Shown here one piece after another: positions 1 to 64,000 of a DNA stretch of 64,000 bases (position 1 is the stretch's first letter; every line of letters begins with the position of its first letter). Source of the stretch: Cephalotus follicularis (taxonomy: Eukaryota; Streptophyta; Magnoliopsida; Oxalidales; Cephalotaceae). The notes beneath the pieces were generated by a model. It was not told where the DNA came from and searched no databases. It saw only the letters and a list, made by a program, of their open reading frames with translations. Location: contig BDDD01001675.1 in assembly GCA_001972305.1 (NCBI GenBank), positions 140,160 through 204,159 of the forward strand, written 5' to 3'. The translations under genes and the position numbers were made by a program.

Positions 1-129
1 CTAATCAATCGAGGGCCATACAGTCATAGGGGCAGGGAAGCAATAATCCTGCTAAGTCAACCAGATCTAACAACAGAGGTCAAGGAGGTTCTCGACGCAC
101 ACGATCAAGGACACCTGGCTGAAATAGTC

Positions 130-806
130 AACAAAATACAGGTGGATGTACTTTTTGCGGTCGTCAGAATCATGATGAGACCGAATGCTGGAAGAAGATG
201 GGAAAGTGCTTGAGGTGTGCTTCACAAGATCACATGGTGATTAATTGCCCGATGATGAGGGATCAAGCACGCGGACAACAGGGGAGTGCTGGTGTTAGTG
301 GTAGTGTTGCGGCGGATCAACCGCGGAGAGACACTGGAAAGGGAATTGTAAAAGGTAGGGTCTACACCTTATCTAAAGATGATGTGCCAGATTCTACTAC
401 TGTTGTGGGAGGTACTATTTACATATCTGGCATATTAGCCCATGTATTGATTGACCCTGGTGCGACGCATTCATTCATTGCATCTGAATTTGCTCACAAT
501 TTGCATGGCATTACTTCTAGACTGCCTTATGTATTAGTAGTGAGTACTCCTGCGGGTACTTGACTTCTATCTGATACTGTTATGAAAGACTGTGAGATCA
601 TGGTAGCTGGAATTGAATTATCTGCTGACCTGATAGTGTTACCTATCTGGGATTTTGGTATAATCTTGGGGATGGACTGGCTGTATGCTCATCATGCTTG
701 TGTTGACTGCTACAATAGGATGATGACATTTTATCTGCAAGATGGGACTGAGTGCAATTTTATCGGAGAGAAGAATGTTACTGCTCCGATCATTTCCTAT
801 ACTTGA
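130..806 (+). pseudogene. gag zinc knuckle and aspartic protease remnant of G1
   Basis: The first part reads as a cysteine/histidine zinc-knuckle region (CTFCGRQNHDETEC, then CLRCASQDHMVINC), the nucleic-acid-binding end of gag. Next comes a retropepsin-like active-site stretch (VLIDPGATHSFIASEF) in the place of the DTG/DSG motif, then ILGMDWLYAHHACVDC, a typical chromovirus protease end. The order knuckle-protease-RT matches Ty3/gypsy polyproteins. The reading frame is broken. The family call is firm; nothing suggests a host gene. Confidence 0.8.
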
Positions 807-842
807 GCATAGAAATATCTCAAGCAAGGATGTGAAGGCTAT

Positions 843-2109
843 TTGGTGTATGTGATTTATCATACGAAAGGTACGCCCAGTATTGAACAAGTACCTGTTG
901 TATGCAAAATTTCTTATGTGTTTCTAAATGAACTCACTTCGTTGCCACCAGAAAGGGATATAGAGTTCAGTATTGAGCTGCTGCCTGGAACTGCTCCTAT
1001 ATCCAGAGCACCGTACCGAATGGCTCCTGCCGAGCTGAAGGAGTTGAAAGTTCAACTGCAGGACTATCTTGACAAGGGCTTTATCAGACCGAGTGTATCA
1101 CCGTGGGGAGCACCGGTTCTGTTTGTGAAAAAGAAGGATGGATCGATGCGGCTATGTATTGATTACAGGCTGTTAAATCAGGTGACTGTGAAGAACAAGT
1201 ATCCTATACCACATATTGAGGAGTTGATCGACCAATTGCAAGGCTCAACTGTTTTCTCCAAGCTTCACCTAAGAACAGGTTATCATCAGTTGAAGATCCG
1301 AGAGGGTGATGAGGAGAAAACCGCATTTCGAACAAGATATGGGCACTACGAATTTCTGATACTGCCGTTTGGTTTGACAAATGCTCCTGCAGCCTTTATG
1401 TGTCTGATGAACAGAGTGTTCCAACCTTATCTTGACCATTTTGTCGTTATATTCCTAGATGACATCCTGATCTACTCAAAGAGCTTTGAGGAACACATGG
1501 AGCATTTGAGAATTGTACTGCAGATCACCTATTTGCTGGGACGAGGTAGATGAGAGACAAGTGCTTAGACCGTACTTGGTACAAGAAACGACTGATAAGG
1601 TGGAGATGATCAAGAAGAGACTGCTAGCTGCGCAAAGTCGGCAGAAGAGTTACGCCGATATGAAGAGAAGAAAGCTAGAATTCGAGAAGGGAGATCATGT
1701 TTTCTTGAAGATTTCGCCTTCAAAAGGGATACACCATTTTGGCCTCAAGGGAAAGTTGGCTCCTAGGTATATTGGACCTTACGAGATACTGGAGAGCGTA
1801 GGGGAGGTAGCATATCAGATTGCACTACCGCCTAGTTTTTCGGAAGTGCATAACGTATTTCATGTCTCCATGTTACGAAAATACGTACCCAACCCATCTC
1901 ACATTTTGAGCTACGACCCTGGATTCATCAGTCCTAGATTGACATATGAGGAAAGGCTGATAAGGATTGTGGATAGAATGGAAAAGGTTCTAAGGAACAA
2001 GACCATCCCTATGGTAAAGGTGCTATGGCGTTTTCACGGAGCAGAAGAAGCTATGTGGGAGCGTGACGACGAAATGAGGGAGACATTTCCCAACTTGTTC
2101 GGAATGTAA
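843..2109 (+). pseudogene. pol remnant of G1: RT and integrase C-terminus
   Basis: The first half is a Ty3/gypsy [18 protein letters not shown], then [42 protein letters not shown] and the catalytic-type [10 protein letters not shown]. The second half is the end of integrase: SRQKSYADMKRRKLEFEKGD, GPYEILESVGEVAYQIALPP, HNVFHVSMLRKY, then a chromodomain-like tail with VKVLWRFHGAEEAMWE. RNase H and the zinc-binding and catalytic core of integrase are not seen. Broken; fossil. Confidence 0.85.
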
Positions 2110-2142
2110 TGTAAGGGCTAAATTCGAGGACGAAATTTCTTT

Positions 2143-2155
2143 AAGGAGGGGGGAA
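2143..2155 (+). other. polypurine tract of G1
   Basis: AAGGAGGGGGGAA directly before the TGTAATAACC LTR start; the plus-strand primer site expected upstream of a gypsy 3' LTR. Confidence 0.85.
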
Positions 2156-2318
2156 TGTAATAACCGCAAATTCAATTCGTGTACATTGTAATATTGATTA
2201 ATAAAATGTGCACTCATTTGAATTTAATGTCCAGTTGTTATAAAATTGTGATTGGTAATTGCTTGGGATGAATGAATGTACATTTGGTGAAGTATCAAAC
2301 TTAAGAAAACCTAAAACA

Positions 2319-2411
2319 GCCATCGACAGCCGACTGTCACAGGGAAGCAGCCGACTGTCTGAGGCGTGAGTGGACAATCGACTGGCCAATGCATCCAGTC
2401 GACTGGAATGG
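2319..2411 (+). repeat. CAGTCGACTG-type motif block 1 in the G1 LTR
   Basis: Five to six copies or one-off variants of CAGTCGACTG (CAGCCGACTG, CAATCGACTG, CAGTCGACTG) within about 90 bp, 160-255 bp from the LTR start. Irregular spacing separates this from a plain tandem repeat. Confidence 0.8.
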
Positions 2412-3469
2412 TGCAGAATAGGTGCCTGGCAGGCGCAAAGACAGTGATGCCAAGTGTTCTAGAGGTGGCATGCATGGGAAATACGTGTCACGAGCTGCCA
2501 TAACATGCAAGGGGAGTGCCTTGCTTGTCCTCTATTCCTTCTGCAAATTGTAGACCTGCAACATGCAAGAATCAAAAGAGAGAAAGGTGAGTAAGAGATA
2601 GAAAGAAGAGAGAAAAGAAGGGCATGTGATGAGACAAGGAGGAGTTAAAGAACTCTGGCGAATTCAAGGTCCCTGAGCCCTATATCAGCTGTGCATGAAC
2701 TGAGAGTGAGTGTTAGAAACACTGAATATTGAGGAGAGTTACTGAAATTATTGGAGCTTGTATTGAGGAATTGTAGAGAACTCAAAGAGGGAGACTTGGA
2801 AGCTTGGATTCTCCTGGTAAGTTCCCATTCGAACTCACTGTTATTGTGATAATAGTTTATCTAAGTGGATGTTCGATATCTCCTGATAAATGGTTAAGGA
2901 TAACAATCTCTTGAAATGATTTAGAAATGGTAATGAGAGGGAGAAGAATATGAATAAGGAACTTTGAGAGTTTAAGTAACTTTAACTCGAATTATAGTTG
3001 TTGATTAGTTGTTATAAACTTACTGATTCCCTTCAGCATACCTACTGTTGAACATGAAAATCAGTAGATGGATTGAGTAAGTTATTTGGAATATGGGAAA
3101 GTGTTTTAAATGGGATTAGAGACTTAGAAGTTATAGTAATCCTTGATTCAACCAGATAAAGATTATAGTAATTGATTAGTATATATACATACTGATTTCA
3201 TGTATATATCTCCTGTCGCAAATGCAAATATAGACTGAAAACTACTGGAATTATAGAAGTGATTGGTGAAAGAGTCTTGGAGACAAGAAGAGAAAGATCA
3301 CTCCAATTGATCTTGGGATAAGCTATTGAGGTAGGGGTAATGATATGTTATGGAAGATATATTATGCATATCATGTATGTATATTTTCCTGCATTGTTGC
3401 ATGTATGGATTGGATTGCAATAGACATGGAAATATTTATAACCTGCTACTGCCTGCATTTCTGGGCAGA

Positions 3470-3596
3470 AGCAGTCGACTGTTCTTCATGGCAGTCGACT
3501 GCTCAACATATTCAGTCGACTGTTAAGTAAAGACAGTCGACTACTCAATCCCAACAGCCGACTGTTCTTGAGAGCACTCGACTGTCCTGGGTAAAA
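3470..3596 (+). repeat. CAGTCGACTG-type motif block 2 in the G1 LTR
   Basis: Six copies in about 125 bp; four contain an exact GTCGAC core, the others are CAGCCGACTG and CACTCGACTG. The block lies about 1.3 kb into the LTR. Confidence 0.85.
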
Positions 3597-5386
3597 ATGT
3601 ATAACATAGATTGAATTGCTACTGTTTTGAAATGTTGTTACTGTATATGCTACCATTAGATTAGTATATACTGTATTGGTGTTATTAATACCACTACCAC
3701 TCACATTCAACGATCGAACCAATTTAGTGCTATATGCACAAATTATGATACCAACTATCATTTTCAAATGAAAGATTATTGCCAAATGGACTACTGATTT
3801 TCCTCCTATATGAGAGGCACTTCCTGTTTTGTTTCCAAACTGGAAACCACTACTGTATTGATATCGTTTTCCTCATATGAGATGAACGATCACTGGAATG
3901 TCATATGTTTCTTAAGAAAACACTTTGATATTGCATATTATTTATATATGTAATATTATTATTGAATTGTACTGATTGAATTGATTGTCTATGCATATTG
4001 CCGATTAGTCGAGTGATGGCAGATGTCACTGGCAAACGGAGGTGGTCCTATGTGCCAGGAGTTGGCTAGAGTACACACCAAAACTGCCTGCAATGTAGAG
4101 CTTGATTGTTAACTGACCGCTAAAAGCCGGCAGCACTGTTTACCTCCTATCATCAGCAGAGTTGGGGTGATAGCTAGGTGGCTCGACGTAGGCTAGGGAT
4201 TAGCGACGTGTTGAGCCCAATACTGGTCTTCGGACAAACCACTGGATTGATTGATTGTACCCTTGTGCGGTATTCTTGCATATGGATTGTTTATGGCCAC
4301 TTGGCTCATTTAAATGTTATTATAAATATAAACTGTCATACACGTTGCATTCATATATTCCTTAGCATGCATTATCTTCCTACTTAGCCAAGTGAAAACA
4401 ACGGCTAACCCCTACAATTTCAAATTAAGCGAAGACGATCGGAGTCTGCTGCTGAAGCTTGGAGAGCTTCTATTTGTCAACTTAAGGTTGTTATTTATGA
4501 TGTTGTATTGTAATTTGAAATAAACGGTTCATACCCCGTATTCTAGTATTTCCTTACGTTAAGGATAATTCTTGGATTATGCCTGCACGTAGTATGGGAT
4601 GCGTGCGGATGACTTTGTCACACCCCGTTTTCCAAAAAGACATATGGCGGTAGCAATTAACATAATTAATGCGGCTTAACCAATTTTACGATAAATTTAA
4701 ACCTTTTTAAACCGGTACATCAGTTGCGGAAGCCTTTAAATATAAGCTGAACTAACAATCGTAACACGCATCCCATACTACATGTTACAGCAAAACAACA
4801 TCATTGTTAACTGCTCAAGAAACGGAGCGTGATATAACCATCATTTAAACCATAAACATCTCGCATAGAGAAGTCCAGATATAAAAATCAATTACCAAAG
4901 CATTGTTCCAAGACCCCAAATACAATATCCAAATTGAACAAGTACAAAACATCATCCTCTCCAACATGAGTAGGATTATCATAATACAAAAACAGCTTAA
5001 ACAACCTTCAGATAGCAGCTCCCGAAATAGCTTAAACCACACTGTTGGATTATCTCTGTCACACTGAAACCGCAGGGGGATAGCCTTTGTCCTCACTCGG
5101 CAAAGCATAAAAAAACATTTTGGGATCAAGTAACGAATGTCATGAAATGAATGCATTCATGATGCAGTACGTGAATAACATAGGATATGCATGAACACAT
5201 ATATACATCCGCAAGAAGGTATCACCCGCGGGTCACAATAACACAAGCACAAGACTATCCCCAAAGGGCCAGATACAATGATCAGGTCGCTAAGGACCCA
5301 TTAAGCCATATTAAAGTTGCTGACACCCAGGCTCAACAACCGGTTATTTACACAAGAGTGCTTAGCATCCAAATGGGAGTCCCTGG

Positions 5387-5680
5387 CAACTTGCCCAGCA
5401 GAGCTTAATAACCATTTTTTGGGAAACCCTAGCTACTTACCCAACAGAGCTTAGTGGCTACTGTATACGGAACTTCCAACTGCTTTCCCAACAGAGCTCA
5501 GTAGTGGAATTCCTAGCTACTTACCCAACAGAGTTTAGTAACCCAAACAAGCCATCATAAGTAATTAACAAATAAGAAATACTTGCAATAAAAACATTCC
5601 AAATGAGATCCCAAATGAGCATTAGTCCTTTTAAACATGGTTTACCGTTTCAACTACTCACCCAACAGAGTTTAGTAGTT
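5387..5680 (-). repeat. Five imperfect hairpin units around CCCAACAGAG in the solo LTR
   Basis: Units at about 5387-5411, 5431-5459, 5478-5507, 5515-5541 and 5652-5680 share the core CCCAACAGAG (first unit CCCAGCAGAG). Most are flanked by complementary arms, best in the last unit, where AACTACT and AGTAGTT pair perfectly. On the transcribed (minus) strand the loop reads CTCTGTTGGG. Confidence 0.7.
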
Positions 5681-6123
5681 ATCAAAATTTCACAGTCCTT
5701 CTCAAGAATTTTATAAGTATAAATCTTGAAACATATATATTTTTTCACTCAAATATATAAGAATCCTTTTCAATCCTTTTCAATCCTTTTCAAGTAGTTT
5801 AGTGTATCATAAAATACTTGAAAACCGTACATTTTAAAGATATACTCTGATCCTTCAAAAATACTCATGTTCGTATAACATAATTTCAAACATTTGAAAT
5901 CATTCGTACAGTCCTTATTAGAAAAAATATATATATATTTCCACACAATGTCATATACATATTTCTCAAATCTAAACCATTTAAGAAATCATGCGGTATC
6001 ACAACAAAGCAAATCACAGCAGTATTAAATGCAACCGTATGCTCAAACATGCCTAGGGTGGCTTCTAGAATCATTCTGGAGCTAACGGATCCAAAATGAG
6101 TCAAACCATACAACCCAGGAGGA

Positions 6124-6660
6124 AAGACGTCGATGTCTTTCCAAACGCGTCGATGTCCATTGTCCCAAAAGCGTCGAGGTTCATTCCCAAAGTCACAGCT
6201 TGAAACAGTACGAATGCGTCGACGTCTTTTCTGTAGGTGTCGATGCCTACGAACCAAAGTCGATGTTCATCACAATGCGTCAACGTTTAAGGTAGGAACC
6301 TTAACACGTCCTCACGTTATGTACAAGTCCTGATGTATGACAACCAAAGACGTCGATGCCTTCCATAGACGTCGATGCTTAAGTGGTACCAGAAGGTGTC
6401 ACGACAACCAAACTCCGTTTCAAAGAAGAATCCATCCTCCCTTCGTGCATACACATCCCAGATACACCACTTACGGCGTAACACGCACCACTGGCTATCC
6501 ATATGTATCACCAAATCATCAACCCATCAAAAGTCCACAAGTCCAGAAGCAAACGTTGCAGTTTTGTAAATGTTTGAAATTGAGATCGACGCTTAACAAA
6601 GGCGTCGACGTCTATCGTCTCATCGCCTAAAGATATCGATGCTTATCAAAAAAGCATCGA
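6124..6660 (-). repeat. GCGTCGACGC-type motif block 2 in the solo LTR
   Basis: More than ten copies or near copies (GCGTCGACGT, GACGTCGATGCC, GGCGTCGACGTC, GCATCGACAT) in two clusters, 6124-6372 and 6585-6660. In LTR coordinates this is about 1.1-1.6 kb from the LTR start. Many variants differ from the palindrome by C to T or G to A at a CpG. Confidence 0.8.
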
Positions 6661-7417
6661 CATGCAAGAGTCCAGAACACTGTCTCTTTCGTTCTATCCA
6701 CAACCAGGGGTACTCAACCCATATACACATACAATCAAGCATGGGATTCACCCAGAAATCAACATGCATATATAGTTTACACCAACAGGTGTTCATATCA
6801 TCAATCAAACATTTAGTTCAACTCCCAACCAGCATGCAATTCATGCATTTCATTCATGGCAACACATTAGTTTGAACTCAAAATGCACATATACTTCCCC
6901 TACCTCTGGTTTCAAGTTAGAAACCTCGTAAGTCCACCTCTTTGAGTTCCCAGGTCCTGGCCACAGCAGCTCCAAGATCCTCTTAGCAGCTGCTACCCAC
7001 GAGCTCCCAGTCTCCAGCTCCAACAAGTTCGACAATGGTGGCTCTTACTCACTGGTTTCCTCCTCTTACTTTCTTTTGGTGTTTTAAACGAGCGAGAGAG
7101 GTGGGGAGGGGTTGTTCTTATGCAGGTGCCTCCCCCAACCTCTTTCTCCTAGCATTCAATGGGTAATCTCGTGTTCTCTCCCTCTTTCCCAGAACTCTGC
7201 ATTTTTCCTTTGTTTTCTTCTCCTCTTTTCCTTTGCAGGTTCCGTGCATGGTAACACTTGTTACCTACATCACCCATCTTCAGTCATGCAGGTCAGGAAG
7301 CCATTGTACATGATCAACACGTCTCCTTCCCGTGTCTCAAGGCGTCTGCATGGATCCTAAATCCTTCCCTCTGCACGTTACTCTGTCAAGTCGTAACGTG
7401 ACAGACATTCTTTTAAA

Positions 7418-7572
7418 AGGCGTCGACGTCTTTCCTTGGACGTTGATGTCTTTTCCACTTTCGTGAGAAAGTATCTATGTCATCACCCTACATCGACGTG
7501 CATGTCCATGCATTCACGTGCATCTCAGTTCCAAAAGGCGTTGATGTCTTTCCAAAGACGTCGATGCGTTTA
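7418..7572 (-). repeat. GCGTCGACGC-type motif block 1 in the solo LTR
   Basis: Five copies or near copies (GGCGTCGACGTC, GACGTTGATGTC, ACATCGACGTG, GGCGTTGATGTC, GACGTCGATGCG) at about 170-320 bp from the LTR start as read on the minus strand. Confidence 0.75.
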
Positions 7573-7960
7573 CCTCAAAACTGTGCCATTTTCAAGTTTA
7601 GCACACATATTTCTTTCTCCAAACAATATTTAGGGTTTTTAAGCATCTTGAGGTTGAAAACTCAACCATTCTTATTAACTCAATAATAATATTTCAACAA
7701 AATTGAAATATTACATTGTGCAAAAATCTCGGGCGTTACAGACTTGTATTTATGTTCCGGCTTATCGAATGCTTCCGCAAATTTATTTATGAATTGTTAA
7801 TTGGAATGCTGGAATATTATTATGCTTATTTATGATATTACCATATAGGCTTGTCTGTACTGGAATCTGAATAACGGGGTGTGACAAGCTGTGCTTTTGG
7901 AAGCAAGAAGACTCATTTGAAGAAGGAAGGAGCTACTCCATTCATGTGAGAAATTCCGCA

Positions 7961-8119
7961 TGCTCCTCCCTATTGATTATATTTAACTATATATGTATGC
8001 TCAAAAGATCCTGGAAACGAACTATATTGCTTGATATTCATGAGATCATCACACAATATATATATTAGGGTTTTATGCATCTAGATATTTTATTGCTAAA
8101 TCACCATAAGGTTCCAAAA
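7961..8119 (+). repeat. 5' LTR remnant of copia A
   Basis: From TGCTCCTCCCTATTG onward this matches the end of the 3' LTR at 41415-41576 and stops just before the primer site. Confidence 0.85.
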
Positions 8120-8122
8120 AAA

Positions 8123-8135
8123 TGGTATCAGAGCC
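8123..8135 (+). other. primer-binding site of copia A (initiator Met tRNA)
   Basis: TGGTATCAGAGCC, complementary to the 3' end of plant initiator-Met tRNA, four bases after the LTR end. Confidence 0.93.
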
Positions 8136-8245
8136 GGATTTGAAGCATATATATAGTTAGAAACATGTTTGTTGAAGATATGCTTAAATTGTTTGGGTTT
8201 AATTCGTCAGACGGAAGCATGGGATGCAAATTTGTGACTTAGAAT

Positions 8246-8581
8246 TTTCTACAGTCGCGAAAGCGTTGACGCCTTCGAGATAAGCCTCGATGCCTATGCG
8301 CGATACCGCTGCAGGAATCACACGAAGATGCGTAAAGCGTCGACGCCTTTGAGAAAAGCATTGACGCTTACGCGCTGAAGAGCAGACGCTTTTGAGAAAA
8401 GCGTTGACGCTTATGCGTTAAAACTGCGTCTTCACTCGAGTAAGACGTCGTTGCCTATGTGTAAAATGATCGACGCTTTTGGGAAAAGTGTCGATGCTTA
8501 CGCGCACAAAGGATTGCAAGCGTTGACGCTTCACGCATGGACGTCGACGCTTTGTGTAAAAGCGTCGACGGTTTTGCGTTA
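8246..8581 (+). repeat. GCGTCGACGC motif array in the copia A leader
   Basis: About eleven copies or variants (GCGTTGACGC, GCGTCGACGC, GCATTGACGC, GTGTCGATGC and others) at roughly 20-45 bp spacing between primer site and gag. Many are preceded by GAGAAAA or TGTAAAA and followed by CTTNNGCG, so the local unit is longer than the palindrome. The same motif type occurs in gypsy and Sirevirus LTRs here. Confidence 0.85.
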
Positions 8582-9200
8582 ATATTACGGGAAAAAGAGT
8601 TTGTCCCAATTTACCCAATCAATTGTCTAGTTTTTTAGAATTATATCTATCAAGTTTAATTATTGATTCAATGAGATTGAATATGCATGATGGTTTGGCT
8701 ATGTACATGACCTAGTTTTATCTTATTTAATTCAAGTATTCGATGTATAATTTTATTTCATGTTTTTCGGGTTGTAATATTTTAGAGATTTGCATGTCTC
8801 TCTTCTTCCTCTTAATTTGTATATGTAATTCTTCTTCACCTCCTTGTAACTCCCTTTGATTTATTTCAAGGTTTCTATATTTTATAGTTGGTTTATGTAA
8901 TTGAAGAGCGAGCGTTGCAGCAGAAGCAGGTTCGAGGAGAACGAAGATATTACAAGACCCATGCATGTATGGAAATGAATGTATGATTGTAATAACATAG
9001 CTAGGAATGAGACCAGCAGCTTGTTTGAGAGTCAAACAAGTTGCAGTAGTAAAATTCCATAACCTGCCATTAGATTATAGTATGTATGTGATGCATGTTT
9101 AAATTTTGTTCTTGAGGTTCGAACGGTTTCCCCCTTACAGGTTCCAACGGCCTCTCCATATTATGCCATCTACCTGTAATTTGATTAATAAAGGGCTGGC

Positions 9201-9246
<46 letters not shown>
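9201..9246 (+). repeat. (TAA)n microsatellite
   Basis: About 15 uninterrupted TAA units within the copia A leader. Runs of asparagine or isoleucine codons read from it are artefacts. Confidence 0.98.
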
Positions 9247-9249
<3 letters not shown>

Positions 9250-9345
9250 ACTTCTATTATTATTCCTCAATTATACCATGATATCAAGTTAAAGTGAAAC
9301 AGTCACAAGAGAGTGTTCGGTCGTTGCCTTCAGCCATTACAACTA

Positions 9346-9693
9346 ATATAGATTCTTTTAGAAATTGTAAGTGTTTTGGCCCCCGTCAAGGCTTGCTTTT
9401 TCTAGGGACATCTATATGAGTTGAACATGAGATGTACATACAGATGAATTGTGAAAGTGAGTGTTTTGGCCCCCGTCAAGATTCACATTCATTGATTCAT
9501 TGTGTGTAGGATGGTAGGTTAAACTTGACTAGAATGCATATGGCGTTTTGGCCCCCATCAAGGTCATGTGTAGACTAGAGGCAAAAGCGATAATCGGGAA
9601 TCATGCTATTGTATGGTTGGCAAGAGTTTACCTAACTACAAGATTCAGTATAGCGTTTTGGCCCCCATCAAGGTTATATTGAATATGTTGTAG
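9346..9693 (+). promoter_or_regulatory. Array of four RNA hairpins with one shared loop in the copia A leader
   Basis: The 17-nt string TTTTGGCCCCCRTCAAG occurs at 9374-9390, 9464-9480 (R=G), 9546-9562 and 9656-9672 (R=A). Each is flanked by its own complementary arms. Hairpin 1 (9346-9417): ATATAGAT/ATCTATAT plus TAGAAA and GTAAGT pairings. Hairpin 2 (9444-9492): ATGAAT/ATTCAT and GTGAGT/ATTCAC. Hairpin 3 (9529-9578): CTAG/CTAG and TGCATATGGC/GTCATGTGTA. Hairpin 4 (9636-9693): CTACAA/TTGTAG and ATTCAGTATAGC/GTTATATTGAAT. The stems differ in sequence but pair, partly through G-U pairs. The array lies just upstream of gag, where packaging, dimerization or translation signals are expected; the role is inferred only. 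Confidence 0.75.
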
Positions 9694-9884
9694 GACACTG
9701 ATCCCTACTCAGAAATGAGATCCATGGGACTTAGATTGTTGATTATCGTCTCCCATAATATTTGAGGGTTATGGGATTCGCGTAAAACAGTGTGAGCCTG
9801 AGAGGAAAAACACCTAAAAGGTTATAAACATTTAAATTGAATTTATCTAAATATATTTTTTATTTTATATATGCAGAAATCGCA

Positions 9885-10809
9885 ATGACAAATTATGTGG
9901 ACTAGCTACGGAATGTCAGAATCGTTCTGAATTCTGAGGACATAGAGTATGTCTTAGAGGCCCCTATGCCAACACTGCCTGCTGATGATGCCTCGAACGA
10001 AGATCGTGCCATTTATAAGAAATGGGTGGCTGATGAAAAGAAAGTTAGAAGCTACCTACTGGCATCGATGAGCAATGCCCTATAAGTCCAGCATGAATCG
10101 ATGCGAGACTCGAGGGAAATTCTCCTACATCTCTGTGAGTTATACGGAGAGACTAGTAGGAATGCTCGGTTCTAGCTCACTGCTGAGCTGTATGGCACTA
10201 AAATGGCTGAAGGATCATCTGTTAATGATCATGTGCTTAAGATGATCAATGTGATTGAACGTCTTGCTGCTCTTGGCATCATTCAGGATGCTGAATTAAG
10301 CACATATCTGATCCTCCACTCGCTTCCACCTTCCTTCTCTGGCTTCATCACAAATTTTAACATGAACAGGATATCAGCTACTATGGATGAGCTTCTAAAC
10401 ATGATGAGGGAAGCCGAAGTGAACATGAAAAAGGGCAAGGCGCCAGTCATGATGGTAGGACAGTCCCGTAGGCCTAAAAGGAAGGGCAAGTCCAGCCTTG
10501 AGAAGGGGAAGACTAAAAATGGGATGACAGCACCACGACCGACTTTGTTCAAAGCAGTGAAAGCCAGATCACATAATCAGACAAGCTAGCAAGCTATTGC
10601 TGTATCGAACACTATCACAAGAGTTGCACCTGCTGAGGCATCTACCTCAGAAGCTCCTGCTAAGGGACCGCGCTTCCACTGTGGGAATCGAAGACATTGG
10701 AAAAGGAACTGTGTGACATTCCTTATATCAATTGGCAAAGGTATGCCCTATTTGTCTTATATAGAGGTGAATGTGAATATTTCTAATTCATCTTCCTGGA
10801 TTTTAGATA
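9885..10809 (+). pseudogene. copia A gag, broken, ending at the nested insertion
   Basis: Copia gag of the UBN2 type: early APMPTLPADDASNEDRAIYK and WVADEKKVRSYLLASM, then GSSVNDHVLKMINVIERLA, ILHSLPPSFSGFITNF and MDELLNMMREAEVNMKKGK. It ends with a CCHC-like knuckle (FHCGNRRHWKRNC) and the start of the protease region (SSWILDRGC) at the G3 insertion point. The start chosen is ATG 9885, after a T-rich stretch ending GCAG that resembles a splice acceptor. Broken. Confidence 0.85.
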
Positions 10810-10814
10810 GAGGA
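10810..10814. other. target-site duplication GAGGA, left copy (G3 into copia A)
   Basis: GAGGA lies directly before TGTAACGCCC; the second copy is at 37207-37211, directly after the last G3 LTR. Copia A protease sequence flanks both. Confidence 0.95.
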
Positions 10815-11055
10815 TGTAACGCCCGAGGTTTTCCTTATATTGCAATTTCACAATGTATTTGTACTTTTGAATTGTGGAATTAATAAAAGATGGATTTTCC
10901 AAATTTGATGATGTTTTCCCGAACCCTAATGATGTGGGAATGAAATCCAATTGTTACAAGAATGTTAAAGGTGCAATTTTGGTAAAACGGCACAGTTTTA
11001 GGGTTAAAGCGCTAACGCCTAGACGTGGAGCGTCGACGCTTATGCCTGAAAGTTG
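10815..11055 (+). repeat. LTR, left copy of G3 (start portion)
   Basis: TGTAACGCCCGAGG onward matches the first ~240 bp of the LTRs at 32004 and 34620, including AAAGCGCTAACGCC and GAGCGTCGACGCTT. Sirevirus LTR sequence follows at about 11056. Confidence 0.9.
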
Positions 11056-11682
11056 AAATAAGACAAGAACAACTCAGAGTAATGCTATGATTGCTGTATA
11101 ACTTGATTGATGTTTCTTGGTTGTTCTTGAGCCCTATTTATACTGTTTTTGATGAAAGAGCCGTTGTGTAATGTCTTGTAGCCGTTGGAATAATTTTGGA
11201 AACTTTGGCCTTAATTTGTGCGTTGATAAGATATCTTCTGGCTGTAATTCCCGATCAAAGCGTCGCCGGTTTTAATATAAGCGTCGACGCTTCATGTGCT
11301 GCCAGTTTGAGATTACATGTCGCCTCTTAGTAACGCTGATGCCTTGTGTCATTCGTAATTTTCAGACTTTGAATTCTGACTGCTGACGCTTTGAATACTC
11401 TGTACACTAAACTGCTGACACTTTGTGCTGAAACTGTCACCACTTTCAATTTGAGAGCTGGCGCTTTGTGCAATATTTGTAGTCGACACTTTCATATTAA
11501 TTCTCGACGCCTTCAAACTCACAAGCCCAGAAGCGCTGACACTTTCAATTTGACAGTCGCCGCTTTGTCTGGTTGAACTGATTTGTATCTGGCATATCTT
11601 CTTGCTTATCTTGCACAAAACAGACTCATTAGTTGCAAATGTGTTATCATCAAAATTAGGAATTGAGACATAAATGTCAACA
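11056..11682 (-). repeat. 3' LTR of the Sirevirus (partial)
   Basis: Minus strand starts TGTTGACATTTATGTC at 11682. It is nearly identical to 28631-29247. It contains GCGTCGACGC-type motifs between about 11255 and 11575 (for example AAGCGTCGACGCTTC at 11280). Confidence 0.88.
11255..11575 (-). repeat. GCGTCGACGC-type motif array in the Sirevirus LTR
   Basis: About ten degenerate copies (AGCGTCGACGCTT, GCTGACGCTTTG, TAGTCGACACTTTC, CTCGACGCCTTC, CAGTCGCCGCTTTG). The same set recurs in the other LTR at about 28840-29140. Many copies keep only half of the palindrome followed by TTTG or TTTC. Confidence 0.75.
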
Positions 11683-11684
11683 AT

Positions 11685-11697
11685 CTCCCCCTTTTTT
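11685..11697 (-). other. polypurine tract of the Sirevirus
   Basis: AAAAAAGGGGGAG on the minus strand, two bases before the TGTTGACA LTR start; typical of Sireviruses. Confidence 0.9.
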
Positions 11698-11825
11698 ATG
11701 ATGACAAAAAATTGCTATAAAATTTGAGTAGAATGCAAAAAATGATCATTGTGATAATGTAATGCAATAGTAAAGCATATATTCAATGGAGCATAGAATT
11801 CTCTGCCAAAAAGAATGCTACTTAT
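11698..11825 (-). other. Sirevirus 3' non-coding DNA
   Basis: Begins with the usual Sirevirus string TTTGTCATCATAAAA read on the minus strand. No gene is visible. It ends at the G5 insertion (TGTCACACCCC at 11826). Confidence 0.7.
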
Positions 11826-12825
11826 TGTCACACCCCGTTCCACAAACAACATATAAAATGGTGGCAATTAACATACAAATCTGGCTTATGCAAAATACCA
11901 TAAAATTTAAAACTTTCCATATCCATTAACAACTCACGGAAGCACATAATATAAGCCGAACCATAACGCAACATGCATCCCATACTACATGCTACAACAG
12001 TAAATATCATCACAGTTAACTGCCCTCAAAGGGAGCGTGAACAATATTCATTAATACAATAAGTCATTTATTACAATATTCCATAAACATTCCTCAAAAG
12101 TAAATAACATAAAACTTCACTTTGTTCCTTGGAGCCCAACGGTAACAAACGGCTGCATCAACCTGAAACACACTGAAGTTGTAGGGTGTTAGCCTTTGTC
12201 CTCACTCGGCAAAGCCATAAAGGCAATCCAGGGTCAAGGATAAAACATGTCATGACATGAATGCACAATGATGCAGTACATACTATATCTCGATGCATAT
12301 ATATATATATACATATGCCACGACCATACTTTTCCCGAAAACTCAAGTATCAAGGTACTTGGAATCATACCCTTTCAGTAAAACCCGGTTATTTGAACCA
12401 CATTCAAATAACTCAAAAATACGTGTTTCGTATACCTGTTTCGCAATCTCTTGAAAGCCATTTCGCAATCCTTTTGGAAAACATACTTTTCCAAACAATA
12501 AATGATTTTAATAAACCCTTCAATTAACCAAACACATTTTCACAATCCTTTTGGAAAACATACTTTTCCAAACAATAAAAGATTTTAATAAACCATTCAA
12601 TTAAACAAACACATTTTCACAATCCTTGGGAAGCCATTTTCGTAATCTTTCGAGAATATGTATATATCTCAAAACGTACAATTCGCATAAAGTAATGATT
12701 TATATAAATCATGTTTGCACCTCCAAAAAGGGTTAAAACGTTTCATAATCATCAATAACCAATTCGAAATACAGTTTATCATGGCACAAGATGCACACAT
12801 ATTCTCACAATGCAAAACAGTCCCA

Positions 12826-13305
12826 ACCAGTCGGCTGTTTCTCACTTGGCAGTTGGCTGCCCTTAACCAACAGTCGGCTGCCCTCCTTGGCAGTCAGCTG
12901 TCCCTTACCAACAGTCGGCTGCCCTCCTTGGCAGTCGGATGGTCCCTCACTTAGCAGTCGGCTGCCCTCTCCAGGCAGTCGGCTGGTCCATGTACAATAT
13001 ACATTCCTTTCTCGCCACTTGTCCCAGCATGCCACCTTAGCAAGCCCGGGCGGAGTGACACATGGACAGTAGACTGTTACCCAAAACTGTCGGCTGTACC
13101 ACCCACAGTCGGGTGCCTTCCTCTGGCAGTCGACTACTCAATCAACAAGAAGCAACCTGCAACACCAGGCATGAACAGTGGACTAGCTCCTATGCGTAGT
13201 CGGCTGTGCTCAATGGGTTGTCGGCTGTTCCTCAAGGACAGTCGACTGCTGGCCTCGGACAGTCGGCTGTCCTCCCTGGACAGTCGACTGACCCTATGGG
13301 CAGTG
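12826..13305 (-). repeat. CAGTCGGCTG-type motif block 2 in the G5 LTR
   Basis: Some fifteen copies or variants: CAGTCGGCTG, CAGTTGGCTG, CAGTCAGCTG, CAGTCGACTG, TAGTCGGCTG. It is the densest array of this type here. Several are separated by CCCTCCTTGG or CCTTACCAA, so a longer unit was locally amplified. Open frames rich in Ser-Arg-Leu across it are by-products of the repeat. Confidence 0.85.
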
Positions 13306-13814
13306 CCCAAAAACAGCAGAAATCACACATACTCAATCCACTTTAAACCAATCAAACCACAAAGCACTATCACCACAACACCCATTCATGCTTTTATCAC
13401 CATATAACATATGCATTTCACTCACGAACATCTTTATAAATGGCTTTAAATCATAATTATAGCTTTCCCCTACCTTAGAACTCCAAGTTAGGAGTTGCAA
13501 TCCACCTCTTTAAGTCCCGGATCCGAGGTCCTTGCACTCCCAAATCTGTCCAGTAGCCTCCACTGGTCCGGTTCCTCCACTGCCCAAGCCTCCAAGTTCC
13601 ACGGTTCAACACGAAGCTCCGTATCTCCACAACACACACACACTTTCACTTCATTTTCTCTACTCCCAAACACTCTTGATTCCACTGAGAAAGATGGAGA
13701 TTTGAGAAGGGAAGCTTGTGTTTTTGTGGAGAAAACCCGACCCCTCTCTCTGTCATCTGCCCCAAATGCCAAAAGTTCACATTTTTATCACTTTAAGGCT
13801 GACAGCACGTGGGC

Positions 13815-13970
13815 TGTCTGGTGCCTGGCAGTCGGCTGCCATGACTTGGCAGTCGACTATTTCTGCCGACACTCCCACCAGCCGGCTGTTCCCTCACAGC
13901 AGCTGGCTGCCGCCTTCACCAGGAGAGTCCAGTCGGCTGCCTCCCTATGGCAGTCGGCTTCCCCCTGTAC
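13815..13970 (-). repeat. CAGTCGGCTG-type motif block 1 in the G5 LTR
   Basis: Six copies (CAGTCGGCTG, CAGTCGACTA, CAGCCGGCTG, CAGCTGGCTG) at about 135-290 bp from the LTR start, the same offset as block 1 in the G1, G3 and solo LTRs. Confidence 0.8.
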
Positions 13971-14104
13971 AAAAACACACCAACATAGTTTTTCTTGCAA
14001 CTTTCAACACCCCAGAGGGGAAAAACACGATCCCCATTAACTCAACGTGTAAAATCACATTAGAAATGCAACATTACACCCTAACAAAAACTCTGGGTGT
14101 TACA

Positions 14105-14122
14105 TCCACCCCTCCTTCAAGG
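14105..14122 (-). other. polypurine tract of G5
   Basis: Minus strand CCTTGAAGGAGGGGTGGA immediately before the TGTAACACCC LTR start; nearly the same string precedes the G3 LTRs. Confidence 0.9.
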
Positions 14123-14384
14123 AATTTCATCCTCAAAATTAAAACAACACCAGGGCAAGTGAGAACAATGCTCTCGCATTTTCTATTTCTCGATCCCCCG
14201 TCTGTTCACGGCCCATAGTCGTGTGTAGTTCACTTCTGCTTACAACCCTTACAAGGAGTTGGTCCTCCTAAACATCTTACTTGCAACTTAGACAGTCCGT
14301 GAACCCAGAACAACTCTGATTGGTAGCAACAAGTCACTTACAAAATCAAAAGAAAACAACTTCATGCTTAAAACAAAAGTAAGG

Positions 14385-15604
14385 ACTTTTAGCTCACATG
14401 ATGCCCTTGCCGGTGTCCCTTCGCTTCGAAGGCCCAGCTGCAGCGCCACTATCAACCGCAGATCTTGTGGGTACTGCCATAGAAATCTCTGGACAATCCC
14501 TCACCAAATGACCAGATGCTCCACATTTCAGATACAACCCTTTCTTTACCCAGCAATCCTTCACTTGATGACCGGTATGACCACAGTGGAAACAAACCCC
14601 AGACCTTACATTACTCCCCTGACTAGGAGTTCCTTGGGTGGCAGTCTGCTGAGATTGGTTCTCAGATGATCTGGGAGGAGAATCATTGCCTTGCCATTGT
14701 GATGACGCTAGCCTGAACTGAGTAGGGCCCTATTGGCTCCTCTGCTTACGAGCCCTTTCAACACAGTCTTCATTCGAGATGCTCTCTAACAACCTTGCCT
14801 TCTGAATGACCTCCACAAAGGTCCCCAGTTCCATAGCCCTGATCCTTGATCGAAGATCTGATCGCAGACCTTTCAAAAACCTCTGTATCTTTTTACCATC
14901 ATCAGCTACCAGATAGGGGGAATGCATGGCTAGCTCCCTAAACCTTGCTGTATACTCCGCCACAGTCATTTCTCCTTGGCGTAGCTCCAGGAGATTTGTC
15001 TCCCTTCGTTCTTGCTCAAGTTGGGGCACATAAGCATCGAGGAACTCCTTCCGGAACCCCTCCTAAGTACAACCGAGTCCAGTCGACTCCCACTTTGCCT
15101 TAACATCTCCCACCAGTGGATGGCCTCACCCCATAGACGGTAGACAGCAAACTTTAGTTCCTGGTTATCTGTACAGTTCATCACATCAAAGATCTTTTCT
15201 AGATCCTGTAGCCACCTCTCAGCAATGGTAGCATCCAACTCTCCTCTAAAACTGGGTGGATTCTGTCTCATGAACCTCTCAAGGTCCCTCCCAAATCGAT
15301 TACCGTCATCACATGCACCCTGAGCAGGAGCCATGTACTGAGGCTGAGCTTGGATGTACAGTCACCGCATCTCCTCCATATACGCTGCATTAGCAGCCAT
15401 CTATTGCTGATAGCCAGCCATCTGCTGCTGAAAGAAATCAGCGATGCGGTCCAACGGATCTCTCACTCTGGGTGCTGCCCCCGACACATTCACATTAGCA
15501 TCTCCTTGTAGAACATCATCCATAGGGTCCCCTCCAACACTCATTCCCTCGGGAACATTCTCGTTAACAAACCCACGCCTTCCGCGTCTTCTCCGACCGT
15601 CCAT
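14385..15604 (-). pseudogene. gag of G5 (Ty3/gypsy), broken
   Basis: Starts MDGRRRRGRRGFVNENVPEG at 15604, preceded by TTTTCCATATAG, an acceptor-like string. The middle is the retrotransposon gag core: NPPSFRGELDATIAERWLQD, FDVMNCTDNQELKFAVYRLW, then MTVAEYTARFRELAMHSPYL and IQRFLKGLRSDLRSRIRAME. The end carries knuckle-like CFHCGHTGHQVKDC followed by CGASGHLVRDC. It lies between primer site and polypurine tract with no pol after it. Broken. Confidence 0.85.
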
Positions 15605-15705
15605 CTTGTTCCTATATGGAAAAGATGTCATTAGTAGTCATCTCAAGGAAACAATTCGTTAATTGCCAAGGAACTTATCCAAGCTAAGCATATAAATGGA
15701 TATAT

Positions 15706-15717
15706 GCTCTGATACCA
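15706..15717 (-). other. primer-binding site of G5
   Basis: TGGTATCAGAGC on the minus strand, exact match to the initiator-Met type, next to the 5' LTR. Confidence 0.93.
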
Positions 15718-15720
15718 CTG

Positions 15721-16260
15721 TTATCACACCCCGTTTCACAAACAACATATAAAGTGGTGGCAATTAACATACAAATCCGGCTTATGCAAAATAGCATAAA
15801 ATTTAAAACTTTCCATATCCATTAACAACTCGCGGAAGCACATAATATAAGCCGAACCATAACACAACATGCATCCCATACTACATGCTACAACAATAAA
15901 CATCATCACAGTTAACTGCCCTCAAACGGAGCGTGAACAATATTCATTAATACAACCATTCATTTATTACAATATTCCATAAACATTCCTCAAAAGTAAA
16001 TAACATAAAACTTCACTTTGTTGCTCGGAGCCCAACGGTAACCAACGGCTGCATCAACCTGAAACACACTGAAGTTGTAGGGGGTTAGCCTTTGTCCTCA
16101 CTCGGCAAAGCCATAAAAGCGATCCAGCGTCAAGGATAAAACATGTCATGACATGAATGCACAATGATGCAGTACATACTATATCTCGATGCATATATAT
16201 ATATATATATATATATACATATGCCACGACCACAAGGTCACAGTCCACGATGTCACCAGA
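15721..16260 (-). repeat. 5' LTR portion of G5
   Basis: Matches 11826-12318 closely (TCACACCCCGTTTCACAAAC through the AT-repeat and CATATGCCACGACCA). Only the LTR end next to the primer site is seen; the far boundary is uncertain. Includes an (AT)n tract at 16192-16216. Confidence 0.8.
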
Positions 16261-16840
16261 ACACATCATCACACTACACGGTCCACAATATCACAACGTG
16301 CAAAATCAACAAAGCCTGCTATAAATTCAAACTTAATGCATACTCCCCCTGTGTAAAATAGATAATGCCAAACTCATTGCATTATGAGATGCATTGTTGA
16401 CACAGAGCTGCAGATGCATTATGAGCTACAAATGCCTGCAGATACCTGCATACCAAACATCAATACTGCAGAATGCTAGCAGCCCAACACCTATCACAGA
16501 ACATAACTGGCATTATGAGCTGCAAATGCCTTATGCCTGCATGAGTAACTGCTATGATAGCAGCCCTGCATACCCAACTTGATTAGCCACCAAAATGCTA
16601 ATCAACAGTCTACATAATTAGCCTGCAAAATGCCCAGCCCTGCAAAATGTCAGCCCCAACATGATTTGAGCAATTTTACCCCTTTTTTGTTAACATAAAA
16701 AAGAGATCAATAAAATAAATATAAAGTGACCAATATCAAATTATAACATAATTAAATATCATCACCCAACATTTAAACACGAGTGGTTTAAAAAGTAATA
16801 TTAGTAGACATAATAACTACTATCATAAGAAGACAAATGT
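16261..16840 (-). other. Sirevirus 3' region: TGCA-rich non-coding DNA
   Basis: Holds many loose copies of GCATTATGAGCTGCAAATGC and CCTGCAAAATG (16375-16665), an irregular repeat-rich tract of the sort often found between the last ORF and the 3' LTR of Sireviruses. No open frame of note. Confidence 0.6.
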
Positions 16841-16841
16841 G

Positions 16842-17263
16842 TCAGTCTTCCATTCGATCATCATCGTCATCTCCTAGATCTTCAATGTCGGTGTTGTGAT
16901 CTTCGACTTCATCTTCTGGACTTGACGAATGTATAATTCCTTCATTTCCAATAAGTCCTTTCTCAAACAACTTTCTTTCAAGTCTGGTTTGTTTACTTTT
17001 AATACTCTTGAGTTCTTTTGCGATATTACGTTGGTTGCTTTCAATACCTTGGATAGCTTGCATAAGCTGCTCAAACTCACTAGTAGTAAACAAATGAGTA
17101 GGACTACTCTCAACTGTAGGAGCCATTCCTTATTGGCCTTGCGCTTATTCACCTTCTTCATCTCCTTCATTTTCTTCATTAATTCTATTAGAATCGTCAT
17201 TTCTTGGAATCCAAGTTCCAAGCCTTTTGTGCCTTTTGAAGCCCATCCTTCCAAGTGTTCCTC
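16842..17263 (-). pseudogene. Extra 3' ORF of the Sirevirus, C-terminal part
   Basis: Minus-strand reading has a helical stretch (FEQLMQAIQGIESNQRNIAK, IKSKQTRLERKLFEKGLIGN) that looks coiled-coil, and an acidic tail (DIEDLGDDDDDRMED). It lies between the other part of the ORF and the polypurine tract, the position of the env-like or extra ORF in Sireviruses. A solo LTR separates it from the part at 19850-20535. No transmembrane segment is evident. Broken. Confidence 0.6.
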
Positions 17264-17395
17264 TGTAATATCCCGTTTCTATGTTGACATGTTTATATGT
17301 TTATTGATGATATCATATCCTTTTTGACTTATGCTATGGTTTGTGGACCTTTTTAATTTTTGCTTGGATTATGTTATTTTTGTTTTCTGGGCACA

Positions 17396-17532
17396 AAGCG
17401 CCGACGCTCTCTTTAGAACCGCCGATGCTTTGGCTGCTGTGTGGCACATCGACGCCTAAACGTGTGACTTTGACGTGTTTTGTATTTAAGTGCTCAACAG
17501 TCGACGCTTTAAGTAAACAGTCGACGCTTTGT
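17396..17532 (+). repeat. GCGTCGACGC-type motif block 1 in the solo LTR
   Basis: Five copies (AAGCGCCGACGCT, CCGCCGATGC, CATCGACGCC, CAGTCGACGCTTT twice) at 130-270 bp from the LTR start. Confidence 0.8.
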
Positions 17533-18297
17533 TCGGCTTTCCATATCAGTTTGGATGGTGGCAGTGTTTTTGGAAGGTTGGATTTTTTCCTTTTTCTGGC
17601 TATCCAATTTCCTTAGGTGTTAGACGCGTTGTGGTTAGTATGGTAATGTCCTAATATACTGATTTTGACAATTAAAAATTCGGATTTCGCATTTAACCAG
17701 ACAAAATTCTTTTAAAAGCATAAACTCTTTTCTGCACTTTTTACAAACAAACAGCAACCTTGCAACACGATTTTCTACACTGATTTCGACGTTTTCTGGA
17801 CGTAATTTCTATACGAAAATTGTAGTTCATACTATGTAGTTTCTGTATCATCTTTTAATTCGTGTTAAAACCTACTACAACCTGATTTAGAGCATGATTT
17901 TGGAAGCTTGTTGAAACTAATTTATGCTATTGTTTTTATATGTTCATTCATGGGTTTTATGCATGATTTGTAATTTTGATGACTAAAAACTGGAAATCAC
18001 GTCATTGATATATGTATGCATATGTATACTACTGTTTTTACGGATTATATGCCGGAAAAGTCAGAATATAATTCATGATTTGGTAAACTATTTTTAAAAC
18101 CATATTTTGACATGAACACTATACTAAACTTGTTATTTTCATGATTTTGCATTTGTAATCACTATACTGATAAATACAGACTCATATGACATGTTTTTAA
18201 GTTTGGTTGTTGCTACTATAGCTTCTGTATATGAAAAATATAAATTGTTCTTGAGTTTGAAACTAGCCTTCTGCATTTGGTATTCTGTGACTGAAGC

Positions 18298-18434
18298 AAA
18301 CCATCAACGCTTTCGTTCCGAGCGTCGTCGCTTTGTGTTGTTTTATGTCTTAGTCTATCGACTCTTGGCTCGACGTTTTGTTCATTTGTGCTATTAAACC
18401 GTCGACGCCTAGGAGCAAACGGTCGACGCTTTAT
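18298..18434 (+). repeat. GCGTCGACGC-type motif block 2 in the solo LTR
   Basis: Six copies (CATCAACGCTTTC, GAGCGTCGTCGCTTTG, CTATCGACTC, GCTCGACG, CCGTCGACGCC, CGGTCGACGCTTT) at about 1.03-1.17 kb from the LTR start. Confidence 0.8.
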
Positions 18435-19007
18435 GACATTTTTGATGTTTTGATTTCTTTTATGTTATGTGAGGTTTGGACTCGTATGTTTAGGTCTTAA
18501 TATCATTCCTGGTGGAGTTTAGGACACTTATAGGATAGTTTTGTCCGGTATTCATATTTATTTAGATTGTTCGATCAGCTAAGGTACGGATTTTCTGCTC
18601 TTTGGCTTATTCCTTCGAAATGAATTAAAATATGTTTTAGTACGGATTCTTCGTTCTTTGGTACTCCTTCGATTAAACTTTCATTAAATGATGATTTCGT
18701 ACGTTTTATCGAATGAATTTATGTTTCTGGTTTTATTAGCAATAAAACTCGTGTTGGATACGGATATTCTCGTTTTGATATAAATCTTACTAAAATGAAT
18801 TTTAGTATTGTTTCATTGGATATTGGTTTTGATATGCGTGTTTACACTATCAAAAATTTAACATGGCTTCCACTTTCGGAGTATGTTAACTTCAGATACA
18901 GATAAGACTTTGTTTTCAGATAAGATCAGAAATTGTTTAGAAAATTATTAAAATTGTTTTAGATTAACACAATATTTTAGCATAATAACATACAGAGAAA
19001 AACCCTA

Positions 19008-19202
19008 CCTATGAGGTATCATAGGCATGTTCTTTGGCACGGAGGACATGACACCTACCGTGGCGGTGTGATCGGTCTACGACGTCTCTTTTAAATATGT
19101 ATCCTGAGGGTAGGATATGGATCCTTTTGAGGCGTATGAATATACTCTAGTTATTGTAAGATAAGATTCAGTATTTGGGATTGTTTGTGTAGTGCCGTAC
19201 AC
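19008..19202 (+). promoter_or_regulatory. Conserved stem-loop module in the solo LTR
   Basis: Stem 1 CCTATGA/TCATAGG (19008-19025), stem 2 CATGTTC/GGACATG (19026-19050), stem 3 ACACC/GGTGT (19051-19069), and further on GTGTA/TACAC around GTGCCG (19187-19202). The same module with other arm bases is in the G2 and G4 LTRs. Confidence 0.65.
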
Positions 19203-19849
19203 GACTTTTCCGACAGAGCATGTGGGCCTCGCGAACCCCTTGTACCTATATATGTATGTATATCAGAAATTCTCTGTTATGGAATTATGAATCTGATAAT
19301 GTTTTGAATTATGATGTTACATTTTCGCAAAGTTATGATGATTTTATAACTGCTCGCTTTTAAATATTCTGTTTTACTTTTCACGAATATTTACTATGTT
19401 ATTTACAGAATTTAAAGTTCATATTATTTTGTTTACCGCTTACTATTTTAATTCCTTATCCGTACTGAGGTTTGATTAGCCATTTTTTTTTGTTTCTATG
19501 CGGCAGGTGTTCAGGAGCATGGGGGAAACAAGTGATGAGAGTTACCCTTTTATCAGAGGATTAGCTAGGAGTTTGTCCTTGTGTTTTCCAGTAGGATCAG
19601 ATTAGTTTTCAGTAAAAACGTTTTCAGATTTTGGTTTGGTTTCAGTTATGATTTTCAGTATTTGGATATCAGATTATGATTCATTTTTATTTATGGTTGG
19701 ACAAATTTTCAGACCCTGTTTTATATCAGTATTATAAGATAAGTTTTCAGACCACCACATCCGTTTCGTATCAGTCTATTGTTTAGATTTCCGTTATTTT
19801 CAGTTTGATATTATGACCTGTAAGGGCTCCCACCATCGGGGGTGTTACA

Positions 19850-20535
19850 TCCTTTTCCTAGTTTGTCACACCTTTGAAGTGCATGATGCACTTCCTCATC
19901 GAGCTCAATACCAAAATGCATAAGATTTTTGGTAACTATATTACCATATGCCAATCTTGAATTTTCACGGGAATGTATTGCCTTCATATGATTCATAATC
20001 AACAAAGGAATATTAATTCTTCTACCAGTATTAATGTGAAACATAGTATAGGCTTCCATATGTGTTACTTCATCAAAACCGTCAGACTTGGGTAAAACAT
20101 GCTTGGCAACAACTCTATGTAGAAATCTATAATCCAAAGTTAGATTTCTAGAATACATTTTATCTACAAGTTGTGCATGTTCTCCAAACAATGAATGGAC
20201 ACATTCCTCTTTACTAAAATTATCTTCTTCAATCCAGTTTCTGTTTGACCAAGATCTTGTACCATCACAAGGAATGTCCAATATAGAAGCTAGTGTTGCA
20301 TAATTCATCATGATGGGTTTCCCATTTACACTAGTTCATAAAGTGACTGAAGTGCTAAAACTGAAATTAGCATAAAATTCCTTCATCAAATCTGGGTAAT
20401 ATGGCAGATTAATCATAAACAATGGTCTTAAACCCAAATTATCAATCCAACCAACAATAGGAAAGTTTTCTGCAGTACAAAAATCAAAATCCAATATTTT
20501 GCCAACAAGAATTTTCCTATCATAATATGCTTGAG
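19850..20535 (-). pseudogene. Extra 3' ORF of the Sirevirus, N-terminal part (plant transposon-protein domain)
   Basis: Minus-strand reading has the pattern of the plant-specific domain often labelled putative plant transposon protein (Transposase_32): KILDFDFCTAENFPIVGWID, LPYYPDLMKEFYANFSF, MMNYATLASILDIPCDG, LTLDYRFLHRVVAKHVLPKS, MEAYTMFHINTGRRINIPLL. This domain is common in extra ORFs of Sirevirus and Athila-type elements. The longest open stretch is 20311-19811. Its function is not known. Interrupted at 19850 by the solo LTR; broken. Confidence 0.6.
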
Positions 20536-20539
20536 GATA

Positions 20540-21004
20540 CCTTATAAATATGATTAAACTGTTTTAACTGTTTAAGATTTCTGTTACGTTATTATTGAAA
20601 TATTAATATTTTTAAATTACCGTTTACTGTTTTATTTCCCTTATCCGTACTGAGGTTTTCTCAGCCGCATTTTTGTTTCCATGCGGCACATTTTCAGGAG
20701 CAGCGGGGGACATTGTGATTGAGTGATGACCACCCTATGTGTTGGATCCTTAGGAGAGTGATCCTTATGTTATGTTTAGTGGTCAGAAACATGGATTATT
20801 ATGTTATATGTTTTTAAATTGAAACTGAATTATGTTTTGAGTTTTTCGCAACTACTTAATATGTTAAATGGTTAAGTTTTAATGTTTTGATAAGACTGCC
20901 ACATTTTTGGCTGCTATTGGCTAATAAAGTAAACTTATGATTTGATAAGTAATGTTATGTATGATATGACCCTGTGACGACTCCCGCCGTCCAGGGGTTT
21001 TACA
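20540..21004 (+). repeat. LTR end portion of G2 (left side)
   Basis: Matches the last ~450 bp of the G4 LTRs: GATTAAACTGTTTTA, CTTATCCGTACTGAGG, ending GTCCAGGGGTTTTACA, then the primer site. Confidence 0.88.
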
Positions 21005-21009
21005 GAATA

Positions 21010-21020
21010 TGGTATCAGAG
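21010..21020 (+). other. primer-binding site of G2
   Basis: TGGTATCAGAG, initiator-Met type, five bases after the LTR end. Confidence 0.9.
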
Positions 21021-21173
21021 ACAGGTTTTGTTTCCTTAGAAGACCTAACTAGGTTTGACTTGTGAGATTGGGTAGACACCGGGTTAGGCTGTTTCGGTTA
21101 TGATTTTCTGATATATTTCCTACTTTGGTTTTCGTTCCTTGTGATGTTTTATATTTTGGATGCCTTTTCGTAG

Positions 21174-22136
21174 ATGGCACGTACAAGGAACGGTGCTCAA
21201 AGGACTGCACCCGCTGAGGCTCAGGAAGTCAGAAATGAGCCTACCATGGAGGAGCTAGTACGTCAAGTTGTCTCTCAGGAGATACGGCGCGCGTTGAGTG
21301 AGCAGAATCTGAATCAGGGCCGTAGGGAGCCGGATGTTGCTAACGATTCTCCAGCTGATGTTCAGTTGGGAAGAGATGCTGGGGATAGGATTGATACACC
21401 CACTTATGGTTGGCTTGAGCGGTTCCAGAAGCAGAGATCGCAGTCTTTCAGCTCAGCCGTGATCCCTGTTGAGGCTGAGCACTGGATTGCTCATATGGAT
21501 AAGATCTTTGATGTGCTTGGCTGCAGTGATGAACAGAAGATCAAGCTAGCTGTGTATAAGCTTGAGGGTGATGCTCAGAAATGGTGGAAAGCTATGGATT
21601 TGGCTAAGGGTGATAATTATGCAGAGAATTTAACCTGGTCCGAGTTCTATGAAGTCTTTTATCAGTAGTACTTTCCCACTGCTGATAAGGAGGCTTACGC
21701 CAGGGAGTTTATCAATACCAGACAGAGGGATGGAGAGTCGGTAACAGAATTTCTGACTCCTTTTACTAGGCTTGCTGGTTTTGCTGGTTCTGCGGCAGGG
21801 ACAGCACTGGAGCAGGCAGAAAAATTCAAGTGGAAGTTACATTATCAGCTCTGGGGTAAATTGATCAACACCTGGTTTGCTGATGTATCTGAAGTGGCTA
21901 ATGCAGTAAAGAACATTGAGCTGGAAAGGTTAGATTTCCAGGCAGCTCGTCAAGAGATCGACAGAAAGAGAAACAGAGGGGATTCTCAGGGGCAAGGTTC
22001 TGGACACAATAAGAATAGAAATGGTAAGAGAGGGAAGAGAAATGATAACCGGGGACAGCAACGGCCCGGTAATGACCAGAGGCAGACACAGGGAGCTGCG
22101 GATATTCAGATTGCCAAGTGTGATGTGTGTGGTTGA
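21174..22136 (+). pseudogene. gag of G2, broken
   Basis: Begins MARTRNGAQRTAPAEAQEVR at 21174, where the ATG follows TTTTCGTAG, a good splice-acceptor match. The capsid core includes YGWLERFQKQRSQSFSSAV, IFDVLGCSDEQKIKLAVYKL, GDAQKWWKAM and SEFYEVF. Further on, ELERLDFQAARQEIDRKRNR leads into a basic, Gly/Asn/Arg-rich tail. The equivalent region of G4 starts at 51934. Broken. Confidence 0.88.
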
Positions 22137-22145
22137 CAGCATCCA

Positions 22146-23417
22146 GTGGGAGTGTGGTACAAGGCTATCGGGGTCTGTTTTGTGTGTGGACAGAAAGGGC
22201 ATTTCGTGAAGGATTGTCCTGACGCTCGTGCAAAGGAAAGGAAGGGAAACAATGCAGATCGTGGACAGCGCAACGTGGGAGGTCATGCCTTTGCTATCAT
22301 GACTCAGCAGGCATCTAATGCACCAGGTACTGTTTCGGGCTTTATTTATGATGGTAACCGTAGAGCTTATGTTTTGTATGATACTGGATTGACCCACTCG
22401 GTTGTGGTGAGGTCTTTTTTTCGGCATCTTGGGATGTCTTCGCAATTGCTTAATCCAGCTTTGGTTCTTTCGACCCCTACGGGTACTTCTGTTGTGATAT
22501 CTGAGTGTTTCTATGCTTGTCCTCTTATTTTCGATGATCGGGTTCGTGATGCGGACCTTTTGCCTATCGATATGTATGACTTCGATATGATTTTGGGTAT
22601 GAACTGGTTGGATCGTCATCGGGCTACGATCGACTGCTATGCTCGGAGGGTTCTGTTTGGGGATGTGAATAGTCCTGAGTTTGTTTATCAGGGTTCACAG
22701 CCGAGAAAAGAAGTGAAAGTGATATCTGCTCTGAAGGCTCAGAAATTAGTGGCTAAGGGCGCTGAAGGTTTCTTAGCTAATCGGTTGTGTGTTCCGTCAG
22801 ATTCTTCTATCAGAGATGCTATTTTGTCTGAGGCACACAGTTCTCCATTTTCTATACATCCGGGTTCTACGAAAATGTATAGAGACTTGTTGAAGAACTT
22901 CTGGTGGAATGGAATGAAAAGGTATGTAGTGGAGTACGTTGGGAAGTGTTTGATCTATCAGCAGGTAAAGATTGAACACCAGCATGCTAGTGGTTTATTA
23001 CAGCCCTTGGAAGTTCCGGTATCGAAATGGGAAAGAATTTCGATGGACTTTGTTACGGTTTTGCCGAGAACTTTCAGAAGGAATGATGCTATCTGGGTAG
23101 TAGTGGATCGATTGACTAAATCGGCTCATTTCTTGGCTATCGGCGAGGACTTTTTGGTTGACCGTTTGGCTGAGGTGTTTCAGCAGGGGATAGTGAGACT
23201 GCATGGGACTCCGGTATCCATTGTTTCGGATAGGGATCCTCGTTTCACATCGCGGTTTTGGAAAGGGTTCCAGAAAGCATGGGGTACTAGGCTCAGTTAT
23301 AGTACAGCTTTTCATCCACAGACAGATGGGCAGACTGAGAGGAGCATCCAGACCTTAGAAGATATGTTGAGGTCTTGTGCTTTGGAGTGGACTGGGAGCT
23401 GGGATGAATATTTGTAG
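22146..23417 (+). CDS. G2 open frame: zinc knuckle, protease, integrase
   Basis: An open frame of 423 codons in a fossil element. Residues 12-25: CFVCGQKGHFVKDC, a CCHC knuckle. Around 76-90: VLYDTGLTHSVV, the aspartic protease active-site region. Around 140: ILGMNWLDRHRATIDCY. From about 205 it is integrase: [20 protein letters not shown] in the zinc-binding region, MDFVTVLPR near 299, SDRDPRFTS near 361 and [19 protein letters not shown] near 389-407, which carry the acidic catalytic positions. RT and RNase H do not appear between protease and integrase. Not a host gene. Confidence 0.85.
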   Translation: MGVWYKAIGVCFVCGQKGHFVKDCPDARAKERKGNNADRGQRNVGGHAFAIMTQQASNAPGTVSGFIYDGNRRAYVLYDTGLTHSVVVRSFFRHLGMSSQLLNPALVLSTPTGTSVVISECFYACPLIFDDRVRDADLLPIDMYDFDMILGMNWLDRHRATIDCYARRVLFGDVNSPEFVYQGSQPRKEVKVISALKAQKLVAKGAEGFLANRLCVPSDSSIRDAILSEAHSSPFSIHPGSTKMYRDLLKNFWWNGMKRYVVEYVGKCLIYQQVKIEHQHASGLLQPLEVPVSKWERISMDFVTVLPRTFRRNDAIWVVVDRLTKSAHFLAIGEDFLVDRLAEVFQQGIVRLHGTPVSIVSDRDPRFTSRFWKGFQKAWGTRLSYSTAFHPQTDGQTERSIQTLEDMLRSCALEWTGSWDEYL

Positions 23418-23556
23418 GTTGGTGGAGTTTGCCTACAGTATAAGTTGGCATGCTAGCATCGGTATGGCTCCGTTTGAAGCTCTGTATGGGAGGAAGTGTC
23501 ATGCTCTGACATGTTGGGATGAGGTTGGAGAGCGAGTTATCTAAGGACCCGAGCTA

Positions 23557-24084
23557 GTGCAGGTCACTACGGAGAAAGTGGCTATAGCAAGGGAAAGGTT
23601 GAAAGTGGCTCAATCTCGACAGAAGAGTTATGCGGAAAGACATCGGAGGGACTTGGAGTTCAAGGTTGGTGAACACGTGTTCTTGATAGTTTCACCTTGG
23701 AAAGGAGTCCGACGTTTTGGGCTGAAAGGAAAGTTGAGTCCGTGGTTTATCGGGCCTTTTGAAGTTCTGGAGAAGATAAGCGCGGTTGCTTATCGGTTAG
23801 CTTTGCCTCCGCAGTTAGCACATGTCCATAACGTGTTCCATGTGTCTTTGCTGAGAGGTTATCAGTATCATCCCTTACATGTGGTTCACTACCCGTTGGA
23901 CAAAATTCGTGAGGATTTATATTGTGACGAGGAGGCCGAGGCTATTTTGGATCGACAAGAATGGGTGACACGTAGCAAGACCGTTTCTTTTGTGAAAGTG
24001 CTGTGGAGGAATCATCCCGAACGCGAGGCTACTTGGGAGCTTGAGGAGCATATTCGAGAGCGATATCCGCACTTGTTTGTTTGA
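23557..24084 (+). CDS. G2 integrase C-terminus with chromodomain-like tail
   Basis: 175-codon open frame: SRQKSYAERHRRDLEFKVGE, GPFEVLEKISAVAYRLALPP, HVHNVFHVSLLRGY, then LDRQEWVTRSKTVSFVKVLW and a tail WELEEHIRERYPHLFV. This is the GPF/GPY-type end module of gypsy integrase followed by the divergent chromodomain seen in Tekay elements, thought to guide insertion into heterochromatin. It lies directly before the polypurine tract. Fossil fragment. Confidence 0.85.
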   Translation: MQVTTEKVAIARERLKVAQSRQKSYAERHRRDLEFKVGEHVFLIVSPWKGVRRFGLKGKLSPWFIGPFEVLEKISAVAYRLALPPQLAHVHNVFHVSLLRGYQYHPLHVVHYPLDKIREDLYCDEEAEAILDRQEWVTRSKTVSFVKVLWRNHPEREATWELEEHIRERYPHLFV

Positions 24085-24121
24085 GGTATGTTTGTGTTTG
24101 TGATTTCGGGATGAAATCTTT

Positions 24122-24137
24122 TTTTAGGGGGGGTGGA
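24122..24137 (+). other. polypurine tract of G2
   Basis: TTTTAGGGGGGGTGGA-like string before TGTAATACCC; the same string precedes the G4 3' LTR. Confidence 0.88.
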
Positions 24138-25284
24138 TGTAATACCCTGCTCGTTCGTAAATATATTTTACGGATTTTATGTGTGTTTTTGGGCTTTTAA
24201 ATGTGTTTAATTTTAAAAGTTCAGTTGCCCTGTGTTTTGGGCTTATATGATTTGGGCTGACTGATACCAGTCCAATTTTGGGTATGTAATGATATGTTGG
24301 GTTTGGTCCTATTTTATCAAAATTTTATTTCATTAAAACAATTCATTTTTATTTTAAAAATCCTTTTTAATCCATTTTAACTTATTTATTTTAATTATTT
24401 TCTTATTTCCTTTTTATTTTTCTTTTCCTTTTCCTTTTCTTTCTTTTTCTTCTTTCTTCCCTATTCGTTCTTCCTCCTTTCACCCGAATTCTCCCTCCTC
24501 TCATTACTATCACACATTTTCTATATCTTCCTTCCATTCTTGTTTCCCACAAATCCTCCTTTCTTCCCTTTATAGCAGATTTTGTCTCCTCCTTTCCCTT
24601 TGAAGAATGATATTGCCATTTATATGTTACCTCCTCTCATCTGCAAATGTCACTGCCGAATTCTCTTTGTGGTGTCTGAGAAGCTGCCGTGTAAACATTT
24701 TTCTCAAGTCTGAAGAGGTAATCTCGATCCTTAGTTGTTCTTCAAGTTGAATTCATTGGGTTTGCTAAACTTCTCTTTGTTTTGGTTTCCCTTGGTTTCT
24801 TTTGGTCTCTGTTTTGTCACAGCAGATTGTGTGTATGTGCTAGTGTTCCTCCTGCTATTTTTCTGTGTTCTTAATACCACTAAAGGTCAGTTAATTTCGT
24901 TCCTTTCTGCTATGGTTTTGCGGCAATGTGTAAATTGAGTTTTATGTTCCCATGTCCATTGGTTTTGATCTCTTGTATAATTATATGTTCTGTTATGGTA
25001 TTAGTAAGTTGTCAGCATGTTGTGTGCACCATAACTTGTCACAAACTGGTTTTAAAACATCTGTAAACAATTAAAGACAGAATCTGGACACACATGTATG
25101 CATGCTTTCTTTTCCCTTTTGTAAGTTAACCCACTGTCAGGTCGTTTTCTTGTCAATTATGTGTTTCTATGTCACCCACAAGTCATATTATGTCATATAT
25201 TTATGACCACGTACCTCTGGTTTAATGTTATAATTGTTTAAACTCTTTTCTGCATTGAATTGTCAAGTTCCAACTGTTCTGTTG

Positions 25285-25480
25285 CCCAGAACAGTCGGCT
25301 GTCTCTGTGGACAGTCGGCTGGAATGGATGAGTAGCCAACTGCCAGATGAATGAAGACGACTGCCTTGGTTGTGTAGTCGACTGCCTGCACTTTTATTTG
25401 AGTAATCGACTGGACCTTTTGAATATTCGACTGTCTTGCTTCCCAGTCGACTGGAGCCCTATTTTAGTCGACTATTTTGC
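25285..25480 (+). repeat. CAGTCGACTG-type motif block in the G2 LTR
   Basis: About ten copies or variants (CAGTCGGCTG, AAGACGACTG, TAGTCGACTG, TAATCGACTG, ATTCGACTG, CAGTCGACTG, TAGTCGACTA) about 1.15-1.34 kb into the LTR. There is no block 1 in this LTR. Confidence 0.85.
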
Positions 25481-25959
25481 CCAGAAATGTACTGTTTTCA
25501 ACTGTTTTAATTCGTTTGATCCCCGAATCGATCCGAGTCTTTACCAAACACTGTTATGAGTTTGTTTAATACCTCTAATGTGTTTTAGACTCTTATACGT
25601 ATGATTTTGAATGCCTTTTTAGATTGTTGTGTTTCAAGTGGGTTCCGTTTAAATCGCCCATTCGTAAGTACTTTGTGAGCGCATAAGGTACAGATTTTCT
25701 GTTCCTTGGCTATCTGATAATTTGAACTGAACATAGTTTTGTAATGTTCGTTTATGAAATCAATGATGTTTTATGATTTTGATACGTTTCGAATTTAAAG
25801 TTGGTTTGACATTTTAAATGATTCCGACTTTATCCATACGATATGAAATGATACGATATGTTATGATACTGTTGTGAGCGGTTTTCGAATATGTTATGTG
25901 ATTTTGAATTGATTTTGATAAATCAATATTTTTGAAATAAATACTGAGTATTGTACCCA

Positions 25960-26036
25960 CCTATGGGGCATATCCATAGGCACGTCGTAGGCCTGGCACG
26001 GGGACGTGACACTTCCGTAGCGGTGTGATTAGACTA
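25960..26036 (+). promoter_or_regulatory. Conserved stem-loop module in the G2 LTR
   Basis: CCTATGG/CCATAGG (25960-25980) and CACGTC/GACGTG (25981-26008), then ACACT/GGTGT. Compared with the solo LTR at 19008 the arms have changed on both sides so that pairing is kept. Confidence 0.65.
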
Positions 26037-26159
26037 CGAGAGTCTTTTTGAGAATAGGCCTTATTGATGTTCGATTTAAAACATAACATGCAGTGTTTGT
26101 GGCTTCGGCCCAAAAGTACTTTGAAAGATCATTTTCGCAAAGCATGGTTCTAGTCATTT

Positions 26160-27095
26160 TTCTAAGGTTCTATTTCTCCTTTCAACAACTCCATTTTGTT
26201 GAGGAGTCCTAGGGGTTGAAAATTCATGTTTAAAACCATTTTAAATGCAATAATTATCAAAAATATTATTTTCAAATTCTTTACCATGATCACTTCTAAT
26301 TTTTAAAATAGAAAGTCCTTTTTCTTTTTGAACAATTTTACAAAAATTTTCAAAGAATGTAAAAGTTTCACTTTTATGTGCTAAAAAGTAAACCCATGTG
26401 TACCTAGTGTAGTCATCAACAATAACATAGGCATATGACCTACCACCTAAGCTTCTTATCTTTATTGGACCGAAAAGATCCATATGAAGTAGTTCGAGTG
26501 GCCTAGAAGTTGCGACAATGTTGGTTGATTTAAAACTTGCTCTAATTTGTTTTCCTTGTTGACAAGCATCACATATTTTATCTTTTTGAAAGCTCAATTT
26601 TTGAAGACCTTTAACTAAATCTTGTTTCAAAATTTTAGCAATAGTTCTCATACTCACATGACCAATCCTTCTATGCCACATCCAACTATCTTCATTTAAA
26701 GAGACAAGGCATTTAACATTTTGATTTTGAAGATCATTTAAATTTATAACATATACATTGCCTTCTCTTTGTCCAATAAACTTAGTAGCGTTATTGTTGT
26801 TGTCTACAACTGTACATGATGTATTTTCGAAAATGACTCTACAATTCTTGTCACATAATTGACTTATGCTCAAGAGATTGTGTTTAAGTCCTTCAACATA
26901 CAATACTTTAGTAATAATAATTTCTTTAATACCTATTGATCTGATTCCACTGATTTTTCCCTTCGCGTTATCTCCAAAAGTTACATCTCCTCCGTCTTTT
27001 GATTCCCAAGTAACAAATAAGCTATTATCACCGGTCATATGTTTGGAGCATCCACTATCGAGATACCAACGATTCCTTTTGGATGATGTCTTCAA
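26160..27095 (-). pseudogene. Sirevirus protease and integrase region
   Basis: Minus-strand reading starts NRWYLDSGCSKHMTGDNSLF, the copia protease active site, then GLKHNLLSISQLCDKNCRVI, WMWHRRIGHVSMRTIAKIL (gag-pre-integrase domain), ICDACQQGKQ and RPLELLHMDLFGPIKIRSLG, the start of the integrase core with YAYVIVDDYTRYTWVYFLAH and IRSDHGKEFEN. The stretch closest to 26160 reads as the continuing integrase (STPRTPQQNG pattern). It ends at the G2 junction. Broken. Confidence 0.88.
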
Positions 27096-27118
27096 GCATA
27101 TCTACAAATTAAATACTT

Positions 27119-28243
27119 TTAAGTTGAAGAATTTGGTCCCCAAGTCACTTTGGGTCCAGGAGGGTTAGTTATAATAGTTCCTTTTGGAACCCAAACTTTT
27201 TTAATCCTTAGTTTTGATTTAGACATAAAATGACTTTTATAACAACACGATGATGAAATATCACCGTTTTTACCACAATAATTACATGAAATAAAAGAAT
27301 TTTTCTTTTTAATAAAATCTTTTTCAATTTTATCTTTTTCAATCTTATTTTTTCTATCAAAGAAATTTTGGTAATGTTTTACGTTATTCATTTCATCATA
27401 TCCTAGTCCTGCTTTATCAAGCACACATCTTTGTATTCCTAACAATTTTTCTAATTTTTCACTACTATTTGAAAATTTTGAAAATGTTTTTTTTCAAGGA
27501 ATCTATTTCAATTTTAAGATTTTTATTTTCTTCTTCTAAAATTTCAATTTTATTTTTACCTTCTAACAAAGATATACTAGCTGATTTTAATTCTTTATTT
27601 TCAATATTTAAACATTTTACCTTTTTCTTTAATTCAGAAATGATGCAAGTATACTTTTCTATAAATAAAACAAGTTCATCGTAAGTTACCTCATCACAGT
27701 CTTCTTCTTCAATAGCCATTAAAGCAAGTTGTGCGACTTCCTCATTTGCTTCTTCATCGGAACTAGAATCGTCACTATCTTCCCAAGTAGCAATCATCGC
27801 TTTATTTTTTTTTACTTGCTCCTTGTTTTTAAGTCTTGGCCAATCACTTTTGTAATGTCCCGGCTTGTTACATTCGTAACAGATAATTTCTTCAATTTTA
27901 CTTGGCTCACCTTTTTTAGTACAGTTTCTTTTAAAAACTTTTCCTCCGAATTTCTTCTTACTTGCTAGAAATTTTTTGAATCTTCTCGTAATTAAAGCCA
28001 TCTCTTGATCGCTATCCTCCTCAATTTCCTCATTTGCAGATGATTTTAAGGCTACAATTTTTTCTTTTTCCTTTCCATTTCTTCTTCATCATCTTTTTTT
28101 TATGATTGACAACTCGTGAGTCGTTAACGAACCGAGAAGGTCCTCCAAAGGCAAAGTTTTAAGAACTTTTGCTTCCTCGATAGCTGTCACCTTTGGCATC
28201 CATATTCTTGGCAAACACCTGAGGATTTTTCTTACCATTTCAC
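27119..28243 (-). pseudogene. Sirevirus gag, broken
   Basis: Minus-strand reading near the LTR is a UBN2-type gag segment (ILRCLPRIWMPKVTAIEEAK, LKTLPLEDLLGSLTTHEL). Then comes a zinc knuckle (IICYECNKPGHYKSDW), an acidic stretch (WEDSDDSSSDEEANEE) and a long predicted coiled coil rich in Lys, Glu, Asn and Leu (27700-27465). Toward 27119 another C/H-rich segment (SCNYCGKNGDISSSCC) and WVPKG lead into the protease. This order is typical of Sirevirus gag. No primer site is visible next to the LTR. Broken. Confidence 0.85.
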
Positions 28244-29247
28244 TGTTAGTATAAAGGGGGGTGAATTGTAGACTTTAAATAAATTATGAACTTTTTAGAA
28301 AAATTAGCCAAAATAAAAATTAAACTAACAATTCAAAAACAACAATTATATTCAAACAATTATACTAACAAAATAAAGAGATAGAGTAGAAGAATGCAAA
28401 CACAGTTTTATAGTGGTTCGGCTTAATCTCTTGCCTACGCCCACTTTTCTCAAGGATCTCCTTGAAATTCCACTAGTATTCGACCTCGAATACAATAATT
28501 GTGATTGACCTCAATCACACACGCAAGGGTTCACTTCCCTCAAATATTTGAACAAATACAAGAATGAATAGCTTTTTGTATCACCTCTCAAAGGCTTGAT
28601 ATAAACTAAATTTGCTCACAATAATAGTTTGAAATGAGACAAGAATGACTCAGAGTAATGCTATGATTGCTGTATAACTTGATTGATGTTTCTTGGTTGT
28701 TCTTGAGCCCTATTTATACTGTTTTTGATGAAAGAGCCGTTGTGTAATGTCTTGTAGCCGTTGGAATAATTTTGGAAACTTTGGCCTTAATTTGTGCGTT
28801 GATAAGATATCGTCTGGCTGTAATTCCTGATCAAAGGGTCGCTGGTTTTAATATAAGCGTCGACGCTTCATGTGCTGCCAGTTTGAGATTAACTGTCGCC
28901 TCTTAGTAACGCTGATGCCTTGTGTCATTCGTAATTTTCAGACTTTGAATTTTGACTGCTGACGCTTTGAATACTCTGTACACTAAACTGCTAACACTTT
29001 GTGCTAAAACTTTCGCCACTTTCAATTTGAGAGCTGGTGCTTTGTGCAATATTTGTAGTCGATACTTTCATATTAATTCTCGACGCCTTCAAACTCACAA
29101 GCCCAGAAGCACTGACGCTTTCAATTTGACAGTCGCCGCTTTGTCTGGTTGAACTGATTTGTATCTGGTATATCTTCTTGCTTATCTTGCACAAAACAGA
29201 CTCATTAGTTGCAAATGTGTTATCATCAAAATTAGGAATTGAGACAA
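28244..29247 (-). repeat. 5' LTR of the Sirevirus
   Basis: 617 bp match the other LTR (11056-11670) almost base for base. The rest includes the common Sirevirus LTR wording around CACCCCCCTTTATACTAACA (minus strand end, 28244) and TATAGTGGTTCGGC. It contains the same GTCGAC-core motifs (for example AAGCGTCGACGCTTC at 28856). It abuts G3 RT sequence at 29248. Confidence 0.85.
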
Positions 29248-31950
29248 AGGTTTTGTAAGACCCAGTGTTTCTCCATGGGGTGCACCTGTACTGTTTGTCA
29301 AGAAGAAGGATGGGTCGCTGAGGCTCTGCATCGACTACAGAATGTTGAACAAGGCAACTATCAAGAACAAGTATCCTTTACCCGACATTGAGGATTTGTT
29401 TGATCAGTTGCAGGGATCAAGAGTGTTTTCCAAGCTCGATTTGAGATCGGGTTATCACCAGCTGAGAGTAAGGGAAGGAGACAGAAGACTGCCTTCCGAA
29501 CACGGTATGGTCATTACGAGTTCTTGGCGATGCCAATGTACACTCATCATCTGAGACTAGTATTCCGGCCAATGCACCGGCAGCTTTCATGTCATTGATG
29601 AATGACGTATTCCGGCCATACCTGGACCAGTTTGTCGTGGTATTCATTGATGATATACTGGTATATTCGAGGAGTGAGGAGGAGCACACTCATCATCTGA
29701 GACTAGTATTGCAGGTTCTCAGAGAGCATCGGTTGTATGCCAAGTTCGGCAAGTGTGAGTTCTGGCTCGATCATGTGATCTTTCTTGGTCACATCGTATC
29801 TGGAGCGGGGTTGATGGTGGATCCGTCAAAGACTGAGGTGGTGCGGGACTGGCCACAACCGAAGAACGTGGCATAGGTACGCAGTTTCCTTGGTTTGGCG
29901 GGATATTACAGGAGGTTTATCCAGATTTTTTCAAGGATAGCCGAACCCCTGACTAGACTTACCCAGAAGAAGACCTTGTTTATCTGGGACGAAGGTTGTG
30001 AAGCTAGTTTTTGTGAACTGAAGGATCGGTTGGTTTTCGCTCCTATCTTGGCATTACCTGATGGTAATGAGGGCTTCGCAGTCTATAGCGATGCATCGGG
30101 TAAGGGCTTGGGCTGTGTGTTGATGCAGCGAGGCAGAGTGATTGCATATGGCTCGAGGAAGCTTAAGCCATATGAAGAAAACTACCTGACTCAAGATCTT
30201 GAGCTGGCAGCTATTATCTTCACCCTTCAGAAGTGGAGGCACTACCTTTATGGGGCGCAGTTTGAGATCTTTACCGATCACAAAAGCTTGAGGTACCTGT
30301 TTTGTCAGGACACACTGAACATGAGACAGCGCAGGTGGGTAGAATTCTTTAATGATTATGACTGCAGTGTACAGTATCACCCGGGGAAAGCGAATGTAGT
30401 CGCTGATGCCTTGAGCCGCAAGGCTATGATTTCCAGTACGATGGTGTCACAGTGGAAGATGTTAGAAGGCTTCCAAGAGTGGTCTCCATTTAATCAGGCA
30501 CCGAGGATCTATTTAGCTGACATGCGGGTACAGCCTGAGTTACTAGATCACATCAGGGATGCACAACCACATGATCCGGAGTTGTAGCAGATCCGAGAGA
30601 ACCTGGATTCGGAGTCCGATTTTAGAGTGCATTGATGGTATTCTAAGGTATCGGGGACGTGTGTGTCTTCCGAATGAACCAAGAGTGAAGGATGAGCTAC
30701 TTCGCGGGGCTCATAAATCTCTGTACAGTATTCATCCTGGTAGTACTAAAATGTATCAAGACATGAAGAAGTGTTACTGGTGGCCTGGCATGAAATGGGA
30801 GATCGCCGAGTATGTGGCAAGGTGTTTGACTTGTCAGACAGTTAAGGCCGAGCACCAGAGACCGGCAGGTTTACTACAACCTTTTCCAATTCCAGAGTGG
30901 AAGTGGGAACATGTTACGATGGATTTTGTTTCGGGTTTTCCTCTGACTCGGAACCGTCATAACGCCGTGTGGGTTATCGTGGATAGACTCACCAAATCAG
31001 TGCACTTTCTTCCTACACACGTTACTGATTCTGCGGGCAAGCTGGCCCGGTTGTATGTGAAGGAGATAGTGAGGCTACATGGAGTCCCAGTCAACATCTT
31101 ATGTGACAGAGATGCTATCTTCACTTCCAACTTCTGGAAGAGATTTCAGACAGCTTTCGGGACAAAGCTGAACCTGAGTACTGCCTTCCACCCTCAGACC
31201 GATGGGCAGTCTGAGCGTACCATCCAGACCCTGGAGGATATGCTATGGGCCTGTATTATTGATTTTGCTGGTACTTGGGAGGATCACATTCCTCTGATAG
31301 AGTTCTCTTACAATAACAGCTATCATTCCAGTATCGGCATGGCACCGTTTGAGGCACTGTATGGGAGGAAGTCCCGATCTCCTGTGTGTTGGGTTGAGGT
31401 CGGGGAGCGTTCTTTACTCGGGACTGAGTTGGTGGAGGAAACTTCAGAGAAGATCAGGACGATCAAGAAGAAGCTGCTTGCTGCTCAGAGTCGGCAGAAG
31501 AGCTATACGGACAGTGTCAAGAGAAGGCCTTTAACCTTTAGTGTGGGCGATCATGTGTTCTTGAAGGTTTCACCGTGGAAGGGCGTGCAAAGGTTTGGGA
31601 AGAGGGGCAAATTAGCTCCACGCTACATTGGTCCTTTCAAGATTTTGGAGAGAGTCGGGGAGGTAGCCTACCAGCTTGCCTTACCTCCTACACTGTCAAA
31701 CGTGAATGACGTCTTTCATATATCTATACTGAGGAGATATATCCCGGACCCGTCAAATGTCCTAGATTATGATACTGTTCCAGTACAGGATGATATATCT
31801 TGTGAGGAGTTTCCGGTGCGGATTCTCGATCGAAAGACGCAGACTTTGAGGAACCGAACCATTTACATGGTCAAGGTTCAATGGTAGTTCCACCGACATG
31901 ATGAAGCAACTTGGGAGCGTGAGGAGGACATCCGAGAATGCTACCCGCAC
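29248..31950 (+). pseudogene. pol of G3: RT, RNase H, integrase, chromodomain-like tail
   Basis: RT begins in [15 protein letters not shown] and continues with [33 protein letters not shown] and [10 protein letters not shown] (29645). Then [20 protein letters not shown] and RNase H with [18 protein letters not shown] (30081), [11 protein letters not shown] and [10 protein letters not shown]. The open frame 30559-31887 is integrase: zinc-binding region around [20 protein letters not shown] and CLTCQ, then [36 protein letters not shown], and the basic end [20 protein letters not shown]. Gag and protease of this copy are not seen. Broken in a few places; the longest open stretch is 442 codons. 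Confidence 0.88.
30559..31887 (+). CDS. G3 integrase open frame
   Basis: 442 codons open. It covers the zinc-binding region, the three acidic catalytic-type positions in [17 protein letters not shown] and GQSERTIQ, and the C-terminal module [20 protein letters not shown]-containing [13 protein letters not shown]. It shares nearly all of its second half with the shorter frame at 33535-34575. Part of the fossil G3, not a host gene. Confidence 0.85.
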
Positions 31951-31986
31951 TTGTTCTATATTGTTTTAATTTCGAGGGCGAAATTC

Positions 31987-32003
31987 CTTGAAGGAGGGGT
32001 GGA
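31987..32003 (+). other. polypurine tract before the middle LTR of G3
   Basis: CCTTGAAGGAGGGGTGGA-type string just before TGTAACGCCC. Confidence 0.9.
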
Positions 32004-33423
32004 TGTAACGCCCGAGATTTTCCTTGTATTGTAATTTCACAATGTATTTGTACTTTTGAATTGTGGAATTAATAAAAGATGGATTTTCCGAATTTGATGA
32101 TGTTTTCCTGAACCCTAATGATGTGGGAATGAAATTCAATTCGTAGAAGAATGTTAAAGGTGCAATTTTGGTAAAACGACACAGTTTTAGGGTTAAAGCA
32201 CTGACGCCTAGACTTGGAGCATCGACGCTTAAGCCGTTAAAACGCGCGTTTAAATTCAACACTTAAGCGCCGTCGCCTGCATGTGAACGTCGACGCTTTG
32301 CGGCGTGTTCTGCACATACATGACAGTAGATGGAAGTGTCGTATGGGAGGTGTTTTCTGGCCTTTTATCAGGCGTTTTGGAAGACGTTTAAGGTTGTGGT
32401 GTGCATGGCTCTTGTTGCCAGACATACCTGCAACAACAGGGCATGGGATAGAGGGAGAATCCCTCAGTGCATGACCTGCGAGAAGGAAGAGAAGGACACC
32501 TGTTGGACCTGGTCTGCATGGAAAGGGAGGAAATTAATCTGGTTGTTTTGGCAGAAGAAACGAAAACGTTTGGCATAAAATACCTACTCCTCTCACCCTC
32601 CTTTCTGTTACAAAGAACCAGACACTTGTTTGAGACTCTGTGAGTGGAAAAAGATAGCAAGAGAACTTGGGAGAGGAGACAACCACCATTGTTGAGCAAG
32701 GAAGCTTAGAGCTTGCACACCAGCTGCTAGGACGAACCAGAGAGCTTCCAAGCCATACCTGGGGACTCAAGTGACTTCGTGGAATGCTGAAAGAGGTAGA
32801 CTTTCGGCTTCTAACTTGAGGCCAAAGGTAGGTGAAGCCATAATTGTAGTTTCATGTTCAATACTTAATGTTTGTTCAGTGATGTTCTTGCATGGAATTC
32901 ATGGTTTAATGATCCTATGAACTGGTTTTCCTACACTGCATCATTTATGCATACATTACATGACATGCATTTAATGTTGATCCCGAGCTACTTTTATGAC
33001 TTAGCCGAGTGAGGACAAAGGCTAACCCCCTACTTTACAAATTGATTCAGTGGATCGGTTGGACTGACATGGATGAAGATCAAGTTGTTATGTTATTGAT
33101 TTTGCTTATTCTCCTGACTTGTAATAAACCTGGTGTTGGTTATGTATTTCTGATGTACCGTTGATTATGGTTTTGTTACTAAAGGATTTTAGTCTCGTAC
33201 TGTAATTCATGCTCCGTTTTTGTGGGCTTTTAACTTATGACCTGTATTTGGGTAGCGTGCGGTATGGGACGCACGTTACGAGACTACAGCTTATGTTTTT
33301 GTTATGCTTCCGCAACTGTTGTACCTTGAAAAAGTTTAAGTTTTATGGTTTTTGAATGAGCTGTATTTTATGTTAATTGCTTTACCGCTTTAATGTCTGC
33401 CTTCCCGAGACCGGGGCGTGACA
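32004..33423 (+). repeat. Middle LTR of G3
   Basis: TGTAACGCCCGAGA at 32004 to GACCGGGGCGTGACA at 33423, 1420 bp. A polypurine tract lies on its left and a primer site on its right, so it serves both neighbouring internal segments. The downstream LTR (34620-37206) has an extra ~1.17-kb middle part with motif block 2 and short tandem repeats. Block 1 is at 32195-32300. The TTAGCCGAGTGAGGACAAAG box is at 33001. Confidence 0.92.
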
Positions 33424-33426
33424 GCG

Positions 33427-33438
33427 TGTTATCAGAGC
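33427..33438 (+). other. primer-binding site after the middle LTR of G3
   Basis: TGTTATCAGAGC, one base from the initiator-Met consensus, three bases after the LTR end. Confidence 0.8.
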
Positions 33439-33534
33439 ATATTCCATATATGCTTAGCTAGGATATTTTCCTCGACAATTAATGGATTGTTTTCCTAAAG
33501 TCGTGACTAACCATCATCCTTCTTATAGGAACTA

Positions 33535-34575
33535 ATGGACCGAAGGAGAACACGTGCTAGGGCTAGAGCTATTGGAGCCGATGCCCCTGACGAAGCGAAT
33601 AGACTCACCAAATCAGCGCACTTTCTTCCTACACACGTTACTGATTCTGCGAGCAAGCTGGCTCGGTTGTATGTGAAGGAGATAGTGAGGCTACATGGAG
33701 TCCCAGTCAATATCGTATGTGACAGAGATGCTATCTTCACTTCCAACTTCTGGAAGAGATTTCAGACAGCTTTTGGGAAAAAGCTGAACCTGAGTACTGC
33801 CTTCCACCCTCAGACCGATGGGCAGTCTGAGCATACCATCCAGACCCTGGATGATATGCTATGGGCCTGTATTATTGATTTTGCTGGTACTTGGGAGGAT
33901 CACATTCCTTTGATAGAGTTCTCTTACAATAACAGTTACCATTCTAGTATCGGCATGGCACCATTTGAGGCACTGTATGGGAGGAAGTGCCGATCTCCTG
34001 TGTGTTGGGATGAGATCGGGGAGCGACATTTACTCGGGACTGAGTTGGTGGAGGAAACTTCAGAGAAGATCAGGACGATTAAGAAGAAGCTGCTTGCTGC
34101 TCAGAGTCGGCAGAAGAGCTATACGGACAGTGTCAAGAGAAGGCCTTTAAACTTCAGTGTGGGCGATCATGTGTTCTTGATGGTTTCACCGTGGAAGTGC
34201 GTGCAAAGGTTTGGGAAGAAGGGCAAATTAGGTCCACGCTACATTGGTCCTTTCAAGATTTTGGAGAGATTCGAGGAGGTAGCCTACCAGCTTGCCTTAC
34301 CTCCTACACTGTCAAACATGCATGACGTCTTTCATATATCTATGTTGAGGAGATATATCCCAGACCCGTCACATTTCCTAGATTATGATACTGTTCCAGT
34401 ACAGGATGATCTATCTTGTGAGGAGTTGCCTGTGCGGATTTTCGATCGAAAGACGCAAACTTTGAGGAACCGAACCATTTACATGGTCAAGGTTCAATGG
34501 CAGTTCCACCGACCTGATGAAGCAACTTGGGAGCGTGAGGAGGACATCCGAGAACGTTACCCGCACTTGTTCTAG
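33535..34575 (+). CDS. G3 second segment: gag-start plus integrase open frame
   Basis: 346 codons open from ATG 33535. The first ~22 residues (MDRRRTRARARAIGADAPDE) look like the start of gag in this group (compare G5 MDGRRRRGRRGF); the ATG follows TTCTTATAGGAACTA, an acceptor-like string. Residue 23 onward is integrase: [39 protein letters not shown], then the C-terminal module and WEREEDIRERYPHLF. It ends 41 bases before the polypurine tract. This is the frame as it stands in the DNA. Whether it is ever translated is unknown. Confidence 0.8.
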   Translation: MDRRRTRARARAIGADAPDEANRLTKSAHFLPTHVTDSASKLARLYVKEIVRLHGVPVNIVCDRDAIFTSNFWKRFQTAFGKKLNLSTAFHPQTDGQSEHTIQTLDDMLWACIIDFAGTWEDHIPLIEFSYNNSYHSSIGMAPFEALYGRKCRSPVCWDEIGERHLLGTELVEETSEKIRTIKKKLLAAQSRQKSYTDSVKRRPLNFSVGDHVFLMVSPWKCVQRFGKKGKLGPRYIGPFKILERFEEVAYQLALPPTLSNMHDVFHISMLRRYIPDPSHFLDYDTVPVQDDLSCEELPVRIFDRKTQTLRNRTIYMVKVQWQFHRPDEATWEREEDIRERYPHLF

Positions 34576-34599
34576 ATTGTTTTAATTTCGAGGACAAAA

Positions 34600-34619
34600 T
34601 TCCTTGAAGGAGGGGTGGA
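34600..34619 (+). other. polypurine tract before the right LTR of G3
   Basis: TTCCTTGAAGGAGGGGTGGA immediately before TGTAACGTCC. Confidence 0.9.
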
Positions 34620-35684
34620 TGTAACGTCCGAGATTTTCCTTGTATTGTAATTTCACAATGTATTTGTACTTTTGAATTGTGGAATTAGTAAAAGATGGAT
34701 TTTCCGAATATGATGATGTTTTCCCGAACACTAATGATGTGGGAATGAAATCCAATTGTTAGAAGAATGTTAAAGGTGCAATTTGGTAAAACGACACAGT
34801 TTTAGGGTTAAAGCGCTGACGCCTAGACTTGGAGCGTCGACACTTAAGCCGTTAAAACGCGCGTTTAAATTCAACACTTAAGCGCCGACGCCTGCATGTG
34901 AACGTCGACGCTTTGCGGCGTGTTCTGCACATACATGACAGCAGATGAACGTGTCGTATGGGAGGTGTTTTCTGGCCTTTTATCAGGCGTTTTGCCAGAC
35001 GTTTAACGATGTGGCGTGCATGCCTCTTGTTTCCAGACATACCTACAACAACAGGGCAAGGGATAGAGGGAGAATCCCTCAGTGCATGGCCTATGAGAAG
35101 GAAGAGAAGGACACCTGTTGGACCTGGTCTGCATGGAAAGGGAGGAATTTAATCTGGTTGTTTTGGCAGAAGAAACAAAAACGTTTGGCATAAAATACCT
35201 ACTACTCTCACCCTCCTTTCTGTTACAAAGAACTAGACACTTGTTTGAGACTCTGTGAGTGGCAAAAGAGAGCAAGAGAACTTGGGAGAGGAGACAACCA
35301 CCATTGTTGAGCAAGGAAGCTTGGAGCTTGCACAATAGCTGCTAGGACGAACCAGAGAGCTTCCAAGCCGTACCTGGGGACTCAAGTGACTTCATGGAAT
35401 ACTAAAAGAGGTGGACTTTCGGCTTCTAACTTGAGGCCAAAGCTAGGGGAAGCCATAATTGTAGTTTCATGTTCAATACTTAATGTTTGTTCAGTGATGT
35501 TCTTGCATGGAATTCATGGTTTAATGATCCGTTTTTAGTCACTGAAATGATTCTATCTTGTACTGGGTGTGTCACATGATGTTGCATGGCCGGTTTCTGT
35601 GCTTGTTACCTGTTGGAATGCATGTATTATGCTTGGAAATGTTACTGTTTGGTCTTGTCGTGAGGTAGAAGACGACCCCTATCT

Positions 35685-35890
35685 TAAACCGTCGACGCCT
35701 AGGTAATGACTGTCGACTCTTTGCTCTGTGAACTGCGTATTATATACTGAAATGTGCTTGAACGTCGACGTTTGAAGGAGTCGATATCGATGCCCAGACA
35801 CTGAAAGCGCTGACGCTAAGGGATTAAACGGCGACGCTTAGGACACATAAGCGTCGACGCTTAAGGAATAAATGCCGACGCTTTAGAGTC
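35685..35890 (+). repeat. GCGTCGACGC-type motif block 2 in the right G3 LTR
   Basis: About ten copies (CCGTCGACGCC, CTGTCGACTC, ACGTCGACGTTTG, GTCGATATCGATGCC, GCGCTGACGC, GGCGACGCTTAGG, AGCGTCGACGCTTAAG, TGCCGACGCTTTAG), 1.07-1.27 kb into the LTR. Confidence 0.85.
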
Positions 35891-36477
35891 CTGTTTGGAC
35901 GTTTTCTACCGTTTTGATACCGGACAATCCCAATTTCGCTTAGGATGCATTAGAGCATTTGTATGCATCGCATATGTACTGTTTCACTGCCTGTTCTTGA
36001 CTGATTGAAATTGGTTTATGATTTCTAAGTATTATCACTTTAGAAATGCATATAAAACTGCTATGTTGAGTACGGAAATATAAGATGCATGTTATTATAT
36101 TTTGAACATATTGAGGGGAGTAATTTCCCACCTACTGAACTGTTTCAAAGAATATTTTCTACTGAAAATGCAATATTTCAAATATGGTCACTTTTGAAAC
36201 ATTTTGAAAATAACCTGCATGTTGTGGATCTAAACGATCACTACTGTCCTGTTTACTGTACTGTTACTGCTTGAATTCACTGTTTGCTCTGTGAATTGCT
36301 ATGTGTTTGTGCTTGAGCCACTAGTTGCATGGCGGAGACTGCCAGTGCCGACTAGTGAAGGGTTGACCTAGGGGCCAGGAGAATGGCTGGGTAACTCACT
36401 GTACTGTTGCCTCGCTCGGTTGCCTGAGGTAGGGGCCGGAGTGAAAGTGTAGCATGGGGCCAGGAGTTGGCGGCACT

Positions 36478-36575
36478 ACACATACTGCCTGTTGTGGTCC
36501 TATGTGGACATACTGCCTGTTGTAGTCCTATGTGGACATCCTGTACTTCCTGTTGGTCCTTCTCGGACATTACTA
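36478..36575 (+). repeat. Short tandem repeat around ACTGCCTGTTGTGGTCC
   Basis: Two close copies plus a partial third of a ~31-bp unit (CATACTGCCTGTTGTRGTCC and TATGTGGA). Confidence 0.8.
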
Positions 36576-37206
36576 TGCTTGTTGATGTAGCCCTAGCCGG
36601 GTTAATACTGTACTGATCTTGTATGCATATATTTTCTTATATATGTACCCACTGTATTTACTGTACTGTTAAAATATATATATTTCTCATATATATATAT
36701 GAACTGGTTTTCCTACACTGCATCATTTATGCATACATTACATGACATGCATTTAATGTTGATCCCGAGCTACTTTTATGACTTAGCCGAGTTAGGACAA
36801 AGGCTAACCCCATACTTTACAGATTGATGCAGTGGACCGGTTGGACTGACATGGATGAAGATCAAGTTGTTATGTTCTTGATTTTGCTTATTCTCCTGAC
36901 TTGTAATAAACCTGGTGTTGGTTATGGATTTCTGATGTACCGTTGATTATGGTTTTGTTACTGAAGGATTTTAATCTCGTACTGTAATTCACGCTCCGTT
37001 TTTGTGGGCTTTTAACTTATGACTTGTATTTGGGTAGCGTGCAGTATGGGACGCACGTTACGAGACTGCAGGTTATGTTTTTGTTATGCTTCCGCAACTG
37101 TTGTACCTTGGAAAAGTTTAAGTTTTATGGTTTTTGCATGAGCTGTATTTTATGTTAATTGCCTTTACCGCTTTAATGTTTGCCTTCCCGAGACCGGGGC
37201 GTGATA

Positions 37207-37211
37207 GAGGA
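37207..37211. other. target-site duplication GAGGA, right copy
   Basis: Second copy of the 5-bp duplication bracketing G3; copia A resumes right after it. Confidence 0.95.
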
Positions 37212-40200
37212 TGTGGTACTCACATATGTTCTAATTTACAGGCCTTCATGGACAGAAGAAACCTTGAGAAGGGTGAGGGAGATCTATGGCTTGCGGATGG
37301 TTCCGTTGTTGAAGCCATAGCTATAGGATCAATTAATATTTTGTTGCCTTTGGGCCAAAGTTTAGAACTCAAACATTGTGTTTATTCGCCTCAATTGTTG
37401 CGTAATATTATTTCTATTCCAACATTAGATGCTAAATGTTTTCATATTTTTTTTAAAGACAAGTGTTATTCTATTTTATTTGATAATATGATTTATGCAA
37501 AATGTTTCCTTCATGATGGATTATATATATTGAGTAAACATGAGACTGTTTTCAATATGCAAAAAGAGAATAAAAGAAAGAGAGAAGAAGTTATCAATCC
37601 TACCTATGGCATTGCATACTTCGTCATATAAGTGAGAAAAGAGTCTGCAGGTTGGTCTCGGATGGATACTTTGATTTTTAAACGTATCAACCGCTTCCAA
37701 CTTGTGAACCCTGTCTTGAAGGTAAAATGACCAAATCTCCCTTCATAGGGAAAGGGGAAAGGACCCCAGAACTGCTAGGTCTAGTACATACTGATGTATG
37801 TGGACCAATGACAGTTGATGCACAAGGTGGATATTCCTACTTCATAACCTTTACGGATGATCATTCCAGTTTCTGTTATTTATACTTCATGCGGCACAAA
37901 TCTGAAGCCTTTGAAAAGCTTAAAGAATTCATACATGAAGTAGAGAAACGAACTGGTAAAAGTCTGAAAACTCTTCAATCAGATCGAGGTGGTGAGTATC
38001 TCTCCACCAATATTTTAACTTATCTCGGAGATAATGGGATTATCTCTCAGTGGACCAGTCTGGGAACACCGAAGCATAATGGTGTGTCTGAAAGGAGAAA
38101 TCGTACCTTGCTTGACATGGTGCGTAGCATGATGACTGATGTTGGACTTCCACTGTCTTTCTGGGGTTATGCTCTAGAGATTGTTGTTTTCTTATTGAAC
38201 AGTACTCCAACGAAATCTGCTCCCAAGACCCCGTAAGTGATATGGAACGGGAAGAAACCCAATCTTAGTTATCTAAGAATATGGGGCTGCCCTGCATATG
38301 TTAAGCAGGTAGAAGCAGATAAATTGGAATCTAGGTCCATCAAATGTAAACTTGTGGGATATCCTAAAGAGACACGAGGATATTACTTCTATTACCCACC
38401 TAACAACAAAGTGTTTGTTGGAAGACAGTAGTGGGAGTATGATAGAATTAGATGAACGAACTAAAGAACCGCAAGTTGAGAACCTATCCAATCCTATTCA
38501 AGTTGATGTTCCTGAAATGTCAGCTACCAAAGATACACAACCTCTGCATAGAACTACCTAATTAACTAGGGAACCTGAGAGATACTATGGTAGCATTCTG
38601 ATTGAAGGTACCCAAGAGGTAAATTTCACGAGTGATGATCCGGTAAGCTACAAATAATCCATATACGATATGGACTCAGAGAAATGGCTTAAAGCCATGA
38701 ATTCCGAAATGGAATCCATGTACTGCAATCACGTTTGGAATCCAGTGGATGCACTCGAAGGGGTTAAACCCTTAGGTTGCAAATGGATTTTCAAAAGGAA
38801 ACTTGGAGACAACGGAAAGGTGAAGACCTTCAAAGATAGGCTCGTAGCCAAAGGTTACAATCAACGGGAAGGGATTGAATATGAGGAAAATTTCTCTCCC
38901 ATAGCCATGCTTAAATGCATTCGAATTTTACTTGCTATAGTTGCACATTTTGACAATGAGATATGGCAAATGGATGTGAAAACTGCTTTTTTTAATGGAA
39001 ACATTGATGAAGACATATATATGACTCAACCTGAGGGTTTCATATCCGCTGGTGAGGACCAGAAAGTGTGAAAGCTTCAAAAGTCCATTTATGGACTAAA
39101 GCAAGCTTCGAGAAGTTGGAACATCCGATTCGATGAGACAATCAAAGAGTTTGATTTCATTAAGAATCTTGATGAACCATGTGTGTATAAAAGGGTTAGT
39201 GGGAGCGCCATAACTTTCTTGGTCTTGTACATTGACGACATACTCCTTATAGGAAATGATGTGATCATGTTGTCGAACGTAAAGGCTTGGTTATCTGCAG
39301 GTTTCTCCATGAAAGACTTGGGAGAAGCTTCCTATATCCTAGGAATAAAGGTCTATAGAGATGGATCAAAAAGGATGATAAGGTTATCCCAATCTTTGTA
39401 CATTGACAGAGTGCTCAAGCGGTTTAGCATGGAAAATTCCAAGAGAGATTATGTACCTCTATGTCATGGAATTTCACTTTCTAAATAGATGTCTTCCAAG
39501 ACAGCTGAAGAAAGACAAATGATGATGCATATTCCATATGCTTCAGCAATTGGAAGCGTCATGTATGCTATGCTTTTCACTAGACCAGATATCGCCTATG
39601 CTGTAAGTTTCACAAGCAGATATCTGTCAGATCCAGGTGAGAGTCACTGGAAGGCTATCAAATATATCCTCAAGTACCTTAACAGGACTAAGGATGTATT
39701 CTTAATGTTTGGAGGAAAAGGTTTGAAGATTGAGGGATTTACTGACTCTAATTTTCAGACAGATGTGGATGATTCAAAATCAACATCGGTGTTTGTGTTC
39801 ACCTTAAATGGTGGAGCAGTGAGCTGGAAGAGTTCCAAGCAGCCTACCACTGCGGATTCAGTGACTGAAGCTGAATACATTGCGGCATCGGAAGCTGCCA
39901 AGGAAGGTGTATGGATGAAGAAGTTCATCAAAGATTTGGGTGTAGTTCCTGACATTGAAGATCCAATGTCTTTATACTATGATAACAATGGAGCTATAGC
40001 GCAATCCAAGGAGCCTAGATCTCACTCAAAGTCTAAGCACATTCTCAGGTGCTTTCACCTTATACATGAGATCGTTGATCATGGAGAGATAAAAGTGCAA
40101 CGAGTTCCAAGTGAAAATAGTATTGCAGACCCGCTTACTAAGGCACTACAAAAGGCGGTCTTTGAAAGACACTTTGATGCTATGGGTGTGAGACACTATA

Positions 40201-40214
40201 GCAACTGGCTTTAA
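37212..40214 (+). pseudogene. copia A pol: protease, integrase, RT, RNase H
   Basis: Begins in the protease (GTHICSNLQAFMDRR), then the gag-pre-integrase region (ELKHCVYSPQLLRNIISIPT). Integrase core: [143 protein letters not shown] (39220). RNase H: EAEYIAASEAAKEGVWMKKF, YYDNNGAIAQSKEPRSHSKS, NSIADPLTKALQ. Domain order PR-INT-RT-RH is that of Ty1/copia, and wording is closest to the Angela/Tork group. Broken in several places. Confidence 0.9.
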
Positions 40215-40218
40215 CACT

Positions 40219-40229
40219 TAGTAGGAGAT
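40219..40229 (+). other. polypurine-like tract of copia A
   Basis: TAGTAGGAGAT just before the TGTAAGAGATG LTR start, in the place of the usual AGTGGGAGAT of plant copia. Confidence 0.75.
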
Positions 40230-41576
40230 TGTAAGAGATGAAGTGTTGCCAGCCAGTGTCGAGATTGTATTTACTTTATCTTGTATAAACGATTTATAAA
40301 TTCAATAAAGATGTTGATGTTTTGTCAATGGCAATGAGTTCGTTTCATTAATACATGCTTTATTAATTGTAAATGAATGTCCTAGAATAAATTCAGAGAA
40401 CCAAGTTCATGATGAGATCATGATGTGAGAGTTGGAATCTCAGTATACTTTATTTCGATCTTCCTTGTCATAGGATTGACACTCAGGGCATGATCAATCC
40501 GGATAGACCAGAAAGTACTGTCAGATCGGTAAGCAGAGGGTGACTGATTTCACACTCACTCGCATGGATGATGCTATGACAACTACATGGGTGCTCCTTT
40601 AACGAGTTCACTAAAAGTGACTGTTGATAGAATATCTGTATGGAGTTTTACATACATGTCAGACAGAATTCTAGTTTTACAACAGTGCATGTGGTCCTCG
40701 AACATGAGCCATCACTGGATGTCTTGTGCATAGGGTATTGTGTTTTGATGATGCTTAAATACATATTCTATGAATTGTATACAGGCATTAGTTGGACATA
40801 GTACGCTTATGTATGGAGGCATGTGAGCTGGCAACAATGAATCCATTGCTTCTAGTAAAAGAAGATTATGCTCAGGATGATTTTTGTTAGCAATAAAGCG
40901 CCAGGCCATGCTAGCCACGATATCAAGAGGGTGATATTATTGGTTGAATATTAGAAGGACACCTCTAATATTATAAAGCCTAATGAAAGATAGTCACGAG
41001 GATAAGGATTAAATTATTGGGGTTTGATATAATCCGTACCCTAGATTTAATTAGAGCATTGTCAATGGAAGGACTATACGTGCGTGTAACTGTAAATAGT
41101 GATTCGCAAATGATTCATATTACCTGGGGTCGTTATGCATTGCTAGATATCGATGTTGACTAGTGGGATGCCTGAGATTAAATTGATAAATTATTTTTGG
41201 AAGAAAAGAATTAAAAGAGTTTTAATTCGATATATTCAAGAGAATATTTTTTATGAAATAATAAATATTTAATTGGATAAATTATGTGCGTCACAATTTA
41301 ATCTTACGGCCAGCGTAATACTGAACCCATAGGGTCACACACAATACGGGCAGATATTTCCAACACGTGATGAGAGAAAAACAATTGAGATGTTATTTCC
41401 TAATTATATTTAATGTGCTCCTCCCTATTGTTTTATATCTAACTATATATGTATGCTCAAAAGATCCTAGAAACGAACCATATGGCTTGATATTCATGAG
41501 ATGATAACACAATTTATGTTTTAGGGTTTTATGCATATAGATATTTTATTGCCTAAATCACTATAAGGTTCCAACA
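40230..41576 (+). repeat. 3' LTR of copia A
   Basis: TGTAAGAGATGAAG to ATAAGGTTCCAACA, 1347 bp. The last ~160 bp match the LTR remnant at 7961-8119. It has the usual copia LTR texture (GGCCAGCGTAATACTGAACC near the end). No GTCGAC-core array is seen in the LTR itself; this element carries its array in the leader. Confidence 0.88.
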
Positions 41577-43761
41577 ACCCCTTGTGGTGGAGTCAGTTAA
41601 CACGATATGCCTTTCTTGGCTTTCTGCACACTAATTGGCAAAATGCGTCAACGAGCAACGTTTACGTGCACATAACACGTCAACATGCAACACTGCATAG
41701 TAGCGCAATGTGTTAATGTAAACATGGAATATGGAAAAGCGTAAAGGAAAATGGGCGAACGCACCAACGCATAATGTTCCAGTAATATGATAGACCCGCG
41801 CTATGGAATGCAGAGCAGACCTGTCCTTAAGGCTGCCAAGAAGACCCACGCTATTGGACGCCAAGTAGACCTGTCCTTAAGTCTACCGAGCAGATTTGCA
41901 CTATTGAATGTAGAGGAGGTGATCCTATGGGTGAATTCTGCTCAGCGAGAAATCGTTATGGAATGATATAGTTGTGGGATGCTATAGAGTGATACTCCTC
42001 TACTACCACATGCCCAGAAAGGTTGAGGAGCGCTTAGGTTTTGTGATACCTTGAGCCAAAGAGGCCGAGGAATGTTTGTGCCTTGGAATGGTACGTATCC
42101 TTAGATGTTTATTGACATGATCCCATTCGTATAGGGGTTATAGGACTGTAGTATACGAATGGCATATCACCAGTTTATGCAGATTTAGGGGAATGGATGG
42201 TTATCAGATCTGGAACTTCGAGGAACTAGTAATTGTATCAGCCAGAACCTTTGGGAACTACCAATTGGGCTGATTGTATTGTTATCAATAGATAGAAAGG
42301 TTACGGATTGTACGGTTACAGATTGAACTATTACGGATTGTACGATTACAGATTGTACTATTACGGATTGTACGGTTACGGATTAAACAACAGTTACGGT
42401 TGCTGATTGAATGGCTATGGGTCTATATGGGTCACCGACCGAGATGAGCCCTAAGAGGATCACCGATTGAGATGACCGTGATAGACCCGTAGAGGTCACC
42501 GACCGAGCTGAGTCCTAGGGGGATCACCGACTGAGTTGACCAATATGGATCACAAACCGAGATGAGCCCTAAGGGATCACCGACCGAGATGAGCCATAAG
42601 GATTGCTTACTGAGATGAGTCCTAAGGGGATCACCGTCAGAGTTGACCCATTGGATCACCAACCGATATGAGCCCTAAGAGGATCATCGACCAAGATGAG
42701 CCATAAGGGGTCACTGATTTAGATTAAACACCTCACGGTATGGTTAAGGTACGTTATACGGTTACGGTACGATTATGGAATGGATATAGTACGGTTATGG
42801 AATGGATATAGTACAGTTATGGAACGAATACAGAATGATTATGAAACGGATACGGCATGGTTATTGAAGTGTCATGGAAGGGTTATCGTGCGATTATGTA
42901 TTGTACGGTTATGGATCAAATCATTATGGATCGTATCGTTATGAACCCTATGGTTATGAATATATGTAATATGTGGTTAACTACTTGTATATACTGGTAT
43001 GGGACAGTATATACATTTAGTTAGCCTCTAGATGGTTAACTCTTTATATATGCTGGTATGGGACAGTATATATATGTAGTTAATATCTAGATTATTATCA
43101 GACGAATGTGTATTGTTAATTTTGTGACTTATGAACATGTATGATTCTCATAACATCATATATATATCTGTTGCATCCTTATTGCATATGTATATTGTAC
43201 ACAACCTTTGAGTTGCTGACCCATTCATTTTAATGGGCTAGGTGACTCACAGTAGTGATCAACCGGGCTAAATCGCAAAGTAAGGAACGAAATCCCCTTC
43301 GACCTACCTTGTATAATAGTGGCTATGGAAATGAATAGATATTGTATGAGAGACATGTTTTAATTCAGCTATTGACCTGCCGACTTGTAGTAGTGCTTCG
43401 TATATATGTGTGTTGATGTACTATATATAGATGGGTTCATCTATTGAGGTATTTGAATGAATATCTTTGCATGCATGTGGTATATTATTGGAATCCTCCT
43501 ACAGGAGTGTGGTTTGCTGAGGGCTGAGCCCCTTACATGAATTATGTTTTCTTTTACAGGGGACATAGTCCGATAAACAGATACTACATGCCTGATTTTC
43601 GTAAAATTATAAGAGTTAGAATATATATATATCGCTGAGATGATGTGATTGATTAAAGTTTTAAATTTGCAGCACTTTTGAATATGGATTTGGATTGATT
43701 GAATGGATGGCATATCACGTGTCGAACCTTGGGGGTTTCCTTCGGGGTTCGGGGCATGACA
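41577..43761 (+). repeat. gypsy-type LTR remnant, 3' part
   Basis: No gene. The end TTCGGGGTTCGGGGCATGACA (43741-43761) is the inverted match of a TGT-ATGCCC-type gypsy LTR start, and the tract GAGGGCTGAGCCCCTTAC near 43520 is common in such LTRs. The left side has degenerate GCGTCAACG motifs (41640-41780) and two imperfect ~53-bp repeats around GACCTGTCCTTAAG (41785-41895). The middle is minisatellite. Assignment to a gypsy LTR is by its end and style only. Confidence 0.55.
42295..42995 (+). repeat. Three adjacent minisatellite arrays
   Basis: 42295-42420: units of about 20-25 bp around TTACGGATTGTACGGTTACA. 42430-42725: about eleven units of 23-37 bp around GGATCACCGACCGAGATGAG with CCCTAAGG. 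42740-42960: loose units around GGTTATGGAATGGATATAGT. Units are diverged from each other. Open frames read here are repeat artefacts. Confidence 0.9.
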
Positions 43762-44186
43762 TCACACCCTAAGTGTAAAGCATCCTATTCATGTATGTCC
43801 TTTCCTCATACGTCTATTATGACACCCTCTCGGAAAGGTGAATTCCTTGAACATATGGCAGTGGCCAAATTAAGGAATTCTTAAGTGCCATTCCATTTAA
43901 GCGCCTTGCTGACGTACTGTCTTTGGGGAAGCCAAACAACCTACTCGATCTAACCTTATAGATCTTAGTTCCCAAAATGTAGGGAGTCTCTCCCAAAACC
44001 TATATGGAGAAGTTCTTGGTAAACTATACTTCAAAATACCCACCTCATTCCCCATGACTGGTTGGTTGTCCACGTACATAACAAAGAATATGATATCGGG
44101 GTTATCTTATTGCATATAGACCCATGGCACAACTATATTTTGATAAATCAAAACAGATGTTTTTGCTACGGGTTATTTGCTTAAGG
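43762..44186 (-). pseudogene. copia RT scrap
   Basis: Minus-strand reading resembles the middle-to-end of copia RT: YVDNQPVMGNEVGILK, then a degenerate version of the segment seen in copia B as LGEATYILGIRIFRDRSNRL and QYISKVLKRFSMENSKRD. Short and very decayed; older than the LTR pieces around it. Confidence 0.65.
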
Positions 44187-45249
44187 TGTAATGCCCGAAA
44201 ATTCCATTAACGTATTATTGTAATCTTATAGAGAATAATGGATTTTTCTGACTTATGGCTTTGGATTTTGAGTAAAGAATGTTCATATTGAAGTGTTGAT
44301 TTAGAATTCAAGAAAAGGGCATTGAGCGTCGACGCTAGGAAATGGCGTCCACGCCAAAGAGTGAACACTACACTTAAGGCTTTTGGCCTTAAAGCCTCGA
44401 CGCCATGAAATCGCGTCAATGCCAGGAAGTAAGGTGCGACACTAAGGGTCCTTGCCCGAACGCGTCGACGCCAAGAGATGAATTTTAATGCAGTTCGTGG
44501 AACCTTTTAGCGCTAAGGAGAATGGTCAACGCGTCAATGTGCATTGTAAACGTTGACGCCTAAACTGTCAGTACAATAAGACAAAAGAACTTACAGAAGA
44601 CACGCGAACGATAGGTGTGAGACACTTTATCTCTTCCCCAAGCAGCACTGAAATGGCAAAGAGAAGAGATAGAAGGGACGTTTGTGAAAACGACAGAGAG
44701 AGAGAGGCACACGGTGCCCTGCATGAGTGAGGGAAAGAAAGACAGAAAAACTCCCAAAATGCGCGCCTCTCATCTCCTTCCTTTAGCGCCCGAAAGAGGA
44801 AGAAAGAGAGAAAGAAACATGAGAGAAACAAGAGGGAGAAAGAGAGAGAACCATTTCTCCATTGTTGAACTGGTAAATGTTTGAAAGCTTGGGAGTTGGA
44901 AGCACGAACTTGGAGCAGTTGTGCCGGACCTGGAAGCGCAAAGCTACTGTTCGGTGGAACTTAAAGAGGTGGACTTCGATTCCTAACTTGGAATCTGAGG
45001 TAGGGACTATATGCTTGCCTTTTTTTAGTTAAAAAATAATGGATGTTCATTTGGTGGAATGCATGAATGTTGGATTGTGGTTGTGCATATTGAGGTTTGC
45101 CATAATTTGTATGCATGGTATGATTTGGAGTGAAAATGGATTGAGTTGCATGTGTTGCATGCATGATTCCTACTGGTTTGAGACACTGATGCGATTTCGA
45201 CATTATTGTGGTTCGCTACACGTTTAGCATGTAAAGTTGTTATTTTTAA
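44187..45249 (+). repeat. gypsy LTR start portion
   Basis: TGTAATGCCCGAAAATTCC at 44187, then GCGTCGACGC-type block 1 (44325-44575) at about 140-390 bp from the start, a GAGAGAGAGA purine stretch, and the donor-like box AAAGAGGTGGACTTCG with TCCTAACTTGGAATCTGAGG and TAGGG (44970-45005). The layout equals the G3 LTRs up to this point. It gives way to the Athila-like LTR near 45250. Confidence 0.75.
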
Positions 45250-45374
45250 TGATTTATATGTAATAGTTTTATGCTTGGCATAGACTACTTCAGTTGTGTT
45301 ATGTTAATTTTCAGGTACAAGGCAAAAAAGACCAAAGTGCGTGAAGAATGAGCTAAATTGGTGAAATTTTTGTA

Positions 45375-45785
45375 GAAAACAGAGTTAAGCATCAACGCCT
45401 AGGCCTTAAGCCGACCGCCTAACCCTTATGCGTTGACGGTACAATATAAAGCCTCGACGATTTGAACTTGGATGAACAAATCTGTAGTTTTTATGATTTT
45501 CGTCAACACCAATCCATTTGTCGTCAACGTGCCGGGAATTCAATGTTTAGGCGTCAACGCCATGATAAAGACGTCAACACCAAAAATGCACAAATCAAGC
45601 AGTAGCTTAAACGTTAACGTGCGGCAATAAAGACGTCAACGCCTCTAGACTTCACGAGTTAAGCGTCAATGCCTTGCTTCTAAGCGTCGACGCTTAACAC
45701 TCAAAATAGCTAAAGAATGCAACATTCGAGTCGACGCTTAGCACGTCAATGTACCAAAGCGTCGACGCTTAAGACGTCTGACAAC
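45375..45785 (+). repeat. GCGTCGACGC-type motif array in the Athila-like LTR
   Basis: Over twelve copies or CpG-decayed variants (GCATCAACGCC, GGCGTCAACGCC, GACGTCAACGCC, AAGCGTCGACGCTTAA twice, GAGTCGACGCTTAG). Three more at 46495-46560 (CCGTCGACGCC, AGCGTCGACGCTTT, ACATCGACGCC). Confidence 0.85.
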
Positions 45786-46167
45786 AAATATGGAAAGTTT
45801 AGATTTTTGCCAGTTTTGTAAGCAGGTTATTTTATTTTTGTTTTCCTGCAACTTTGTAAGTATAAATGCACTACACTGTCGGCCAAAATAGTGTATGTGT
45901 AGCCACCCTCTTGCTCTCTTTTCTTCTTTAATTCAGTTTTTAGTTTATACAATGTTGAGTAGCTAACTTAGTAAGGTTTTTGGGTTAGAACAAAGCCATT
46001 CGATTGTATTGTTTCAATTCCAACAATAAAAATCCTTGAATATTTGATTTGTTCTTCAAATTTTTACCTCCACACACACTTTGTCTGTCTGATTAAAATC
46101 CACAAACATCTTGTCACTGAATAAGAACGTCGGAGAATAAACGGTTTTTAATGCAATCAATGGAGTC

Positions 46168-46320
46168 TACTCATACGGTTTGTCACAACAAACATAGTCC
46201 GTATAGACCTAGCATGTCTACTCATACGATTAGCCACTGCTGCCGTACTTCGTATAGACCTAGCATGACTACTCATACGATTTGTCATCACAGTCGCACT
46301 CTGTATCGACCTAGATGCCG
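46168..46320 (+). repeat. 51-bp tandem repeat, three units
   Basis: Units starting TACTCATACGRTTWG at 46168, 46219 and 46270, each with CGTATAGACCTAGCATG or a near form. They are diverged mainly in the middle. Inside the Athila-like LTR. Confidence 0.9.
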
Positions 46321-46756
46321 TTGGTTATCATGGTTTGATCATTCAAGTAAGTGAATTGTTCAATATAATCTATGGTAAGTTGCTATACCCGAAAACCGAT
46401 TTTCTCTTGCACATTTCATTTAGTTTATTTTCTGCTTGATTAGTTAGTAAATTTGCATGCTTTGTTTCTGTTAAATACGTATTAGTGCTTTGACCGTCGA
46501 CGCCTACCCCGTAAGCGTCGACGCTTTCCTGTTTTAATTCTATTAACATCGACGCCTTTATTCCCTATTTTAATTAATTAGTTTATTTTGCATGTTTAGG
46601 AGTAGTTTTGATAAGTAACCTTATGTTTTGTATGATATGCCTATGTTAAATAGATTAAAATTAATTTAACTTGATTTCCCAGTGTTCGACCCGTTACTGC
46701 ACAACCGTGCACTTGCTGTAAAAATTTAAAACATTCAAAACATGTGAACAAGTTTT

Positions 46757-46773
46757 TGGAGCCGTTGTCGTGG
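46757..46773 (+). other. primer-binding-site-like string of the Athila-like element
   Basis: TGGAGCCGTTGTCGTGG, three differences from the usual Athila/Tat TGGCGCCGTTGCCGGGG; placed just after the LTR end. Confidence 0.75.
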
Positions 46774-47001
46774 AAATAAGTTTTAAATTAGTTTTAATTT
46801 AATTAACTGATTCGTAGTATTTAGTTTAATTACTATTCAAAAAGATGCATTATGTGTTTTTATTTTCTGTTTTAAATTTCTGTTATTTTGTTTACGTTTA
46901 GTATTTTCTGTTTTAGTGTGTGTTTTGCATTAGTTATTCATTCCCCGTTTGTGCTTTCCGTTAGTTTTTTGTTCGTTTTTCGTTTTTGTTTTTGTTAATG
47001 T

Positions 47002-47795
47002 ATGACTGAGTGGGTTCGTGGTCCAAATCAACGTTTAGAGAGAATTAATCAACCTGCAGCAATTACGGACGAACGACCCATACAAGCTCTACACGATAGA
47101 TTTTACCCTGCGAGGACAGCGCAACCGTCCTGTATCCTATTGCCTGCCTCTCTAGGGAAAAATTTTGAGTTAAAATCTCAGTTAATTAACATGCTCCCGA
47201 ACTTTCATGGTTTACCCAATGAGGATGCATATCTCTTCCTTCGTGAATTCGAGGAGGTGTGTGCCCTCATGAAACTTCCGCAACTCTCGGATGACGCAAT
47301 CAAATTACATTTTATCAATTTTTCTCTGAAAGATGGAGCTAAGAAGTGGCTATACAGTCTTCCCAATATTTCCATCTCTACATGGGACCATTTCACTGTC
47401 TCGTTCCTTATGAAATTATTTCCACTTCACAAAACCAATAAGCTTAGGAACGACATTCTCCAGTTTCGCCAGTGACTGAATGAATCATTTTATAGGTGTA
47501 GAGAACATTTTAAAGACCCTCTCTTATAGTGTCCTTATCATGGTTTAAACATGTGGCATTTATGCTAAATCATTTACGGATGGATCAACTACCAGACCAA
47601 TGTGTCCTAATGGGTTCACCTCATACACCGATGAAAACGAGGCTTGAAATTTCCTATTAGATTTGGGTGAGCAAACTAGGGAGTGAGAGTCCACTCAAGC
47701 TTCTTACAGAGCTTTACCGAATAAGGGTACGTTATAGAAGGAGCAGTTTCCAAGGAGGCACAGTTAGATAGCCTCCTCATGAGATTGGAGACGAT
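47002..47795 (+). pseudogene. Athila/Tat-like gag, broken
   Basis: Open for 157 codons from ATG 47002: ELKSQLINMLPNFHGLPNED, YLFLREFEEVCALMKLPQLS, IKLHFINFSLKDGAKKWLYS and WDHFTVSFLMKLFPLHKTNK are the retrotransposon gag (capsid) pattern of the Athila/Tat group. Decayed gag-like sequence continues to 47795, where a copia LTR starts. The capsid-type role is known for the family. Confidence 0.85.
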
Positions 47796-49631
47796 TGTTA
47801 GGGTTTCCGTGCTAGTAAATCTGTTGGAAACGAACAAAACCGAATCCAATGCCATAAATGGAAAAAAGGTATAAAGGGTGTAAAACAAAACAAAACATAC
47901 AATCATGGAAGCGGAATAACACCCTATTTAAACAAAACAAGTCCATTATGACACGTCCACAGACCACATGGATGGCCACAACATCTACAGAATTGAATCG
48001 GTGTCACCATTACAAACAATGGTGACACACAAGCATGGCAAAAGGAAGAAGGACCAAGAATTATACCAGCGGGTGAAGGCTCCTTCTTTCTTTGCCGGTA
48101 CAAGCTTGAGTAGATTCCCCTATGATGTTCTCCAAGTCACAGAAACAACAAGCAATCCAACCAACAATGATAAAGTGTATGAACTCTCTCTCTCTCACAT
48201 AGCTTAGAAAAGGTATATTGATATTGACCAATAATGTCAATGATCAATCCACCCTAGATAAGCTCTTGCTTGATGTATCACAGATGAAGAGAACACACTG
48301 CAGAGAAGAATTCGAGCTCTCCTGCCCAGCAAAACTCAAACTTTTTCCACACCTTTCTTTTCTGCAGAAAATGCCTATATCTAGCCCTCTTGTTTCTCTC
48401 CCAATCTCCCATTAACCTTAGATCATGGTCCTCACTCCCTAGGAGTCTGAAGCCATGATCCCCACGTTTCTAAAACGTGTAAAATCAAGAGAAACTGGCT
48501 AAGGATGTGAGAGAAAGCATGCCCACGAAGTGAGCTCGTGCACAGGTTGCACGTTCAGCTCAAAGACGTCGACGCCTTTTCAAAAGACATCGACGTCCTT
48601 GCAATGTGGCACTAAAAGCATCGATGCTTTCTAAAATACATCGACGCCTTTCAAAATGTTAAGCATCGAAGTCTTTCTAAAAGCATTAAGAGTCTGGCCA
48701 GTGAAGCATTAAGAGTCTAACTCCTTTAGTGATCTCATGTACCCTTCGAATATTGGTTAAGTAAGATCAAACATATGTGTTTCCACAAAATGCAGAATCC
48801 ACATAACCGATATTTGACACCAAGACTAAATATGTCCAACATATTAAAGATCTAATCATTATAAGGCAGGGACCCATTAAAATCTTGGTTAAAACGAGAG
48901 GTGTTCATAAATTACCGAAATACCCCTCGGGTCCGGTTTAGCCATTCTAAATGGTCCTCGACCAATTTAAATGCTCTCGGAATAATATCTAATATTATCC
49001 ATATGGAAAAATTAATCTAATTAATTTTCCCATAATTTATTACCTATCTCATTAACCCTAGATTTTCTAAGTCGTCAGTTCACGTGTACTATAATCCCTT
49101 TTCATGCTTGGCCCCGATTGAGGTCTAGGGTAAGGATATGTGTCAACCCTAGATAGTACCTCAATGGCTAAAATATGTGATCATTACTATGACCTTTGGT
49201 AAACTCTCCGGAAATCTAATTTCCAGTCTACCTCAACCTTGGCCAAGGATTTCATAAGTCAAAAGTATAATCAAACCATAATAGGGCCGATCACCTTCGC
49301 TCAGGTGTGACAATCCCTTATTGCGCACTCACTTATATTCGTAAAGATTCGATCATACCCAAAGACCACCCGATTGCCAGCCCTGCGTAAGGACTGGGTA
49401 AGGTGGAGATCAAAGCATAACCATCTCGATACAATATAGAGTAGTCACTGAGGTCTAAGGATCATATGAGTTTAAGAACTAGCTAAGTGATCATCACTTA
49501 TACACAACCGCAACAAGTATGAGTCACTACTGACACGAGAATAGCGACTATCCAAACAGTGCCTCCTACGCGGGTCCAGTTCAGTGTACACGCTCCCAGC
49601 GTGCACCCCGTATTTTCCCTAGTGTCCAACA
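47796..49631 (-). repeat. copia LTR, minus strand
   Basis: Minus strand starts TGTTGGACACTAGGG (49631) and ends GGAAACCCTAACA (47796), about 1836 bp. Texture is that of a copia LTR (reverse of GATCAATCC-like and poly-region phrases, AATTAATTTTCCCATAAT). It contains GCGTCGACGC-type motifs at 48560-48695. The left flank is Athila-like gag; the right flank is the G4 LTR. It may be the 3' LTR of copia B (same strand, which resumes at 59249), but no shared sequence proves it. Confidence 0.65.
48560..48695 (-). repeat. GCGTCGACGC-type motif array in a copia LTR
   Basis: Six copies (GACGTCGACGCC, ACATCGACGTCC, GCATCGATGCTTTC, ACATCGACGCC, GCATCGAAGTC and a decayed one) spaced 20-35 bp. Confidence 0.8.
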
Positions 49632-50270
49632 CAGCCGAATCTGCCCTGTTAGTGTGCAATAATCTGCTGTGCAATTGTTTCCTTAAATCTATAGAGGTAA
49701 TCTCAATCCTTGGTAGTTTCTTTTGGCTTAAATTCACTTGGTTTATTGTACATGTCTAAGCTTGTTCTTATTTTGTATTCTTTGGCCCCTGTTTTGTATG
49801 CAGCCAATTTTTGATACTGTTGTAGTGGTATTCCTACTGTTTTCTAGGTTCTCTAATACCGTTACAGGTTAGTAAATTCGTTTTTCCCAGTGATAATATT
49901 GTTCTAATGGCTTACTTTGAGTTTTTGTGCTCCTGGTGTCTTGGGGTCTTTAATTCCTGTCTAAATGTGTTATCATTGTGTTAGTGATATTGCAAACACG
50001 TTTTATACTCATATATGTGTCACAAACTTGTTTTATAACATCTGTAATCGATTAGACACAAAATATGGACATATACATCCATTGTCTTTTTGCTTCCTTT
50101 TGAAAGATAAATCACTGTCAGGTTGTTTCCTTGTCAAATCTGTGTTTCTATGTCACCTACAAGTCATATATGATCATATGTTTATGTCCATATGCCTCTA
50201 GTTTGTTGTAGAAACCATTTGAACCATTTTCAGTAGCAAATCGTTGAATTTCCAACTGTTCTGTCACCCA

Positions 50271-50465
50271 GAATAGTCAACTGTCTTTGTGGACAGTCGG
50301 CTGGAATGGTTGTGTAGCCGACTGCCATATGAATGCAGTCGACTGCCTTGGTTGTGTAGTCGACTGCCTGCACTTTTAATTATGTAGTCGACTGGACCAT
50401 ATGAATAGTCGACTACCAAGCCTCCCCAGTCGACTGGAGCCCTGTTTTAGTCGACTGTTTTGCCC
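50271..50465 (+). repeat. CAGTCGACTG-type motif block in the G4 5' LTR
   Basis: About ten copies (CAGTCGGCTG, TAGCCGACTG, CAGTCGACTG, TAGTCGACTG, TAGTCGACTA); same place as in G2 and in the 3' LTR (57660-57870). Confidence 0.88.
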
Positions 50466-50989
50466 TGGAATGTGCTGTTTTCAACTGTTTTGATTCGTTT
50501 GATCCCCGAATCGAACCAAATCTTTTTCAAACACTGTTAAGAGTCTGTTTAACGCTTCTGATGTGTCTTAGACTCTTACACGTATGATTTTGAATGCCTT
50601 TTAGATTGTATAATTCAAAGGAGAAATTGTTTTGATCGCCTACTCGTAAGTACTTTGTAAGCACATAAGGTACGGATTTTCTGTTCCTTGGCTATCTGAC
50701 ATTCGAACTGAAACTGTTTTGCTAAGCATCTTCGTTTATGAAATCAACGATGTTTCATGATTTTGATACGTTTCGAATTTAAGGTTGGTTTGACATTTTA
50801 ATTTATTCCGACTTTATATATACGATATGTTATGGTACGATATATTAAGATACGATATGTTATGATATGATATGTTATAATACCATTGTGAGTGGTTTTT
50901 GAATATGTTGTGTGAAAACATATTCATGTGATTTAAGTTGATTTTGATAAATCAATTATTTTTTAATTAAATACTGAGTATTGTACCCA

Positions 50990-51249
50990 CCTATGGGGCG
51001 TATCCATAGGCACGTCGTGGGCTTGGCACGAGGACGTGACACTTCCGTAGCAGTGTGATTAGACTACGGCGTCTCTGAGTGTATGAACAGATCCCATGAG
51101 GTGGATTTGTGGATCCGCTATGTATGATAGAGGCGTATGAATCGATTCTAGTTTATGTGATCTGAGGTGAATTCAGATATATGGTCCGAGGTGTGATCGG
51201 ATATGTGTATATGAGAATTGACTTGTGTAGTGCCGTACACTTCAATTCT
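50990..51249 (+). promoter_or_regulatory. Conserved stem-loop module in the G4 5' LTR
   Basis: CCTATGG/CCATAGG (50990-51010), CACGTC/GACGTG (51011-51038), CCGTAG/CTACGG around 51044-51070, and a long hairpin AGAATTGA...GTGTA-GTGCCG-TACAC...TCAATTCT (51212-51249). Repeated in the 3' LTR at 58399-58660. Confidence 0.65.
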
Positions 51250-51844
51250 AGTGGGCATGTGGAATTAGCGTCTCCCTTGCCAAAATTTGTGATATGTGAT
51301 ATGAATATGGCTCAGTATGTTTTATGAACTATGATTTATAACGTTCCGTAATTGTTTAAAAAAATGTGCAATTGTCATTTGAATGTGATTAAACTGTTTT
51401 ATCTATTAAAGATTTCTGTTACGTTATTATTGGATTATTCACGTTTTTAAAGTACTGTTTACTGTTTTATTTCCCTTATCCGTACTGAGGTTTGCTCAGC
51501 CGCGTTTTTGTTTCCATGCGACAGGTTTTCAGGAGCAGCGGGGGAAAGTGTGATTGAGTGATGACCACCCTATGTGTTGGATCCTTAGGAGAGTGATCCT
51601 TATGTTATGTTTAGTGGTCTGAAATATGGATTATTATGTTTTATGTTTTATGTTTTAAATTGGAACTGATTTAGGTTTTGAATTTTCCGCAACTACTTAA
51701 TGTGTTAGATGGTTAAGCATTATTGTTTTGATAAGACTGCCACGCTTTGGCTATTATTGACTAATAAAGCAAACTTATGATTTGTTATGTTATGTATGAT
51801 TTGACCCTGTGACGACTCCCGCCGTCCGGGGGTGTTACAGATTG

Positions 51845-51855
51845 TGGTATCAGAG
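51845..51855 (+). other. primer-binding site of G4
   Basis: TGGTATCAGAG, initiator-Met type, five bases after the LTR end. Confidence 0.93.
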
Positions 51856-51933
51856 AATTAGGTTTTGTTTCCTTAGAAGACCTAACTCGTTTTGTTCCTT
51901 GTGATGTTTTATGCTTTGGATGCCTTTTCGTAG

Positions 51934-53070
51934 ATGGCACGTGCAAGGAATGCTGCTCGGAGGACTGCACCCGTTGAGGCTCAGGAAGTTAGAAATGAGC
52001 CTACTATGGAGGAGCTTGTACGTCAGGCGGTCGCTCAGGAGATACGACGCGTGTTGAATGAGCAGAATCTGAATCAGGACCGTAGGGAGCCGGTTGCTGC
52101 TAATGATGCTCCAGCTGATGTTCAGTTGGGAAGAGATGCTGGAGACAGGACTGATACGCCCACTTATGTTTGGCTAGAGCGGTTCCAGAAGCAGAGACTG
52201 CAGTCTTTCAGCTCAGCCTTGACTCCGGTGGAAGCTGAGCGCTGGATTGCTAATATGGACAGGATCTTTGATGTGCTTGGTTGCAGTGATGAACAGAATA
52301 TTAAGTTAGATGTGTACAAGCTTGAGGGTGATGCTCAGAAATGGTGGAAAGCTGTGGTTTTGGCTTAAGGGTGGCAACTATGCAGAGACTTTTACCTGGT
52401 CTGAGATTTGCGAGGTCTTTTATCAGCAGTATTTTCCCACCGCTGATAAGGAGGCTTACGCCAGGGAGTTTATCAATACCAGATAGAAGGATGGAGAGTC
52501 GGTGACAGAGTTCTTGACCCATTTCACTAGGCTTGCTGGTTTTGCTGGTTCTGCGGCAGGGACAGCATTGGAACAGGAAGAAAAGTTCAAGTGGAAGTTG
52601 CACTATCAGTTCCGGGGTAAATTGATCAACACCAGGTATGCTGATGTATCTGAAGTGGCTAATGCGACTAAGAACATTGAGCTGGAAAGGTTAGATTTCC
52701 AGGCTGCTCGACAGGAGTTTGACAGAAAGTGAAACAGAGGTGATGCTCAGGGGCAAGGTTCTGGACAGAATAAGAATAGGAATGGTAGGCGAGGGAAGAG
52801 AAATTATAACCGGGGACAGCAATATCCCGGTAATGACCCGAGGCAGACACAGGGAGCTGCGGATGTCCAGATTGCCAAGTGTGATGTGTGTGGTAGACAG
52901 CATCCGGTGGGAGTATGCTATAAGGCTATCGGGGCCTGTTTTGTTTGTGGACAGAAAGGGTATTTCGTGAAGGATTGTCCTGACCCTCGTGCGAAGGAAA
53001 GGAAGGGGAACAATGCAGATCGTGGACAGCGTAATGTGGGAGGTCGTGTCTTTGCTATCACGACTCAGTA
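51934..53070 (+). pseudogene. gag of G4, broken
   Basis: ATG 51934 follows CCTTTTCGTAG, an acceptor-like string shared with G2. MARARNAARRTAPVEAQEVR, then the capsid core (VEAERWIANMDRIFDVLGCS, KLEGDAQKWWKAVVLA, TEFLTHFTRLAGFAGSAAG, ELERLDFQAARQEFDRK), a basic Gly/Asn/Arg tail and a CCHC knuckle (CFVCGQKGYFVKDC, 52937). Capsid and RNA-binding roles are those known for the family. Broken. Confidence 0.9.
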
Positions 53071-53079
53071 GGCAGCTAA

Positions 53080-53467
53080 CGCACCAGGTACAGTTTCGGG
53101 CTTTATTTATGTTGGTAACCGTAGGGCTAATGTTTTGTATGATACTGGATCGACCCACTCGGTTGTAGCGAGGTCTTTAGTTCGGCATCTTGGGATGTCT
53201 TCCCAGTTGCTTGATCCAGCTTTGGTTCTTTCGACCCCTACGGGTTCTTCTGCTGTAATATCTGAGTGCTTTTATGCTTGTCCTCTTGTTTTCGATGATC
53301 GGGTTCCTGATGCAGACCTTTTGCCTATCGATATGTATGACTTCGATATGATTTTGGGAATGAACTGGTTGGATCGACATCGGGCTACGATCGACTACTA
53401 TGCTCGAAGAGTTCTGTTTGGGGATGTGAATAGTCCTGAGTTTTTTTTTTCAGGGTTCACAGCCTAG
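53080..53467 (+). pseudogene. protease region of G4
   Basis: VLYDTGSTHSVVARSLVRHL carries the DTG active site of the retropepsin-like protease; ILGMNWLDRHRATIDYYARR is the usual end of this domain. It lies between the knuckle and RT. Part of a broken polyprotein. Confidence 0.85.
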
Positions 53468-53474
53468 GAAAGAA

Positions 53475-55712
53475 GTGAAAGTTATATCCGCTTTGAAAGC
53501 TTGGAAGTTGGTAGCTAAGGGCGCTGAAGGTTTCTTAGCTGTTGTGAAGGATGTCTCAAAGGTTGAGCCTCGCCTTGGAGACTATCCTGTGGTGCGAGAT
53601 TTTGCTGATGTGTTTCCGGAGGAGTTACCGGGTTTGCCACCGCAACGGGAAGGGGAGTTTACCATCGAACTCATTCCGCAAGCGGCACCTTACAGAATGG
53701 CACCGTTGGAACTGCAAAAGTTGAAGGAACAGTTACAAGAGCTGTTGGATCGGGGTTTCATTCGGCCAAGATTTTCACCGTGGGGTGCTCCGGTTCTTTT
53801 TGTAAATAAGAAAGACGGGTCTATGAGGTTATGCATAGACTACAGAGTGTTGAACCGAATCACTGTTCGGAATAAATACCCGCTACCTAGGATTGATGAC
53901 TTGTTTGATCAACTCCAAGGTGCTCGGTATTTCTCGAAGATCGATTTGAGATCGGGATATCAGCAGCTTCGAATAAAGGATAAAGATGTGCCTAAAACTG
54001 CTTTCCGTACTCGGTATGGGCATTATGAGTTTTTGGTGATGCCTTTCGGACTCACTAATGCATCAGCAGTTTTCATGGATTTGATGAATAGGATTTTTCA
54101 TGAGTACTTGGATCAGTTTGTTATTGTGTTCATAGATGACATTCTTGTATATTCCAAGTCGAAAGAAGAACATGAAGAACAGCTTCGCATTGTGTTGGGG
54201 ATTCTGAGGAAGAATCAGTTGTTCGCGAAGTTCCCGAAGTGTGAGTTATGGTTGGAACAGGTGGCGTTTTTGGGTCATGTGGTTACAGCAGAAGGTATTT
54301 GTGTGGATCCTGCTAAAGTTGAGGCTATTACTAAATGGCCGAGACATACCACAGTGACGGAGGTTAGAAGCTTCTTGGGTTTGGCTGGATATTATAGGCG
54401 TTTTGTGGAAGGCTTTTCCTCTATAGCCTTACCACTAACTCAGCTTATGAGGAAGGGAGCGAAGTTTGAATGGAATGAAGAGCGAGAAGCAAGCTTTGAG
54501 AAATTGAAGAATGGTCTTGTGTCGGCACCAATTCTTCGTTTACCATCTGGGTCAGGTGGATACCAGATATACATCGATGTTTCTAAGAAGGGTTTGGGAT
54601 GTGTTCTGATGCAGCACGGTCATGTGATAGCTTATGCTTCGAGACAGTTGAAGCCTTATGAAGTGAACTATCCTACACATGATCTCGAGTTGGCAGCGGT
54701 AGTGTTTGCATTGAAGATTTGGAGGCACTACTTGTATGGAGAGACTTGTGACGTCTTTACCGATCATAAGAGTCTCAAGTATATCTTTACACAGAAAGAG
54801 TTGAATATGCGTCAGAGAAGGTGGTTAGAACTTCTGAAGGACTATGATCTGAACATTCAGTACCATCCTGGTAAACCAAATGTGGTAGCTGATGCTCTAA
54901 GTCGGAAGAGTTCTGGGTGGGTAGCGGCTATGCTTACTCAGCTGCAGTTGATAGCAGATATCGAGCGGATGGATTTGCATCTATATGTTCGGGGTTCTGA
55001 TGGTTGTAATGTTGCGATGAATATTGAGCCTACTCTTGTATCACGGATTAAGACAGCTCAGAGTGACGATGGTGAGCTTTGGGCCTTAGTCCAGAATGTT
55101 GAAAAGGGTAAGCAATCAGAGTTCCGTGTGGATGAGCATGGTGTGATATGGCTGGGTAATCGGTTGTGTGTTCTGTCAGATTCTTCTATAAGAGATGCTG
55201 TTTTGTCAAAGGCACACAGTTCTCCAGTTTCTATACATCCGGGTTCTACGAAAATGTATACGGACTTGAAGAAGAACTTCTGGTGGAATGGAATGAAAAT
55301 GGATGTGGTGGAGTACGTTGGGAAATGTTTGATCTGTCAGCAGGTAAAGATTGAGCACCAATGTGCTAGTGGTTTGTTACAACCCTTGGAAGTTCCGGTT
55401 TGGAAATGGGAAAGTATATTGAAGGACTTTGTTACGGGTTTGCCAAGAACTTTCAAAAGAAATGATGCTATCTTGGTAGTAGTGGATCGATTGACGAAAT
55501 CGGCTCACTTCTTTGCTATCCAAGAAGACCTTTCGGTTGACCGTTTGGCTGAGGTGTTTCAGCAGGAGATTGTAAGACTGCATGGGACTCCGGTATCCAT
55601 TGTTTCGGATAGGGATCCTCGTTTCACATCGCAGTTTTGGAAAGGGTTTCAGAAAGCTTGGGGTACTAGGCTCTGTTACAGTACAGCTTTTCATCCACAG
55701 ACAGATGGGTAG
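53475..55712 (+). CDS. G4 pol open frame: RT, RNase H, integrase
   Basis: 745 codons open, the longest frame in the window. RT about residues 60-260: [70 protein letters not shown] and the catalytic [10 protein letters not shown] near 215-225. RNase H about 355-480: [41 protein letters not shown]. Integrase from about 585: [35 protein letters not shown] near 651, SDRDPRFTS near 711, HPQTDG at the end. Reverse transcription and insertion roles are those of the family. Part of a broken element. Confidence 0.92.
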
Positions 55713-55742
55713 ACTGAGAGAACCATCCAGACCTTAGAAGAT

Positions 55743-56460
55743 ATGTTGAGGTCTTTTGCTTTGGAGTGGACTGGGAGCTGGGATGAGTATTTGAGCTTGG
55801 TGGAGTTTGCCTACAATAACAGTTGGCATGCTAGTATCGGTATTGCTCCGTTTGAAGCTCTGTATGGGAGGAAATGCCGTGCTCCGACATGTTGGGAGGA
55901 GGTTGGAGAGCGAGTTATCGAGGGACCCGAGCTAGTGCAGATCACTACGGAGAAAGTGGCAATAGCAAGGGAGAGATTGAAAGCAGCTCAATCTCGACAG
56001 AAGAGTTATGCGGACAGACATCGGAGGGACTTGAAGTTCAAGGTGGGCGAACATGTGTTCTTCAACGTTTCACCTTGGAAAGGAGTCCGACATTTTGGGC
56101 TGAAAGGAAAGTTGAGTCCGTGGTTTATCAGGCCTTTCGAAGTTCTGGAGATGATAGGCGCGGTTGCTTATCAGTTAGCTTTGCCTCCGCAGTTAGCACA
56201 TGTCCATAATGTGTTCCACGTATCTTTGCTGAGGGGCTATCAGTATCATCCCCTATATGTGGTTCACTATCCGTTGGACAACATTCGATAGGATCTATCT
56301 TGTGACGAGGAGGCCGAGGCTATTCTGGATTGACAGGAACGGGTGACACGTAGCAAGACCCTTTCTTTTGTGAAAGTGCTATGGAGGAATCATCCCGAAC
56401 GTGAAGCTACTTGGGAGCTTGAGGAGCATATTCGGGAGCGTTATCCGCACTTGTTTGTTT
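55743..56460 (+). pseudogene. G4 integrase C-terminus with chromodomain-like tail
   Basis: [92 protein letters not shown], then a tail ending WELEEHIRERYPHLF, equal to G2. It runs to 26 bp before the FTTCGGGACG-type spacer and the polypurine tract. Broken. Confidence 0.88.
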
Positions 56461-56500
56461 GAGGTATGTTTGTGTTTGTGATTTCGGGACGAAATCTTCT

Positions 56501-56516
56501 TTTTAGGGGGGGTGGA
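56501..56516 (+). other. polypurine tract of G4
   Basis: TTTTAGGGGGGGTGGA directly before TGTAATACCC. Confidence 0.9.
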
Positions 56517-59248
56517 TGTAATACCCAGCTCGTTCGTAAATATATTTTACGGAATTTATATGTGTTTTCGGGCTTTTAATTTTGTTTAATTTTAAAAGTC
56601 CGGTTGCCCTACGATTTGGGTTTATGTGAATTGAGCTGACTGATACCAGTCCGAAATTTTGGGTATGTTGTGCTATGTTGGGTTTGGATTTTACTTATTT
56701 TATTATAATCCCAAAATAATTTTATTAAAAACAAAATATCATTCTTTTATTTTAAAATTCCTTAATTCTTTTTATTATTAATACTTTATTTTCCTTTTTC
56801 CTATTTTATCATTTTCTCCTACTTTCCTCCCATCTTCTTCCTTCTTTCCAGCAAATCTTTCTTCCCACCATCTAATTCACATGCTAAATCCTTCCTTTTC
56901 CCATTTCAAAATCCAGAAAAGTCTCCTTTCTTCCTCTTTTGTCAAATCATGTCTCCTCCTTTCTCCTTTATTGAATGCCTTTGTCATTTTATATGATACC
57001 TCATCCTTCTTGCAAGCCACAGCCGAATCTGCCCTGTTAGTGTGCAATAATCTGCTGTGCAATTGTTTCCTTAAATCTATAGAGGTAATCTCAATCCTTG
57101 GTAGTTTCTTTTGGGTTAAATTCACTTGGTTTATTGTACATGTGTAAGCTTGTTCTTATTTTGTATTCTTTGGCCCCTGTTCTGTATGCAGCCGATTTTT
57201 GATACTGTTATAGTGGTATTCCTACTATTTTCTGGGTTCTCTAATATCGTTACAAGTTAGCAAATTCGTTTTCCCCAGTGACAATCTCGTTCTAATGGCT
57301 TACTTTGAGTTTTTGTGCTCTTGGTGTCTTGGGGTCTTTAATTCCTGTCTAAATGTGTTGTCATTGTGTTAGTGATATTGCAAACACGTTTTATACTCAT
57401 ATATGTGTCACAAACTTGTTTTATAACATCTATAATCGATTAGAGACAGAATCTGGACATATACATCCATTGTCTTTTTGCTTCCTTTTGAAAGATAAAT
57501 CACTGTCAGGTTGTTTCCTTGTCAAATATATGTTTCTAAGTCACCTACAAGTCATATATGATCATATGTCTATGTCCATATGCCTCTAGTTTGTTGTAGA
57601 AGCCATTTGAACCATTTTCAATAGCAAATCATCGAATTTCCAACTGTTCTGTCGCCCAGAACAGTCGGCTATCTCTGTAGACAGTCGGCTGGAATGGTTG
57701 TGTAGACGACTGCCACATGAATGCAGTCGACTGCCTTGGTTGTGTAGTCAACTGGAGGGATGAACACAGTTAACTGCCTGCACTTTTAATTGTGTAGTTG
57801 ACTGGACCATATGAATAGTCGACTGCCAAGCCTCCCTAGTCGACTGGAGCCCTGTTTTAGTCGACTGTTTTGCCCTGGAATGTGCTGTTTTCAACTGTTT
57901 TGATTCGTTTGATCCCCGAATCGATCCAAATCTTTTTCAAACACTGTTAAGAGTCTGTTTAATGCTTCCGATGTGTCTTAGACTCTTACACGTATGATTT
58001 TGAATGCCTTTTAGATTGTATACTTCAAATGAGAAATTGTTTTGATCGCCTACTCGTAAGTACTTTGTAAGCACATAATGTACGGATTTTCTGTTCCTTG
58101 GCTATCTGACATTCGAATTGAAACTGTTTTGCTAAGCATCTTCGTTTATGAAATCAACGATGTTTCATGATTTTGATACATTTTGAATTTAAAGTTGGTT
58201 TGACATTTAATTTATTCCGACTTTGTCTATACGATATGTTATGGTACGATATATTAGGATACGATATGTTATGATACGATATGTTATAATACCATTGTGA
58301 GCGGTTTTTGAATATGTTGTATGAAAACATATTTATGTGATTTAAGTTGATTTTGATAAATCAATTATTTTTGAATTAAATACTGAGTATTGTACCCACC
58401 TATGGGGCGTATCCATAGGCACGTCGTGGGCGTGGCACGGGGACGTGACACTTCCGTAGCAGCGTGATTAGACTACGGCGTCTCTGAGTGTATGAACAGA
58501 TCCCATGATGTGGATTTGTGGATCCGCTATGTATGATAGAGGCGTATGAATCGATTCTAGTTTATGTGATCTGAGGTGAATTCAGATATATGGTCCGAGG
58601 TGTGATCGTATATGTGTATGTGAGAATTGACTTCTGTAGTGCCGTACACTTCAATTCTAGTGGGCATGTGGAATTAGCGCCTCCCTTGCCAAAATTTATG
58701 ATATGTGATATGAATATGGCTCAGTATGTTTTGTGAACTATGATTTATAACGTTCCGTAATTGTTTCGAAAAATGTGCAATTGTCATTTGAATGTGATTA
58801 AACTATTTTATCTGTTAAAGATTTCTGTTACGTTATTATTGGATTATTAACCTTTTTAAATTACCGTTTACTATTTCATTTTCCTTATCCGTACTGAGGT
58901 TTGCTCAGCCGCGTTTTTGTTTCCATGCAGCAGGTTTTCAGGAGCAGCGGGGGAAAGTGTGATTGAGTGATGACGACCCTATGTGTTGGGTCCTTAGGAG
59001 AGTGATCCTTATGTTATGTTTAGTGGTCAGAAACATGGATTATTATGTTTTATGTTTTATGTTTTAAATTGGAACTGATTTATGTTTTGAATTTTCCGCA
59101 ACTACTTAATGTGTTAGATGGTTAAGCATTATTGTTTTGATAAGATTGCCACGCTTTGGCTATTATTGACTAATAAAGCGAACTTATGATTTGTTAAGTT
59201 ATGTATGATATGACCCTGTGATGACTCCCATCGTCCGAGGGTGTTACA
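56517..59248 (+). repeat. 3' LTR of G4
   Basis: TGTAATACCCAGCTCG to GTCCGAGGGTGTTACA, 2732 bp. A pyrimidine-rich tract (56750-57010) precedes the donor-like AGAGGTAATCTC (57080); the CAGTCGACTG-type block is at 57660-57870; the stem-loop module at 58399-58480; CTGAGGTTTGCTCAG, a 5-bp hairpin, near 58893. Confidence 0.93.
57660..57870 (+). repeat. CAGTCGACTG-type motif block in the G4 3' LTR
   Basis: About eleven copies or variants (CAGTCGGCTA, CAGTCGGCTG, TAGACGACTG, CAGTCGACTG, TAGTCAACTG, CAGTTAACTG, TAGTTGACTG). The extra CAGTTAACTG unit near 57765 is absent from the 5' LTR. Confidence 0.88.
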
Positions 59249-59252
59249 CATT

Positions 59253-61065
59253 GCCTTGGTCAGCAGATCTGTTGTGTTCTCCGCTGAGGAGACCCTCTCA
59301 AGCTGTATATCTCCCCTACCAATAATCTCTCAGATCAAATGATAGCGCCGCTCGATGTGTTTGGATCGCTGGTGAGACAGTGGTTCCTTGGCTTGTGCTA
59401 CAGCCCCATTATTATCACAGTATATCATAACTGGACTAATAATGGATGGAACAACTCCTAGTTTAGTAATGAACTTGCGCATCCATACACCCTCCTTGGC
59501 GGCATCTGAGGCTGCTATGTACTTGGCTTCTGTGGTAGAATCTACAATAGTCCCTTGCTTTGAACTGCACCAGCTCACAGCTCCACCATTAAGTACAAAA
59601 ACGTACCCAGAGACATATTTGTGATCATCCGGATCACTATCAAAACTGGAGTCTGTGAAGCCCTCCAATTTCAGCTCACTATCTTTTCCATAGATCAAGA
59701 ACATGTCCTGAGTCCTTCTAAGGTACTTCAGGATTCCCTTGACCACTTCCCAGTGCTTCTCACTGGGATCAGACTTAAAACGACTTGCCATACCCAGGGC
59801 AAGGGCGACATCAGGCCCAGTACATAACATGGCATACATGATCGACCCTACTACTGAAGCATAAGGTATCTGACTCATGTGTGCTCTCTCTTCAGATGTC
59901 TGAGGAGACATTTTTCGAGAAAGATGAATTCCTTCACCTATTGGCAATAGGTCTCTCTTGGAATTCTCCATGCTAAACCTTTTCAGCACCTTGCTGATGT
60001 ACTGGCTTTGGGAAAGCCCGAGCAACCTGTTGGATCTATCCCTGAAGATCCTAATACCCAGTATATAGGTGGCTTCTCCCAAATCTTTAATGGAAAAATT
60101 CTTAGTGAGCTATATTTTTGCAGACTACAACATCCGTACATCATTCCCAATGAGTAGGATATCATCTACATATAGCACTAAGAAAGTGATACTAGGATCC
60201 TCTTGCTTTCGATAAACACATGGCTCATCTACATTTTTAATGAAGTCAAAAGCTTTGACTGCTTCATCAAACAGATCAAATGATAGCGCCGCTCGATGTG
60301 TTTGGATCGCTGGTGAGACTGTGGTTCCTTGGCTTGTGCTACAGCCCCATTATTATCACAGTATATCATAACTGGACTAATAATGGATGGAACAACTCCT
60401 AGTTTAGTAATGAACTTGCGCATCCATACACCCTCCTTGGCGGCATCTGAGGCTGCTATGTACTTGGCTTCTGTGGTAGAATCTACAATAGTCCCTTGCT
60501 TTGAACTGCACCAGCTCACAGCTCCACCATTAAGTACAAAAACGTACCCAGAGACATATTTGTGATCATCCGGATCACTATCAAAACTGGAGTCTGTGAA
60601 GCCCTCCAATTTCAGCTCACTATCTTTTCCATAGATCAAGAACATGTCCTGAGTCCTTCTAAGGTACTTCAGGATTCCCTTGACCACTTCCCAGTGCTTC
60701 TCACTGGGATCAGACTTAAAACGACTTGCCATACCCAGGGCAAGGGCGACATCAGGCCCAGTACATAACATGGCATACATGATCGACCCTACTACTGAAG
60801 CATAAGGTATCTGACTCATGTGTGCTCTCTCTTCAGATGTCTGAGGAGACATTTTTCGAGAAAGATGAATTCCTTCACCTATTGGCAATAGGTCTCTCTT
60901 GGAATTCTCCATGCTAAACCTTTTCAGCACCTTGCTGATGTACTGGCTTTGGGAAAGCCCGAGCAACCTGTTGGATCTATCCCTGAAGATCCTAATACCC
61001 AGTATATAGGTGGCTTCTCCCAAATCTTTAATGGAAAAATTCTTAGTGAGCTATATTTTTGCAGA
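59253..61065 (-). pseudogene. copia B RNase H and RT end, present twice in tandem
   Basis: Each copy reads MGEATYILGIRIFRDRSNRL, SQSQYISKVLKRFSMENSKR, YASVVGSIMYAMLCTGPDVA, LEGFTDSSFDSDPDDHKYVS, STTEAKYIAASDAAKEGVWM, YCDNNGAVAQAKEP and RSKHIERRYHLI. This is the end of RT followed by RNase H. The second copy is the same at almost every residue because of the 941-bp duplication. Toward 59253 the RNase H end runs up to the G4 LTR. Confidence 0.9.
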
Positions 61066-61212
61066 CTACAACATCCGTACATCATTCCCAATGAGTAGGA
61101 TATCATCTACATATAGCACTAAGAAAGTGATACTAGGATCCTCTTGCTTTCGATAAACACATGGCTCATCTACATTTTTAATGAAGTCAAAAGCTTTGAC
61201 TGCTTCATCAAA
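59331..61212. repeat. 941-bp direct tandem duplication in copia B
   Basis: 59331-60271 and 60272-61212 begin CAGATCAAATGATAGCGCCG and end GCTTCATCAAA. The only difference noticed is one base (GAGACAGTGG against GAGACTGTGG). A six-base match, ATCAAA, is present at both breakpoints. Confidence 0.95.
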
Positions 61213-62130
61213 ACGTAGATTCCAGCTACGAGACGCTTGCTTTAGTCCATAGATGGACCGTTCGAGCTTGCACACCATGTGCGGGTGCTTGGAAGATGTA
61301 AACCCCTCGGGTTGGGACATATAAATATCCTCTTCAAGATGCCCATTTAAAAATGCCGTCTTGACATCTATTTGCCATATCTCATAATCATAATGAGCGG
61401 CAATAGAAAGCAAAATCCTAATGGATTTAAGCATGGCGACAGGTGAGAAAGTCTCAGTATAGTCGACTCCATGTCGTTGCCTATACCCTTTCGCCACTAA
61501 TCGAGCTTTATAAGTCTCGATTTTTCCATCTGAATTCATCTTCTTCTTGAAGATCAATTTGCAGCCAATAGGCACTATGCTTTCGGGTGCTTCAACCAAA
61601 TTCCATACTTGGTTGGAGTACATGGAATCCATTTCAGATTTCATGGCTCCCAGCCATGCTTCAGATTCAATGCCTTGCACTGCCTCTAAATAGCTGGCAG
61701 GCTCGTCATCTTCAATGACGTTTATCTCATCAGTACCATAAATGAGGAAACCATACCTCTCAGGTTCTAATTGGATTCTGCCTGATCTCCTCAAAGAAGC
61801 TCTGCCTAACTGAGAACTATTCTCAGTCTGAGATCCAATCTCAACTGTGTCTGTTGAAGGTCTAACCTCTAACTCCTCCATCTCCTGTGTGGTTTCTACC
61901 TGTGGCAACTCCTTGAGTTCCACCTTACTCCCACTGTTTCCTTCAAGAAGGTATTCCTTCTCCAGGAACACAGCATTACGTGAAAAAAATATCTGTTGTT
62001 CGCTAGGGTGGTAGAAATAGTATCCTTTAGTCTCTTTAGGACACCCCACAAACCTGCAACGGTCCGACCGCACTTCCAGCTTATTTGCGTCAAGCCTCTT
62101 GACATAAGCAGGACAACCCCAAACCTTCAA
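61066..62130 (-). pseudogene. copia B RT
   Basis: 354-codon stretch: KVWGCPAYVKRLDANKLEVR and GCPKETKGYYFYHPSEQQIF are the integrase end; then SEAWLGAMKSEMDSMYSNQV, RLVAKGYRQRHGVDYTETFS, IWQIDVKTAFLNGHLEEDIY, SIYGLKQASRSWNLRFDEAV and FLVLYVDDILLIGND with the YVDD catalytic motif. The RT role is that of the family. Fossil element. Confidence 0.9.
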
Positions 62131-63070
62131 GTGGCTCAGGCTGGGTATCCTCCCTGACCATACCTAGTATGGGGTAGAAGGCACAGATTTTGAAGGAATC
62201 TGATTCAAGATATAAGCAGCTGTATCTAGGGCATAACCCCAGAGATAGGTAGGAAGGTCAGCAAAAGACATCATGGATCGAAACATGTCTAACAAAGTCC
62301 GATTCCTCCTTTCGGATACACCGTTATGCTGTGGTGTTCCAAGAGGAGTCCACTGAGACAGAATTCCGTTATCTCTAAGATAACCTAGGAATTCTGCTGA
62401 CAGGTATTCTCCACCTCGGTCCGACCGAAGTATTTTAATGATTTTACCTATTTGTTTTTCTACTTCAAGTCTGAACTCCTTAAATTTCTCAAGGATTCTG
62501 ACTTGTGTTTCATCAGATACACATAACCATACCTAGATAAATTGTCGATAAAAGTTATGAAGTAGATATAACCACCTCGTGCACTGACTGACATAGGACC
62601 ACATACGTCAGTATGGATTAACCCAGTAAGTCCATAGCCCTTTCTCCTTGACAAGAGAAGGGTGATTTGGTCATCTTTCCCAATAAACATGATTCACAAG
62701 TTGGATAGGACTCTAAGTCCTAGATATCGAGGAGATCATCCTTAACCAACTGTGATAGTCTAGCATCACTAAGATGACCAAGTCTACAGTGCCAAGTATA
62801 GGTTTTATTTAACTCAGTTTCTCTTTGTCTTTTCATATTGTTACTTTGCTCAATGGACAAGATATTTGTATGTGAAGTATTTAAAACATATAATCCATTG
62901 TCAATAATACCATTACCAACATAAACTTTGTTTGAATATATAAGACATCCAATGTCTTGGAACCTAAGCTCCAAGCCCAAACTACATAAGTGAGAAACAC
63001 TCACACTGTTCCGAACAATATTCATAACAAAATAATAAGGATCCAATGTGAAAATAAAATTATTACACAA
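62131..63070 (-). pseudogene. copia B integrase core and gag-pre-integrase, left copy
   Basis: Minus-strand segments: [40 protein letters not shown] (integrase core start), and toward 62131 the later core ([20 protein letters not shown] pattern). Rightward: TYTWHCRLGHLSDARLSQLV and YFVMNIVRNSVSVSHLCSLG, the gag-pre-integrase domain. Broken. Confidence 0.85.
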
Positions 63071-63761
63071 ACTAATATCATAAACACCAACAACGAAGTA
63101 TTTTAATGATTTTACCTATTTGTTTTTCTACTTCAAGTCTGAACTCCTTAAATTTCTCAAGGATTCTGACTTGTGTTTCATCAGATACACATAACCATAC
63201 CTAGATAAATTGTCGATAAAAGTTATGAAGTAGATATAACCACCTCGTGCACTGACTGACATAGGACCACATACGTCAGTATGGATTAACCCAGTAAGTC
63301 CATAGCCCTTTCTCCTTGACAAGAGAAGGGTGATTTGGTCATCTTTCCCAATAAACATGATTCACAAGTTGGATAGGACTCTAAGTCCTAGATATCGAGG
63401 AGATCATCCTTAACCAACTGTGATAGTCTAGCATCACTAAGATGACCAAGTCTACAGTGCCAAGTATAGGTTTTATTTAACTCAGTTTCTCTTTGTCTTT
63501 TCATATTGTTACTTTGCTCAATGGACAAGATATTTGTATGTGAAGTATTTAAAACATATAATCCATTGTCAATAATACCATTACCAACATAAACTTTGTT
63601 TGAATATATAAGACATCCAATGTCTTGGAACCTAAGCTCCAAGCCCAAACTACATAAGTGAGAAACACTCACACTGTTCCGAACAATATTCATAACAAAA
63701 TAATAAGGATCCAATGTGAAAATAAAATTATTACACAAACTAATATCATAAACACCAACAA
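62426..63761. repeat. 668-bp direct tandem duplication in copia B
   Basis: 62426-63093 and 63094-63761 begin CGAAGTATTTTAATGATTTT and end AAACACCAACAA; no difference was noticed on reading. The duplicated part covers the start of the integrase core and the gag-pre-integrase domain. Confidence 0.95.
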
Positions 63762-64000
63762 ATTGAGAAATGATCCTAGATCCATCGTCAAGCCTCAAGT
63801 CCAGGTCTCCAGCTCCAAGCTTTCTAACTTTTCTTAGTCCCTGCAATGAATTGCAAAGGTTAGTTCCACATCCAGTATCTAATACCCATGAAGAACTACT
63901 ATTCAAAGCTAGATTAAGTTCAATCATGAACATACCTGATGTACTCGCACCATACGGGTTATCAGCAGAGACAGCAGCAACAACAACACGACAATCCTTT
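63094..64000 (-). pseudogene. copia B protease end, gag-pre-integrase and integrase start, right copy
   Basis: SSSWVLDTGCGTNLCNSLQG (63890-63840) is the copia protease active-site region, followed by LRLDDGSRIISQFVGVYDIS, the shared YYFVMNIVRNSVSVSHLCSL, TYTWHCRLGHLSDARLSQLV and the integrase start of the duplicated unit. The polyprotein continues beyond the window. Confidence 0.87.

Follow-up and report, generated by a model that had tools for sequence, protein, structure and literature searches.

The LTRs, or in one case the leader, of several unrelated LTR retrotransposons in Cephalotus follicularis carry arrays of one palindrome family with a GTCGAC core, spaced mainly at steps of 20–21 bp and occurring as two nearly exclusive types. 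On the sequence evidence, these elements have probably, though far from certainly, each independently gathered clustered cis-regulatory sites recognized by a single DNA-binding protein of the host or by a related pair. All counts refer to one window of one genome, the window being the whole stretch of 64,000 nucleotides analyzed. The two palindromes were CAGTCGACTG (type A) and GCGTCGACGC (type C), with half-site versions CGACTG and CGACGC(TT), respectively. GTCGAC occurred 53 times in the window against 6.1 expected from dinucleotide content, a ratio of 8.7 that was the highest among all 64 palindromic 6-mers, and dyad symmetry extended to the first flank position in 46 of the 53 cores. There were 24 copies of AGTCGACT and 22 of CGTCGACG in the window, and none of TGTCGACA or GGTCGACC. 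A third word, GCCGAC, formed part of the A arrays (33 observed vs. 8.4 expected in the window). The ten most over-represented 6-mers (both strands, order-2 Markov model) all overlapped the two motifs, counting one flank base and the GCCGAC variant. Near copies of either type, defined by at most two mismatches in 10 positions and at most one of them in the core, numbered 118, compared to a mean of 13.3 and a maximum of 18 in 20 local Markov sequences. Of these, 110 fell inside 16 LTR or leader stretches bounded in the window (27.6 kb in total), and four, scattered singly, lay in 15.9 kb of coding sequence. The latter comprised 20 open frames, of which 19 were matched by Pfam at the E-value applied, two of these below the curated cut-off, and one, at 39489–40214, was not. 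This confirmed that the clustering and over-representation are real, and stronger than the initial annotation had stated. Motif sites were located at or beside every coordinate it had named (2319, 44187, 45375, 46495, 48560, and 57870); its labels G1–G5 carried no coordinates.

Most array-bearing LTRs were chromovirus-like and had a common two-block plan, with block 1 within +135 to +365 and block 2 within +815 to +1594. In the G1 3′ LTR (forward strand), which started at 2156 after a polypurine tract (PPT), A-type block 1 (2327–2405) had four sites from +172 to +241 at steps of 21, 27, and 21 bp, and A-type block 2 (3472–3584) six sites from +1317 to +1420 at steps of 20, 21, 21, 21, and 20 bp. 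A solo chromovirus-like LTR on the reverse strand (4616–7740), with the target site duplication AAGTC on both sides, carried C-type sites at +174 to +312 and +1130 to +1585. A reading of 6147–7558 as a copia LTR was rejected, since masked BLAST and the AAGTC duplication pointed to this chromovirus-like solo LTR. The 5′ part of the chromovirus X LTR (10815–11046, forward) had a C-type site at 11030 and a duplication, GAGGA, in common with 37207–37211. Also on the forward strand, X LTR 2 (32004–33423) had C-type block 1 at 32219–32296, and X LTR 3 (34620–37206) had C-type blocks 1 and 2 at 34834–34911 and 35689–35860. The reverse-strand LTR NA (11826–14104) contained 17 near copies in A-type blocks at +145 to +267 and +815 to +1268, and its nine GCCGAC variants were all in one orientation. 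Positions 11826–16212 had been considered a non-autonomous element with an internal array, which was discarded because a minus-strand PPT and LTR start at 14104 place the array in the LTR. A further solo LTR, R6 (17264–19849, forward; flanks TCCTC/TCCTT), showed C-type and hybrid sites at +135 to +255 and +1059 to +1157. The A-type array of the T1 3′ LTR (25292–25474, forward; LTR from 24138) followed a chromodomain frame (23545–24084) directly upstream of that LTR. Further arrays of A type were found in the T2 5′ LTR remnant (49630–51839; array 50274–50457, forward; primer binding site, PBS, at 51845) and the T2 3′ LTR (56517–59249; array 57662–57867, forward). Finally, a chromovirus-like LTR starting with TGTAATGCCCG at 44187 held a C-type block at 44326–44559 (forward).

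Arrays in the remaining lineages were identified with a matrix trained on 11 chromovirus C sites. This gave 11 matches in a copia leader, 12 in an Athila-like LTR, five in a copia-like LTR, and four and three in two Sirevirus-like copies; shuffle controls for these non-chromovirus stretches had means of 0.05–0.3 and maxima of 1–3. Six control sequences, comprising four pol regions, a gag-side stretch, and a copia 3′ LTR region, each gave no match. The C-type array of the copia leader (8263–8571, forward; shuffle mean 0.13, maximum 1) lay 3′ of the PBS TGGTATCAGAGC at 8123, in an element with its gag (PF14223) at 10176–10589, and ran in steps of 21, 53, 21, 43, 44, 22, 21, 32, 21, and 21 bp. 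The Sirevirus-like 3′ LTR (11053–11682, reverse) was recognized by the PPT GGGGGAG and an AT/TG junction at 11691–11681; its 3′ end was not found. It carried a degenerate C-type array upstream of TATAAATAGG at 11142, with half-site words at +117, 138, 170, 191, 216, 259, and 291 and matrix matches at about +121, 174, 394, and 415. The second Sirevirus-like copy (28629–29246, reverse) was 96.9% identical, with a C-type site at 28857. In the Athila-like LTR, whose left edge was not found, a C-type array (45430–45768, forward; additional matrix match near 45390) lay upstream of TATAAATGC at 45861, and a second C-type cluster (46494–46555, forward) about 200 bp ahead of the Asp-type PBS at 46757, followed by a gag (PF03732) at 46999–47475. 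The copia-like LTR, bounded by TGTTGGA (47822) and TCCAACA (49631), held a C-type array at 48566–48680, with no strand assigned and steps of 21, 31, 20, and 25 bp. With the palindromes masked, the only LTR alignments were those inside two chromovirus groups and that of the Sirevirus-like copies with each other, and none joined different lineages; masking leaves 11-base spacers, so that this analysis alone would miss weak spacer similarity. With the palindromes unmasked, several array pairs from different lineages aligned. The five or more unrelated lineages proposed initially resolve into one large chromovirus group, to which most array-bearing LTRs belong (including 4616–7740), and four others, represented by the Sirevirus-like, Athila-like, copia LTR, and copia leader arrays.

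The arrays had been described as irregular, which did not hold, as 20–21 bp was the dominant step. It accounted for 51 of 94 distances between successive matrix matches in 11 stretches, a set from which X LTR 2, T2, and the second Sirevirus-like copy were omitted because they are sister copies. None of the 94 distances was below 19 bp, although 7–18 bp was detectable; one pair of near copies (32270 and 32287) was just 17 bp apart. Among the lineages outside the matrix training, 11 of 26 distances were 20–21 bp (counted by hand from the matrix-match lists), with a tail probability of ∼1e-11 under a crude uniform null. For distances of at least 25 bp there was no helical register (P = 0.30 at 10.5 bp), and a 21-bp periodicity (P = 0.02) was out of phase, so that cooperation beyond neighboring dimers is unsupported. 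A separate periodicity scan chiefly reflected the 20–21 bp class and was given no weight. Spacer identity (43 spacers) was 0.32 within and 0.28 between arrays, near chance.

The two palindromes were mostly unmixed, as first noticed. All 53 near copies in A-type LTRs were of type A, and the 57 in C-type LTRs comprised 52 C, three A, and two tied copies. The majority type was the same in both blocks of all five chromovirus LTRs that had two. Mismatches in the palindrome copies do not look like decay: 15 of 29 one-mismatch A copies had the T>C change yielding GCCGAC and none a CpG C>T change, and the latter occurred in four of 23 one-mismatch C copies, while CpG differences between LTR pairs amounted to 44/142, compared to 178/4113 for all sites. 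Copies with two mismatches do include CpG-decayed ones. Between T1 and T2, identical columns were 80/90 in palindromes and 112/128 in spacers of the same arrays, giving no extra conservation of palindromes over spacers in this comparison. CpG enrichment of the arrays over the remaining sequence was mixed, being present in the copia leader and the Athila-like LTR and not clear in T2 or NA.

In the Sirevirus-like and Athila-like LTRs, the sites were upstream of TATA-like words, with 118 bp from the final near copy to the start of TATAAATAGG in the former and 93 bp from the final near copy of the block to the start of TATAAATGC in the latter. The copia leader array and the LTR-end Athila-like cluster are probably downstream of the transcription start. 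By the pattern used, no TATA-like word was found in the T1 and T2 3′ LTRs. TATA-like words are frequent in AT-rich LTRs generally.

The initial annotation had offered two explanations, convergence on a host-bound motif and transfer of short arrays by template switching. Convergence is favored because motif and step are common to the lineages, the spacers are near chance, and masked sequences do not align across lineages. Under this reading, each 10–16 bp dyad would be bound by a putative protein dimer, with neighboring dimers about 21 bp (two helical turns) apart and possibly in contact or cooperating; spacer sequence would be irrelevant to binding. One half-site version would be retained per LTR, and the existence of two such versions probably reflects a pair of related factors or two modes of binding. 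The bound protein would most likely activate the LTR promoter, perhaps only where methylation is lacking at the central CpG. Template switching in mixed particles, or recombination, predicts shared spacers or flanks; none were found, and it is not supported. Nested and recombined elements are plentiful in the window, the similarity of the X 5′ LTR to its sister LTRs ends about 7 bp beyond a palindrome, and several cross-lineage array pairs align as long as the palindromes are unmasked, yet those alignments disappear on masking and spacers of different arrays are 28% identical, making such transfer very unlikely. Slightly less credible still is common descent, in which the arrays would go back to a single ancestral LTR design, or to chromovirus LTRs that had inserted into the other elements. 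The two-block layout makes descent likely inside the chromovirus group, and the copia leader has a chromovirus-start-like word at 8988, 3′ of its array, but an LTR-end-like word was sought there and not found, and in the Sirevirus-like, copia, and Athila-like stretches, which carry termini and a PBS or PPT of their own, nothing could be aligned to chromovirus sequence. It is highly improbable that the palindromes are favored integration targets or products of neutral tandem-repeat expansion: a weak palindrome preference at insertion is reported for plant LTR elements, but the available text puts it at 0.1–0.3 bases in most families and its authors give it little weight (PMC6911290), and neutral expansion would duplicate spacers, whereas repeated spacers were not seen.

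Two further explanations give the arrays another function. They may be kept for single-strand structure, adjacent palindromes forming hairpins that are a source of small RNAs or give the leader RNA its shape, a role suggested for the palindromes of maize Sireviruses. Folding predictions gave z ≤ −2.5 for 10 of 15 array segments (best −8.27, T2a; copia leader −6.82), and a small-RNA excess at Sirevirus palindrome clusters is attributed to 2016 work in the available text of PMC10760457. Such folding is expected of any palindrome array, however; five of the 15 segments were weaker than z −2.5, one of them at +0.27, two one-orientation GCCGAC variants in the NA LTR pair with two mismatches (by hand), and hairpins predict neither the cross-lineage 20–21 bp step nor the exclusivity of A and C, so we regard this as quite unlikely. 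Less doubtful, if still unlikely, is an element-encoded anti-silencing protein, comparable to VANC of Arabidopsis VANDAL elements, that binds the arrays and lifts silencing, with unrelated retroelements becoming its clients by motif gain. VANC target motifs are described, in the text available, as short, dense, non-coding, fast-diversifying, and of two versions, with VANC6 motifs also in the unrelated AT9TSD1 (PMC5735166), and the A- and C-type chromovirus LTR families are compatible with co-evolution with a changing binder. No candidate binder was found by Pfam among 30 open frames, which had retroelement domains, one Transposase_32, or nothing, and VANC motifs form same-orientation arrays in tandem repeats (same source, in part), as opposed to a dyad motif with near-unrelated spacers.

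A bolder reading is possible but unlikely: one trans-acting system, stepping dimer by dimer every 21 bp, may serve chromoviruses of the Gypsy type together with Athila-like, Sirevirus-like, and copia elements simultaneously in a single genome. It would have two exclusive specificities, entire LTRs having changed from one to the other in both blocks together, and its putative protein may be a TE-derived anti-silencing hub parasitized by unrelated elements. Should the sharing of these arrays hold genome-wide, one cis-regulatory signal would link retrotransposon lineages of very ancient split, and the old question of whether shared host factors drive genome-wide bursts of unrelated elements would become testable. 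The step and the two exclusive types provide a defined bait for the protein and a simple client count in any sequenced relative.

A literature search by titles and abstract openings returned no work on these two palindromes in retrotransposons, no transposable-element paper for CAGTCGACTG, GCGTCGACGC, AGTCGACT, or CGTCGACG as whole words, and nothing on Gypsy–Copia sharing, the 21-bp step, or exclusive types. Among viral contigs, five had A-type pairs at 20–21 bp, each with one pair only (long frames phage-like or unknown in L001, L002, and L005; 63–64% GC in L003 and L004), and these five were taken as background; at least 120 stretches had C-type pairs at this distance. A chromovirus polymerase query against the viral contigs found nothing. 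CRT/DRE-type sites, bound by CBF/DREB factors, have the consensus RYCGAC, which GTCGAC fits on both strands and the A variant GCCGAC on one. As these two words dominate the A-type sites, they fit on at least one strand, whereas the C type extends towards AAGCGTCGACGCTT. An arrangement as dyads at 21-bp steps is not known for CRT/DRE sites.

The maize Sirevirus palindrome CACCGGACNNNGTCCGGTG also occurs in structured regions of Helitrons and so, like the window motif, spans two TE superfamilies; its sequence is different, it is treated as RNA structure in the text available (PMC10760457), and the sharing could reflect nested sequence. The VANC target arrays of VANDAL are likewise short non-coding TE arrays with two motif versions, common with an unrelated element, but differ, as far as the available text goes, in having one orientation, units that recur in tandem, DNA transposons as carriers, and an identified protein (PMC5735166; PMC10398659); the text of the VANC paper nowhere contains 'palindrom' (PMC5735166). 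A further known system is the RM boxes of Sireviruses, palindromic LTR repeats in a Ty1/copia set (Bousios et al., 2010; PMC2829016, available in part, as for all statements on RM boxes here). Both they and the window arrays are palindromic, CpG-bearing, present in many copies in LTRs upstream of the TATA region, and diverged in their flanks, and the RM of a Vitis element, CGGTCGACCG, contains GTCGAC (PMC2829016). The RM layout, with boxes from a few hundred bp past the LTR start and upstream of the TATA (PMC2829016), recurs in the Sirevirus-like LTR (3′ end not found), with sites at +117 to +415 and the TATA at +541. The RM core is CGG-CCG in 12 of 13 elements, all but Tnd-1, with no fixed step described (PMC2829016), whereas the window core is GTCGAC with A/T or C/G flanks (zero copies of GGTCGACC), in two exclusive types at a 20–21 bp step. 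Finally, RM boxes are described as Sirevirus-specific, absent from classic retrotransposons and other copia elements (PMC2829016), whereas the window motif is common to Gypsy and Copia, in LTRs or leader of chromovirus-like, Athila-like, and copia elements.

The hexamer GTCGAC occurred 53 times in the 64-kb window against 6.1 expected copies, the largest excess among the 64 palindromic 6-mers. Symmetry prevailed in the flanks of these cores, with 24 reading AGTCGACT, 22 reading CGTCGACG and seven asymmetric, while none of the 53 was flanked by T..A or G..C. The palindromes were defined as CAGTCGACTG (type A) and GCGTCGACGC (type C), and near copies as words with at most two mismatches, no more than one of them in the core. 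Near copies of both types numbered 118, whereas 20 local Markov sequences averaged 13.3. When all 6-mers of the window were scored against an order-2 model, the top ten over-represented ones all overlapped the A or C motifs (counted with one flank base and the variant GCCGAC).

Element bounds were based on self-comparison, PBS words, PPT and LTR termini, and Pfam domains of unmodified frames. The bounded LTR and leader stretches (27.6 kb) contained 110 of the 118 near copies, and four of the remaining eight fell in coding frames (15.9 kb; 20 frames counted as coding, one of which, 39489–40214, lacked a Pfam match). A-type arrays were found in three chromovirus-like LTR families, G1 (from 2156), NA (14104 to 11826, minus strand) and T (elements T1, from 24138, and T2, 49630–51839 and 56517–59249), which we take to be Tekay-like, lineage names being assigned by terminal words and chromodomains. 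C-type arrays occurred in a solo chromovirus-like LTR (4616–7740, TSD AAGTC), three LTR stretches of chromovirus X (10815 to 37206, TSD GAGGA), the chromovirus-like LTR R6 (17264–19849) and another starting at 44187. They were also present in a copia element leader (8263–8571, PBS 8123), a copia-like LTR (47822–49631), an Athila-like LTR (PBS 46757, gag at 46999) and two Sirevirus-like LTRs on the minus strand (11682 to 11053 and 29246 to 28629), the last with the PPT GGGGGAG and AT/TG junction described for Sireviruses (PMC2829016). Among the best 120 of 8000 matches to the chromovirus polymerase (≤79% identity), the top named relatives came chiefly from Asteraceae and also from Solanum and Apium, and many from Cucumis melo stood lower down; best matches of the copia frame included Hibiscus (≤63% identity). 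These matches place the source among the eudicots, at no finer level.

Between its TSDs, chromovirus X formed the chain LTR ... internal - LTR - PBS - truncated internal - LTR, an arrangement that unequal recombination could produce. Similarity of its 5′ LTR to the sister LTRs ended about 7 bp past a C-type palindrome (11030–11053), and Sirevirus-like LTR sequence started shortly after this break, placing the junction near the motif. The copia-like LTR (inverted termini TGTTGGA/TCCAACA) had Athila-like gag on its left and a truncated T2 LTR on its right; no 5-bp match was detected between its flanks (right flank CAGCC), so it is probably a recombination or deletion scar. The copia leader held four copies of TTTTGGCCCCC(G/A)TCAAG at 9374, 9464, 9546 and 9656 (spacing 82–110 bp), reminiscent of repeated polypurine tracts on the opposite strand, and the Athila-like LTR carried short CTACTCATACG..GACCTAGCATG-type repeats at 46160–46330, downstream of its TATA word. 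Two head-to-tail duplications (59331–60271/60272–61212, 941 bp, 99.9% identity; 62426–63093/63094–63761, 668 bp, 100% identity), in and beside minus-strand copia frames, represent either recent tandem duplication or assembly artefact. The minus-strand frame 19811–20335 matched Transposase_32 (putative plant transposon protein, E 2.7e-13).

In a BLAST comparison of 16 stretches with unmasked palindromes, several arrays from different families aligned mutually. Once the palindromes were masked, the surviving alignments joined T1 to both T2 LTRs, linked X to its own LTRs and to the solo LTR, and paired the two Sirevirus-like copies; G1 and the Athila-like stretch each retained a single self-match. 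Since only about 11 bases of spacer remain between masked palindromes, weak spacer similarity may escape such a search; direct comparison of 43 spacers gave identities of 0.32 within and 0.28 between arrays. Matrices trained on 11 chromovirus C sites and on nine A sites (G1 and NA) were scanned at a single threshold, fixed beforehand. With the C matrix, the copia leader yielded 11 sites, the Athila-like LTR 12, the copia-like LTR five and the two Sirevirus-like LTRs four and three, against shuffle means of 0.05 to 0.3 and maxima of 1 to 3; it detected no site in the four A-type LTRs scanned (G1, NA, T1 and T2 3′) or in six control stretches. The A matrix detected nine sites each in T1 and T2, and 0 to 3 in each C-type or control stretch, never exceeding the shuffle maximum; two of its three sites in R6 were hybrids.

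All 53 near copies in A-type LTRs were closer to A, and 52 of the 57 in C-type LTRs and the leader were closer to C (three to A, two tied). Chromovirus-like LTRs frequently had two blocks, the first between +135 and +365 and the second between +815 and +1594 from the LTR start, and the majority type was the same in both in 5/5 two-block LTRs (G1, NA, solo, R6 and the third LTR of X), an agreement that, with five cases, is suggestive only. In the T LTRs near copies were restricted to the second block, with scattered upstream words at three mismatches.

Successive matrix hits (distances <120 bp, 11 stretches, sister copies excluded) were 20 or 21 bp apart in 51 of 94 cases and never closer than 19 bp. 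Looser near copies gave 43 of 85 (distances of 11–110 bp), with one pair only 17 bp apart, and in the Sirevirus-like LTR the steps between hits of a relaxed half-site word were 21, 32, 21, 25, 43 and 32. Since the step recurred among nearly unrelated spacers and in the four lineages outside the training set (11/26), it is kept while spacer sequence is free. Distances of at least 25 bp showed no 10.5-bp register (P 0.30), which limits the claim to the neighbour-to-neighbour step.

With halves folded together, 15 of 29 one-mismatch A copies had T>C at position 4 (GTCGAC to GCCGAC), and ten had C>T at position 1; the CpG transition was absent from all 29 but found in 4 of 23 one-mismatch C copies. 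In LTR pairs 44 of 142 CpGs differed versus 178 of 4113 sites overall, so CpG loss should lead if copies merely decayed. Two observations speak against such constraint: between T1 and T2, palindrome columns were no better kept than spacers (80/90 versus 112/128 identical), and CpG-decayed copies were present among two-mismatch near copies.

The dyad, the rarity of neighbours closer than 19 bp, the two-helical-turn step, the free spacers, the recurrence in unrelated elements and the promoter-side position are expected of sites for a dimeric host regulator. Position could be judged in the Sirevirus-like and Athila-like LTRs, where the last near copy lies 118 bp before the TATA word at 11142 and, for the Athila-like block, 93 bp before that at 45861. 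The 10–16 bp dyad would be the candidate site, and on this sequence anatomy the arrays are most likely clustered sites for such a predicted regulator, which, once bound, would presumably activate the LTR promoter. An element-encoded anti-silencing protein binding the arrays would explain the same anatomy, but Pfam revealed no candidate in 30 frames of the window. Were the arrays instead kept for hairpin or RNA structure, stable folding would be consistent, and 10 of 15 array segments folded with z of −2.5 or lower; however, one had z of +0.27, palindrome arrays fold anyway as a by-product, and all nine GCCGAC variants in NA share one orientation, which makes for poor pairing among them. For the copia leader array alone, an RNA role is a fair possibility. 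Under a host regulator, the two exclusive half-sites suggest two related predicted proteins. The A-type GTCGAC/GCCGAC, read as RYCGAC, may be a CBF/DREB-type site, a lead and not a result.

No report of these two palindromes in retrotransposons was found in the open-licence literature searched. That unrelated elements can have one motif in common is described for VANC targets (PMC5735166). For Sirevirus LTRs, repeated palindromes built on a CGG-CCG core are described and stated to be absent from classic retrotransposons; the Vitis motif among them includes GTCGAC (PMC2829016).
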